A stretch of 64,000 bases of DNA from positions 29,059,621 to 29,123,620 of the forward strand of contig OY821784.1 of NCBI GenBank assembly GCA_963682175.1, in the 5' to 3' direction. Each line of letters begins with the position of its first letter. The first letter of the stretch is position 1. Below are positions 1 to 64,000 of this stretch, piece by piece. This stretch comes from Triglochin maritima (taxonomy: Eukaryota; Streptophyta; Magnoliopsida; Alismatales; Juncaginaceae). The notes below the pieces were generated by a model. That model was not told the DNA's origin and searched no databases. It saw only the letters and a list, made by a program, of their open reading frames with translations. A program made the translations under genes and the position numbers.

Positions 1-849
1 ATTATAGAAGATACCCCATATGATATCTGAATTTCCTCTATTTACCTATTTCCTTTAGCAAAACAAACAGTTACTAATTTCCGACTATGTTATCTAACCA
101 ATATGTTATCTAAATTTCCGACTATGGTAGAGAGTAATTTCGAGATAGTTTATGGGTTTTTTGGCTTATTGAAAAATAATCTCTACATACTTACTTCATT
201 TATCGAAAACCAAATAGGCATCTTCATGACTCTGGTTTACCCTGGGATGAGTATGAAATTACCCTCACACATAACATTGACTATCATTATTGATGGTTTA
301 AGTGAGAACAATGATGTAGGGACTTGAACTTCATGTATGTGGTTAAGTACAAACATGATGCTCAAACATATGATATAGAAATCTAATTTTGTTTTAGTTT
401 TTGTTAGAGATAACTTTAAGAATACCTAAAGGACTTAGAAAAGAAAAGGATGAGGTTGGAGAAGAAAATGGTTGAGAAGAAAGAGGCAGGGTATAAAGGT
501 GAGATGTAGATTTTCCCTGTTAACAATTTAAAGTCATGTTTCTTCCTAGATAACCGTATAAAGTGGTCAAACCACCCTATTAACTGTGTAATAGAAATCT
601 TCCACCTAAATCCTTCCTAAAAAGTACAAAGCTCAGTTTAGTATTTGCAGACTGAAAAAGCTGGCTTAAAATTTACATTTTTTTTCAAATATTTAAACAA
701 AATACAAACACCTGTGTCCCCACTAAACCAAGCTATTACTACGTGGCTACCACGTCAGCTCTCCGCGTGGGAAGATGGGTGAAATCATGCGTGCCCATCC
801 CGGAGTCCTTCCCTATAAACCCTACAGAAATCACCAATCCACCAAGTAG
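1..849. other. Left-edge non-coding stretch
   Basis: AT-rich sequence with only short random reading frames. I see no gene, RNA or repeat boundary that can be supported. The frame of the following Myb/SANT-like gene is closed by a TAG at 847-849, so the 5' part of that gene, if it exists, must be spliced from within or before this stretch. Confidence 0.4.
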
Positions 850-885
850 CAGTACAATTACACTGGTGGGGGTGGAAACACAAAT

Positions 886-1942
886 TTGACCAAAAAGAAA
901 AAAAGAAAATCCTGTAAGACACCACATGCATCGTGGACCAACAAAGAACACCATGAAATTTTCCTAAAAATTTGTGTCGAACAAGTTCGTTTAGGTCACC
1001 GGCCGAGTGGATCGTTAGATAAGAAGGGATATGACAACTTAATTTCAGAGTTCACAAAGCAAACCGGGTTATCCTACACCAAGGAACAATTTAAGAATCA
1101 TTGGAACAAAACAAGAACAAAATGGCTAGGTTGGAGTGTTTTCCGGTCCATGACCGGAACATGTTGGGATGACGAACGGGGCACATACACCTTAGATGAT
1201 GAACGTTGGACAAATTTCGTAAAGGTATGTCGAATAGTTTTCAATTTACAAAAAACATGTTTTTGTTCCTCTCATATTTTCTAATAAAGTTATGTCAGGT
1301 TTACCCTCAATGTGAAGGGTTGCGATTTAAAGGCCTACAATTTCCTGATTTATGCGATGAGTTGTTCGACAAACCAACACCGACGGGGAGGTTTAATTGC
1401 ATTGCCAACAACAAGGCATTGCCGTCTTCCATTTTAGCGGAAAACTACTCAAATGATGGCGGCCCAGACTTCGATGACGTTGTCCGTTCTCAACAAATGC
1501 CTGATGTCAAATCCCAACCATGCCAGGTGGAGGACAATGACGATCCTATTCCAAGGAAAAGAAGAAGAAGAAGGTCAAATAGCAAAGACTCTAGCAATGA
1601 CGACTTTAGCTCTGCTGCCAGTAGCATACGACAGTTAGCGGAACACCGATACCTGAAGTGGACGAGGAATATAGGTCCCGCCTGCTAATCGACAGACGTC
1701 GGCTAGATGGGCCTACTTTTGAGCATTGTACCGGTTTGTTGATAGAGACAGAGACACCATCTACTAGCAAACGTTTCTTACATACCATGAATCTGTTCAA
1801 GAAGAAAATGAATAGAATGGTTTTCGCCAACATTCTGGACAAAGCGGGCAGTCTAGCTTGGATGGAGATGGAGTTCAAAGATCTCCAAATAAGAGTGCCT
1901 AGGAAGCAGTTGGGTATTAACTTTCATGTGTTTCATTTGTAA
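886..1942 (+). CDS. Myb/SANT-like domain protein, 5'-incomplete and frame-disrupted
   Basis: The exon around 886-1224 encodes a plant Myb/SANT-like DNA-binding domain. It shows the spaced pattern W-T-N (about 14 residues into the exon), a helix with EQV, the block FKNHWNKTRTKW and then TCWDDERG. A GT-AG intron at 1225-1298 keeps the frame and joins it to VYPQCEGLRFKG, the usual continuation in this family. A basic stretch (KRRRRRS) near 1555-1580 looks like a nuclear signal. No in-frame ATG precedes the domain (the frame is open only back to 850), so a start exon is missing or lies upstream. The second exon ends at a stop near 1688, while homologous-looking C-terminal sequence continues in another frame from about 1640 to 1942. 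That means a one-base frameshift or a second, unrecognised intron. Such proteins occur both as host genes and as accessory proteins of PIF/Harbinger transposons. No transposase is visible next to it. Confidence 0.6.
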
Positions 1943-3161
1943 TAACAATCCAACATTTGAGTTTCCTACGTAATGTTGTAATAAGTGTAATACATTTTCG
2001 GCTCTTTTTTGTCATTGTGTTTGAGAATGAAAATGATTCACTTTTATTCAGGTCTGAAGTTTGAAGGAAGTTTGCACCTTAGATAGTCGGCTTCTTGGTT
2101 TGGTTCTGCACACACAAGAGTATAATACTCTGTTTGGATTTAATTTTTTTTGGGTACTGTCCCGTGTAATTGAGTTGTGCATGTCTTCTTCTTCTACTAT
2201 TGTCGTTGCTGTTAGAAGGAACATTGTAGTAATTAGACAATCCAATTAATATGTTATGAGTTACACATATTTACACCGAACAATTCAGGTTGAGCAGGTG
2301 GAGCATCATATATATGCTCAACAACATTATATATATGCTCAAGGTCGTTTATGTGTGGACCCTCTTTAATTTCTTGTTGAACCTATGGAGACAATGCCAT
2401 TTCCTAACTCGTTGTGTATGTCATTTACCAACTCGTTGGAACATGCCCACCATTTGTGTACGTTTTCAGTTCTTGAATGAAATCATGTGTTGAGACCAAA
2501 TTTTGTATGCATGGATGCATGCCCATTACATGTACAAGATGAACACCTGCTGGTACATCATATTTTGCTGAAGTTGAACCAAAAACATATCCCTCCATCA
2601 TATTCATGTGCTCAACCATCATACAACCCATGACTTAATTTCACACAATCAACAGACAAGCATAACTACTAACATGGACAACCAAAAAATGTGTTTGACT
2701 AAGAAACACACATGAGTCTAACAATGCAACGAACACAAATAAATCGAACATCAGCAATGCAAACGTATTTAATCGTCCAGGAAGCTAGTAGTTATATCAT
2801 ATAATTAGTAGTTGTAAACATGAAAGCAACATAGTGCAAACCGTAAACACTATGACAAATAGTGGCGCTACATATCAACGGGAAACAACAACATCCACAA
2901 CCACAAAAGATGACCATCCCCACATTTCGGCACACAACAAAACTTGTGGGTTGAAGCTACCCCTCACGTAGAAGGCCACCCACCTCAAAGGAGGAGTACA
3001 ACGACTACCACAACAACAAGCAAGATGGAGTGGACAACGGGGAGCAGCGTCACGCGTGTAGTACCGTGAAGGTGGCGACGCATAGACATTTCCTCCTCAA
3101 GAGCCTCCAGTCGTCGAGCTACTTCCAGTCGTCGAGCTACCGTGAGGCAGCTGATGGTGTG
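1943..3161. other. Non-coding, nothing recognised
   Basis: This spans the downstream flank of the Myb/SANT-like gene up to the GTGAG duplication of the next insertion. Only short chance frames are present. A 15-bp near repeat (AGTCGTCGAGCTAC twice) lies at about 3107-3140. No gene is supported. Confidence 0.4.
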
Positions 3162-3189
3162 GTGAGTGTAGGATTTCAAGTTTAATTGT

Positions 3190-3570
3190 ACATATATATT
3201 TTCAAAAAAATTATGCACAATAAGGATCATTCATATATTTTCTACGATTTGTTTTTCATGCATGCATCGGTTTGTTTCAATGATTGCTTAAAACACATCA
3301 AAACAAACATTGGGCTTCAAAATTCATACCTAGAAGTTCTCTAAAACTTCTTGAAGATCCGGAGACGTTGAGGATGATTGTACATATTTATTTTTCGAAT
3401 TTTTATGCACAATAAGGATCAATTTACAATTTTCTATGATTTATTTCATGCATGCATCGATTTGTTTCAATATCTAGTTTCAAAACTTTATTAAAACAAA
3501 TATGGGCTCCGAAATTCATACCTAGAAGTTCTCTAAAACTTCTTGAAGATTCGGAGACGTTGGGGATGCT
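3190..3570. repeat. Tandem duplication of about 190 bp within the solo LTR
   Basis: The block containing ATGCACAATAAGGATCA, ATGCATGCATCG and TACCTAGAAGTTCTCTAAAA occurs twice in a row (about 3195-3375 and 3385-3560). In the copy at 37354 it occurs once, so this is a duplication private to this copy. Confidence 0.75.
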
Positions 3571-4003
3571 TCTCGCTGCGCCGGATGCCTCCGAGTATTC
3601 ACCAAACTCTAAACAAAATCGGAGAGAGGGAAGCTAGTCTCTCAATCTCCGATAGGGTTTAGAATCCAATTACTAACCCCTCTTTAATTCCCTTGAGAAG
3701 ATGATCTCTTAAGAACTAAAACTAAACTTAAGAATTTAAGGAATTTTCTTGGAGAATTATGGAGAGAGAATTTTTGCATAAGAAAGCAATGAAATGAATT
3801 AAGGAGGTAATGAGATAGACTTGTATTTATAAGTTCTCTCCAAATCACCTATTCATGTGCAACCTCTTGCCCATGATTTCATGCAAAATTCCATCTAACC
3901 ATCTATTATTTAATAATAAATAATATTAGCCACGAATTAAATCAATTATGGACCAATTCCATGCATGATCTAAATAATTCTTAAATTAATTCTGCTGAAA
4001 ACC

Positions 4004-4205
4004 GTCTGGACCGGTCGACCATTTGGAGGTTCGGTCGGCCGCTCGAACCATGTTTCGGTCGACCGTTCAATAACTCGGTCGACCATTCGTAACAGGAATT
4101 ATTCCATCTCGATGTTCGGTCGACCGTTCGAACAGATGAAAATTCCCTGTTATCGGTCGAGACATGTCCGGTCGACCGTTTACTGCTAACCGGTCGACCG
4201 TTGGA
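4004..4205. repeat. Cluster of CGGTCGACCG palindromes
   Basis: About eight copies of the 10-bp palindrome CGGTCGACCG or one-base variants lie within 200 bp, separated by 15-35 bp spacers. The same cluster is present in the copy at 37354-39408 (about 38004-38240). It is partly eroded to CGGTCAACCG in the diverged copy at 58417-60571. Confidence 0.85.
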
Positions 4206-6107
4206 GCACTGTTTTGCAGACTTGTCAAATTTCGATTTAACCCCTACAAAATTTGACATTTCGGGATTAGTAGTAAATTCACAACTTATGTAACATATTA
4301 TCCTATGCAATGATCAATCATCACACCCCATAATATTTACATCACATATGAATTTTATTTAGATTCTAATTATGTTATTAATCACAACATAATTTTGATT
4401 TTGCTTGTTCACCCCATGTGTCATATTTTCTACATGAAACCCGACACATCTTATGAACTCAAAATCCCCATTTCTTGTTTCCCAGTTTTGCGGTGTGACC
4501 TATGGGATGATCTATACTAAGTTGGCAGTGATATTAAGAGCTTAATATCACAAGCTATAAGCGGTATCTAGCTACACATTATAGCTCCCAATTAGTTAGA
4601 TGTCTTAATTCCACTCGAACCAAAACCCGATCCATTTAGTGATGGAGTGCACCACTTGTGTCCGTCCCTTGCCTCATGATATTAAGAATACACACAAAGT
4701 AGTATCGTGTCATCTTTGTCTTAGTATTCATTTCTTGATCTCTTTAAGCTAGTTATAAATATGTGACTTAACTCAAATCACATTGTGCACATTATAACTT
4801 TGTTTTATCAAGGGGCCCACTAATATCATTACTCTACTAAGAGGGGCAATGACAGTCTTATGACTAACTATCTTCTCCAACAAAAGTTGTACTTAACCAA
4901 CCAATGCCTTTACACTACACTTATCGATAGTTCAAGACACTGATTTAATTAAGTATTCCTTAAGTGATCAGATATAAGTCTCATATCAAAGGACCAAAGA
5001 CACAGTAAAATATTAATGACACAGAAACACATTTATATAATATTTTACTTATTAGGTCTATTCAGTATACAAAAGTAATATTTTCCTCTTTTGCATACCC
5101 GTGTTGTCACTCACTTGAAGAGCTACAATGATCTATGACCAACACGACAATCTTAACCCGGTAATTAATGTCCCATGTTAATTACCATGATTGCGAATAT
5201 CTTTTGTTTTATGTAAACCAATATCTTTTAGAGCTCTACGGTTAAGGACCAAGAGCCTCTTCCTTAACACTTCTAAAAGACGAATAACATAAACAAGGAA
5301 CAAAATGGTTTCTCATTCAATTCATAATAAGTGACATTTAAAAGTAAAACTTTTAGAACACATTCCCTTCAATTCGGTCGACCGTTTACCTTTTATCGGT
5401 AAACCGTTTTTGCACAGTACTGCAGACTAGTCAAATTTCGGTTTAACCACTACAAAATTTGACATTTCGGGATTAGTAGTAAGTTCACAACTTATGTAAT
5501 ATATTATCCTATGTAATGATAAATCATTACACCCCATAATATTTACATCACATATGAATTTAATTTAGATTCTAATTATGTTATTAATCACAACATAATT
5601 TTGATTTTGCTTGTTCACCACATGTGTCATATTTTCTACATGAAACCCGACACACCTTATGAACTCAAAATCCTCATTTCTTGTTTCCCAGTTTTGTGGT
5701 GTGACCTATGGGAGGATCTAAACTAAGTTGACAGTGATATTAAGAGCTTAATATCACAAGCTATAAGCGGTATCTAGCTACACATTATAGCTCCCAATTA
5801 GTTAGATGTCTTAATTCCACTCGAACCAAAACCCGATCCATTTAGTGATAGAGTGCACCACTTGTATCCGTCCCTTGCCCCATGATATTAAGAATACACA
5901 CAAAGTAGTATTGTGTCATCTTTGTATTAATATTCATTTCTTGATCTCTTTAAACTAGTTATAAATATGTGACTTAACTCAAATCACATTGTGCACATTA
6001 TAACTTTGCTTTATCAAGGGGCCCACTAATATCATAACTCAATTAAGAGGGGCAATGATAATCTTTTGACTAACTATCTTCTCCAACAAAAGTCATACTT
6101 AACCAAC

Positions 6108-7508
6108 TGTTGAACGTTTTATTTAAACCGCAAGTGCACGGTCGCGATGAAGCGGTGGCAAGTACGGGTCGTCCTCAGGGAGGTGAGCAGCCTCTTGTTT
6201 GCACGAAATCAAATGGCGAAAAAATGGAGAAGAGAGTTGGTTACGCTACTCTACCCTAAACTACTCTAAGAAGTATGAAATGTGAAAGAAGCAAACAAAC
6301 AATGAAATTAGAACTAAGCTAAGAACAAAACAAGAATGCTGGAATACAGAAATGGGAAAACCCCTAAGGGGTGGAGTGAGTGCACACATGCAAAGAGGTG
6401 GGTGTAGAATAAATTCTTTAAGCACATGAAGGTGGTGTTTATCAAGCATAGGAAGTGTCTAAATGTTATGGCAAAACCTATCAATCCATTCACCAACTTA
6501 GTTGATTAACATTTACATATGCAAGGTGTTTATTTCAGAACCTAAACAAGCATGAGAGGTGTCTAATCATTTTGGCAAAACTCATCAAGTTATAAATTCT
6601 ATCCTAAACAAGCAAGCATACATTCATGTTTAATCAACACATTGAAATTAAAGCATTCATCCCATTCTCTAATGCATGTATGTACATCTACTCCACCCCC
6701 CAAAGGGGATGAAACTACTCACTAAACATTACACTAATTATTAAACTAAACAAAGAAAGCATATTAACTAAGCTAATAAAACTAATGAAATGAGATTAAG
6801 CAAAGCAAAACAAGAAACATAAAACAAACAACATAATAAAGAAAACTTGTATTAAAATGACTCATATTAAAAGTAGCATCCTCTACTTTAGTGTGTGCTT
6901 CAAGGCCTCACTTCTAGTAGGAAGAATAGCCACTTAAAATATGGAGTGATTACAATGGAAGGTGAAGAGTTCTATTTATAGGCATGGAAAAAGCTAATCC
7001 GGGACAATCCCCCGATGTGGGACTAAACCAATACCAAAAATAGCCTAAACAAACATTAATACACGTCCAGGAGAAAACTTGGTGGATTTGGGCCCAAAGT
7101 GACCGCTAATTGGCGGTCTTGGACCGCCAATTGGCGGTCCAAATTTTCCGGATCGAGTTGAATCTTGTTCTGGGCTTTGCTTGGTGTATTTGGTGGTCTT
7201 GGATGCATCTACTTTGTTTATTGGAGCTCCGACCCGAATCCAATTGCTAAAATACTCCCCATGATGGTGTGGAGTATTCTGTTTTGCTCTTAGGTCCTAT
7301 TGTCTTGCGTTCAGGTCCTTCTCCCTTGCATCTTGGTCCCCAGATCTCACAATCCAGTCCTTTTTCCCAGCTTTTGGGTCCTTTTATGTTTCATCTCTTC
7401 AAACCTATTTATTCCTGAAAACTAAACATAAAACTCGTGACATATCATTGTTTAGGTGAAAGATAATGGATATAAGATACAAATATGAGCATGAAATGAT
7501 GTCAATCA
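6108..7508 (-). repeat. LTR (3' LTR of the gag-only element), 1401 bp
   Basis: It begins TGTTGAACG and ends TCAATCA on the plus strand and is near-identical to 13334-14713. It is 21 bp longer because the palindrome GACCGCCAATTGGCGGTC is present twice in tandem (7101-7140) rather than once. Confidence 0.9.
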
Positions 7509-7530
7509 AATACCCCCACACCTAACTTTT
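7509..7530 (-). promoter_or_regulatory. Polypurine tract next to the 3' LTR
   Basis: Read on the minus strand the sequence is AGGTGTGGGGGTATTT immediately before the LTR. This is the expected place and composition for the plus-strand primer of an LTR retrotransposon. Confidence 0.7.
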
Positions 7531-9124
7531 GCTAGTCCCGAGCAAAACAAAGAAAGAGAAAAGCAAACGAAAAACAAGAAATCCTAACTCACTTTCGTAG
7601 GAATCACGGTTGCACTTAGCACGTGCAACAAGCCGTTAAACCTCCTTGTCGCCAAGGAGGAGGAGTGTTGTCTCCTGAGGGTTTTCAGCGGATACACCCA
7701 CAAAATCCGAACAAGATGCATTAATCAATCTAGTTACACGACTCGTTGGACTTATTTTGTCGATCATGGGACGCGGTAATACTATGGGTCGACTCTATAT
7801 ATGTAATCGGTCCACACACCTAGCCTAATGAGTTATTCGTGAGAGTTAGTCAAGGACTTAAGTGAAAGACATGGGCAACCTTAACTTCTGAATGTGATAC
7901 AATGTGTAAAGTCCATTTTGGTTCTTATTTGACTCTTTTTTTCTTTTTTTCCCTTTTTTTTTTCTTTTTTCCTTTTTTTTCTTTGGAGCATTTTATTGGT
8001 TGGTGTTTGATTCTCCCCAGGGTCAGGTTTCGTGCATCATTGCCTATGAGGACTTACACTATCACGTACACCTTCCCCCAAATCTCCACATAGGGCGATC
8101 CCTACCACCCGTGTAACGGGAGTTCGGTCGGTGCATCCCAAGTCAGATGACTCGAAAGCACCAGGCACAAAGTCCCCTCAGACCTACTTTCCCGAGTGAT
8201 AGGAGCTGTGCGAGAAGAGAGAACACCACTTATTTATCTACATGGGAACCAAAACCCCTACACTTAAGTTTCACAAAAAGAGATTAAGGGCCCTTGACTA
8301 CGACAAACTTCCTTATACTAACAGACACGAATTATTTACTCACTAGGTTCAGGGTGGACTTATTTAAATGTTTGAGTGCTGAAACCCTATGATTACACGC
8401 CCCCCGAGGGAAAACCGGGGTGCACCCTAACGACTCGATAAGACCTAAAGCCAGTAAACTAGAAATCCTAATGCATCAAGTTCAAGACAATTTTGGGAGC
8501 TTTCTTTTTACTTTGCCTCTCAACGGTTTTGCACATGCTAAACACACACAAAACCCACAAAAACATTTTCTTTCGCAAACACATGAAGATTTTGAAAGAA
8601 ATGTGAAAATTTTAAAGCACTCGGCAAGCAAAAGAAGACAAGTCACCCAAGGATCATGGCAAGCAGATATATCGATATTAAATGCGGCACACTAACATGA
8701 CCCTAACAATGCAAACAAAAGAAAAGAAAACCAATGGAAAAAGACTCGAATATGTACACACGTAAAACACCCCCCCACACCTACTTCATGCATTGTCCTC
8801 AATGAATGTGAACAAGATACTACATGGATACATGCATGAAAAAGGAACTATCTCACCAACATGAAGTACAAAGGGACGTTCGGGGTCATGTTGATGGACA
8901 CAAACCCAAATTCTCTCACAACCTGTGAGAAGCTGAAGAAGGGAGATAAATACGTGAAGAAATTGGGGCCCAAGTACACAAGGGTTGGGGCCCACAACAA
9001 TCGATGCTCACTGAAGGAGTCTTTTATTACACACTTTTTTTGTTTTTTTTTTGTTTTTTTGTTTTTTTTTGTTTTTTTTTGACAAGATATATACATCAAC
9101 CAAGATATTCTCATAATCATTCGG
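7531..9124 (-). other. Non-coding 3' region of the gag-only element
   Basis: This is where pol would lie in an autonomous element. I see no RT, RNase H or integrase motif in six frames. It holds a pyrimidine run at about 7927-7982 and T-runs interrupted by G at about 9037-9080. Confidence 0.6.
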
Positions 9125-12100
9125 TCAAGGAACATCAAATGAGAACATCAAGTCATGAGGACCAGAGACTTGCCGAGATGGGCAAACTCCACTGGTACTC
9201 TGAGGTGTCATGAGGGGTGAAAGGTCAAAGCTGAAAGGCTCGAACCCCTCATGATATTGGTTGGGTGTGGGCAACAAAGAATGAAGTTGTGTTGCCTCAC
9301 TAGGGTTTAATTGCTCATCGAAGAAAACCCTCCAACCAATAGGCGGGTGCATCGGAATGAGTTCCTCAGGCTCATTCGATGGATGCAACAGACTTGCATC
9401 ACTAAGGATGGGGCTTCTCCCCAAGTCATCCAACAAGGACCTCCCACCATCATTTAGATCATCAAGCATAAGCTCGGTCATAGGTGGGTCCTTGTTGGAG
9501 TCAAAATGAAGCTCAAATGGCTCAATGGCCATGGGACATGAGGTAGAGACACCTTCTGGTATAGGCATATGGTGAGGTGTCTCACTCTCACTAGTACTCT
9601 CAACTGAATCATGCAACGAACACTCCCTTTGGACATTCATGTTTGAGGCCAGCTCACTCTGTTGCATTGCAAAGACAGGCAATGAGTCTTCGCTGAGCCT
9701 ACAAACATTCTCAACGGGTTGCATTGGTGTTAGAGGTGTTCGTTGATTTTGTGGTGCTTTCTCCAATTGGCGGATGAGATTGAGATTTAAAGGTTCATCC
9801 ATGGGTTCCTGTTGCCTACCAGAGTTGAACACATGAAACTCGGCACTCATGTTACCGAATGAGAGCTTCATGAGACCATTTCTACAATTAATCAAGGCAT
9901 TGGAGGTTTCCAGAAATGGTCTACCCAAAATCAAAGGTATTTGAGAGTGGGTGTTCGCAACAGGATTGGTATCGAGGACAACAAAATCAACTGGAAATAT
10001 AAAATCTCCAACTTTGATAAGCACGTCCTCGATAATCCCCATGGGAATACGAATGGATCTATCCGCTAATTGGAGGGTGATCTTAGTTGGTTTCAATTCT
10101 CCCAAGTTCAACTGTTGATAGACAGAGAATGGGAGGAGGTTGACCGCTGATCCTAAATCAAGCAAAACATTGCTCAATCTAGTGTCCCCTATCGTACACT
10201 GAATAGTAGGACACCCAGGGTCCTTGTATTTTGTGTAGGTAGGATTGGACAAAAGTGAGCTGATATTTGCAGCCAAGAATGCTTTCTTAGGAACATTGGT
10301 CTTCCTCTTAGTTGTGCAGAGATCCTTCAACACTTTGGCATATTGAGGTATTTGTTGGATGACATCCAACAAGGGGATATTAACCTTTACTTGCTTAAAC
10401 ACCTCTACTATCTTGTCCATGTTGTCACTCTGCTTTTTGTTTAACCTACTTGGATAGGGAGCTTTTGGCAGGTAGGTTTTCTGGTGTGCCTGAGAAGAAA
10501 GCTTTGGTGTATTACCCTCACCCTCAGCTTCTTCTTCACCACCATTCCCACTGGGGGGCTGCATAGATGGTGGTGGGTGTGGCAAGGAAATGTGATTGTC
10601 AACCTGTTTTCCATTCCTTAAGGTCACAATGGAATTGACATGGTGAACAGGTTCCTCCATATGGTTCACTTGCCTCCCCCGAGGTACCACATTCTCATTT
10701 TGCATTTGTTGTTGTTGGTACATGCGGGGGTTAGCCTCAGGCTGGCTAGGAAAAGACCCTCTCTCTCTTTCATGTACAGACTGAGTCAATTGGCCCATCT
10801 GAAGCTCTAGAGATTTCATGGTCTGCTGATTTGAAGTGAGAACTTGACTTGTGGTAGACATAAAATTTTTCATTGAGTTTTCAAGTCCACGAGTCAAGGT
10901 CTCAAGCGAATTGAATCGGGTTTCCATATTATTGGAATTTGGGAAACCCGATGGATTGGTGGTTTGCGCTTGGGGTGGCTGATAGGAATGTGCATGCATG
11001 GGAGGTTGGTGTGATTGGTAAGGTGGTCTAGAGGAGCTTAAAGGACCACCCGGGGCACTATTTTGGTTCCATGAAAAATTGGGGTGGTTCCTCCATCCAG
11101 GGTTATAAGATGATGAGTATGGGTCATTCCTAGCTCTGTCATAGATGGCGTTGACACGCTCCATCTCAGGAGGAATAGACTCACACTCGCTCTCTACATG
11201 ACCTATCCTACCACATGAATGACAAGGAACTGGACCAGATGTGGACATGTGAGGTGCACTTTGTTGGTTTTGGAGCTCAATCGAATCCATACGGCGCATT
11301 AAGGCCGCCATGCGTGCCTCGGTGGCCGTAGTGGTATCGATAGCAAATGCGGAACCCGATCTAGTTGAGTTTGCATTCGCGATCCTCGCTCCTATACTAG
11401 ATGATGCAGGTGGTTCCCTCACACTCTCCCACTGCATGGTTTTCTCAGCGAGGTCTTCTAGGAAGGCCCATGCCTCCCTTTCATCCTTTCCCAAGAACTC
11501 TCCTTGACACATGGACTCAAGGAGCGTTCTGGACGGGATGTGAAGACCCTCATACACAATCTGACAAAGACGCCACAACTCAATGCCATGGTGAGGGCAC
11601 GAGGATAGTAACTCTTTGAACCTCTCAAGATATGCATGAAATGGTTCGGTCTCATGTTGATAGAACGAATTGATTTCGTTCCTCAATTTTTGAGTCCGAT
11701 GATTAGGAAAGTACTTCTTGAGGAATGCAGATTGAAACTCATCCCAAGTCCTAAAGGAATTCGCCTGGTTGCTGTACAACCACTTCTTGGCATCATCCTT
11801 TAGTGCAAAAGGAACGAGCCTAAGATGGATGGAGTCTGTGCTAAGTTGTTGCAGCTTGAACATAGCACAGACCTCCTCAAATTCCCTGAGAAAGATATAG
11901 GGGTCACCTTTCCCAGTGAAATGAGGGAGCATGGAAATGAATTGAGGCTTAACCTCAAAATGGTTCCCATTAGCCTCTGGTAATACGATGCATGAGGGTA
12001 GAGCTGTACGGCTCGGGTAGCATCGATCACGTAGAGGTATGGGAACGACAACTGGGAGCACTGGTCGAACAGGTGGGTCCAGCAACTGATCCTCCTCACG

Positions 12101-12316
12101 GAAATTAGCAGCCATTGGACCCGAACTACGTGCGACACGAGAGGAGGGATGTGTCGAGAAATCGATGACCGAAGCCGGATTGACAACGCTCCTCGTCAAA
12201 CGACCACTCTCGTCTCGTGTCCACGAAAGCATGCACAAAGGTGCACACACAAACCACAATTTTTTTTTTTTTTTTTCAAATGAAGAATGTACGTAGAAGA
12301 GAAGACGAGGGAACAC
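9125..12316 (-). CDS. Retrotransposon gag-protease polyprotein, 1063 aa
   Basis: This single intact ORF encodes a Ty3/gypsy capsid protein of plant type. The retrotransposon gag domain lies at about residues 125-295 (LPHFTGKGDPYIFLREF, WLYSNQANSFRTWDEF, KKYFPNHRTQKLRNEI). A CCHC knuckle follows at 365-378 (CHSCGRIGHVESEC, spacing C-x2-C-x4-H-x4-C). A Pro/Gln/Ser-rich linker runs to about 600. A retropepsin-like domain covers about 705-830, with DLGS at 720-723 where many retropepsins have DTG or DSG, and ILGRPFL at about 796-802. DLG-type active sites are usual in Athila/Tat-like plant elements. The protein should form particles that package the element RNA, and the protease should mature it. 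The start is uncertain: ATG codons at 12316, 12229 and 12115 are in frame, and the conserved part begins near the last. The ORF is open throughout, in keeping with the young LTRs. Confidence 0.85.
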   Translation of the reverse strand: MFPRLLFYVHSSFEKKKKKLWFVCAPLCMLSWTRDESGRLTRSVVNPASVIDFSTHPSSRVARSSGPMAANFREEDQLLDPPVRPVLPVVVPIPLRDRCYPSRTALPSCIVLPEANGNHFEVKPQFISMLPHFTGKGDPYIFLREFEEVCAMFKLQQLSTDSIHLRLVPFALKDDAKKWLYSNQANSFRTWDEFQSAFLKKYFPNHRTQKLRNEINSFYQHETEPFHAYLERFKELLSSCPHHGIELWRLCQIVYEGLHIPSRTLLESMCQGEFLGKDEREAWAFLEDLAEKTMQWESVREPPASSSIGARIANANSTRSGSAFAIDTTTATEARMAALMRRMDSIELQNQQSAPHMSTSGPVPCHSCGRIGHVESECESIPPEMERVNAIYDRARNDPYSSSYNPGWRNHPNFSWNQNSAPGGPLSSSRPPYQSHQPPMHAHSYQPPQAQTTNPSGFPNSNNMETRFNSLETLTRGLENSMKNFMSTTSQVLTSNQQTMKSLELQMGQLTQSVHERERGSFPSQPEANPRMYQQQQMQNENVVPRGRQVNHMEEPVHHVNSIVTLRNGKQVDNHISLPHPPPSMQPPSGNGGEEEAEGEGNTPKLSSQAHQKTYLPKAPYPSRLNKKQSDNMDKIVEVFKQVKVNIPLLDVIQQIPQYAKVLKDLCTTKRKTNVPKKAFLAANISSLLSNPTYTKYKDPGCPTIQCTIGDTRLSNVLLDLGSAVNLLPFSVYQQLNLGELKPTKITLQLADRSIRIPMGIIEDVLIKVGDFIFPVDFVVLDTNPVANTHSQIPLILGRPFLETSNALINCRNGLMKLSFGNMSAEFHVFNSGRQQEPMDEPLNLNLIRQLEKAPQNQRTPLTPMQPVENVCRLSEDSLPVFAMQQSELASNMNVQRECSLHDSVESTSESETPHHMPIPEGVSTSCPMAIEPFELHFDSNKDPPMTELMLDDLNDGGRSLLDDLGRSPILSDASLLHPSNEPEELIPMHPPIGWRVFFDEQLNPSEATQLHSLLPTPNQYHEGFEPFSFDLSPLMTPQSTSGVCPSRQVSGPHDLMFSFDVP

Positions 12317-13309
12317 AGGAGAGAAAGAATGACTCAGGAGAGAAAGGAAGAAGTCCTTAAGCTACGGCGGATGGGTACAGGTAGAAGCACACAAGCAAAC
12401 AAGGCTCAAACAATCCTAAGGTCGCTATAGGTCCTTACAGCTAGACGACGCCTAACTGCGAGGTCACACGGCCTCAACACGCCTCACCTCCCTACAACGA
12501 GGACCACAAAGCCCAGCAAGTGAGCCAAGATCCGGGGATCTCGTCTCTCCTACTATCGACAAAGTGGGCAACGCCGATCAGGTCATGACGGTCGGGACCG
12601 GATCACTCTCCTAATGCGTCCAAGATCCTTAGGGCCAATGTCTACTTGATTTTAAAATTAGACTCTTGATTAGTGTGGTTTTTGGGGCGAAGGAAAGGGT
12701 GATGAAATCCCCCACCTTATCTTTTATGGGACAGCCCCTCCTTAGTAGCGTTTTGGAGTCCTAAATCTAGCAATCAACTCTCCAAACAACGCTCAACTCA
12801 CACTTGTTGCAATGCACTTCCTACTAACTAATGCATGTTCATATGAAATGCATGAATGAGAGTAGAAGGTGCGTACCTCACGCCAGCTCTCAGCAACAGA
12901 AAGTAAAGCTAAGATAAAAGACAATCTAAATGCCTAAGTCACATACATGATGCATGACTTAAACAAGAATAATGCCTAATCTTTTGCTTTGAGTTTTAGG
13001 GTCCAAGTTGCTTAAATGAGGTTTGATTCTTGATCTGGGAATAAACTATAGGTCAAGACATGCTAAATCGAGTCCCAGATCACTATAACAGATAAAGAAA
13101 TACTCCACAAAAATTTAGAGGCGAAATGAAGCTACCAGACCGCCAGTTGGCGGTTGAAGACCGCTGATTGGCGGTCTTCTTCTCTCAGATCACCTCCAAA
13201 CTTGACCAGATGCTTCCCCTTCTCAATGTGAGTCACCTGCGACAACGAAAACTACAAGACAAAAATTAAATCCACTCGAATCGTCCAAACAAGAGTCTGG
13301 ACTGGCACC
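12317..13309 (-). other. Leader region of the gag-only element
   Basis: This lies between the primer binding site and gag, read on the minus strand. It contains no long frame. Two near-perfect palindromes of the GACCGCC...GGCGGTC type lie at 13138-13155 and 13159-13176, and related copies sit in the LTRs. Confidence 0.55.
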
Positions 13310-13327
13310 TCCCCGGCAACGGCGCCA
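13310..13327 (-). promoter_or_regulatory. Primer binding site complementary to tRNA-Asp
   Basis: On the minus strand the site reads TGGCGCCGTTGCCGGGGA, six bases after the end of the 5' LTR. It is the complement of the 3' end of plant tRNA-Asp(GTC) including CCA (recalled from known tRNA sequence). It fixes the orientation of the element. Confidence 0.85.
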
Positions 13328-13333
13328 AAAACT

Positions 13334-14713
13334 TGTTGAACGTTTTATTTAAACCGCAAGTGCACGGCCGCGATGAAGCGGTGGCAAGTACGGGTCGTCC
13401 TCAGGGAGGTGAGCAGCCTCTTGTTTGCACGAAATCAAATGGCGAAAAAATGGAGAAGAGAGTTGGTTACGCTACTCTACCCTAAACTACTCTAAGAAGT
13501 ATGAAATGTGAAAGAAGCAAACAAACAATGAAATTAGAACTAAGCTAAGAACAAAACAAGAATGCTGGAATACAGAAATGGGAAAACCCCTAAGGGGTGG
13601 AGTGAGTGCACACATGCAAAGAGGTGGGTGTAGAATACATTCTTTAAGCACATGAAGGTGGTGTTTATCAAGCATAGGAAGTGTCTAAATGTTATGGCAA
13701 AACCTATCAATCCATTCACCAACTTAGTTGATTAACATTTACATATGCAAGGTGTTTATTTCAGAACCAAAACAAGCATGAGAGGTGTCTAATCATTTTG
13801 GCAAAACTCATCAAGTTATAAATTCTATCCTAAACAAGCAAGCATACATTCATGTTTAATCAACACATTGAAATTAAAGCATTCATCCCATTCTCTAATG
13901 CATGTATATACATCTACTCCACCCCCCAAAGGGGATGAAACTACTCACTAAACATTACACTAATTATTAAACTAAACAAAGAAAGCATATTAACTAAGCT
14001 AATAAAACTAATGAAATGAGATTAAGCAAAGCAAAACAAGAAACATAAAACAAACAACATAATAAAGAAAACTTGTATTAAAATGACTTACATTAAAAGT
14101 AGCATCCTCTACTTTAGTGTGTGCTTCAAGGCCTCACTTCTAGTAGGAAGAATAGCCACTTAAAATATGGAGTGATTACAATGGAAGGTGAAGAGTTCTA
14201 TTTATAGGCATGGAAAAAGCTAATCCGGGACAATCCCCCGATGTGGGACTAAACCAATACCAAAAATAGCCTAAACAAACATTAATACACGTCCAGGAGA
14301 AAACTTGGTGGATTTGGGCCCAAAGTGACCGCCAATTGGCGGTCCAAATTTTCCGGATCGAGTTGAATCTTGTTCTGGGCTTTGCTTGGTGTATTTGGTG
14401 GTCTTGGATGCATCTACTTTGTTTATTGGAGCTCCGACCCGAATCCAATTGCTAAAATACTCCCCATGATGGTGTGGAGTATTCTGTTTTGCTCTTAGGT
14501 CCTATTGTCTTGCGTTCAGGTCCTTCTCCCTTGCATCTTGGTCCCCAGATCTCACAATCCAGTCCTTTTTCCCAGCTTTTGGGTCCTTTTATGTTTCATC
14601 TCTTCAAACCTATTTATTCCTGAAAACTAAACATAAAACTCGTGACATAGCATTGTTTAGGTGAAAGATAATGGATATAAGATACAAATATGAGCATGAA
14701 ATGATGTCAATCA
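13334..14713 (-). repeat. LTR (5' LTR of the gag-only element), 1380 bp
   Basis: Near-identical to 6108-7508, with TG...CA ends. It carries a single copy of the palindrome GACCGCCAATTGGCGGTC at 14327-14344. Confidence 0.9.
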
Positions 14714-15192
14714 CCAACCAATGCCTTTACTACACTTATCGATAGCTCAAGACACTAGTCTAATCAAGCATTTCTTAAGTGATCGGATATAAGTCTCATA
14801 TCAAAGGACCAAAGACACAGTAAAACATCAATGACACAGAAAACACAATTCTATAGTGTTTTACTTATTAGGTCTATTCAGTATATAAAAGTAATATTTT
14901 TTCTCTTTTGTGTACCCGTGTTGTCACTCACTTGTAGAACTACAATGTCTATGACCAACACGACAATCTTAACTCGGTAATTAATGTCCCATGTTAATTA
15001 CCATGATTGCGAATATCTTTTGTTTTATGTAAACCAATATCTTTTAAAGCTCTACGGTTAAGGACCAAGAGCCTCTTCCTTAACACTTCTAAAAGACGAA
15101 TAACATAAACAAAGAACAAAATGATTTCTCATTCAATTCATAATAATTGACATTTAAAAGTAAAACTTTTAGAACACATTCCTTTTAGTGAG

Positions 15193-15710
15193 GTGAAGGA
15201 GGGACATTTATAGAGCTGCAGGTGGTGGTTTCGCGTGTTTTCTCGGGGCAAGGTGGGAAGTGGATGGAGAAGAAACCGGACAATAGTGTCGGGATCACCA
15301 AACGGTCGAGTTTCTCAGAGATGGACGATGTCTTATATGAAAGAAACGAGTCAGGATTTTAGGGCCGAAAACCCCACTACAGTTAACGTGCCAAACGGGC
15401 CTGTGTTTTTTTTTTTCAATTTGTGGTTAAGGAAACAATGTTTTCTGATGTTGTGATCCGCTAGTGACATTATTGAATGAGTGGTGGTTTTAAAGTAGCA
15501 CGAGTAAAAAAAGTAGAGAACATATTTGAAATTATAATAATTTTGAGTGAAATCCAAACAAGAAAATCCTTTTTAATTATATTTTTAATTTTTTTTACAT
15601 CTACCGAAAATTCATTAAATGGAAAAAAGTGGTTTCCATTTCACAATATATAGTGGTTCAAAAAATTCAATCCAACATAACAAAATTGAATGTAATTTAT
15701 TACCCCCAAA
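15193..15710 (+). other. Upstream region of the PPR gene
   Basis: This is single-copy-looking AT-rich DNA between the composite LTR insertion and the PPR start codon. It holds a T-run at about 15406-15416 and AT-rich stretches at 15530-15600. The promoter and 5' UTR must lie here unless they extend into the transposon. No specific element can be assigned. Confidence 0.35.
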
Positions 15711-18497
15711 ATGCAAGTAACCCTCTCCAAAACCCAGCAGCATCCGAGTCCCAACCCAAACCCCAAAATGACAACCACCCCAAACCTGTCCACTTCCCTC
15801 CTCCCGCACCCAACCCCACTCCTCTCCTCCCTCCACCCAACCACCCCCTCCCACCTCCCCTTCCCCACCAAACCCATCCCCTCTCTCTCCTTCTCCCTTT
15901 CCCCACCACCTTCCCCAACCTCCCCAAAGCAAATAACCCACTTCCTCAAGCACAACCCCAATCTCCCCACCTCCCTCCACTTCTTCCACTCCCTCCGCTC
16001 CGACCCCTCCTACACCCCCAACCCCATCCACTTCAACGTCCTCCTCCGCCGCCTCGGCCTCGCCCGCCTCTGGGACCCTCTCCGCCTCCTCTGGCAACTC
16101 ATGGCCTCCGACCGCCTCGTCCCCACCAACACCACCTACTCCACTCTCGTCCATGTTTACTCCTCCTCTGCTCGCCTCCCCACCCTAGCCCTCCGCTGGC
16201 TCCCCCACATGCGCTCCCGGGGTATCGTTCCGGACGAGGTCACCGTCGCCACTGTCTTGAAAGTACTCAAGGACGCCTCCCGGTTCGATGTCGCTGATCG
16301 GTTTTATAAGTCGTGGCTTGACGGAGGAATCGAGTTTGATGGGATTGAAATTAGTGAGCAGGATGACGGGAAGGATGGGGGAGACTTGAGTAAGCATTTT
16401 ATTCTGAGTGAGTTGTTTAAGTACGGGGCCCGCCCTAAGGGTGGGGGACGGTTGGAGCGGTGCGGCCCCCGGAGGCCACGAATGGCGGCGACTTACAATG
16501 CGGTGATCGATTTGTATGGGAAGGCGGGATGGATTAGGGATGCGTCAGAGTCGTTCAGGGAGATGCTTGCGGCGGGTGTTGCACCGGACGCGACTACGTT
16601 TAATACGATGATGAATATCTGCGGAAGGTGCGGGAATAAGGAGGAGGCGGAGGTGTTGCTTAGGGTTATGGAGGAGAGGAGGGTTTCACCGGATGTTAAG
16701 ACTTTCAATGTGTTTATGTCGTTGGCAGCAGGTGCAGGAGATGTCGATGGGGTGGTTAGGTATTTTAAGAGAATCGAGAGTTCAAAGCTTCGACCGGATG
16801 TCGTGAGTTATAGGATATTGATTCAGGTTTTGTGCGGGAGGAATATGGTTGGTGAGCTTGAGGATTTGGTTGGGGAGATGGAGAGATCGTGTGTTTTAGT
16901 TGACGAGCAGTCGATTCCAGTTGTCACGAAGATGTATGTCGAAATGGGGTTGCTGGAGAAGGGGAAGATGTTTTTGGAGAAACATTGTTTTGGTAGAGGT
17001 ATTCCATCAAGCGTCTACGCTGCAATATTGGACGCCTACGCTGATAAGGGGCTATGGGCGGAAGCTGAGGAAATATTTCATGAGAAGAGGAAACCAGATT
17101 GCAGGAAGGGTGTTGCAGAGTATAATGTTATGATCAAAGCTTATGGTAAAGCAAGGCTTTATGAGAAGGCAATGTCCTTGTTTGAAGGTATGACAGAAAC
17201 CGGAACTTGGCCAGACGAGTGTACTTATAATTCAGTGATTCAGATGTTAAGTTTAGCTGATTTCCCGGAGCGAGCGAGCGATCTTATTCAAAAAATGCAG
17301 CATGCAGGGTTTAGACCTAGGTGTGAGACCTTTTCAGCTGTCATAGCAAGTAAGAGTCGTGCTGGTATGATATCAGAAATGATGGAAGTTTACAAAGAAA
17401 TGAAAAGGCTGGGAGTTGAACCTAATGAATATATTTATGGATCTTTAATTAATGCATTTGCGGAGTCAGGAAATGTCGAGGAGGCCGTTCGACTTTTCCG
17501 TAAAATGGAAGATTCTAACCTACCAATCAACCAAATTGTCATCACATCTATGATCAAAGCGTATCGTAAGGTGGGTCGGTGGCAGAAAGCGCAGGAGCTA
17601 TACGGACAACTTAAGGCTTCAGAATGTGGTCCTGACATAATTGCATCAAACAGTATGATAGATCTTTATGCTGAGCTTGGGATGGTAACAGAAGCTCAGC
17701 TGATATTTGATGACTTGAGAAGGATTGGTCGGGCAGATGGGATATCATATGCCACAATGATGCATTTGTTCAAAAGCATGGGGATGTTGGATGAAGCAAT
17801 TGAAGTTGCACAAGAGATGCAGCAAGCCGGTGTGCTCACCGATTGTTTGTCCTTCAACATTGTCATGGCCTCTTATGCTGCGAATGCACAGCTAAGAGAA
17901 TGCGGTGATCTGCTGGAACAAATGCAACTCCGTCGGATTTTGCCTGATTCGACAACCTTCAAGGTAGTGCTTACCGTTTTAAAGAAAGCTGGTGTTCCAC
18001 CAGAGGCTGTTGCTCAACTAGAAGCTTCATATGTTGATGGAAAGCCTTATGCAAGGCAAGCGATAATAACAGTAATGTTCTCGGTTGTTGGAATGCACGA
18101 GCTAGCGGAAAAATCATGTGAAACTTTTGTTGGTGCCGGAATATCGCTTGATTCATCTGCTTATAATGCCACAATATTTGCTTATGGTTCCGCTGGAAAG
18201 ATAGACAAGGCCTTGAATTTGTTAATGAGAATGCAGGATGAAGGTTTGGAACCTGACGTTGTGACATTTATTAATCTCGTGGGTTGTTATGGGAAAGCTG
18301 GGCTTGTTGAAGGTGTGAGGCGAATCTACGGTAAACTGAAATGTGGGGATATTGAGCTAAATGAGTCCCTCTTCAGAGCCATTATAAATGCTTATACAGA
18401 TGCTGGTAAAGCTGACCTTGCAGAACAGGTTGAACAAGAGATGAGATTTAGTTTGCAACTGCATGATGAGAGCGAAGCAGAAGATGAATCTGAGTAG
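15711..18497 (+). CDS. P-class pentatricopeptide repeat protein, 928 aa
   Basis: Intronless gene. The first ~75 residues are rich in Ser, Pro and Thr with few acidic residues, as in a chloroplast or mitochondrial transit peptide. The rest is a nearly continuous run of roughly 18-20 degenerate 35-residue PPR motifs from about residue 105 to 910. Examples are TYNAVIDLYGKAGWIRDA, TFNTMMNICGRCGNKEEA, EYNVMIKAYGKARLYEKA and AYNATIFAYGSAGKIDKA, most preceded by a P-D at the motif boundary. There is no E, DYW or SMR domain, so it belongs to the P class, whose members bind organellar RNA for stabilisation, splicing or translation. The overall layout resembles Arabidopsis At1g73710, from memory. The ATG at 15711 is the first in frame, with another at 15768. 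Codon use changes sharply: the first ~500 bp of the coding strand is almost pure C/T. The gene ends in an acidic tail at TAG 18495-18497. Confidence 0.9.
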   Translation: MQVTLSKTQQHPSPNPNPKMTTTPNLSTSLLPHPTPLLSSLHPTTPSHLPFPTKPIPSLSFSLSPPPSPTSPKQITHFLKHNPNLPTSLHFFHSLRSDPSYTPNPIHFNVLLRRLGLARLWDPLRLLWQLMASDRLVPTNTTYSTLVHVYSSSARLPTLALRWLPHMRSRGIVPDEVTVATVLKVLKDASRFDVADRFYKSWLDGGIEFDGIEISEQDDGKDGGDLSKHFILSELFKYGARPKGGGRLERCGPRRPRMAATYNAVIDLYGKAGWIRDASESFREMLAAGVAPDATTFNTMMNICGRCGNKEEAEVLLRVMEERRVSPDVKTFNVFMSLAAGAGDVDGVVRYFKRIESSKLRPDVVSYRILIQVLCGRNMVGELEDLVGEMERSCVLVDEQSIPVVTKMYVEMGLLEKGKMFLEKHCFGRGIPSSVYAAILDAYADKGLWAEAEEIFHEKRKPDCRKGVAEYNVMIKAYGKARLYEKAMSLFEGMTETGTWPDECTYNSVIQMLSLADFPERASDLIQKMQHAGFRPRCETFSAVIASKSRAGMISEMMEVYKEMKRLGVEPNEYIYGSLINAFAESGNVEEAVRLFRKMEDSNLPINQIVITSMIKAYRKVGRWQKAQELYGQLKASECGPDIIASNSMIDLYAELGMVTEAQLIFDDLRRIGRADGISYATMMHLFKSMGMLDEAIEVAQEMQQAGVLTDCLSFNIVMASYAANAQLRECGDLLEQMQLRRILPDSTTFKVVLTVLKKAGVPPEAVAQLEASYVDGKPYARQAIITVMFSVVGMHELAEKSCETFVGAGISLDSSAYNATIFAYGSAGKIDKALNLLMRMQDEGLEPDVVTFINLVGCYGKAGLVEGVRRIYGKLKCGDIELNESLFRAIINAYTDAGKADLAEQVEQEMRFSLQLHDESEAEDESE

Positions 18498-20954
18498 TTC
18501 TTCTTGAAGCTGTGCTTTTTCTCTGTTTATGATATTCCTAGATCACTTGGTTTTTACGTCAAATGAAGATATTCTTGTTAGATATTGGCTTTATTTAACT
18601 CGTTGGAAGGTTATCTTCATGCCGCCTCTGTAGCAATAGATGCCGGATTTTTCTAAAGTGGTACAAGATTCTAACATCTGAAATGAAGCATAACCCTTGT
18701 TTCTAATATCACGTGGATTAGATGGAGAAACATATGAACATATACAAGGCTTATGAAGATGTCAACAGTGGTTGTGTAAGTGTTGTTTATTAGATAGGTG
18801 TGTTTTCGTTTAATCTTTACTTTTCTGATTCCACTTGATACATGATTTAAAAATCACAAAAAATTCTGAATATGGCTTTCTTTTGCATTTGGTGGATTGT
18901 ACATCTACTTCATATAGCATATTAGTGTAGGATCTCTATTAATTTCTTAATTTCTTACTCAGTGCTAGCAGTTTTTGAGCAATATAACCATTTCATAAAT
19001 TTAAGGTAATGAAGTTCCTCTGGTGGTATTTTGATGTAATAATTTGTAGGAACCGTTGCACTTAAAACTAAACTCTTATAGTTGTTTAGTGACATTTTGT
19101 ACTCATGTAGTAAAACATGCTTATGTTCATTGGAGGATAACTTTTTGATTATGTATCTCACAGAAGCTTGCCTGAATTTACTGTTAATTTTGTTGTATAA
19201 CCCTGAAAATAGTGAAAGTTCTATTTGTTTAATACTGTGAGCAGAGCTAATAGTTTGGAAGTCCTCATGTTGTGGGAGGATGTGTGTTGTTCAGAATGAG
19301 ACCATGGTTTGAGATGGGTTTTCAATCTAAAATTTGTTCCAAGAATATATCCTAGTAGTAGTACTGAACCTTGGAAGCTTATAAAGCTTCAGTTTTGTTT
19401 TGGCTATGTTGAGGGATGATTTTGCAAAATTGCAGCTCATGGAAAAGACGAAAAAAATAATCTTAGTACATCATCAATCCTCTGGGATGTGACTTTCAGC
19501 AACTGTTTTATATCATACACGTCTTTCACATGATTGCTCACGATGGACTATAATTTTTCCTCTTCGACAGAATAAATATTGCAGTTATGGGCGGCCGCCT
19601 AGTCCACCTAGGCACTAGCCGGCCCCCAGCCAACTAGAATTTCAGTGACTGGTAATTCAATTACTTGGTCGGGTATTTGGGTTAAAAATCCAAATGCCCG
19701 GTTACATTTTAAAACACTAAACCTATCTACACCCCCACCATTCCCATCCCCTATCCAGAGCCGACAAGTGGCTGCCTACCCCACCACCTCCGGCGAGTTT
19801 TGAAATGCCAGTGACCCCGTCAGCCCTCCAACATTTTACATCATTTAAATTATTTTTCTCTGCCTTTTGATTTGTTTACATATTCTTTTGCTGTTTTTAG
19901 TAATTTTTCTGCCCTTACCTTTGCCCAGCTACGCCGCTGCCTAGGCAGACTAGCCGGAACTAGGTGCCTGGGGGACCTTGTCCCACCTTATAGGTGGCCT
20001 CCTTTCAATGCTTGCATGCTTCAAGATTCTGCATCTAAAATCTTGCCTTTCTGCAGGGAAAAAAATATTTCAGTAGGTAGTACTGCTTTGGTGGATTTAA
20101 TAAATATACGTTTTTCTCTATTGTTTGCAGATTCTTTTAGCATTAGTCTTCATAGCAGATGCGGAGAAAGATTAACGAGGAAAACATTCTTTACACTGGT
20201 AAAAGAAGAATTGTGGAAAACCTGCATATGTGCCGTGAGAAATCCTGCCATCCTGGTGCGAAGGACAGGCAATTTTCTGCAGAAATGACTAATTCTGGTA
20301 AAAACCCTTTTCCTAGTGTCTTCTTGCATGTTGATTGGTGAATTTAGTTTTTGGTTGGTGTGTTATGAATAATCGTTTCTATCCTATTGTCGGTTGGCAC
20401 TGCCACACTGCATTATTTATGCAGTATGCCTAATGAAAAGGAGTTGAGTAAGAATCTTATAGAAATTTTTGCTTTCTAGCGGTGCAGTAGGCATGAATTA
20501 CAATTCATGGCCTTTGTTGAAAATAGTATCTATTCTATTTCTAGGAACATTTCAGACAGTCCAGTAATGATTTGCTTCTGATGGTTTATCAATTTTATTG
20601 TTTCAATGTTCTATATTTTTTTTCATTTTTCTCCTGAAAACAACGTAGTTACCAAAATTGACATGAATAAAAAAACCTCTTAGTTTTGGTTGCAGCTGTA
20701 GTAGGTTAGGTGTGACATGTTGATAACATTTAGTTTCATTTTTTGAAGCAACACATTCATGATTGTAATAGAATTATAGAAGTTAATCTAAGATCCATGA
20801 AAGGGTTCTTTAATTAGTACGATCCATGAAAGGCTTCTTGTTTGTAATTTTGTATGTTTATTCTTGTAGCATGGAGAGCGCTTCGATCCCAGTGAACCAA
20901 TAGGTACTTATGGTATCACATACTATAGAACATACCATAAAACCCCCTTGAAAT
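18498..20954. other. PPR 3' flank and non-coding DNA
   Basis: The 3' UTR of the PPR gene must begin here. No clear poly(A) signal can be singled out. Near 19590-19640 and 19930-19980 there are two GC-rich blocks built on CCTAGGC and GCCTAG words in an otherwise AT-rich area, which may mark a degraded repetitive element. A chance frame at 19872-20288 has no recognisable protein features. Confidence 0.35.
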
Positions 20955-20961
20955 CCTATCC

Positions 20962-21640
20962 ATTATGGTGGGGGTCACATTCGGCTGGTACCGTTTATGT
21001 TTTCCGTGACGTCCCATGAATTTTCAATCTTTACCTCTTATTAACACCTTAAAACTCTAATTAGTATCCCGATCTGACCCCAATTACAACTTAAAATCCT
21101 GACACAGTGCTGCACCCAACCTGACCCCAATTATAACTTCAAATCCCGACCCGGTGGTGCACCCAACCCGACCTCAATTCTCCCGCCAAATCTCTAGCCC
21201 CCTTTCCCAACTTGAAGAATCTAGTTATAGGGTTGGCCGGTCGGGTAGGGATACTAATTAGAGTTTCAAGGTGTTGATATGAGGTAAATGTTGATAAATC
21301 ACGGGACGCCACAAAACATGTAAACGGTACCAGACGAATGTGGGCCCCACCGTAACAGATGAGTCTGATGACAATTACATTGTGTTTTGATATGTACATA
21401 GTCAATTTTCTCTAACCCTGGGTACGTCGCCAATTAGCTATGTTTTGATCGGTACGGAAGTAAAAAACTCGTTGATAAATTACGGAACGTTACGGAAAAG
21501 TTAATGAATGTGGCCCCTACCGTAACGGATGGGGATGATGTCAATTACATTGTTTTTGATACGTACAGGGCCAATATTCTCCGAACCACGAGTATGTCGT
21601 CAATTAACGATGTTTTGATCGGTACGGAAGCAAAAAACCC
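20962..21640. repeat. Inverted repeat followed by tandem duplication
   Basis: About 115-125 bp at 20962-21078 is inverted at 21236-21358; both arms carry CTGGTACCGTTTA and CTCTAATTAGTATCCC in the same order once one arm is reversed. The right arm is then continued by a unit of about 135 bp (21336-21470) that repeats directly at 21505-21640, sharing TACCGTAACGGAT-like and GTTTTGATCGGTACGGAAG words. It looks like a foldback or MITE-type element with secondary duplication. No coding content was seen. Confidence 0.65.
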
Positions 21641-21655
21641 AATTTTTTATTGTCG

Positions 21656-22961
21656 TGAATTTTCGCAACACGATAAACTTGATATTATTGTAATGTTTTT
21701 GTAAACATATCATTTACTTATTGATATTAAGTTTAAAATAGTTTTAAGTACATAAATTTGGCTAATTCCACCAATTAATACACAAAAATACTTCGATTAG
21801 TCGTAATTTCATTCTTTTTTGTCATTAGTTTATAAAAAGTTCATATAGTTTTGTTAGTAATTGTTAATTATATTTTATATTTTATTTTTAAAATTCTTAC
21901 GTAGCATCAATATTAATCTATAATTTGCATATGGGAGTGAGGTAAACTTTCTAACTTTCTAGTACTGTCCACAGGGGGAAGTTCATTTTTGGTGTTCCTT
22001 ATATCCACAATTCTGCCAAGAAATAGAAGTTCTTTTTCATTCTAGAATTCATAAAAACTATTGAACACCTGAATTTCTGTCGGTTAAGTATATATACAGT
22101 TCTTTTGCTTGGAATCCATGTTTTCAAATCTCACTATATTGCTTCGCACTTCCGAATTTGTTGTATGTGATTAGCATTTCTTCTAGATATTTGGTTCAAT
22201 GTGGCTGTCGAGATGTTTATTTATAATTTATTACTTCTGGCCAACTATCTAGTATCACCTCAGGAACTGTTAATCTGACCAGTTCGTTTTTACCTTGAAT
22301 TTTAGGTGGGATACAACTGTTATCTGTAGCAGTTGGTGCTTGGCGTTGATTATGGGTGATCATTTCAGAGATATGTCTAGCCTAACCTAATGGTCTCTTG
22401 TTGAATGTTCTTTTTTCCTTCTACCATGAAAATTGGTTTAGAAGCTATCATACGGACCCAACTAACAATCGTCTGTTATTTTGCTTCTGAAATCGAATAG
22501 GAATTGACTAAATGCGTTAGAGGTTTGGTTCTATTTTTTTGGCATACTTTCTTTAAATATTTTAAGTTGTGTTTATGCATTATTTCAACTTGAAATTTCA
22601 TTTGAAGATGAAACTTCAAAATGCCGCATTTTCAAATATGATGTTTGGTGATATTGTGTTGGAATTTGTAAATCTTTTGAGACACTTTAAAATTTCACAT
22701 GTATACAAAATTTGTCAAATTCGAATTTCATATCGAGAGATGGAATTTTGAAATTTTATAAACTTATTTTAGCTCTAGTTATTTAAATTCGCAAAATGTA
22801 AACGTATGCTATTTTCGCCTCTCGGACGCCTTTACAAATGATGTCATGTCGGGAGTTCCTTCACGTGGGCATGTGGTTTCGTTTTTTGGTAGCGAATGAC
22901 TCAGCGGGTCATTCGATTTCGGACTTTGTTTTTGTTTCCTGGGTTTTTTCTCTTTCTTCAT
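21656..22961. other. AT-rich non-coding DNA left of MULE copy A
   Basis: No gene was recognised. The last ~150 bp before the MULE target duplication is slightly more GC-rich, with no further structure. Confidence 0.4.
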
Positions 22962-22970
22962 ATTTCAATA

Positions 22971-23014
22971 GTAGTACGGACGCGCGCGTCCGTGACGTTT
23001 CTTACGTGGACGGT
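22971..23014 (+). repeat. Terminal inverted repeat, Ulp1 side, copy A
   Basis: It starts GTAGTACG directly after the 9-bp duplication and contains the palindrome GACGCGCGCGTC, then GTGACGTTTCTTACGTGG. The mate is at 33545-33594. Confidence 0.7.
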
Positions 23015-24065
23015 CAACTCAGCTGCCAGTTCAGCGTGCAGTCAGCCAAAACTTCTGCGCGGGGAAAAGTAAATTACGAATTATTGGGTGCGACGGTTCA
23101 TTTCCCGAAATCACGATTAGACGGTTAAACTTCACGTACATCATTAGCGGCACGACAACATTCGAGTAACTTTCCTCCCAAGTCTTCTCCTTTTCCATTC
23201 CCCATTTCAGCCGGAGTTCCTTTCCAGACGCTCATCCAAAACATTCATTCCTGTTTTAGTCGAACGAAAATTATAACCAGGCGAAAATGGATCCTTCTCT
23301 ACCTGAAACCTCCATCGCTCCTGAAATTGTAGCCGCGCAGGTGTTGTGTCAACCACGTTTTTTCTGTTTCATTTTAAGGTTCATTATTGGTCTCTAACAA
23401 TTTTTTTGGTGGTTTAAGGGAAGCACGTACTACTTCCGCAAAACCAAGTGCGGTTTCACGGCCCTTCACAAGCAGTTCGACCGGATGAAGGAGGAGGAGA
23501 AAAATGTCTTCCAACGGACGCCTTTCGGTCACTTCCTCTCCTTTCCTCACGTCACAACTGACAACGAGATACTGGGTTGGTTCGTCGAACACTTCGACGC
23601 CACTGAAGTCGGTCTGAGAATAGTCACTGCGGTGGTCCCATTTACGGTAGAAGACGTCGCCTTTCTACTTGGACTAAGAGCACATGGGCAGAGAGTGGAT
23701 ATGGAAGCAATGTACGTAGAGAAACGTGACGGGGTGAACCTCGACAACACCCAACTACTGGGTCATCTTACCGCCACGAGCAAGATGGGCGACGAGGAGG
23801 AGCACGTCTGACTCCTTATTTCTATGATTTTCAATCATTTTTTGTTCTTCGATGGATCACTGCGAAGTAAAGCGTGGTACACGAAGCACCTTAAGAACCT
23901 CAAGCGCCTCAAGAGATATGCGTGGGCAAAAACGGTTCACACTTTCTTGGTTGAAGGACTGGAGGAAGCCCAACGGGACCTCTCGAGGAGGAGATTGTAA
24001 GGGAACTTCTCTATGAAGCAGTGCTACGTGTATGGTTGCGTTGCCGTATTACAAGTAAGCATCTT

Positions 24066-24765
24066 GGTCCGGAATGAGTGTTGTGTCAGTCCGGAGTAGT
24101 GTTGGTTTATGTCCGGAATAAGTGTTTTGTCTGTCCGGGATAGGTCTTGTGTCTGTCCGGAATAGTGTTGTCTCTGTCCGGAATAAGTGTCTTGAGGTTA
24201 TCCGGGAAAAGTGTTACGTATGTCCGGAATAGTATTTTATCTGTCCGGAATAAGAGTTGCGTCTGTCCGGAATAAGTATATTGTCTGTCCGGAATAGTGT
24301 TGCGTCTGTCCGGAATAAGAGTTGCGTCTGTCCGGAATAAGTATTTTGTCTGTCCGGAATAGTGTTGCGTCTGTCCGGAATAAGAGTTGGTTTATGTCCG
24401 AATAAGTATTTTGTCTGTCCGGAATAGTGTTGCGTCTGTCCGGAATAAGAGTTGCGTCTGTCCGGAATAAGAGTTGTGTCTGTCCGGAATAGTGTTGCGT
24501 CTGTCCGGAATAAGAGTTGCGTCTGTCCGGAATAAGTATTTTGTCTGTCCGGAATAGTGTTGCGTCTGTCCGGAATAAGAGTTGGTTTATGTCCGAATAA
24601 GTATTTTGTCTGTCCGGAATAGTGTTGCGTCTGTCTGGAATAAGAGTTGTGTCTGTCCGGAATAGTGTTGAGTCTGTCCGGAATAAGAGTTGCGTCTGTC
24701 CGGAATAAGTATATTGTCTGTCCGGAATAGTGTTGCGTCTGTCCGGAATAAGAGTTGTGTCTGTC
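24066..24765 (+). repeat. Intron-borne GTCCGGAATAAG tandem array, copy A Ulp1 gene
   Basis: About thirty units of 18-24 bp, each holding GTCCGGAATA followed by AGAGTTGCGTCT, AGTATTTTGTCT or GTGTTGCGTCT, fill the second intron of the Ulp1 gene. Larger blocks of three to four units are themselves repeated. Confidence 0.9.
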
Positions 24766-25269
24766 CTGGGGAAGTTATGTTTCTGGTTTTTAACTCATTC
24801 ATGTTTTCAGGTGTGGCTTTGCGAGAAGTTCAAATTGGGGGATCCCCGGTCAGCATTTCCACGGTTCAAGTGTTGGACGGAAATGTTTAGCAGACGCCAA
24901 ATCCTTAGAAAATGGGAAGATCGAGACATCAACTTGTCCCGGATTTACTCGGGTCAATTTGAGTTGAAGGGCACCCCAAAACTCAGTGCACGGGAGCATT
25001 CACTGTTGTCAGAGGATCAATTTCCTACTGCAGAAGCAACTCCCGCAGCAAAGGTTGTCTTGAAGGAAACACCTTCAACATCCACTCTACCAAGGGTACA
25101 ACTCAGTGAATGCAGCATTCCATGTGACCCACTGCTACAAGAGTTGGAACTTAGTGAGGTGAAGACGAATTGGCTGCGAGCCGAAGCAGCACTTAGGGAG
25201 GCGACCGTTAAAATTAACAACCTGGAGGAAGAACTCCGGATCTCTCAAGAAGAGTGTCGTAGGCTGAGA

Positions 25270-25950
25270 GTCCGTGGGGAGGAGGAAGAGAGTGAAAAGA
25301 GGGAGGAGGAAGAGAGAAATAAGAGGGAGGCGGAGGAGAGGGAAAAGAGGGAGGAAGAGAGAAATAAGAGGGAGGCGGAGGAGAGGAAGAAGACAGAGGA
25401 GAAAAAGAGGGAGAAGAGAGAGGAGGAAGAAAGGAAGAAGAGGGAGGAGCAAGAGAAGAAGAGGGAGGATGATGAGAAGAGGAGGGAGGAGGATGAGAGG
25501 AATAAGATGGAGGAGGATGAGAAGAAGAGAAGGGAGGAGGATGAGAGGAATAAGAGGGAGGAGGATGAGAGGAATAAGAGGGAGGAGGATGCGAGGAAGA
25601 GGAGGGAGGAGGATGAGAAGAAGAGGAGGATGAGGAGGGATGAGGAAGAGAGAAAAAAACGGAGGGAGGAAGAGAGGAAGAAGAGGGAGGAGGATGAGAG
25701 GAATAAGAGGGAGGAGGAAGAGAAGAAGAGGAGGATGAGGAGGAAGAGAGAAAAAAACGGAGGGAGGAAGAGAGGAAGAAGAGGGAGGAGGATGAGAGGA
25801 ATAAGAGGGAGGAGGAAGAGAAGAAGAGGAGGGAGGAGGAAGAGAGGAATACGAGGGAGGAGGAAGAGAAGAAGAGGAGGGCGGAGGAGGAGGAGAGGAA
25901 CAAGAGGGAGGAGGAAGAGAAGAGGAGACAGCAGGAAAGAAAGAGGAAGG
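25270..25950 (+). repeat. Purine-only coding tract (Lys/Glu/Arg), copy A
   Basis: The sequence is almost entirely G and A on the plus strand, in GAG/AAG/AGG codons, and encodes the charged coil of the Ulp1 protein. Internal blocks such as GAGGAGGATGAGAGGAATAAG recur, so slippage and unequal exchange are likely. This is where copy A lost frame. Confidence 0.8.
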
Positions 25951-27101
25951 CTGTGGTATCGCTACCGCTTTTGCACCCTCAAAAAATGTGGACCATTAAA
26001 CCACGCTTGCGCACAGAACATATAGACGAAGCGCAAAGCAAATCTGGCCAAGATGAGGCACAGAAGAATGCCGCAGAACAACAAGAAGAAATAAAGGAGG
26101 CCGAAGAAGCCACCACAAAAACAAAAGGGGCCGAAGAAGCCAGTGAAGAAATATACGAGGCCGACGAAACAGCGAAAGATGAACTGGCCGCCCATGTTTC
26201 GTCCACGAGGCCCGATGTGGATGCGACCGCCTTGAGAACGCTGACCAATGATGAGGTACGTTGTTTATTGAATGCAACGGCTCCCGAACGAGAAGCCAAA
26301 TATATTATCTGGAGGGGTGGTCTGAGCAATATCCGCAGGGGTGATCTGAAGCAAATGATTTCGGCAAAAACAGAATTCACCAACGAAACTATTGATGGCC
26401 TAATTGAGGTACTCCTCAGAAGAGGAGGGCAACATAAGGTGGTCTGCTTATCATCCTTCGAATCGGAAATGATTGTGGAGGGACAGGGAGAAGATATAAG
26501 GAAAGATTATTTACTCCCAAATATTTAAGGAATAAATGTGGAGGAAGTCATCATCGCACAGCCATGCTGTTTGGCCGGCCACTGGACTCTGTTCGTTGCC
26601 CACGGACCTCGATCAGAGTTCATTCAGTACAACAGCCTCTCCCGCACACTTAAAAGAGGTGACAATCCTAACCGTTTAGTCGGAACTCATGAATGCACCG
26701 CGTCTAAGATAGCGGGATTCTGGCGAGGGTTGTTGAAGGTCGATTGACCGCTGAGAGTTGAGAGGAAGGGTAGCCAACGACAGCAACCGGGGAGTAACGA
26801 CTGCGGGCCATACGTTTTGTACTGGATGAAGCGTTTGATGGAGAATGCTGATCCGACTCAGCCGAAGCAGAGCAAGGTTATTCACAGTTTTAGAGGCGAT
26901 TTGGCCAATTTCTTACTCGAAGACTCTGGGATGTGCGATCAACAATAAACGACTCTGGATGTTTTAATTTTTTTTTACAAAGTTATACATGTATACATGT
27001 TAAAATTACATAGACTATTTGAATGATTTATGAATACAATGACATTTGGTGTTGGGTTAAATTATCAATACAAGGACATGTATAAATTATCAATACTCTT
27101 A

Positions 27102-30100
27102 AACCGGACAACAAATACACCTATTCCGGACAGCAAATACACTAATTCCGGACAACAAATACACTTATTCCGGACAGCAAATACACTTATTCCGGAAAAA
27201 ACTTAATGTTCCGTTTCTGGACAAAATTTATTCTTAAACCGGACAACAAATACACTTACTCCGAACAACAAATACACTTATTCCGGACAGCAAATACACT
27301 TATTCCGAACAACAAATACACATATTCCGGACAACAAATACACTTATTCCGGACAGCAAATACACTTATTCCTGACAAACTTTTTGTTCCGTTTCGGGAC
27401 ACACTTTATTCTTAAACCGGACAACAAATACACTTACTCCGAACAACAAATACACTTATTCCGGACAGCAAATACACTTATTCCGAACAACAAATACACA
27501 TATTCCGGACAACAAATACACTTATTCCGGACAGCAAATACACTTATTCCTGACAAACTTTTTGTTCCGTTTCGGGACACACTTTATTCTTAAACCGGAC
27601 AACAAATACACTTATTCCGGACAACAAATACACTTATTATGGACAGCAAATACACTTATTCCGGACAAACTTTTTGTTCCGTTTCGGGACACACTTTATT
27701 CTTATTCCGGACAGCAAATACACTTATTCCGGACAGCAAGTACACTTATTCCGGACAGCAAATATACTTATTCCGGACACACTTTATTCTTAAACCGGAC
27801 AACAAATACATTTATTCCGGACAACAAATACGCTTATTCCAGACAACAAATACACTTATTCCGGACAGCAAATACACTTATTCCGGACAAACTTTTTGTT
27901 CCGTTTCGGGACACACTTTATTCTTAAACCGGACAACAAATACACTTATTCCGGACAACAAATACACTTATTCCGGACAAACTTTTTGTTCCGTTTCAGG
28001 ACACACTTTATTCTTAAACCGGACAACAAATACACTTATTCCGGACAGTAAGTACACTTATTCCGGACACACTTTATTCTTATTCCGGACAACAAATACG
28101 CTTATTCCGGACAACAAATACGCTTATTCCGGACAACAAATACACTTATTCCGGATAGCAAATACACTTATTCCGGACAAACCTTTTGTTCCGTTTCGGG
28201 ACACACTTTATTCTTAAACCGGACAACAAATACACTTATTCCGGACAACAAATACACTTATTCCGGACAAACTTTTTGTTCCGTTTCGGGACACACTTTA
28301 TTCTTAAACCGGACAACAAATACACTTATTCCGGACAACAAATACACTTATTCCGGACAAACTTTTTGTTCCGTTTCGGGACACACTTTATTCTTAAACC
28401 GGACAACAAATACACTTATTCTGGACAGCAAGTAGACTTATTCCGGACAACAAATACACTTACTCCGATCACACTTTATTCTTAAACCGGACAACAAATA
28501 CACTTATTCCGGACAACAAATACGCTTATTCCGGACAGCAAATACACGTATTCCGAACAACAAATACACATATTCCGGACAACAAATACACATATTCCGG
28601 ACAGCAAATACACTTATTCCGGACAACAAATACACTTATTATGGACAACAAATACACTTATTCCGGACAAACTTTTTGTTCCGTTTCGGGACACACTTTA
28701 TTCTTAAACCGGACAACAAATACACTTATTCCGGACAACAAATACACTTATTCTGGACAGCAAATACACTTATTCCGGACAAACTTTTTGTTCCGTTTCG
28801 GGACACACTTTATTCTTATTCCGGACAGCAAATACACTTATTCCGGACAGCAAGTACACTTATTCCGGACAGCAAATACACTTATTCCGGACACACTTTA
28901 TTCTTAAACCGGACAACAAATACATTTATTCCGGACAACAAATACGCTTATTCCGGACAACAAATACACTTATTCCGGACAGCAAATACACTTATTCCGG
29001 ACAAACTTTTTGTTCCGTTTCGGGACACACTTTATTCTTAAACCGGACAACAAATACACTTATTCCGGACAACAAATACACTTATTCCGGACAAACTTTT
29101 TGTTCCGTTTCGGGACACACTTTATTCTTAAACCGGACAACAAATACACTTATTCCGGACAGTAAGTACACTTATTCCGGACACACTTTATTCTTAAACC
29201 GGACAACAAATACACTTATTCCGGACAACAAATACGCTTATTCCGGACAACAAATACACTTATTCCGGACAGCAAATACACTTATTCCGGACAAACTTTT
29301 TGTTCCGTTTCGGGACACACTTTATTCTTAAACCGGACAACAAATACACTTATTCCGGACAACAAATACACTTATTCCGGACAACAAATACACTTATTCC
29401 GGACAAACTTTTTGTTCCGTTTCGGGACACACTTTATTCTTAAACCGGACAACAAATACACTTATTCCGGACAACAAATACACTTATTCCGGACAAACTT
29501 TTTGTTCCGTTTCGGGACACACTTTATTCTTAAACCGGACAACAAATACACTTATTCTGGACAGCAAGTACACTTATTCCGGACAGCAAATACACTTACT
29601 CCGGTCACACTTTATTCTTAAACCGGACAACAAATACACTTATTCCGGACAACAAATACGCTTATTCCGGACAGCAAATACACTTATTCCGAACAACAAA
29701 TACACATATTCCAGACAACAAATTCACATATTCCGGACAGCAAATACACTTATTCCGGACAACAAATACACTTATTCCGGACAGCAAATACACTTATTCC
29801 AGACAAACTTTTTGTTCCGTTTCGGGACACACTTTATTCTTAAACCGGACAACAAATACACTTATTCCGGACAACAAATACACTTATTCCGGACAAACTT
29901 TTTGTTCCGTTTCGGGACACACTTTATTCTTAAACCGGACAACAAATACACTTATTCCGGACAACCAATACACTTATTCCGGACAACAAATACACTTATT
30001 CCGGACAAACTTTTTGTTCCGTTTCGGGACACACTTTATTCTTAAACCGGACAACAAATACACTTATTCCGGACAGCAAGTACACTTATTCCGGACAACA

Positions 30101-30430
30101 AATACACTTATTCCGGACACACTTTATTCTTAAACCGGACAACAAATACACTTATTCCGGACAACAAATATGCTTATTCCGGACAACAAATACACTTATT
30201 CCGGACAGCAAATACACTTCTTCCGGAAAAACTTTATGTTACGTTTCTGGACAAACTTTATTCTTAAACCGGACAACAAAGACACTTATTCTGAACAACA
30301 AATACACTTAATCCGGACATGGATGAATCGTAATCCGGACGGACATGGATGAATCGTAATCCGGACGGACATATAACGTAATCCGGACATACTTGTAACT
30401 TAATCCGGACATAAATACAACTTATTCCGG
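27102..30430 (-). repeat. Central tandem array of MULE copy A, about 3.3 kb
   Basis: The array is built from a 20-22 bp unit that reads TCCGGACAACAAATACAC on the plus strand; on the minus strand it begins GTCCGGAATAAGTGTATT. It lies between the 3' ends of the two MULE genes. A spacer containing TTTTTGTTCCGTTTCGGGAC and TTTATTCTTAAACCGGAC recurs and imposes a higher-order period. The first three higher-order units step by exactly 178 bp (27206, 27384, 27562). The frames that run through it are a by-product of the repeat, not genes. Confidence 0.92.
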
Positions 30431-30602
30431 ACAAACATACAACAAACCAAAATTACTTAAATATATTTGTCGTCATCAGAAATTAATTCACAAACGAACA
30501 AGCAAAGAAAGAGTTGAATCTTATGCAATAATACGGACAGACATACAATGACTTTCAACAAAATTACATAGGAATAATTACAACCAAGGACAAATACAAT
30601 AA

Positions 30603-33073
30603 TCAAGGAGGAACTCCCTCGTAATGCAAATTCATGTCCCAGTCATCGAAATCGTGATCCCCCGGTTTGGGTGCTGCAGGGTGTAACGGGGGTAGAACCT
30701 TATTCCTGATGATTTTCTTAACGTTACTTTTAATTATTTTCTCAGACAAAGAAATCCGTCGTTTGCTCGGCGGTCTGCCTTTCCGTCTTGCCTTATCCGG
30801 ATTGAGAACGGATGTACCATCGAACACAGGATCAGGTCGTTGCATACGTTCCTTAAGCAACTCAAGTGCCTCTACCGCCTGAAGATATCTGTCGTTTGAG
30901 TCGAAAGCGGCCTCGGCGATCCAAACCGCACGACCCATTATGTCGTCGTGGCGACGAAGCGCATCATTCCCCGTTATGCCACTTTGAAGGGGAAACTTGA
31001 CTCCATAGCTCCTTCAGATATCCTTCCTCCAACGGTGGACGATGTAAGACTCGGGGAGCAACGCGTTTGGACGTATTCGGGCAATAACAACATAAACGTG
31101 ACAACATAGGATGCCGACGTGATCAAACATTCTGCAATCGCATACCCACTTCTCATCTCTAATTTGCACTGTGAACCGTTTCGACAATGGGAGGATATGT
31201 GTCAATACATGTTCGGTCACGTTGAAGTGCAATGTGTCGTCCTCGTTGAACTCATCCTTGATGTCGCAGTACATCATCTTCCCAATTTCTAACTGCACCT
31301 TCTTAAAGACACCCACCGTATACAACTCGCCCAATTGCCTCTCGAATGGATATTTCGAAATCAATTGCGCAGCCTTATGCTCACAATCGAAATCAGACAG
31401 AGCTTCCTTCTCATACTTGTGGCGTACTGCGAGTTCGTATTGTTGAACGAACTGCTTAAGTGTCGTCCTTGATGTGAGGTACTTATCGAAGAAGGCGTTC
31501 ATACCCTCACTTCTCTGGGTTGATGTCATTCCTGCGGAAAAACAATCCCGCCAGAATGCAGGTACCCAGCGCTCTCGAATTGCATAAATGGATCGGAGCC
31601 AATTATTGTCGTGGAACTCGAAATCATATAGAAAACCCTGTCAATTCCGCTCGAATTCTGCCGGAGTCTTGGAATCGAATACACAGTTGTTGAGGTCAAA
31701 CAACGTATGCTCCCGGTACTTCGTGGGCAGCTTCACAGGGGCCTTATTCATTATGTGCCATATACAAAATCTGTGCCACGCTTTAGGGAACACAGTCCTC
31801 ACAGCCGCAGCTATGACGCCACATTGGTCTGTTATGATCGTCGGGGGGCTTGTATCTGCACACAACGCGATCAAGATAAAAACATATGTTAATCGGGACA
31901 AAAATAACGTAAACCGGACAGACGTCAAGGGTAAACCGGACGAGCAAAAAACGCAAACCGGACAGACGTAAGGGATAAACCGGACGAGCAAAAAACGTAA
32001 ACCGGACAGACGTAAGGGATAAACCGGACGAGCAAAAGACGTAAACCGGACAGACGTAAAGGGTAACCGGACAGGCACATAACGTAAAACGGACAAAGCC
32101 GGACAAAATAAAACACGTACCGTTCATGCACGTCAACCATGTTTGGAACAACCAAATGTAATTTTGTGTCGTCTCGGAAGAGAGGAGTGCGCAACCGAGT
32201 AGGACAGACTGGTAGTGGTGATTTACCCCCACAAATGGGGCAAAAGGCATGTCATACTTGTTTGTTATGTATGTTGTGTCGAAACATATTGCATCTCCAA
32301 AGTAAGAGTAAGCAGCTCGAGAACGACTGTCGGCCCAAAACACATTTCGAAGTGTGCCTTCGTCGTCCATATCCATTACGTAAAAGAAGCGGGAATCATT
32401 CTTCTGCATCCTGATGAAATAATCTTGGATAGCTTGCGCATCTCCTGGTCCCATTTTGAGGTTTCTAACCTCGTTCACAACATTCCTGCGAAACATAATT
32501 TTTATGACAAAGCTAAATGCGTAACTTCAACCAGGTTAAGTGGAGAATAAATAACGTTAGGTCCCGCTCGTTGAAAGACAATTTATCGTGACCTCCAGCT
32601 TCGACCACAAAAGATTGCATGGTCTTGGCGGCAGATATACCGACAGCATCATTGCACGAAATGCGTGCTCTGGCGGACTCCGGGACGGATCGTTTTTGTC
32701 GGAGGAAGCGCATCTGGTCTTCCGACAGCATGGCGTGGTTATGTTGGAGATCTACGTAGTTAATTACGTAGCCTCTGGATGGATTTCCGGAGACCCTGAT
32801 CCGAGCAGTGCACTCGACCCTACCGGATAACTTATGTTTTGGTCTACCTTCACCTTGGTTTCCCGGAGCATTACCCTCCTTGGAGCAAGTAAGAGTGGCC
32901 CGTATAACAACACCACGATCGTAATGAGATTGCCTTATCTTCACACCAAAACCACAGGAATCGGCATAGGAAACGTAAAATGCTTTGGCTTCTTCGAAGG
33001 AAGGAAAATACATCTTCTCTTGCGGGACGTTTGAGGCATGCACCGGCTGTGAGGACACATTAACGAGTGTCAT
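30603..33073 (-). pseudogene. FAR1-type MULE transposase of copy A, nonsense mutations
   Basis: The three exons have the same lengths as the open gene in copy B: 32556-33073 (518 nt), 32121-32485 (365 nt) and 30603-31855 (1253 nt). Exon 1 carries the FAR1 DNA-binding region (FPSFEEAKAFYVSYADSCGF, then GYVINYVDLQHNH). Exon 2 has CFDTTYITNKYDMPFAPF with the first catalytic Asp intact (codon at 32278-32280). Exon 3 has IITDQCG, the SEGMN Glu and the SWIM finger CDCRMFDHVGILCCH. Two stops break exon 3: TGG to TGA shortly after AEFERN (about 31640) and CGA to TGA after RWRKDI (31011-31013). Both are simple transitions, and the second fits CpG decay. Confidence 0.85.
31880..32098 (-). repeat. Tandem array in the second transposase intron, copy A
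   Basis: About nine units of 22-28 bp that read AAACCGGACAGACGTAAG or AAACCGGACGAGCAAAAAAC on the plus strand lie within the intron 31856-32120. The same intron in copy B (51691-51911) holds the matching array. Confidence 0.85.
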
Positions 33074-33254
33074 TACAGTACAGCAAAAAGGGAGGAAGAA
33101 GAAGGAAGGGTTCATAGGATCCGAATAAGGTAGCCAAAACATTTTGTATCTCCGTGAAGCGCCAAAAAAGAAGAAATGGAGGATGTGCTGATTTGAGGAG
33201 CATTAAATGCGATTGTGGACGTATCGGGAAAATAAAAGAAAAAGACAACATTCC

Positions 33255-33345
33255 GAAGTAAGTAGTACGCTTGTCCGGAATAAGTGTTCCAACTATGCGG
33301 ATTACATAGTAACTATGTCCGGAATGAGTCATGCGCTTGTCCGGA
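33255..33345 (+). repeat. GTCCGGAAT motifs inside the transposase-side end, copy A
   Basis: Several GTCCGGAATAAG-like words, in degenerate 20-30 bp spacing, lie upstream of the transposase start and inside the terminal repeat. Copy B has the counterpart at about 50420-50535. Confidence 0.65.
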
Positions 33346-33544
33346 AAAAAAGAGGAAAATGTGTAAAAAATTAGGTGACGTGAAACCCTAAGGGATCTTT
33401 AGTGGATCTCCGTTGAGCGCCAAAAGAAAAGGTGGTATCTCCGTAGATATGCATTTAATGCATGGGAAAGACAAATAAGAAAGACATCATTGCTCTGAGA
33501 AGCTTAGTGTACATGCTGACTGGATGCTGAATGGACAAAATTTC

Positions 33545-33594
33545 TCCGCCACGTAAGTAGCGTCAGTGACGCGCGCGTCTACTAAACATTTTCC
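33545..33594 (-). repeat. Terminal inverted repeat, transposase side, copy A
   Basis: Read on the minus strand it starts GGAAAATGTTTAGTAGACGC and continues GCGCGTCACTGACGCTACTTACGTGG. It matches the left end of copy B (GGGAAATGTTTGTTGAACGC) and, over the core, the other end at 22979-23010. Confidence 0.75.
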
Positions 33595-33747
33595 ATTTCA
33601 ATATCATCTCTTGCATTTAATGTTGGTGCGTTTAATGATGGTATTTTATTGTGCCCAATGCTTCTGATCACTCGTGATTGTAGAGAAATGCGAGTTTCCT
33701 TTGAAAACTCATTTTTACGTTGCTTTCATCAGAAAATTCCTTAACAT

Positions 33748-35768
33748 GAATTCTTCTTCCCCCTTCTTCCTCCACCTGAATTTGCACGCCCTCTTACACC
33801 CACCATTGGAATGCAATTCGATTATTTCGATCAACTTCGTTCATATTACAACTTGTCAGCTGAAACCCACGGTTTTGCGATTAAGATTTTGAATTCCAGA
33901 CTTCGAGGTTGAGCGTCTTACGTTGTGTTGTCGGCGAGCTAGAAAATCTGAAGATGTACATAATGACCATCTACTTTGATGTAATGATACACGGACTTTA
34001 TTAAACATGTCAGTTTGAATTTATTAGTTATTTGTATTTTTTTTGAACCCCAGTCCGTTTTTATATTTAACCGGACTTCTTTTTTTCCTTGTCGTACATC
34101 TCCCTATCAGGTCGACCCCAACCTATCAGAGAAGGCACATTTGATCGGTCATTGTGGTTGCAATGCTCGTATCTTGTGTTGGTGATTTTAGTGTCATCGA
34201 TTCATTTTAGTCGTAATGTGATTTACTTGAGACCTATGCGATTTATCGTTAGGCTCGGAAACGAGTTTGGGTAGTGCGGAGTGCACGCTTGTTGAGCTAA
34301 CGGTTTATCGACCACGAATATGAAGCAAGGGTCGAGGGGGCGCAACCCCCTCGCGGGGTCGAGGGGCGGAGCCCCTGCGGGGTCCAAGGGGCAGAGCCCC
34401 TGGCTGGGATCCCGCTGTGTAACCGCCCAAAGCAGTTGTGTAACCGCCCAACCGCCATTCTGCTTTTTCGATTATCTCATTATAAGAGGGATTCGGTACT
34501 CAAAACAAACATACGAAAATACATACTCCTTCTCTACCTTTCTGATCGAAGTTCATATTGCCTGAACGAGATTGTTCCTTCTCAGGATTATCCCAGCAAG
34601 GTATTCGTGCAACCCGGGCAGTGTAATAGGGTCGAATAATCTTGTTCGGAAAGTGATCCGTACACGATCTGAGAAGAGTCCAGGATTATCACACCCGAAA
34701 TCTCCAACATCTTGCTCTCTGCCTCCGGGAATGGTAAACTATCCATTACCGATGTATATCTGGATTACAATCATCAAATGCTCACACCCAATGAGTTGAA
34801 GTTTGTTCATTGTATTTCCGAGGTGGAGAGAATTCCGGTATACGTTCTTGCAAGACGATGGTGTCCTTCACTATCGACGTTGGTGGTTTGAGGGTTTGCC
34901 TTTCACCTAGTCTGACGTTAGGTTTGAATCTTCGTTTATGGTTACTTTTGGTTTCAAACAATTAGAACATCTTATTTTGATTTTAAGTCGCCGAAGTTCA
35001 TTCTTAAGGACGTTTTGAAAGAATCTCAGCTCGTAAGCTAAAGCTCAGAGAGGACAACACTGATGTTGTGGTTTTTTATTTCCGATGGATGCAATCCCTC
35101 AACCAATTTTTTTTACTCTATTGATTTTGGATACCGATGGTCAGCTTCGAAATGTTTTTTGGGCGGTTCAACCATCACGTTTTGCATACCAGTACTTTGA
35201 CGATGTTTCCTTTGATACGACCTATCTAACCAACAAATATGACATGTCATTCTTCCCATTTGTTGGTGTAAATCACAATGGTCATTTGATCTTGCTGGGT
35301 TGTGGCCTTATAGGTTCGCAGACGATCGAAGACTATGTCTAATTATTTGAAACTTGGTTGGCTTGGCGGTATTTACTTTATTGTCTACCAATTTCGACCG
35401 AAATTCTAAATCTTATTACGCGTTTTGTCCTAGGTGTCAGCTTTACCCTTACGTATCTGTTTTTTGTAATCCTAATCCTCTTTGTCGTAGGTGTCCGGCC
35501 TCCAACCATTATAAGTGACCAATCAAGAGCAATTATTAAGGCCTTGGAACTTGTTCTTCCGCTCGCACGACATCGGCTTTGTCTGTGGCACATTTATCTG
35601 AAACTGCCCCCAAAAAGTATCATCGACTCGGAGGTTCACGCTCAAATACGAAATGTTAGTTTTGACTTCCTAAATGCCGAAGAATTTGAGTCTAGATGGT
35701 TGGATGTTGTATCCAGCCTGGGTATGAGTGAGAACACTTGGTTGGATTCTATTTTTCCAATTTTTTGA
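33748..35768 (+). pseudogene. Older FAR1/MULE transposase remnant
   Basis: Pieces of a second, more distant FAR1-type transposase survive in shifted frames. Near 33817-33895 one frame reads a FAR1-like start (LRSYYNLSAETHGFAIKI). From 35085 another reads QLRNVFWAVQPSRFAYQYF and SFDTTYLTNKYDMSFFPF, then a stop at 35339-35341. From about 35490 it continues with PPTIISDQSRAIIKAL and HRLCLWHIYLKLPPK. An intron-like gap lies between the last two. The SWIM end is absent. The middle (about 34330-34700) is replaced by unrelated GC-rich DNA. It is clearly related to, but not a recent duplicate of, the transposases at 30603 and 50738. Confidence 0.7.
34325..34700. repeat. GC-rich repeat block, possible LTR remnant
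   Basis: GGTCGAGGGGCGGAGCCCCT and GGGGTCCAAGGGGCAGAGCC stand next to a TGTGTAACCGCCCAA repeat, inside the transposase remnant. Purine-rich stutters of this kind often precede the 3' LTR of plant Copia elements. No TSD or LTR mate was found, so this is a guess. Confidence 0.35.
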
Positions 35769-36119
35769 TAAAGTTTGTTACAAAATGAAGTCAAAGTGTG
35801 AAGTAGCAATTCAACGAGGAATTGAAACCTGAAATGAGTGAACATATGACCCTCTCACCACAGAATAATGACCCAATAAAATAAAGGGGTAGTTGACCTA
35901 GATATTATCATTGTGATGTATATTAAACTTGATTACGACATAAAGTTAAATCCTCCTTGTTTGGCTCACCAAAGAGTTCCTAAACCAACTATAGATTGAG
36001 CACAACTTGACGACGCCAACAATCGTCAAAAACATTGTAAGGCAATCAACCCAAAATAGTGGAAAGGAGAACATATCTAAATTAAGATTTAACAAACACA
36101 ACCACCGTGCATTAGACTT
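35769..36119. other. AT-rich spacer
   Basis: Nothing recognised between the transposase remnant and the ATTAG duplication of the next solo LTR. Confidence 0.4.
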
Positions 36120-39100
36120 ATTAGTGTTGGTTTTTTAGCCTTAATCTATATTAATTTTGATGATTAATTAAATTAATCTTAATCAATCAACGTGACCAAT
36201 CAAAGTGAACAAACACGATTACATGCATTGTATACATACTTGTATACTTACAATCATCTAAAAAGGTTAATCAAAATAATCAAGAAAATGAGCATTGAGA
36301 CAAAGACATCAAGACTTGTAATCAAAACTTTGAACTAAGACATGTAATTTTATATTTATTGAGTCCATAAAGTATTATGTAAACTTGAGAACTAGGGTTC
36401 TGTCCCGTCAATATTTGGTCCACAGTCAACCGAAACCTTCCCAGTTTGGTCCACCGAACACCTATCGGATAACCGAATATTTCCCATCAGTAAACCATAG
36501 AATGTTCTCTAGAATTGTCCTAACGGACGACCGAATAGCCTTGGACCGTTTTTGGACTTTGCTCCAAAGGTAACATTTAAATCAAGCCTATAGAACCCAA
36601 TGGACTTGTCCTAATTCGGAAGACCAAATGCTTATCAGTCAACCGAGACCTTCTTGGCTTTAGGCGCCCAACGATTATTTACATGTGACACTTGATCGTT
36701 GTACCAAATGACTATTTGAGTCTTAACTGTCAGCGCAAAACTCATGCTAACCTCGGCCAACCGAACCCTTCACGGTCAACCAAAATTGAGTAAACATAGC
36801 CCAAACAATCTTACTCTCAACCTTGGAATGGTGAACCGAATGGAATTCGGTGAACCAAAATTAAATAGGGCGAAATTGAAAATAGTTACTGGAAGTTGGT
36901 GGATGGGTATCTCAACCCTATTCGGTCAACCAAACGCTTATCTGAGACCATTCCTTTTGTAGTGTCTCGGACTACCGTTACATGAACGGTCGACCGAACT
37001 TGGTCTAAAATCTGCCCGAGCTTATTTCACATATTGCTTCTCATCGGCCCATTTCTTCACCAACCCCCCCACGGCTAGTAGAGCTTGAAGGCTTATAAAT
37101 AAGATCTCATTTGTTGATGTTGAAAGACTTGAACACTCCCTATTGATCATATACCCAAAGACAAATCATCTTCATCTTCAAGCTCTCATTCCTCTACACT
37201 CAAGCCAAAACTTCACCACTTGCATATCCATTCCATATCAATATCCAAGTGTGCTCAAGTATAGAGTGTTAGTTAGATTATGATTCCATTTTCATATTCA
37301 AGAATCACCCAAGTGTTGTAAAGCTTCGAGGAAGCTTCCTCTCGGGTTGTAAGTGTAGGATTTCATGTTTAATTATACATATATATTTTCGAATTTTTCA
37401 TGTATAATAAGGATCAATTTTCAATTTTCTAGAATCTATTGCATGCATCGGTTTGTTTTAACAAACTAGTTTCAAAAACTCTATTAAAACAAACATAAAG
37501 GAGCTCCAAAATTCATACCTAGAAGTTCTCTAAAACTTCTTGAAGATTCGGAGACCGTTGGGATGCTCCTCGCTGCGCCGGATGCCTCCGAGTATTCACC
37601 AAACTCTAAACAAGATCGGAGAGAGGGAAGCTAGTCTCTCAATCTCCGATTGGGTTTAGAATCTAATTACTAACCCCTCTTTAATTCTCTTGAGAAGATG
37701 ATCTCTTAAGAACTAAACTAAACTTAAGAATTTATGTGATTTTCGTGGAGAATTAAGGAGAGAGATTTTGCATGAAAAGCAATATTAATTAAGATGTGGG
37801 AAGGCAATGAGATAACCTCTGTTTATAGGTTCTCTCCAAATTACCTATTCATGTGCAACCTCTTGCCCATGATTTCATGCAAAATTCCATCTAACCATCC
37901 ATTATTTATTAATAAATATTATTAGCCACGAATTAAATCAATTATGGACCAATTCCATGCATGATCTAATTAATTCTTAAATTAATTCTGCATAAAACCG
38001 TCTGGACCGGTCGACCGTTTCAAGGTGCGGTCGACCGCTCGAACCAATGTTTCGGTCGACCGTTCAACATTCGGTCGACCGTTCGTAACAGGAACTATTC
38101 CATCGCAATGTTCGGTCGACCGACCGATCACTTTCGGTCGACCGTTCGAACAGATGAAAATTCCCTGTTATCGGTCGAGACTCGTCCGGTCGACCGTGCC
38201 CTACCGGTCGACCGTTTACTGCTATCCGGTCGACCGTTTGAGCACTGTTTTGCAGACTTGTCAAATTTCGGTTTAACCCCTACAAAATTTGACATTTCGG
38301 GATTAGTAGTAAATTCACAAGTTATATAACATATTATCCTATGTAATGATCTATCATTACACCCCATAATATTTACATCACATATGAATTTAATTTAGAT
38401 TCTAATTATGTTATTAATCACAACATAACTTTGATTTTGCTTTGTTCACCCCATGTGTCATATTTTCTACATGAAACCCGACACATCTTATGAACTCAAA
38501 ATCCCCATTCCTTGTTTCCCAGTTTTGTGGTGTGACCTATGGGAGGATCTAAACTAAGTTGGCAGTGATATTAAGAGCTTAATATCACAAGCTATAAGCG
38601 GTATCTAGCTACACATTATAGCTCCCAATTAGTTAGATGTCTTAATTCCACTCGAACCAAAACTCGATCCATTTAGTGATGGCGTGCACCACTTGTGTCC
38701 GTCCCTTGCCTCATGATATTAAGAATACACACAAAGTAATATTGTGTCATCTTTGTCTTAGTATTCATTTCTTGATCTCTTTAAGCTAGTTATAAATATG
38801 TGATTTAACTCAAATCACATTGTGCACATTATAACTTTGCTTTATCAAGGGGCCCACTAATATCATCACTCAATTAAGAGGGGCAATGATAGTCTTTTGA
38901 CTAACTATCTTCTCCAACAAAAGTTGTACTTAACCAACTAATGCCTTTACACTACACTCATCGATAGCTCAAGACACTAGTCTAATTAAGAACTCCTTAA
39001 GTGATTAGATATAAGTCTCATATCAAAGGACCAAAGACACAGTAAAATATTAATGACACAGAAACACATTTCTATAATATTTTACTTATTAGGTCTATTC

Positions 39101-39638
39101 AGTATACAAAAGTAATATTTTCCTCTTTTGCATACCCGTGTTGTCACTCACTTGTAGAGCTACAATGATCTATGACCAACACGACAATCTTAACTCGGTA
39201 ATTAATGTTCCATGTTAGTTACCATGATTGCGAATATCTTTTGTTTTATGTAAACCAATATCTTTTAGAGCTCTACGGTTAAGGACCAAGAGCCTCTTCC
39301 TTAACACTTCTAAAAGACGAATAACATAAACAAGGAACAAAATGATTTCTCATTCAATTCATAATAATTGACATTTAAAAGTAAAACTTTTAGAACACAT
39401 TCCCTTCCGTAAGAGGGGACACGAGCGAGGCGAGGTTGTTCATGAGGCTCGGTGTTGTAAACGACGTTGATCTCGGCTCGAAACGGAGATCGGTTAGTAG
39501 AACCGTAAGCGAGGCTCGGGGGATCGAGCGAGGCTTGCGAGGAGGACTAGGACGAGGTGTCGGTGCCGAACCTCTCTAAACTCCGGTGTCGTCAAATTTC
39601 GTGGTTTGTATTTTCTTCTCTCATAATCCTTCAATTAG
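36120..39638. mobile_element. Solo LTR with TSD ATTAG, interrupted by a younger insertion
   Basis: Bounded by ATTAG at 36120-36124 and 39634-39638. The element starts TGTTGGTTTT and ends CCTTCA, i.e. TG...CA ends. Removing the nested element (37354-39408 plus one TSD copy) leaves about 1.45 kb. TGTTGG starts and a TTTTGATGATTAATTAA-type early segment are common in SIRE/Maximus-like Copia LTRs, but the family is not certain. A second ATTAG a few bases downstream makes the right edge ambiguous by about 20 bp. Confidence 0.65.
37349..39413. mobile_element. Solo-LTR-type element, 2055 bp, TSD GTAAG
   Basis: The element spans 37354-39408 with GTAAG at 37349-37353 and 39409-39413. It starts TGTAGGATTTC and is colinear with 3167-5371, including the CGGTCGACCG cluster at about 38004-38240 and the shared 3' part with GTAAAACTTTTAGAACACATTC. 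The 3' boundary is not a canonical CA. No coding sequence. It was inserted into the solo LTR at 36125-39633. Confidence 0.75.
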
Positions 39639-42600
39639 TGTTTTAATTCCTCAATTAGTGTAGTGATTAGAGGGTCATCGATCCTTCAGATTGACACTCA
39701 ATCTGACCCAAATTCCAACCATATCCGACCTCCGTTTCGATCCAAACTTTCACGTAAATATAGGTTTAGGAGTGTATTAGGGATACAACAAAAACAATTT
39801 GGAAAAAAACGTCGAATGTGTGTTAAATAATGAGTTTTTGAAGTTCAAGGGGGCAAAGTGTTACAAAATTAAAGCTCATGGGAGGTAACTGTTAACTTTG
39901 AAACTTTAGGGGGGCAAAGTGATACCAAGAGATAGTTCAGGGGGGCAAATTGTAATTAACCCTAAAACATATAAGATATTAATTAAGATGAGGCCATAGT
40001 TAACTTCATTTAGAATCGATATTAATACCGATACCCATAATGAATACAAATGATAACTTCATTTAGGGACTCCTAGGTTGGTATCTCTGGTTAACTTGTT
40101 TGAGAGTCATTTAAATCTCTTATTATTTCATATTTGCACATTTTATTTTTCCACCGCGTATGTTCTTTTTTTCACGATGCTTTGTAACCTGTGCTTCGGG
40201 TATATAATCCAAACTACGAAGACACATATTGTGATTTTGCAATAACTTATGCTTATGACTTTACATCACAAGTAATGCATAATACAAGTAATCATATCCC
40301 ACAAAAAGATTGAGTCCGTGAATACTCAATTAGTTGAAGAATCTTCTCATTTTTTAGTGGATGGTCATATGAAATTTCAAAAATATTTGTCATAATATTT
40401 TATTATCATTGACCCAATCGATCATACCATATGTTTTTAGAATCAATATTCATTTGATTTACTACTGTAAGTCTTTTGACCAAGCAACTACGTGTGCAAT
40501 GACACATTGTGCAAAAGTCATGTAATTTTCTCAATAGTATTTTTCCTACACGACATGATTGTAGTAATATACGAATATTTTCTTTATTTCAACTATAGTA
40601 TCTAGGGGAGAGCATCGGTCCAGACCCGGACTGGACCGAACCCAGACCGGACCAGTCAGATTCAGTCTGAACTGAACCCAGACAAGATTTTGGGGAGAGG
40701 GGGGGGGGGGGATTGGGTTTTGGACCGGGTTCAGACCGGACGGACCGAAACTCGGACCAGTCGGATTCGGTCCGGACCAAACCCGGACCGATCGGGTCCA
40801 GTCCGGTCCAAAAAACTGGACCAGACCGGTTCAACCTCTCCCTTAATAGTATCAATACAAGTCATTCTGGCGATTTGAAACTCAATAAGTTTCTTGAGAC
40901 CTAATATATAAAATGCATCATTTAAAACCAAAATAATTCCACATGTAACAATAAATATGACTATTCTGAAGCTTGCTACTAAATTCGTATCATCATGTAC
41001 AATGGTGACTTTGACTTTTCTCATTATCAAATTAGAGAAATACTTATTTCTTAATATATTGTGCATGACAACACTATATATAATGCATAAATCATTTTTC
41101 TTGATCTTAAATCAAATATGAGACCGGAAAATATCCATACGCTTCATTTCGAACCAAATAATTTAATTTTTGCAGATAAAATTATTTATGCAACTATTAC
41201 AAAATAAATGATAGAGTTCTTCCAATGATAAAATATAATCAAAATAAGAACAATCCATTCAATCATATCAATGTCAATTAATTTCAACGTAACTTGGTAT
41301 ATGTCGTTTAGATAGAAATTGTGCATATCAACATATTATCATTTGCATGTATATTTGCATTTTTAAGATGATAAATGTAAAACCTATCTTTGCTATTAAA
41401 CATTAAAAGATATTATAATGATATGCATAAATAGGCATGAGAAATATAAAAATGTTGAATATCGATATGTTAGCAACATATGCATGTGTATTATTAATAT
41501 CTAGAAGAATCTCATTGTGAGTGAATAAGAAACACAAAGTATGGAAATATATTGGACTAATGAGAGTACTAATCAATATAAAATATACAGTTTCAACATA
41601 AAAAAAACAACTAAATCAAAAGCTTAAAGATAATAATTATGAAAATATGACAATCGAATGAACCTCAAGAATTTTAAACAAAATGTTGGTATCATGGTAT
41701 ATAGTGCTCATTTGTCATATTGATATTCCACTTTATGGTCATGTATATCTACTAAGTATAGTATATATTACTTATATAAAATATCAAATAAAATACACAT
41801 AACTAGAATATATTTGTTTCGTGGAGTTACTTTGACAACATATTTTGATTGTTGAATTTATATATCATAAAGACATCAATTATTTTGTCGATTATCTCAT
41901 CTACATTCACATCTACAATCATGGTGGCAAAATGATTATACTAGATTTTATAAGAATTTTCACGTGCTTATTCATTCACTTTATGGAATGGAGAAAATTA
42001 ATTTAACGGATTATGTGATTTGTTTTTCATCGATAACTCGATATTCAACTCAGCCACACTCGGACACGAGACTAGATCATGATATTTTTTAAATCATTTT
42101 TCTTGAAAATGATTGCGAAGGAAAAACATAATTTTCGTCTTATCTTGATTTGATGTATTTTTTCATTTGTATTTCCAAGAGCATAAAGTTGGATTTCAAC
42201 ATCCAAAACACGACAAGTAAAATTCTTGTCAATTTTATCAAAAAATCGTATAGTTAACTTTTGTCAACAATCGAGATGATCAATATCATATAAAAGATCA
42301 CACAAAATAAAACTAATAAAAAATCACTTATAGTTTCTAACAAAGCACCATGCATCAGATATGACACATGCACAAATAAATTGTCATTATCATTAGAATG
42401 TCAAGTCGTCTAGTGATCTTCCAAATACATGCATGATCAACACTTACAAAACAAAATACTTATTAACATGTATTAACGTATTTTTATCAAATAACATACT
42501 CATATGCATCTATAATTGTCATGTGCATGATTTAAATTTTACTATCATATTAAAACAAAAGCTAATAGTCTATCGTCTAAGAATATATAGATAAAGATGT

Positions 42601-43390
42601 AGAGCATGATATTTTGAACCAAGATTTTGCAACAAAAATTTCTAGACATATATTATCACATTTAATAATATAGTATGAGTATATTCAACAAGTAAATAGA
42701 TTAATGATATTATAAATTGTAAAAGATTACCTCAGATAAAATACAACCTCATGTTGTAGACTAACTTAATCAAACAAGGAACAACTAATATTTTAGTCCA
42801 TCACATCGAGCGAAGTCGTGTTGATAACGTGTTATGAAATGAATAGACATGAAATAAAGAAAATGAAGATTTGGAGGAAAACAATTGTTGTGTTTCATTT
42901 TCTCTGAGATATTACAATAATCTACTATTTATAACGTAGAGAAATGTGAAACATCAGTCATGTAATTTTTCACAATAGGAATACAATTTTATATTAAAAA
43001 ATAATAAAATATCATTTAAATTTTTAGTTGTTGGAAAAATATTCGAGCCTCTAGCGTATAAAGCTTCAAATCTTCAGTACCTCCCATGATGTCTCATTTA
43101 GACTTCATCCCTCTAACGCAAGCACGCAAAATCTCATTGCCAAAAACAACAATAGGAGCACGGTGGGTAACCTAATCCTACTACAGATTGAACTTCAATT
43201 TCGATTTTGTAACAGTTAATTTAAATCATGGACGTCTTCATATGTTCCTACTACAGATCAAACTTCGATGAACAGTTAATTTAAATCATGGATGTCTTCG
43301 TATGTTCCTACTACGATCAAACTTCGATGAACCACATCTGAAATTTACAGTATATAAAAAGATGAAAAAAAATTGCTCGACATAAACTGT
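39639..43390. other. AT-rich non-coding DNA before the SCAMP 3' end
   Basis: No gene seen. A block near 39830-39960 contains the GGGGGCAAAGTG / GGGGGCAAATTG wording often seen in plant repeats. A 230-bp CCGGACC-rich patch is listed separately. From 40850 to 43350 the sequence is about three-quarters A/T without long frames. GATCAAACTTCGATGAAC-like duplication of about 65 bp occurs at 43245-43335. Confidence 0.4.
40608..40840. repeat. Degenerate GGACCGG / CCGGACC repeat
   Basis: GGACCG, GTCCGGAC and AGACCGGAC words recur every 10-20 bases around a G-run at 40696-40709. GC content is far above the flanks. It looks like a simple interspersed plant repeat. It shares CCGGAC with the MULE arrays, but the rest of the unit differs. 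Confidence 0.6.
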
Positions 43391-43583
43391 ACAAACTACA
43401 GTAAAATTATGAAACTTGATTCCTCTTTGTGGAAATGATTGATCCAATCAATAATGTAGGCAGCAACAAAACAAGAGATGAGCCACAAGTCGAAGTACAT
43501 GAGATGTGCCACCAAACATATCAATTTATACAAATGCATCAGTTGCTTCCGTTTGCTGTATTGCCTTGTAAAGCAGATTAAAT

Positions 43584-46500
43584 TCAAAATACTGCTCTCA
43601 TAGCACCTCGTGCAGCTTCCTTCTTCATCTCTGCTTCTTTTCCACTTCCTCGGAAGTACATGTATACTTGCTGAAATATTGAAGGTAAAAAAAATTCAAC
43701 AAGCAATATAGTTACGAGAAATACAAACCAAAACAAAAGTTCATCGTCAGGCTTGGAACAAATTATGGAATTTAATCTCCAAGGATGAGTGAAAGAATGA
43801 TTACATTTTGCATACAATCAAACAAATTAATTGGGATAAATATAAAGTTTCAAATTATTTAATGTCAACGTTAGCATATAACTTGGAGGATTACTATCCA
43901 AAGAGATAGTCGTTAACCAAAAATAAAATAGTATTGAGATCAAATTTAAAATATATTCATGCTCAGAGAACATAGAACGGTATATTGCAAACAAATATAT
44001 AATAGAGATAAAGACAAACTCAGAATATTAGGAAAACACTCACCTGAATAACCCAAATGCTGACCAACGTCTCGATACAAAATAGTCCAAAACCAATGAA
44101 ATAGAATATCTGCAATTTGAAGGGTAATTCATTAAAAGAATAATCTGTTGACTTTCAGAAATTTTGATCTGCATTGTTTAAGTGTGAAAAAGAATCATTT
44201 ACTGTTAAAAAAAGAACATCAAAGTGTTGGCGTTATGTTAAATTATTGTTTTGTTAAGTCATTAGTAAGAACTATAATATTACTAAAAAATAAATTTAAT
44301 ATAATTTTTATAGATTTTCTAACACCGTTGGAAAAATGTGCAACGCTCTGATGGGTGGGTGTATATGCAACTATCAAGCAAATTTTACAAAATCACTGGA
44401 CAAAGATCTGGCGACTTTGTTTTTTATAGGTTCACCAGCATAAAAAACTTTTTAGAACAAGAACTACGAGGTCTAGTATTTCAAGTAAGAAACAATATTC
44501 AACTTTATAACATTCAAAAAGTACGTTGTCACTACCAACTACAAAAGCAAAGAGTAAGACACTCTTTTATACTTACTATATATAGTTTCAACAAAAAAGT
44601 AGAAAAGTTTTAATAGAAAAGTACAATATTATGTAATTTTCAAACATACATATCAAGTAACAAAAAATAAACATAGATATCAACTTACCCCAACCAAGAT
44701 ATGATCACTCATAAGACCAACTGCTGGCAAAATACCACTGTATACAAAAGGGGAGAGAACGAGTCACTCGCATAGTAAAAAAAAGGTAAAATTCGCATAA
44801 TACATTGCAAACTAGGAATTTTTATTTTTGCACATTCCATGATTTTGCGATATATTTTTTGAAAAATGTCATATAGAATTTTGCAAGAACTTACGTCAAA
44901 GAATTCCCATGGAAAATGATAGGAGGAGCCACACAAGAAAATATAACAAAGCCAATATGGATCTGCAAAAAAAGAGAAGTGACTGTCAGTGGAATGTGCT
45001 TACTAAAAGATAATCTTGAATTGCAGAGGGATAAGGAATCACTTACAAGGTAAAACAAGAAAAACCATCCAAATTTCAAAGCACTGTCAGTCCTGTCAAG
45101 TGTACAAAAGCACGAGTGAATTGCAAAATAGAAGAACTAAATTGTAAACGAGAAACACAATAAAGTATAAAATACAAACAAAACAGCAATAAAAATATGC
45201 ATTGCTTAACCTCATAGCATTGTAGAGAGGGCGATACCACAAGACATAAGCTCCAGGAACTCCCGATATAAAATAGATAATGGCAAGCAACCAGATAATA
45301 ACACCTGGTCCAAGAATAAAGAAGCATAAGTAGAAAAAACATTGAGATAATGACCAAGAAATGTGTGAAAATTGGGTTTGATTTTTGCAGCACCATATCC
45401 TTTGATCCAAGCTGTTGTGACTGCAATGATATTCCAAAAGAGACAAGCAACCAATCCTGTGAAAAATTCCATGCATGAGGATTAAAACATTTTATATATT
45501 AGATTAAAGAACAACTTTTCTTCAATAAGAAAATGATTTGAATAATTGAATTACTAGTAACTAGTAATTGTTATCATTTACGTAGTCTTGGATTTTAGCC
45601 TTTTAGTGATCAATCACACAGAGGCTAAACAATGACAAAAACCTTGGAAAACTTTAGTGTTGTTATACTTTTTTATTTTAGCCTTTGAGGCCATGAAAAG
45701 TACTTTAACCCTTAAAATAATCATTTAATGGACCATGTATAAACAAATGGTAAAGTATTATTTAACTCAATTAAGTAACTTACATTAAATTTGTCGGTGA
45801 AACATGCATACAATTTAGAAATGCAGGTATAGTGGTATACTGCCCAATACGTAGTGTCATGCACAATTCTACATAGTGAGGTTCTTAAATTCGACTCAGC
45901 ATACTCATTTAGCATGAGATTTACAGTGGTAGGGTTGCGTACATCTGACTCCCCCTTACCTCGCTTAGACGGGAGCCTCTTCTGAGGCATTGGGGTTATG
46001 TTGATGTTGATGTGATGTAGGCCATGAAAAGTACTTTAAACCTTAAAATAATCATTTAATGGACCATGTATAAACAAATGGTAAAGTAATATTTAACTCA
46101 ATTAAGTAACTTACATTAAATTTGTCGGTGAAACATGCATACAATTTAGAAATGCAGGTATAGTGGTATACTGCCCAATACGTAGTGTCATGCACAATTC
46201 TACATAGTGACGTTCTTAAATTCGACTCAGCATACTCATTTAGCATGAGATTTACAATGGGTTATAAATCTGTGTTTTCGGTCAAGTACATTTGGGTAGT
46301 AAATGAAATAAACAAAATTTTGTCATGAAACTAATGTTATAAATAGTGAGGAACAATTGACATACTTTACAATATAAACATTGTGTTGACACGAAGTGGA
46401 AAGTGCAAGAAAATAGAAGAACAATGATCAACATAGATCATTAAGTCAGTGGGGGTACTATAAGTAATGAAGGAAAACAAAGTTTATTTGTATTGAATAA

Positions 46501-49043
46501 AAAAATTGAAAATAAACTTAAAAATCACAATTCAAAGTAGAATTAGTTGCTAATTTTCCCCTTTTACATCAAATATCAACAATTTCTTAATGTGATGTAA
46601 TTTATGAAAATACATACCTAAAAATGAGGTGAAAGCAAAATATTGCAACCTCTGAAGATGGATTGGTATCTCATTTGCAATGTCATGATGTATAAGAGGA
46701 AAAAAAGGTGGCCAGTTTTTTTCCTCAATCACAATTCCAGCTGCAAGAGTAAATAACCAAAGTCTACTAATTAATGACATAATTTGAAGGGAAAAAAACA
46801 AAATATCCGGACATAACAAAAATAGGAGTATTTGTTAATATGCTACTGAATAACTAACTTCATAATACAGCATACAAACCTTTTGACGCTGCCTCCTCTC
46901 GGCGTTTCAGTGCCTGCAGGAAACAATAAGATCAGTCAACTAACAAAAAACTGATAATAGAATTGAAGAACAGTGATCTTATATTAACAAAGTTCATGAG
47001 CAAAAAAATGATCTTAATTATGTTTCAAATTCAGAAAATGAGGGACGATTACTTTTAAGATATGAAAATGTTTCAATTTTTTTTGTGTATGCAGGAAATC
47101 ATCTTGGTCAAACACTATCTAAAATGACGGGTTCCGAAATATATTGTAAATGAAAGAATAGCATATGCAGTATAAAAGGAAAGGCAAAACACCACAATAT
47201 TCAGATGCAAAAAAATCAAAGGTTTTTCATTTACTACAATTTCCCGATGCATAAACATTATACACTTTCCAGTACCTGCTCCCTCTTATTTAGTTCAGCT
47301 TCTTTGGCTTGAAGTTCCTTCTCCCTTTTTTTGAAATCCTAGGCACAATAAAAATAAATGCATGTGAAACTTCATCATAAGTACATAAAATCAATAACAT
47401 AATTAATAATGTTAGAGTACTTTCATTCACCTTAGCATTATCTAGAGGAATATCAATAGTTGCACCATTGCGATCATTGTAGAAATCAGCTGGTTCAGGT
47501 GGAAGAGGTGAAAGCCGAGTATTTGAAGCTGGTGGAACTCGACGAGGGTCCTTCACCAAAATGAAGATTACCATAAGCTCACTATGAAAAATAAGACAAA
47601 ACAAAACAATCCTTGGCAAATTTGCACTACCATAAGCATGATATCATCACTGCATTTTATATGAACACAATCACTTAACAAGAACATCTCGAATACATGA
47701 ATCAGTTTAAGTCCATTTACAAATTTAAATATCTCATCATCAACAAATACCATAAATAATTACGTGAAACTAAATCAAACATCATGAGTATTTATAAGTA
47801 TTAATAGTCAATTAAAGAATTATTCTCGAAAAAAGTTATTGGACAATTTGTAATCATTTTATTTTTCTAGAAACCATTTACTCTTTTTTTCAAGCTTCAT
47901 TAACAACACGCAATAACTAAGAAACCAACATTAACAACACGCAACAACTAAAATCAAGTCAAAAGCCAGTTAAATGCGTTAAAATTCATTCAGAAAAACA
48001 ACCTGGCCAATTATCTGTTCTAGCAAAGATACTCAGCTTGATCAACAAATCCAATCAAACCAATTAAGTAGTCACTTCATCATGAAAAAAACCCAACAAA
48101 ACCTATAAAAATATAAATGGACATTCAACACCACACAATATCCTTAACTAATTAATAATGTAGTAGCCAATTATAACGTTCGTGAAAAACAAAACAAAAT
48201 AATCATAAATCCAAATCACAATCCCACAAGTCAACCCTACAAGTTCAGGTCCAAAATCAACATACCACAATTTCCTAAAAAGGAAAAGAGCAAAACAAAA
48301 ATAACAAAATTACGAATGCACAACATCAATGTAACACCTGCAAACATACCACATTTCTAACTTAACCCAACTAGTTTGAAATCAAAGACTTCATTGTTGT
48401 TGTCACACGTCATAAATCAATAGCAAAAGCCAACCGAAACCCGACAACCACATTTTTCTTTAAAACCCATAATTATCTAGCACCACCCCTACTGTTGTGC
48501 CACATTGCGGGCAGAGGGGCTTGGGTCCCCTTGGAGTTTGGAATTTACCTAGTTAAGTAAACTCATATTGAATTTTTAAACTCATCAGATTTTTTTCCAG
48601 GATGTCACAAAAATTGTGCCCCCTGGTATTACAATCCGCATCCTGAAACCAACTGAGAGGGGCCGATTCACCACATTTTCGCAAACACTAACCACGACTC
48701 CTGAAAATCCACAAAACCACTACGAACGACAAACACCCCGAGAAATCCCTGCGAACCGCAAGCAAACCAACCCAATACGAACCAAACTCGAAGAAAACAA
48801 CACAATTCATCGAGAACTCTCTCCCCAGACTCACATTTCCACAAAATCATCGAACACCATCCATCCAAGAATCAAACGCAGAACAAACAAAAAGCGACTT
48901 AAGCGTCGATTTCCGCCCAGATCTAAACGCGAAAAGACGGAATCTGAGGTAGAAAAGACAAAAAGAAGCAGCAGATCCGGGAGTACCGAGAAGGGATTGA
49001 CGTCTTCTTCCTCGAAGGGGTTGGAGTCGTAGCGGCCCGCCAT
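43584..49043 (-). CDS. SCAMP: Secretory carrier-associated membrane protein (SCAMP), 289 aa, 12 coding exons
   Basis: Exons on the minus strand: 48987-49043, 47431-47550, 47276-47338, 46880-46913, 46618-46740, 45394-45456, 45211-45304, 45047-45092, 44895-44962, 44689-44737, 44044-44109, 43584-43670. All introns are GT-AG and all phases join, giving 870 nt. The N terminus has two NPF motifs (residues 8-10 and 16-18) that bind EH-domain endocytic proteins. Then come [19 protein letters not shown], a charged coiled coil (about 60-90), and four membrane spans near 124-149, 155-177, 191-215 and 235-260. The conserved cytosolic loop between spans 2 and 3 reads [10 protein letters not shown], the SCAMP E-peptide position. 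The end is YMYFRGSG and a short tail. SCAMPs cycle between trans-Golgi/early endosome and plasma membrane and support exo- and endocytosis. The length is normal for plants. The gene looks intact. Confidence 0.95.
45689..46257. repeat. Direct repeat of about 238 bp in a SCAMP intron
   Basis: The block 45689-45926, containing AATGGACCATGTATAAACAA and CTGCCCAATACGTAGTGTC, is repeated at 46020-46257 with only a few changes, 331 bp downstream. It lies in the 1.16-kb intron between coding exons 5 and 6. The two copies look recent. Confidence 0.85.
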
Positions 49044-50132
49044 GGTCGGGAGGGATTAGTTTAGGGTTTCCGAGTTTTTTTTCTTTTCTTTTGCTTTTGG
49101 TTTGGAAAAACGGAGAGGGGAAATGGAGCGGTGAGGTATTTGTTTGTAGTTGCCTCCCCGATCTAACGCGGCAGAGCTCCAAAACTTTACCTTCCTTTTC
49201 CTTTTCTTATCTGTCCTTCGGAACGAGGCGGAATGTGACCTTTCTTCTTATTCTGTCTGGTATGTGATGAGAAGATAAGACAGGTAAATTTGAATGCGAT
49301 AATTGCTATTTAATGTATTCATGTAACCTCCTAAACATACCTTAAATAGGATGTGTTTGGATGTTTGGTTTTGAAAGTATCACAAGATTCAGGAAATTCC
49401 TTTTTCAATTTTTTTGCATTCAAATACCAAGTATCTAAAATCTGGTTTCTGTCGAAATTTAGATTTTCGATTTAACAATTGAAATGCAGTTCTTTTCAAA
49501 AGCAATTTGGATTTTAAGGCATTCATTCAGGTGACTCTCCAACCTCACGTCCTTGTGATTTACATGAATTGTCGTTGTCTTATTATGGTCTTGACCTCGT
49601 GAATGTTTACGATCGTCACTATAAAGAAGGGTACGTTGGTAGCTCTACACTAAAGTGACGTAACTGTTTTTCAAAGAAACCCAAAATCCAAACATCCTCA
49701 CTCCACAATCTCAACTTCATTATTTCAAGAAAATATATGGTTTTTAGAGAACTTCTCACTCTAAAACCTGACACCCAAACACAATCATTAACCTCTTTTG
49801 GATTGGTTTTCTAACTTTGGTTTAACCCATGAAAAATTGACTTATGCTTCCACGTTGAAAAAGGTCATGTTGGTCGATTTAGGCCTCGACAAAAGAACTT
49901 GATTAATTTTACATAATAAAAAATCTTCAAACCCAAATTACCAAATTGCCCAATTGCTCCAAACCCAACCCTGCTCCACATTGATGGCATGTGGTTGTAA
50001 ATTTTCAAAATAGGAGAGGCTATTAAATAGGAAAGATATAGAAGTATAGAACCCCCTATAATCCTTTTATATGTTTTTTAATACTATAATATATTACATT
50101 CATGTGTTTTTTAAGCAATGGATTTTATTAAT
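49044..50132. other. SCAMP upstream region and spacer
   Basis: The SCAMP promoter and 5' UTR should lie just above 49043. The stretch 49070-49110 is T-rich with TTTTCTTTTC, a pyrimidine patch of the kind seen near plant transcription starts. Further out only AT-rich DNA is seen up to the MULE copy B end. Confidence 0.4.
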
Positions 50133-50419
50133 GGGAAATGTTTGTTGAACGCTCGCGTCACGGACGCTGCTAACCCAGTCAGCACACTCGCTGATGTGGG
50201 CAACCCAGTCAGCAGACGCGGCTGAGTGTGCACTCTCCCCAGAAATATTTTTCCTTTCTTTGTTTAGTTTATTCCTCGTTTCGTACAAATTTCTCCATCC
50301 CTCATTAATGCGTCTCAAATCACTCACTTCATTTTGCCGCTCCTACACAGACTGAAGACTAGTTACTCAACATCTGTCCTCCTATTTTTTTCCCTTCTCT
50401 TTATTAATAAATTCATTTT

Positions 50420-50535
50420 TTTCCGGACACACACATCAGTCATTTTCTTTAGTTTCTGGACTAGCGCATAACTTATTCCGGACACAGTTACTATTTATTC
50501 CGGATAGTTAGAACACTTATTCCGGACAGACGTAC
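50420..50535 (-). repeat. TCCGGACA motifs upstream of the copy B transposase
   Basis: TTCCGGACAC, ATTCCGGACACAG, ATTCCGGATAG and ATTCCGGACAGACG lie between the terminal repeat and the transposase start, the same placement as 33255-33345 in copy A. Confidence 0.65.
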
Positions 50536-50737
50536 TACTTACTGTTGATTTTTTTTGCTGTTGTTTTATTTTCCCGATGCGTCCACCATCGCATTTAATG
50601 CTTTTCAAATCAGCACGTCCTCCGTCTTCTTTCTTATTCTTTGGCGCTTCACGGAGATACAAATATGAGTGTCTTGGTTATTCCGATCCTACGAACCATT
50701 CCTTCTTCTCTCCTTCCTCCATTTGTGTTGTACTGTA

Positions 50738-53164
50738 ATGGCACTCGTAAATGTGTCCTCACAGCCGGCTCATGCCTCCAACGTCCCTCAAGTGATGATG
50801 AATTTTCCTTCCTTCGAAGAAGCCAAAGCATTTTACGTTTCATACGCCGATTCCTGTTGTTTTGGTGTGAAGATAAGACAATCTCATTACGATCATGGTG
50901 TTGTAATACGGGCCACTCTTACTTGCTCAAAGAAGGGTAATGCTCCCGGAAACCAAGGTGAAGGTAGACCGAAACATAGGTTATCCGGTAGGGTCGAATG
51001 CACTGCTCGGATTAGGGTCTCCGGTAATCCATCCAAAGGCTACGTAATTAACTACGTAGATCTCGAACATAATTACGTCATGCTGTCGGAAGACCAGATG
51101 CGCTTCCTCCGACAAAAACGATCCGTCTCGGAGTCCGCCAGAGCACGCATTTCGTGCAATGATGCTGCCGGTATATCTGCCGCCAAGACCATGCAATCTT
51201 TTGTGGTCGAAGCTGGAGGTCACGATAAATTGTCTTTCAACGAGCGGGACCTAAGGTTATTTATTCTCCACTTAACCTGGTTGAAGTTACGCATTTAGCT
51301 TTGTCATAAAAATTATATTTCGCAGGAATGTTGTGAACGAGGTTAGAAACCTCAAAATGGGACCAGGAGATGCGCAAGCTATCCAAGATTATTTCATCAG
51401 GATGCAGAAGAATGATTCCCGCTTCTTTTACGTAATGGATATGGACGACGAAGGGAGACTACGAAATGTGTTCTGGGCCGACAGTCGTTCTCGAGCTGCT
51501 TACTCTTACTTTGGAGATGCAATATGTTTCAACACAACATACATAACAAACAAGTATGACATGCCTTTTGCCCCATTTGTGGGGGTAAATCACCACTACC
51601 AGTCCGTCCTACTCGGTTGCGCACTCCTCTCTTCCGAGACGACACAAAATTACATTTGGTTGTTCCAAACATGGTTGGCGTGCATGAACGGTACGTGTTT
51701 TATTTTGTCCGGCTTTGTCCGTTTTACATTATGTGCCTGTCCGGTTACCCTTTACGTCTGTCCGGTTTACGTCTTTTGCTCGTCCGATTTATCCCTTACG
51801 TCTGTCCGGTTTACGTTTTTTGCTCGTCCGGTTTACCCTTGACGTCTGCCCGGTTTACGTTATTTCTGTCCGGATTAACATATGTTTTTATCTTGATCGC
51901 GTTGTGTGCAGATACAAGCCCCCCGGCGATCATAACAGACCAATGTGGCGCCATAGCTGCGACTGTGAGGACTGTGTTCCCTGAAGCGCGACACAGATTT
52001 TGTATATGGCACATAATGAATAAGGCCCCTGTGAAGCTGCCCACGAAGTACCAGGAGCATACGTTGTTTGACCTCAACAACTGTGTATTCGATTCCAAGA
52101 CTCCGGCAGAATTCGAGCCGAATTGGCAGGGTTTTCTAGATGATTTCAAGTTCCACGACAATAATTGGCTCCGATCCATTTATGCAATTCGAGAGCGCTG
52201 GGTACCTGCATTTTGGCGGGATTGTTTTTCCGCAGGAATGACATCAACCCAGAGAAGTGAGGGTATGAACGCCTTCTTCGATAAGTACCTCACATCAAGG
52301 ACGACACTTAAGCAGTTCGTGAAACAATACGAACTCGCAGTACGCCACAAGTATGAGAAGGAAGCTCTGTCTGATTTCGATTGTCAGCATAAGGCTCCGC
52401 AATTGATTTCGAAATATCCATTCGAGAGGCAATTGAGCGAGTTTTATACGGTGGGTGTCTTCAAGAAGGTGCAGTTAGAATTTGGGAAGATGATGTACTG
52501 CGACATCAAGGATGAGTTCAACGAGGACGACACATTGCACTTCAACGTGACCAAACATGTATTGACACATATCCTCCCATTGTCGAAACGGTTCACAGTG
52601 CAAATTAGAGATGAGAAGTGGGCATGCGATTGCAGAATGTTTGATCACGTCGGTATCCTATGTTGTCACGTTTATGTTGTTATTGCCCGAATACGTCCAA
52701 ACGCGTTGCTCCCCGAGTCTTACATCGTCCACCGATGGAGGAAGGATATCCGAAGGAGCTATGGAGTAAAGTTTCCCCTTCAAAGTGGCATAACGGGGAA
52801 CGATGCGCTTCATCGCCACGACGACATAATGGGTCGTGCGGTTTGGATCTCCGAGGCCGCTTTCGACTCAAACGACAAATATCTTCAGGCGGTAGAGGCA
52901 CTTGAGTTGCTTAAGGAACATATGGAACGACCTCATCCTGTGTTCGATGGTACATCCGTTCTCAATTCGGATAAGACAAGACGGAAAGGCAGACCGCCAA
53001 GCAAACGACGGATTTCTTTGTCTGAGAAAATAATTAAAAGTAACGTTAAGAAAATCATCAGGAATAAGGTTCTACCCCCGTTACACCCTGCAGCACCCAA
53101 ACCGGGGGATCACGATTTCGATGACTGGGACATGAATTTGCATTACGAGGGAGTTCCTCCTTGA
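50738..53164 (+). CDS. FAR1-type MULE transposase, 711 aa, catalytic Asp replaced
   Basis: Exons 50738-51255, 51326-51690 and 51912-53164 join with GT-AG introns and correct phases into an open 712-codon frame. Domains in order: FAR1 DNA-binding region (about 24-115), MULE/DDE transposase core (about 200-420), SWIM zinc finger (C533, C535, C545, H547), and a C-terminal KGRPPSKRR patch resembling an AT-hook or nuclear signal (about 655-670). Of the DDE triad, the second Asp (IITDQCG, D304) and Glu (SEGMN, E411) are visible. The first reads Asn (CFNTTY, codon AAC at 51531-51533, residue 242), while copy A and the older remnant read Asp. Family knowledge says the enzyme cuts DNA at the terminal repeats with two metal ions held by this triad, so this protein may bind DNA but probably does not catalyse. 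The start ATG was chosen because it precedes the conserved VNVSSQP segment shared with copy A. Confidence 0.88.
51700..51880 (+). repeat. GTCCGGTTTA tandem array in transposase intron 2, copy B
   Basis: About eight units with GTCCGG followed by TTTACGTCTTTTGCTC or TTTACCCTTGACGTCT lie within intron 51691-51911. They are colinear with the array at 31880-32098 in copy A. Confidence 0.85.
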
Positions 53165-53324
53165 TTATTGTATTTGTCCTTGGTTGGAATTATTCCTATG
53201 TAATTTTGTTGAAAGTCATTGTATGTCTGTCCGTATTATTGCATAAGATTCAACCCTTTCTTTGCTTGTTCGTTTGTGAATTAATTTCTGATGGCGACAA
53301 ATATATTTAAGTAATTTTGGTTTG

Positions 53325-53830
53325 TCCGGAATAAGTGTATTTGCTGTCCGGAATAAGTGTATTTGTTGTCCGAAATTAGTGTATTTGTTGTCCGGTTTAA
53401 GAATAAAGTGTGTCCCGAAACGGAACATAAAGTTTGTCCGGAATAAGTGTATTTTCTGTCCGGAATAAGTGTATTTGTTGTCCGGAATAAGTGTATTTGT
53501 TGTCCGGTTTAAGAATAAAGTGTGTCCAGAAACGGAACATAAAGTTTTTCCGGAATAAGTGTATTTGATGTCCGGAGTAAGTGTATTTGTTGTCCGGAAT
53601 AAGTGTATTTGCTGTCCGGAATAAGTGTATTTGTTGTCCGGAATAAGTGTATTTTCTGTCCGGAATAAGTGTATTTGTTGTCGGAATAAGTGTATTTGTT
53701 GTCCGGTTTAAGAATAAAGTGTGTCCAGAAACGTAACATAAAGTTTGTCCGGAATAAGTGTATTTGCTGTCCGGAATAAGTGTATTTGCAGTCCGGAATA
53801 AGACTGCAATTAACGTCCGGATTACGTATC
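53325..53830 (+). repeat. Central tandem array of MULE copy B, about 0.5 kb
   Basis: Units read GTCCGGAATAAGTGTATTTG, with the spacer GTTTAAGAATAAAGTGTGTC plus CGAAACGGAACATAAAG recurring three times. This is the same unit and spacer as the 3.3-kb array of copy A, in the short form. Confidence 0.9.
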
Positions 53831-53968
53831 ATGATGGTCCGGAATTTTTTTTTTATAAAAACCCAACACCAAATGTCCTTGTATTGATAAATCATTCAAA
53901 TAGTCTATGTAATTTTAACATGTATACATGTATAACTTTGTAAAAAAAATTAAAACATCCAGAGTCGT

Positions 53969-56900
53969 TTATTGTTGATCGCACATCCCAGAGTCTTCGA
54001 GTAAGAAATTGGCCAAATCGCCTCTAAAACGGTGAATAACCGTGCTCTGCTTCGGCTTCGTCGGATCAGCATTCTCTATCAAATGCTTCATCCAGTACAA
54101 AACGTATGGCCCGCAGTCGTTACTCCCCGGTTGCTGTCGTTGGCTACCCTTCCTCTCAACTCTCAGCGGCCACTCGACCTTCAACAACCCTCGCCAGAAT
54201 CTCGCTATCTTAGACGCGGTGCATTCATGAGTTCCGACTAAACGGTTAGGATTGTCACCTCTTTTAAGTGTGCGGGAGAGGCTGTTGTACTGAATGAACT
54301 CTGATCGAGGTCCGTGGGCAACGAACAGAGTCCAGTGGCCGGCCAAACAGCATGGCTGTGCGATGATGACTTCCTCCACATTTATTCCTTCAATTTTTGG
54401 GAGTAAATAATCTTTCCTTATATCTTCTCCCTGTCCCTCCACAATCATTTCCGATTCGAAGGATGATAAGCAGACCACCTTTTGTTGCCCTCCTCTTCTG
54501 AGGAGTACCTCAATTAGGCCGTCAAGAGTTTCGTTGGTGAATTCTGTTTTTGGCGAAATTATTTCCTTCAGATCACCCCTGGTGATATTGCTCAGAACCC
54601 CCCTCCAGATAATATCTTTGGCTTCTCGTTCGGGAGACGTTGCATTCAATAAACGACGTACCACATCATTGGTCAGCGTTCTCAAGGCGATCACATCCAC
54701 ATCGGGCCTCGTGGACGAAACATGGGCGGTCAGTTCATCTTTCGCTGTTTCGTCGGCCTCGTATATTTCTTCACTGGCTTCTTCGGCCCCTTTTGTTTTT
54801 GTGGTGGCTTCTTCGGCCTCCTTTATTTCTTCTTGTTTTTCTGCGACATTCTTCTGTGCCTCATCTTGGCCAGATTTGCTTTGCGCTTCGTCTATATGTT
54901 CTGTGCGCAAGTGTGGTTTAATGGTCCGCATTTTTTGAGGGTGCAAAAGCGGTAGCGATACCACAGCCTTCCTCTTTCTTTCCCGCTGTCTCCTCTTCTC
55001 TTCCTCCTCCCTCGTCTTCTCTTCCTCCTCCCTCTTCTTCCTCTCCTCCCCCTTCCTCGTCTTCTCTTCCTCCGCCCTCCTCTTCTTCTCTTCCTCCTCC
55101 CTCGTATTCCTCTCTTCCTCCTCCCTCCTCTTCTTCTCATCCTCCTCCCTCCTTTTCTTCTCTTCCTCCTCCCTCTTATTCCTCTCATCCTCCTCCCTCT
55201 TCTTCTTCTCTTGCTCCTCCCTCTTCTTCCTCTCTTCCTCCTCCCTCTTCTTCCTCTCTTCCTCCCTCCGCTTTTTTCTCTCTTCCTCCTCCCTCCTCAT
55301 CCTCCTCTTCTTCTCTTCCTCCTCCCTCTTATTCCTCTCATCCTCCTCCCTCTTCTTCTTCTCTTGCTCCTCCCTCTTCTTCCTCTCTTCCTCCTCCCTC
55401 TTCTTCCTCTCTTCCTCCCTCCGCTTTTTTCTCTCTTCCTCCTCCCTCCTCATCCTCCTCTTCTTCTCATCCTCCTCCCTCCTCTTCCTCGCATCCTCCT
55501 CCCTTTTATTCCTCTCATCCTCCTCCCTCCTCTTCTTCTCATCCTCCTCCCTTTTATTCCTCTCATCCTCCTCCCTCCTCTTCTTCTCATCATCCTCCCT
55601 CTTCTTCTTCTCTTGCTCCTCCCTCTTCTTCCTTTCTTCCTCCTCTCTCTTCTCCCTCTCTTTATCCTCTGTCTTCTTCCTCTCCTCCGCCTCCCTCTTA
55701 TTTCTCTCTTCCTCCCTCTTTTCCCTCTCCTCCGCCTCCCTCTTATTTCTCTCTTCCTCCTCCCTCTTTTCCCTCTCTTCCTCCTCCCCACGGACTCTCA
55801 GCCTACGACACTCTTCTTGAGAGATCCGGAGTTCTTCCTCCAGGTTGTTAATTTTAACGGTCGCCTCCCTAAGTGCTGCTTCGGCTCGCAGCCAATTCGT
55901 CTTCACCTCACTAAGTTCCAACTCTTGTAGCAGTGGGTCACATGGAATGCTGCATTCACTAAGTTGTACCCTTGGTAGAGTGGATGTTGAAGGTGTTTCC
56001 TTCGAGGCAACCTTTGCTGCGGGAGTTGCTTCTGCAGTAGGAAATTGATCCTCTGACAACAGTGAATGCTCCCGTGCACTGAGTTTTGGGGTGCCCTTCA
56101 ACTCAAATTGACCCGAGTAAATCCGGGACAAGTTGATGCCTCGATCTTCCCATTTTCTAAGGATTTGGCGTTTGCTAAACATTTCCGTCCAACACTTGAA
56201 CCGTGGAAATGCTGACCGGGGATCCCCCAATTTGAACTTCTCGCAAAGCCACACCTGAAAACCGGAATGAGTTAAAAACCAGAAACATAACTTCCCCAGG
56301 ACAGACACAACTCTTATTCCGGACAGACGCAACACTATTCCGGACAGACACAACTCTTATTCCGAACAGACGCAACTCTTATTCCGGACAGACGCAACAC
56401 TATTCCGGACAGACAAAATACTTATTCCGGACAGACGCAACTCTTATTCCGGACAGACGCAACACTATTCCGGACAGACAAAATACTTATTCCGGACAGA
56501 CGCAACTCTTATTCCGGACAGACGCAACACTATTCCGGACAGACAAACTCAATACGTATTCCGGACAGACGCAACATTATTCCGGACAGACAAACTCTTA
56601 TTCCGGGCAGACAAAACTCTTATTCCGGACAGACAAAATACTTATTCCGGACAGACGCAACTCTTATTCCGGACAGACGCAACACTATTCCGGACAGACA
56701 AACTCAATACGTATTCCGGACATACGCAACAATATTCCGGACAGACAAACTCTTATTCCGGACAGACATAACTCTTATTCCGGACAGACAAAATACTTAT
56801 TCCGGACAGACACAATACGTATTCCGGACATACAAGATACTATTCCGGACAGACAAAATACGTATTCCGGACATACGTAATACTTTTCCCGGATAACCTC

Positions 56901-57751
56901 AAGACACTTATTCCGGACAGAGACAACACTATTCCGGACAGACACAAGACTTATCCCGGACAGACAAAACACTTATTCCGGACATAAACCAACACTACTC
57001 CGGACTGACACACCACTCATTCCGGACCAAGATGCTTACTTGTAATACGACAACACAACCATACACGTAGCCCTGCTTCATAGAGAAGTTCACTGACAAT
57101 CTCCTCCTTGAGAGGTCCCGTTGGGCTTCCTCCAGACCTTCAACCAAGAAAGTGTGAACCGCATTTGCCCACGCATATCTCTTCAGGCGCTTGAGGTTCT
57201 TAAGGTGCTTCGTGTACCACGCTTTACTTCGCAGTGATCCATCAAAGAACAAAAAATGATTGAAAATCATAGAAATAAGGAGTTGGGTGTTGTCGAGGTT
57301 CACCCCGTCACGTTTCTCTACGTACATGGCTTCCATATCCACTCTCTGCCCATGTGCTCTTAGTCCAAGTAGAAGGGTGACGTCTTCTACCGTAAATGGG
57401 ACCACCCCAGTGGCTATTCTCAGACCGACTTCATTGGCGTCGAAGTGTTCGACGAACCAACCCAGTATCTCGTTGTCAGTTGTGACGTGAGGAAAGGAGA
57501 GGAACTGACCGAAAGGCGTCCGTTGGAAGACATTTTTCTCCTCCTCCTTCATCCGATCGAACTGCTTGTGAAGGGCCGTGAAACCGCACTTGGTTTCGCG
57601 GAAGTAGTATGTGCTTCCCTTAAACCACCAAAAAAATTTGTTAGAGGCCAATAATAAACCTTAAAATGAACCAGAAAGAACGTGGTTGACACAACACCTG
57701 CGCGGCTACAATTTCAGGAGCGATGGAGGTTTCAGGTAGAGAAGGATCCAT
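53969..57751 (-). CDS. Ulp1/C48-type SUMO-protease-like protein carried by the MULE, 972 aa
   Basis: Exons on the minus strand are 57698-57751, 57040-57618 and 53969-56254. Both introns are GT-AG and the frame is open for 972 codons. The start ATG (57751) is shared with copy A. Exon 2 (about residues 19-211) resembles the plant-mobile-domain-like region of such proteins (FPHVTTDNEILGWF, PFTVEDVTLLLGLRAHG). Residues about 400-690 form a Lys/Glu/Arg coil with internal repeats. The C-terminal C48 domain has H851 (GHWTLFVAH), Q919 and C925 (QQPGSNDCGPYVLYWM), while the usual Asp of YDSL is Asn (N868). Family knowledge: Ulp1 enzymes process or remove SUMO. The role of this gene in MULEs is unknown. 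Intron 2 is filled by a tandem array, and the 3' end faces the transposase gene across the central array. Confidence 0.85.
54985..55795 (-). repeat. Purine-only coding tract of the copy B Ulp1 gene
   Basis: About 0.8 kb is almost only C and T on the plus strand, so only G and A on the coding strand. A segment of about 150 bp is duplicated in tandem (compare 55197-55330 with 55345-55480), which copy A has only in part. The duplication keeps the frame. Confidence 0.8.
56285..57030 (-). repeat. Intron-borne TCCGGACAGAC array, copy B Ulp1 gene
   Basis: About thirty-five units of 18-24 bp, each with ATTCCGGACAGAC on the plus strand, fill intron 2. It is the counterpart of 24066-24765 in copy A, in the matching orientation relative to the gene. 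Confidence 0.9.
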
Positions 57752-58072
57752 TTTCGCCTGGTTATAATTTTCGTTCGACTAAAACAGGAATGAAGGTTTT
57801 GGATGAGCGTATGGAAAGGAACTCCGGGTGAAATGGGGAATGGAAAAGGAGAAGACTTGGGAGGAAAGTTACTCGAATGCTGTACCGCCGCTAATGATGT
57901 ACGTGAAGTTTAACCGTCTAATCGTGATTTCGGGAAATGAACCGTCACACCCAATAATTCGTAATTTACTTTTCCCCGCGCAGAAGTTTTGGCTGACTGG
58001 ACGTTGAACTGGCAGCTGACTTGTCCGTCCACGTAGGAAGCGTCACGGACGTGCGCGTCCGTGTATAACTAC

Positions 58073-58411
58073 TCATTACAATTAGTATTAAAATGTAGTA
58101 CAACTCATAGATGGGTGTGAATGACTCAATGGCCCAACAACGATGGCTTATCGAATATTGGAAAGCACCTGACCGAAGAGAGAGTGTTGGATGTCCATTG
58201 GGTTGAAAAGAGAAGATGTAATGCTCGTTGCTGGTAAGGTCGTCCATCGTGAGCTCGAGAGATGGGGTTGCAGCTTTGAAGGTGCAATCATTCCTGGTTC
58301 TCCAGATGGTCCAAAGGTACGAGAATAGAAGGGGTCCTCATCTCTTGCACCCACATCTTCTAATAATCGGTCCTTGAGCAAAAGCAAGGTCACGTGTCTC
58401 GCGATAAGTCT
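58073..58411 (-). pseudogene. LINE reverse-transcriptase C-terminal scrap
   Basis: One minus-strand frame near 58210-58345 reads FSYLWTIWRTRNDCTFKAA. This pattern (LW-x-IW-x-x-RN-x-x-x-F) is typical of the region after the reverse transcriptase in plant LINEs. The frame continues to about 58080. MULE copy B seems to abut its 3' part. Too short for more. Confidence 0.45.
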
Positions 58412-60576
58412 GAAAGGAATGTGTTCTAAAAGTTTTACTTTTATATGTCAATTATTATGAATTTGATGTGCAAACATTTTGTTCCTTGATTATGGTATTC
58501 GTGTTTTGGAAGTGTTAAGGAAGAAGCGTTTGGTCCTTAACCGTAGAGCTTTAAAAGATAATGGTTTACATAAATCAAAAGTTATTCACAATCATGATAA
58601 TTAACATGGAACATTAATCATCGATATAAGATTGTCATGTTGGTCATCGATTGTTGTAGCTCTACAAATAATTGACGACACGAGTATATAAAAGAGGAAA
58701 ATATTACTTTTATATATTGAATAGACCTAACAAGTAAAATATTATGGAATTGTGTTTCGTGTCATTAATGTTTTATTGTGTCTTGGATCCTAAGATATGA
58801 GACTTATATCTTTTCACTCAAGAAGGGCTTAATTTGATTATTGTCAAAAGCTATCAATGAGTATAGTGATAAAGACAATAGTTGCTTGAACTTGACTTGT
58901 GCTGGAAAAGATAACTAGTTAAACGATTATCGTTGCCCCTCTTAATTGAGTGATGACATTAGCGGGCCCCTTGATAAAGCAAAATTATAATGTGCACAAT
59001 GTAACTTGAGTTAAGTAACATAATTATAATTAGCTTAAAGAGATCAAGAAATAAATATAATACAAATGTGACACATTTCTACTTTGTATATATTCTTAAT
59101 ATCATGAGGCAAAGGACGGACACAAGTGGTGCACTTACATCACTAAATGGATCGTGTTTTGGTTCAGGTGGAACAAAGACATCTATGCTAATTGGGTAAC
59201 TATAATGTGTAACTAGATACCGCTTATAGTTTAAGATATTAAGTGTTTAACATCACTGCCAATTTGACTTAGATCTTCATATAGGTCACACCACAAAACT
59301 GGGAAACAAGAAGCTTGATTCTGAGTTCATATGATGTGTCCGGTTTCATGTGAAAAATGGACACATGTGGTGAACGAATAAAATCAATATGTCATGAGAA
59401 TTGAGATAATTAGAATCATAATAAATTCATATGAGGTGTGTATATTATGGGGTGTAATAATTTAATATTACATAGGATAATATATTACATAAGATATGAA
59501 TTTTCTAAAAACCCCAAAAGATCAAATTTTGTTGGAAATAAATCCAAAATTTGATAAAGGCAAAATCGGGGTTAAACACTGTAAACCGTTTAGGGTTCGG
59601 TCGACCAGGGCGTCTTCGGAACGGTCAACTGAACGGGGAACGGGTAAACACAATTGGTTGACCAAAATTGTCTGGAGTGCCTGGACAATTAGGTTCGATT
59701 AACCGAGCGTGAATGGTCAACCGAGAAAGAATATTTCGGTAGACCGAAGGTGACACGGTCGTCCGATGAACGTGGGTCAACGGTCCACGGTCGACCGAGC
59801 AAGACGCGGATCGTCCGAAATTTTCCAGAGAATTTTTTCTCATGCATATTCGGTTGACCGTCTAGCTCACGGTCCACCGAACATGTGTTATAACCGAATG
59901 GTTCGGTTCACCGAGAAAAATTCTCGGTCAACCGAACAGTGTGATTTTTGCCTGAATTATTAAAAGAATAATTAGATCATGGGTTGGATTAAATCCATAT
60001 TTATTCAAACGTTTTTATGGGTGCTTATGTGGCAATTTGAGATTAATTTTAGGAGAGAATAAGCAAGAGATCATGACTAAAGAATAGTTCTTGATGAGGA
60101 TGTTTTGGGAGCCTATAAAAGGAACCCTCTTCCTATTTGTTTATGTTAATGCAAAAAAAAAAATCTCTCATTAATTTCTCCCTTAATCACCACGAAAATC
60201 TCTTAGTAATTTTAAGTTTTGGAGATAGAAAATCCTAGGAGCTTAAAAAGGGGTTATTAGCTAGATTCTAAGCCTAATTAGAGATTGATTGACTAGCTCC
60301 TTTCTCTCTAATCTTGTTTAGAGTTTGGTGAACACTTGGAGGCGAATCAGCAGACGATTCAACGGGCAACGTGACTCCGGATCTTCGAAAGGTTTTGGAG
60401 AAACTTTGGATATGATTCTCTCATTTTGATTTATTTTAATATATGTAGGATTGCATGATATTAGAATAAACACAAAGTAATGTACATAAAATTGTTGAAT
60501 GTTTGTAATCAATCTTGTATGTTGTATTAATTTTTTTTAAATATATACATACATGGTAACACGAAATCCTAGAAAG
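58412..60576 (-). mobile_element. Diverged third copy of the solo-LTR family, TSD GAAAG
   Basis: Bounded by GAAAG at 58412-58416 and 60572-60576. Read on the minus strand it starts TAGGATTTC and ends GTTCTAAAAC-like sequence with GAACACATTC, in the same order as 3167-5371 and 37354-39408. It is clearly older: many indels, and the palindrome cluster (about 59595-59940) is mostly reduced to CGGTCAACCG or CGGTCGTCCG. No coding content. Confidence 0.7.
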
Positions 60577-60990
60577 TGGAGGTCACATTAGGTGATCCAA
60601 GGATTTTGTTAATTATGGGCGTAGTGGTGACACTGTTAGAACCTAATTCTACTTTATTAGGCTAATTGGGTTGAAGACTAATCTAATCCTAACTTTGAGA
60701 TATTTGTTGATTGTAGGCTTGTGATTGGTTGTGGGAGTGGTGATTGGATGGTTGAGAGGGTGTGATGGGTGGAGATAAAGGTGAGGTTATTTAAGGAGAA
60801 CTCATCTCCTTTTTTTCTCTCTAATCTTTTTTCTCTCTCTCTAATCTCTTTTCTATTTTCTCTAATCTGTCTCCCTCTCAGTTGATTGGTTATTGGTGCT
60901 ATCGACGGGAGGAGGGAATAGTTCAGCAAGAGTCGTCGGAGTTGACGAAGAGTTCAGAGTAAAGGAAGTTCGTCTGAGTTTAGCTTAATA
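60577..60990. other. Spacer upstream of the hAT remnant
   Basis: This includes a CTCTCTAATC-rich run at about 60815-60870. It is probably the 5' leader of the hAT transposon. No terminal repeat was identified with confidence. Confidence 0.35.
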
Positions 60991-62557
60991 ATGGAATCGT
61001 TGCATCGAAATATATTTTATTCTGAAGTATGGTTGCATTTCGAAAGAGTAGGCAGTGGTTATGATAGGAAGGCTCTATGCAATTATTGCAAGAAGTCATT
61101 TAATGCATCAAGCTCTCAAGGTACAACTTGTCTAAAAAATCATTCAAAAATTTGCATGCGTAGACCAAAAAAGGACATTGCCCAACAACTTCTTAGTAGG
61201 TGTTCTTCAAAGTTGGTTACTCATAAGTTTGATCCTAAAATTGAAAGAGAATATTTTGCTGAAATGACAATGAAAATGGATTTGCCTTTTACCACTTTTG
61301 AGAATGACTATTTTAGAAGATGGATTTGTTATATTGATCCTTCTTATAAATGTCGGTCAAGGAATACACTTAGGAAAGATTGCATGGATGTTTATTCGCA
61401 ATGGAAAGAAAAACTTTATAAAACCCTTGAGGAAAATTGTAGTAGGGTCACTTTCACTACAGATTTGTGGACACCAAAGCATCAGAATCATGGGTATTAT
61501 TGTGTCACTTGTCACTACATTGATGATAGTTGGGTGTTGCATTAGAAAATCGTTGCTTTTCAAGTTATTGACACACCACACACTAGCGATGTTTTAGCCG
61601 AGTGGCTTAAAAACGTATTATGGATTGGAACCTAGATAAGAAGTTGTTCAACATTATTGTGGATAATGCTAGCAATAATGAACCAATGGTGAACACAATC
61701 AAGACATGACAGAATGGAAAGAATGCACTTTCTCTTCAAGGTGAATTGTTTCATACTCAATGCACTGCTCACATCCTCAATCTGATTGTGAAGAATGGTT
61801 TGCAAGTTATTGGTCCTTTGTCAGAGAAAATTCGCAAAGTGTGAAGTATGTAAACTCTTCTGTACATAGGGCTAACAAGTTCAAACTTGCACTTAACCAA
61901 ACTAGGTTGACTGGAAATAGGGGTGTTTCTTATGATGTTGATACTCGATGGAATTAAATCAAGTAATATTGAAAGAATCAATAGTAAGCTCAAGGCATTG
62001 TTTTTGGAATATTTAGACGTAGATGCTGCTAAAATTGGTAGTTCTAATATTGTAATGGAAGAAATGAGTGCAAAATAAGATATTGAACCGTCATTAAAAA
62101 TAAGCTCAAGGCATTGTTTTTGGAGTATTTAGACGTAGATGCTGCTAAAATTGGTAGTTCTAATATTGTAGATGCTCCTTTCATGGGAGGATTCATAAGA
62201 TATGCAACCACACAACAACATATTGAATCAAGTGCCACAAAATCAGAACTGGAGCATTATTTAAAGGAGTCGTTATATCGTTTGAATAAGGATGATAAAT
62301 GATTTGATATTTTGCATTGGTGGAGTCAGCATGGACCTAGGTTCCCAACACTTGCAAAATTGGATCGTGGTATCTTGGCAATTCCTGTCACAACAGTTGC
62401 ATCTGAATCTGTTTTTAGTTGTGCACGTAGAGTCATTAATGATACTCGATCTCGGTTGGGTATGGATGTTGTAGAAGCTTTAGTTTCCACAAAAGATTGG
62501 TTGCCACTTTTAAATCTTGGTAAGCAGAGAATGAAGCAAAGATTGGATTTAGTATGA
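60991..62557 (+). pseudogene. BED-finger hAT transposase (RICESLEEPER-like), dead
   Basis: The open part 60991-61545 starts with a BED zinc finger (W and F, then CNYC about 28-31 and the H-x3-C end near 50-55). It continues into the hAT core (FTTDLWTPKHQNHGYYCVT). A TAG at 61543-61545, several frameshifts and further stops up to about 61960 break the middle. The large central part of the family protein is missing. Sequence resumes with the C-terminal dimerisation region at about 62312-62500 (LAIPVTTVASESVFSCARRV, then LGMDVVEALVSTKDWL). hAT transposases move Ac/Tam3-type elements with 8-bp duplications. This one cannot. Confidence 0.85.
61985..62170 (+). repeat. 70-bp direct duplication inside the hAT remnant
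   Basis: 61985-62054 and 62101-62170 are nearly identical (TAAGCTCAAGGCATTG to CTAATATTGTA), 116 bp apart. This shows rearrangement of the dead gene. Confidence 0.85.
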
Positions 62558-62924
62558 AAAGTTGAAGATGACTTTGAATTTCAGCATCAGAATGAAGTGT
62601 TGGAAATGGAACTTTGAATTTTATCTTGAAATTGGTCTTAAGTAATTTGTACTTTAAGCTTTTGTTTGCAAAAAAAATTGTATTTGTCTTCGTATTTTTG
62701 TATGATGTTAAAATTAAAACAAGGATTTGTGATGTTAAAACAGAGATCATTCTTCATATTTTGTGGTCATGTTACAACTTAAAAGATTGTTAGTTTGTTA
62801 TATGGATTTGTGTTATTGTGTATAATTAATTATATGATTATATTTTAGGTGTAAAAACAAATTTTTAGGGGGGTCATTTCCACATGAATTAGGATATTTT
62901 GGTATTATTGTGTCAAAATTTTTG

Positions 62925-63124
62925 GAACGGATATCCGAATCGGATACAATTTTTTAATACGGATATTTATCTCTGTATACGGATAATATCTGTATTCTAT
63001 CCGTATCTGACGGATTCTAAAATGGATATTCCATTTAATATCTGTACGGATACGGATGTAGCATTTGTTTCGCGGATACGGATATTGGTAGATCCGGTTT
63101 GTATTCGCTCCGTTGACACCCCTA
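62925..63124. repeat. hAT-like right end with (A)TATCCG subterminal repeats
   Basis: Many GGATAT, ATATCCG and CCGTATC words are packed in both orientations, ending TGACACCCCTA at 63124. That terminus is the inverse of TAGGGGTGTCA at 63482. Dense subterminal motifs are typical of hAT ends. It may be the right end of the element that carried the transposase at 60991. Confidence 0.55.
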
Positions 63125-63481
63125 ACGCCCCCCATGGGGGAGACATTTTTTGCAGATGCCCCGGTCATTTTTTTTGGACTTACCACGCCAGATTCAGACG
63201 GTTCATAAGACATTTCCTTGGTGTTGGTACTGGTAGAATAAGGGAAACTGAGACAGGATCATTTTTTTAATGACCGGACAGAATGAGTATTAAATAGAAA
63301 GTGAAGGGCAAAATGGTAATTAACGGAGGCGATTTAAGTAATTTGCGGGAGACGAATAACAATACCCTATTTATATCGGTTATGTGAGTTGCAAAAATTG
63401 AGGTGTTTTTGAGTTACAGTAATGACATGTGGTTCCTAAAATCAATGTTACTCTTCAAAAGCCAACCCAAATAAATTCTAT
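63125..63481. other. Spacer between two hAT-like ends
   Basis: Short non-coding stretch with CCCCCCATGGGGG near its start. No gene seen. Confidence 0.4.
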
Positions 63482-64000
63482 TAGGGGTGTCAGTGGATAT
63501 TCGAATATCCGAACATCCATCCGTATCCGTATTCGAATTTGGACGTTCGATCCATGAAAAAATATCCGTAAGACCGTATTCGTATCCGATCCGTAAAGTC
63601 GTGGAGCGGATATGGTTATTGGTACATCCGGTCCGTATAATATCCGATCCGGGATCAGATATCCGTAGTACAACATCCGTATTCATATCCGTATTCGAAT
63701 TTGTATTATATATAGTTGTTATTTAAATTAATGAAATATTTATATGTTAACTATTTTTTCTATAAATTACTCAAGTATATAACTTATCCTAAATTCCTCA
63801 CCCTAAACCTACCTAAAGTCCCCCAAACACAACTCCAGCGGATACAAATACGGATACATATACAGATAATATCCGTATTCGATTTATATCCGGATACGGA
63901 TAATATCCGTATTCAATCCGTATCCGACGGATTATAAAATGGATATTCAATTTAATATCCGTTCGGATACGGATCCGGATACGGATGTATCATTTGTTCC
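63482..64000. mobile_element. Non-autonomous hAT-like element, cut by the window end
   Basis: Starts TAGGGGTGTCAGTGG and has ATATCCG/CCGTATCC subterminal repeats at 63495-63710. After an AT-rich middle it enters a right arm from 63838 that matches 62930-63075 almost word for word. The expected end (TGACACCCCTA) falls just past the window. It has no coding capacity and would be about 0.57 kb. Confidence 0.6.

What the first reader, a model, noticed from the sequence alone, without database searches (positions are those of the whole stretch)
22962..58072. Two inverted copies of a two-gene MULE (transposase plus Ulp1) built around GTCCGGAATAAG repeats
Copies A and B share gene order, exon lengths (518/365/1253 nt in the transposase) and termini. 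In both, the transposase and Ulp1 genes converge. Ulp1-bearing MULEs are known, but here GTCCGGAAT-type repeats occupy four non-coding compartments in both copies: Ulp1 intron 2, the intergenic centre, transposase intron 2, and the region upstream of the transposase. This suggests a retained or self-propagating DNA feature of the element, not one chance satellite.
Basis: partly seen in the sequence, partly recalled or inferred. Interest (0 to 1): 0.75.

Follow-up and report, generated by a model that had tools for sequence, protein, structure and literature searches.

The report
Transposon family carrying 22-bp motif arrays
These two jumping genes belong to a large plant family whose members keep long runs of one short DNA word in their non-coding parts, probably landing sites for a protein the element makes itself, much like a known plant trick for escaping gene silencing.

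Summary
A (22971-33594, 9-bp duplication) and B (50133-58074) are inverted copies of a MULE: a FAR1-type transposase converging on a plant mobile domain (PMD)/coiled-coil/Ulp1-like gene. Arrays with a 22-bp period and core TGTCCGG(AA/TT)TAAG fill the four compartments named; 0 of the window's 113 exact units lie outside A and B.

In the home genome (1.06 Gb) GTCCGGAATAAG occurs 50,569 times (reversed control 8). Arrays are kept in 30 of 30 transposase loci (intron 2, downstream), 29 of 29 readable upstream regions and 30 of 30 PMD loci (intron 2). Gene-less derivatives keep them too.

A sister element has the same layout, but its three sampled compartments carry GTTCGG units (GTTCGGAATAAG: 23,828 sites) and its PMD is 55% identical. 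A third array type, GTCCTGTTTATG (4,267 sites), sits behind the same terminus as GTCCGG arrays.

Best reading: binding sites for an element-encoded protein, most likely PMD-Ulp1, working like Arabidopsis VANC anti-silencing. Binding and demethylation are untested. Not filed as VANDAL: it has TIRs, two genes, a FAR1-type transposase, and PMD instead of a direct DUF1985 match. New variant of a known kind.

The parts
22971..33594 (+). Element copy A (strand = Ulp1 gene)
   Evidence: 9-bp duplication ATTTCAATA on both sides (22962-22970, 33595-33603)
23287..26948 (+). A: PMD-coil-Ulp1 gene, broken; exons 23287-23340, 23419-24054, 24811-26948
24067..24766 (+). A: array in Ulp1 intron 2, 28 GTCCGG units, sense to Ulp1
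27092..30438 (-). A: central array between the two 3' ends, 108 GTCCGG units, sense to the transposase
30603..33073 (-). A: transposase gene with 2 in-frame stops; exons 33073-32556, 32485-32121, 31855-30603
31902..32095 (-). A: array in transposase intron 2, 9 GTCCGG units, sense
33273..33350 (+). A: upstream array, 3 units, antisense to the transposase
50133..58074 (-). Element copy B (strand = Ulp1 gene), no target-site duplication seen
   Evidence: ends by comparison with A and with L039/L040
53969..57751 (-). B: PMD-coil-Ulp1 gene, 972 aa, frame open; exons 57751-57698, 57618-57040, 56254-53969
   Evidence: PMD E 8.8e-10, Peptidase_C48 E 1.7e-5
56299..57027 (-). B: array in Ulp1 intron 2, 30 GTCCGG units
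54997..55788 (-). B: 24-nt coding repeat, charged coiled-coil between PMD and C48 (A: 25277-25920)
53322..53830 (+). B: central array, 17 GTCCGG units, sense to the transposase
50738..53164 (+). B: transposase gene, 711 aa, frame open but Asn at the first catalytic place; exons 50738-51255, 51326-51690, 51912-53164
51716..51877 (+). B: array in transposase intron 2, 6 GTCCGG units
50417..50527 (-). B: upstream array, 3 units, antisense to the transposase

Best explanation
The arrays are a cis component of a MULE superfamily: dense, co-oriented binding sites for a sequence-specific protein made by the element, most likely the second gene's product (PMD, coiled-coil repeat, Ulp1-like domain). 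Its binding along introns, centre and upstream region would keep the element's DNA free of silencing marks, so that gene-bearing copies are expressed and gene-less copies stay open in trans, as VANC does for VANDAL elements in Arabidopsis. The transposase would act at the termini. Lineages whose protein diverges change the core word in their arrays together. Shown here: the arrays; their conserved place and direction; their retention without genes; a conserved core with a variable spacer and 22-bp phase; the switch of core in a sister element. Inferred: that a protein binds, which protein it is, and that the effect is demethylation.
For: Genome-wide 50,569 exact cores, reversed control 8. Arrays in transposase intron 2 and downstream in 30 of 30 loci and upstream in 29 of 29 that reach far enough; direction constant in intron 2 and upstream, one reverse unit in each of two downstream stretches; no GTCCGG in the coding exons of the 30. 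Ulp1 intron 2: 15-35 units in 30 of 30 PMD loci, one reverse unit in all. Gene-less elements keep arrays; in the first 1.053 Mb of C1 all 5 listed places of a terminal 22-mer follow a GTCCGG array. Sister element: same anatomy, GTTCGG units in the three compartments sampled (30 in intron 2, 4 at the cut-off start of the centre, 20 in Ulp1 intron 2), GTCCGG absent from both stretches, PMD 55% identical. The six unanchored core positions hold more information than the spacer in 8 of 9 arrays; consensus cores are more alike than spacers in 21 of 21 pairs. VANC sites lie in introns, intergenic and upstream regions, are co-oriented, form tandem repeats, differ between related families, and VANC has tandem peptide repeats (PMC5735166). 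Ulp1-bearing VANC genes are described in a review (PMC13317346, passages).
Against: No binding, methylation or expression data. PMD matched Pfam PMD, not DUF1985, the VANC domain; the only link is P0127, which matches the PMD profile (E 2e-11) and DUF1985 below Pfam's cut-off. In L074 spacer information equals or exceeds that of the core, as recent slippage would give. The anchoring on GTCCGG/GTTCGG inflates core agreement. A few GTTCGG units also occur in GTCCGG arrays (0-2 per Ulp1 intron 2; 4 exact in the window). The sister and the third lineage were read from one element each.
Confidence: 0.55

Rival explanations
1. The arrays are binding sites of the transposase, needed in cis for excision, like the subterminal repeats of CACTA elements (recalled).
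For: Gene-less elements keep ends and arrays together; the transposase has a FAR1 DNA-binding domain and also differs between lineages (exon 2 88%, exon 3 64% to the sister).
Against: The large arrays lie in introns and centre, not at the ends. Behind one terminus (190 bp, 98-100% identical) sit two different array types, 7 of 12 GTCCGG and 5 of 12 GTCCTG, so ends and arrays look like separate modules.
Confidence: 0.23
2. Neutral tandem repeats that grow by slippage wherever the element tolerates them and are carried along by transposition; no protein reads them.
For: Unit numbers vary much (centre 108 in A, 17 in B); coding repeats in the same element also expand; arrays are absent from exons, as tolerance would give.
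Against: Same core, period and direction in the same places in three lineages; spacers diverge while cores stay; separate compartments of the sister carry the same changed base; gene-less elements keep arrays.
Confidence: 0.14
3. The arrays act as RNA: in splicing, in transcription termination between the convergent genes, or as small-RNA source or decoy.
For: Both intronic arrays and the centre are sense to a gene in the elements read.
Against: The upstream array is antisense to the transposase, and gene-less elements without hits to the two proteins keep arrays.
Confidence: 0.05

Closest known systems
VANDAL21 and VANDAL6 with VANC anti-silencing proteins (Arabidopsis; PMC5735166 parts 1-3 of 6 and passages, PMC10398659 part 1 of 6)
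   Same: Short core in dense co-oriented tandem repeats in introns, intergenic and upstream regions; cores differ between related families; the VANC protein has variable tandem peptide repeats; the transposase is more conserved than the second protein.
   Different: Core GTCCGGAATAAG (22-bp unit) against YAGTATTAY or AGTTGT(C/A)C; PMD plus Ulp1-like domain against DUF1985; FAR1-type transposase, TIRs and two genes against non-TIR elements with VANA, VANB and VANC. Binding and demethylation are shown for VANC only.
Kaonashi and other Ulp1-bearing MULEs (PMC13317346, passages; melon, rice and grapevine elements cited there)
   Same: A MULE carrying a Ulp1/C48 gene besides the transposase.
   Different: Those are described there as non-TIR MULEs; here TIRs, a PMD part, and Asn at the usual Asp place of the triad in the three sequences seen.
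MULE-encoded PMD proteins (PMC5418596, passages)
   Same: PMD carried by a MULE; an anti-silencing use was speculated on there.
   Different: There PMD is fused to transposases, in grasses and Amborella; here it is in a separate gene with a Ulp1-like domain, next to arrays.
Gene-less elements hypomethylated in trans (AT9TSD1 under VANC6; PMC5735166)
   Same: An element not coding for the protein carries its motif.
   Different: AT9TSD1 is called unrelated to VANDAL; here gene-less elements share termini with the gene-bearing family. No methylation data here.

Membership tests
MULE (Mutator superfamily) | MULE transposase domain | tested here: met
   PF10551 E 3e-30; also FAR1 and SWIM
MULE (Mutator superfamily) | about 9-bp target-site duplication (recalled) | tested here: met
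   A, L039 and L040 have 9 bp; not seen in B, L041 and L042
MULE (Mutator superfamily) | terminal inverted repeats (TIR class) | tested here: met
   imperfect: A 34 of 57, L039 37 of 54, B 29 of 59, L040 22 of 70 alignment columns
VANDAL | non-TIR MULE with genes VANA, VANB and VANC | tested here: not met
   TIRs and two genes
VANC-type anti-silencing system | co-oriented motif arrays in introns, intergenic and upstream regions, kept across copies | tested here: met
VANC-type anti-silencing system | motif concentrated in the family's own elements | tested here: met
   0 of 113 outside A and B in the window; the five clusters read on C1 lie in elements, the sixth has the terminus. A sample, not the whole genome
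VANC-type anti-silencing system | related families have other motifs and a diverged protein | tested here: met
   sister element: GTTCGG, PMD 55%; one element read
VANC-type anti-silencing system | VANC protein with DUF1985 | tested here: inconclusive
   PMD hit above cut-off, no DUF1985 hit at E up to 1; link only through P0127
VANC-type anti-silencing system | tandem peptide repeats in the protein's variable region | tested here: met
   24-nt coding repeat, 26.6 copies in A and 32.6 in B
VANC-type anti-silencing system | protein binds the motif and removes DNA methylation | not testable with these tools
   needs gel shift or ChIP and bisulfite data
Ulp1/C48 protease | C48 domain | tested here: met
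   PF02902 25.2 bits, cut-off 20.7
Ulp1/C48 protease | His-Asp-Cys triad (recalled) | tested here: not met
   GHW...(Y/F)NS...NDCG in A, B and L075: Asn at the Asp place; activity unknown

The most novel reading that the evidence does not exclude
The PMD part of the element protein is a sequence-specific DNA-binding module, and this genome holds several self-addressed anti-silencing systems told apart by one or two bases in a 12-bp core (GTCCGGAATAAG, GTTCGGAATAAG, perhaps GTCCTGTTTATG), with gene-less elements that are little more than two ends and an address. VANC-like systems would then be an old and general feature of plant MULEs, not a peculiarity of Arabidopsis VANDALs.
Probability: 0.45. 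Interest if true: 0.85.

Novelty: new variant of a known kind. Interest (0 to 1): 0.68.

Why it matters
A 2021 review calls PMD a domain of unknown function (PMC8616336, passage), and a 2026 review says the role of Ulp1 in these elements is unknown (PMC13317346, passage). This family offers natural test pairs: sister proteins and sister cores differing at one base, tens of thousands of sites in one genome, and gene-less elements as ready-made reporters. If the mechanism holds, element-encoded, sequence-specific anti-silencing extends to TIR-MULEs outside VANDAL and gives new parts for targeted demethylation.

Tried and rejected
Chance repeat: rejected. One satellite that happened to fall into the elements: rejected for the sampled copies. 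Array-bearing transposase intron unique to this family: not claimed. Of 49 raw metagenome ORFs, 35 span its place and all 35 run straight through, but P0009 may have an intron there. First reading of P0003's tail as GTCCGG units (notebook): corrected to GTTCGG after reading L074. AlphaFold of the PMD part: mean pLDDT 45, not used, no fold search run. Selection: pN/pS among 30 loci is 0.26 for PMD exon 2, 0.71 for the start of Ulp1 exon 3 and 0.53-0.68 for transposase exons; the loci are the best-scoring ones, which lowers pN, so I draw nothing from it. The '0 stop-free' for transposase exon 3 arises because the reference includes the stop codon. Between A and B: transposase dS 0.064, dN 0.027; PMD part 0.037, 0.019; C48 part 0.014, 0.035. 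In one search I placed A's exon 2 one base off; its stops there are partly an artefact, and one search uses the right place. Script 71 ended in an error after most rows; only its printed rows are used.

Print: library searches (open-licence PMC only). None listed a PMD-Ulp1 MULE with arrays; 'plant mobile domain' with Ulp1 gave 0 papers; Mutator-like, FAR1, tandem repeat, anti-silencing together gave 0. Subscription papers are not covered.
Full report
What is there. The window lies in an unnamed 1.06-Gb genome (G000:C16:29059621-29123620), taken to be an angiosperm from its PMD genes. Copy A (22971-33594) is flanked by the 9-bp duplication ATTTCAATA; copy B (50133-58074) is inverted and shows none. 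Each has a transposase gene (FAR1, MULE, SWIM) and a convergent gene for a plant mobile domain, a 24-nt coding repeat (charged coiled-coil) and a Ulp1-like C48 domain. B's frames are open (711 and 972 aa), but its first catalytic Asp is Asn; of 25 copies readable there (of 30), 24 have Asp. A is broken in both genes.

The arrays. In both copies four non-coding compartments carry units with a 22-bp period. GTCCGG units in A and B: Ulp1 intron 2, 28 and 30; centre, 108 and 17; transposase intron 2, 9 and 6; upstream of the transposase, 3 and 3. Of 113 exact GTCCGGAATAAG in the window, 0 lie outside A and B. They are sense in both introns, sense to the transposase in the centre, antisense upstream.

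Family test. In the own genome the pattern occurs 26,731 + 23,838 times; read backwards, 5 + 3. The transposase search scored 61 places with exon 3, a lower bound. Of the 30 loci held, 30 have arrays in intron 2 (5-12 units) and in the 1.5 kb downstream (9-56 units); upstream, 29 of 29 that reach far enough (2-4 units; one locus stops short). None has GTCCGG in the aligned coding exons. The PMD search scored 150 candidates; 30 of 30 loci held have 15-35 units in Ulp1 intron 2. These are the best-scoring loci, so decayed copies are not sampled. Proteins of the same family in public data also read from exon into array: P0001 and P0126 (PMD), P0006 (transposase).

Are arrays elsewhere? The list gives the first clusters of C1, + strand: six. 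Five were read. L001 (continued in L075) is a gene-bearing relative. L039, L040 and L042 gave no hit to B's transposase, PMD or C48 proteins; in L041 one transposase fragment lies outside the array-bearing element. These four are gene-less elements with family ends, though the left end of L042 was not recognised. L039 (2383 bp) and L040 (1626 bp) have 9-bp duplications; L041 and L042 gave none. The sixth cluster was not read. A terminal 22-mer without GTCCGG occurs 374 + 359 = 733 times (control 0); its five places in the first 1.053 Mb of C1 follow five of the six clusters, and the remaining cluster is the gene-bearing L001.

Independent test by terminus. Of 40 places found with a 190-bp terminus, 12 were read 0.5-1.15 kb inward. 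Seven have GTCCGG arrays. Five have none, but another array with 22-bp unit AAAGTTTGTCCTGTTTATGTAG, core GTCCTGTTTATG. That core occurs 2222 + 2045 = 4,267 times (control 57); of its 13 listed C1 clusters with two or more units, 5 are followed by the exact terminal 22-mer.

Switch of the core. L041 also holds part of an element with a GTTCGG array. GTTCGGAATAAG occurs 11,930 + 11,898 = 23,828 times (control 349); in the stretch of C1 covered by both lists its clusters lie at other places than those of GTCCGG. From the spacing of two clusters at C1:135-138 kb I expected a transposase intron, exon 3, the centre, and a PMD exon a few kb on. The DNA shows exon 2 at 88% identity, 30 GTTCGG units in intron 2, exon 3 at 64%, the start of a GTTCGG centre (4 units before the stretch ends) and, in the second stretch, the PMD exon (55% to B, 97% to database protein P0003) with 20 GTTCGG units behind it. 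GTCCGG is absent from both stretches. A third lineage, L001/L075 (transposase 74% and 69%, its end 53%), has 17 units in intron 2, 50 in the centre with cores such as GTCCGGTTTACG, and a convergent C48 gene at 58%.

Core and spacer. In nine arrays from three lineages, the six core positions behind the anchor hold on average more information than the nine-base spacer in eight; L074 is the exception (my averages of the values printed). Over the 21 pairs of seven gene-bearing compartments, consensus cores agree at 82% and spacers at 57%, core above spacer in 21 of 21; the anchor (GTCCGG or GTTCGG) raises the first figure. Spacing is 22 in 216 of 308 intervals.

Interpretation. A 12-bp word kept in place, direction and phase, kept by elements without genes, and changed alike in separate compartments of a sister element, is what binding sites of a co-evolving protein look like. 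One terminus with two array types means that ends and arrays behave as separate modules, which argues for two readers: transposase at the ends, another factor on the arrays. In Arabidopsis VANDALs that factor is VANC, which binds co-oriented motif arrays in introns, intergenic and upstream regions and causes loss of methylation (PMC5735166, parts 1-3; PMC10398659, part 1). The second gene here has VANC's design: a conserved N-terminal domain, tandem peptide repeats and, as in Ulp1-bearing VANC genes (PMC13317346, passages), a C48 part. Its domain is PMD by Pfam and touches DUF1985 only through P0127. Ikeda et al. speculated on an anti-silencing use of PMD by MULEs (PMC5418596, passages). The step from anatomy to anti-silencing is inference.

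Limits.

Noticed in passing
26561-26840 (A), 54340-54060 (B); L075:2590-3000: The C48 domain has Asn at the usual Asp place of the triad in A, B and the third lineage (3 of 3 seen), so it is not decay of one copy; papain-type proteases use Asn (recalled).
   Followed up: partly
32120-31856 (A), 51691-51911 (B): Transposase intron 2, largely array, sits where 35 of 35 raw ORFs of other FAR1-type MULEs that span the place run straight through (49 examined); P0009 may have an intron there.
   Followed up: partly
genome G000: PMD exon 2 gives more scored places (150) than transposase exon 3 (61); both are lower bounds, but copies with the second gene and no transposase may exist.
   Followed up: no
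6108-14713: Direct repeats 6108-7508 and 13334-14713 (98% identical) look like the long terminal repeats of a retrotransposon inserted into another repeat (4896-5369 continues at 14713-15185).
   Followed up: no
3377-5370, 37372-39407, 58411-59557: Another repeat with a direct copy (92%) and an inverted copy (83-84%) in the window.
   Followed up: no
45688-46260: A 242-bp direct repeat at 98% identity.
   Followed up: no
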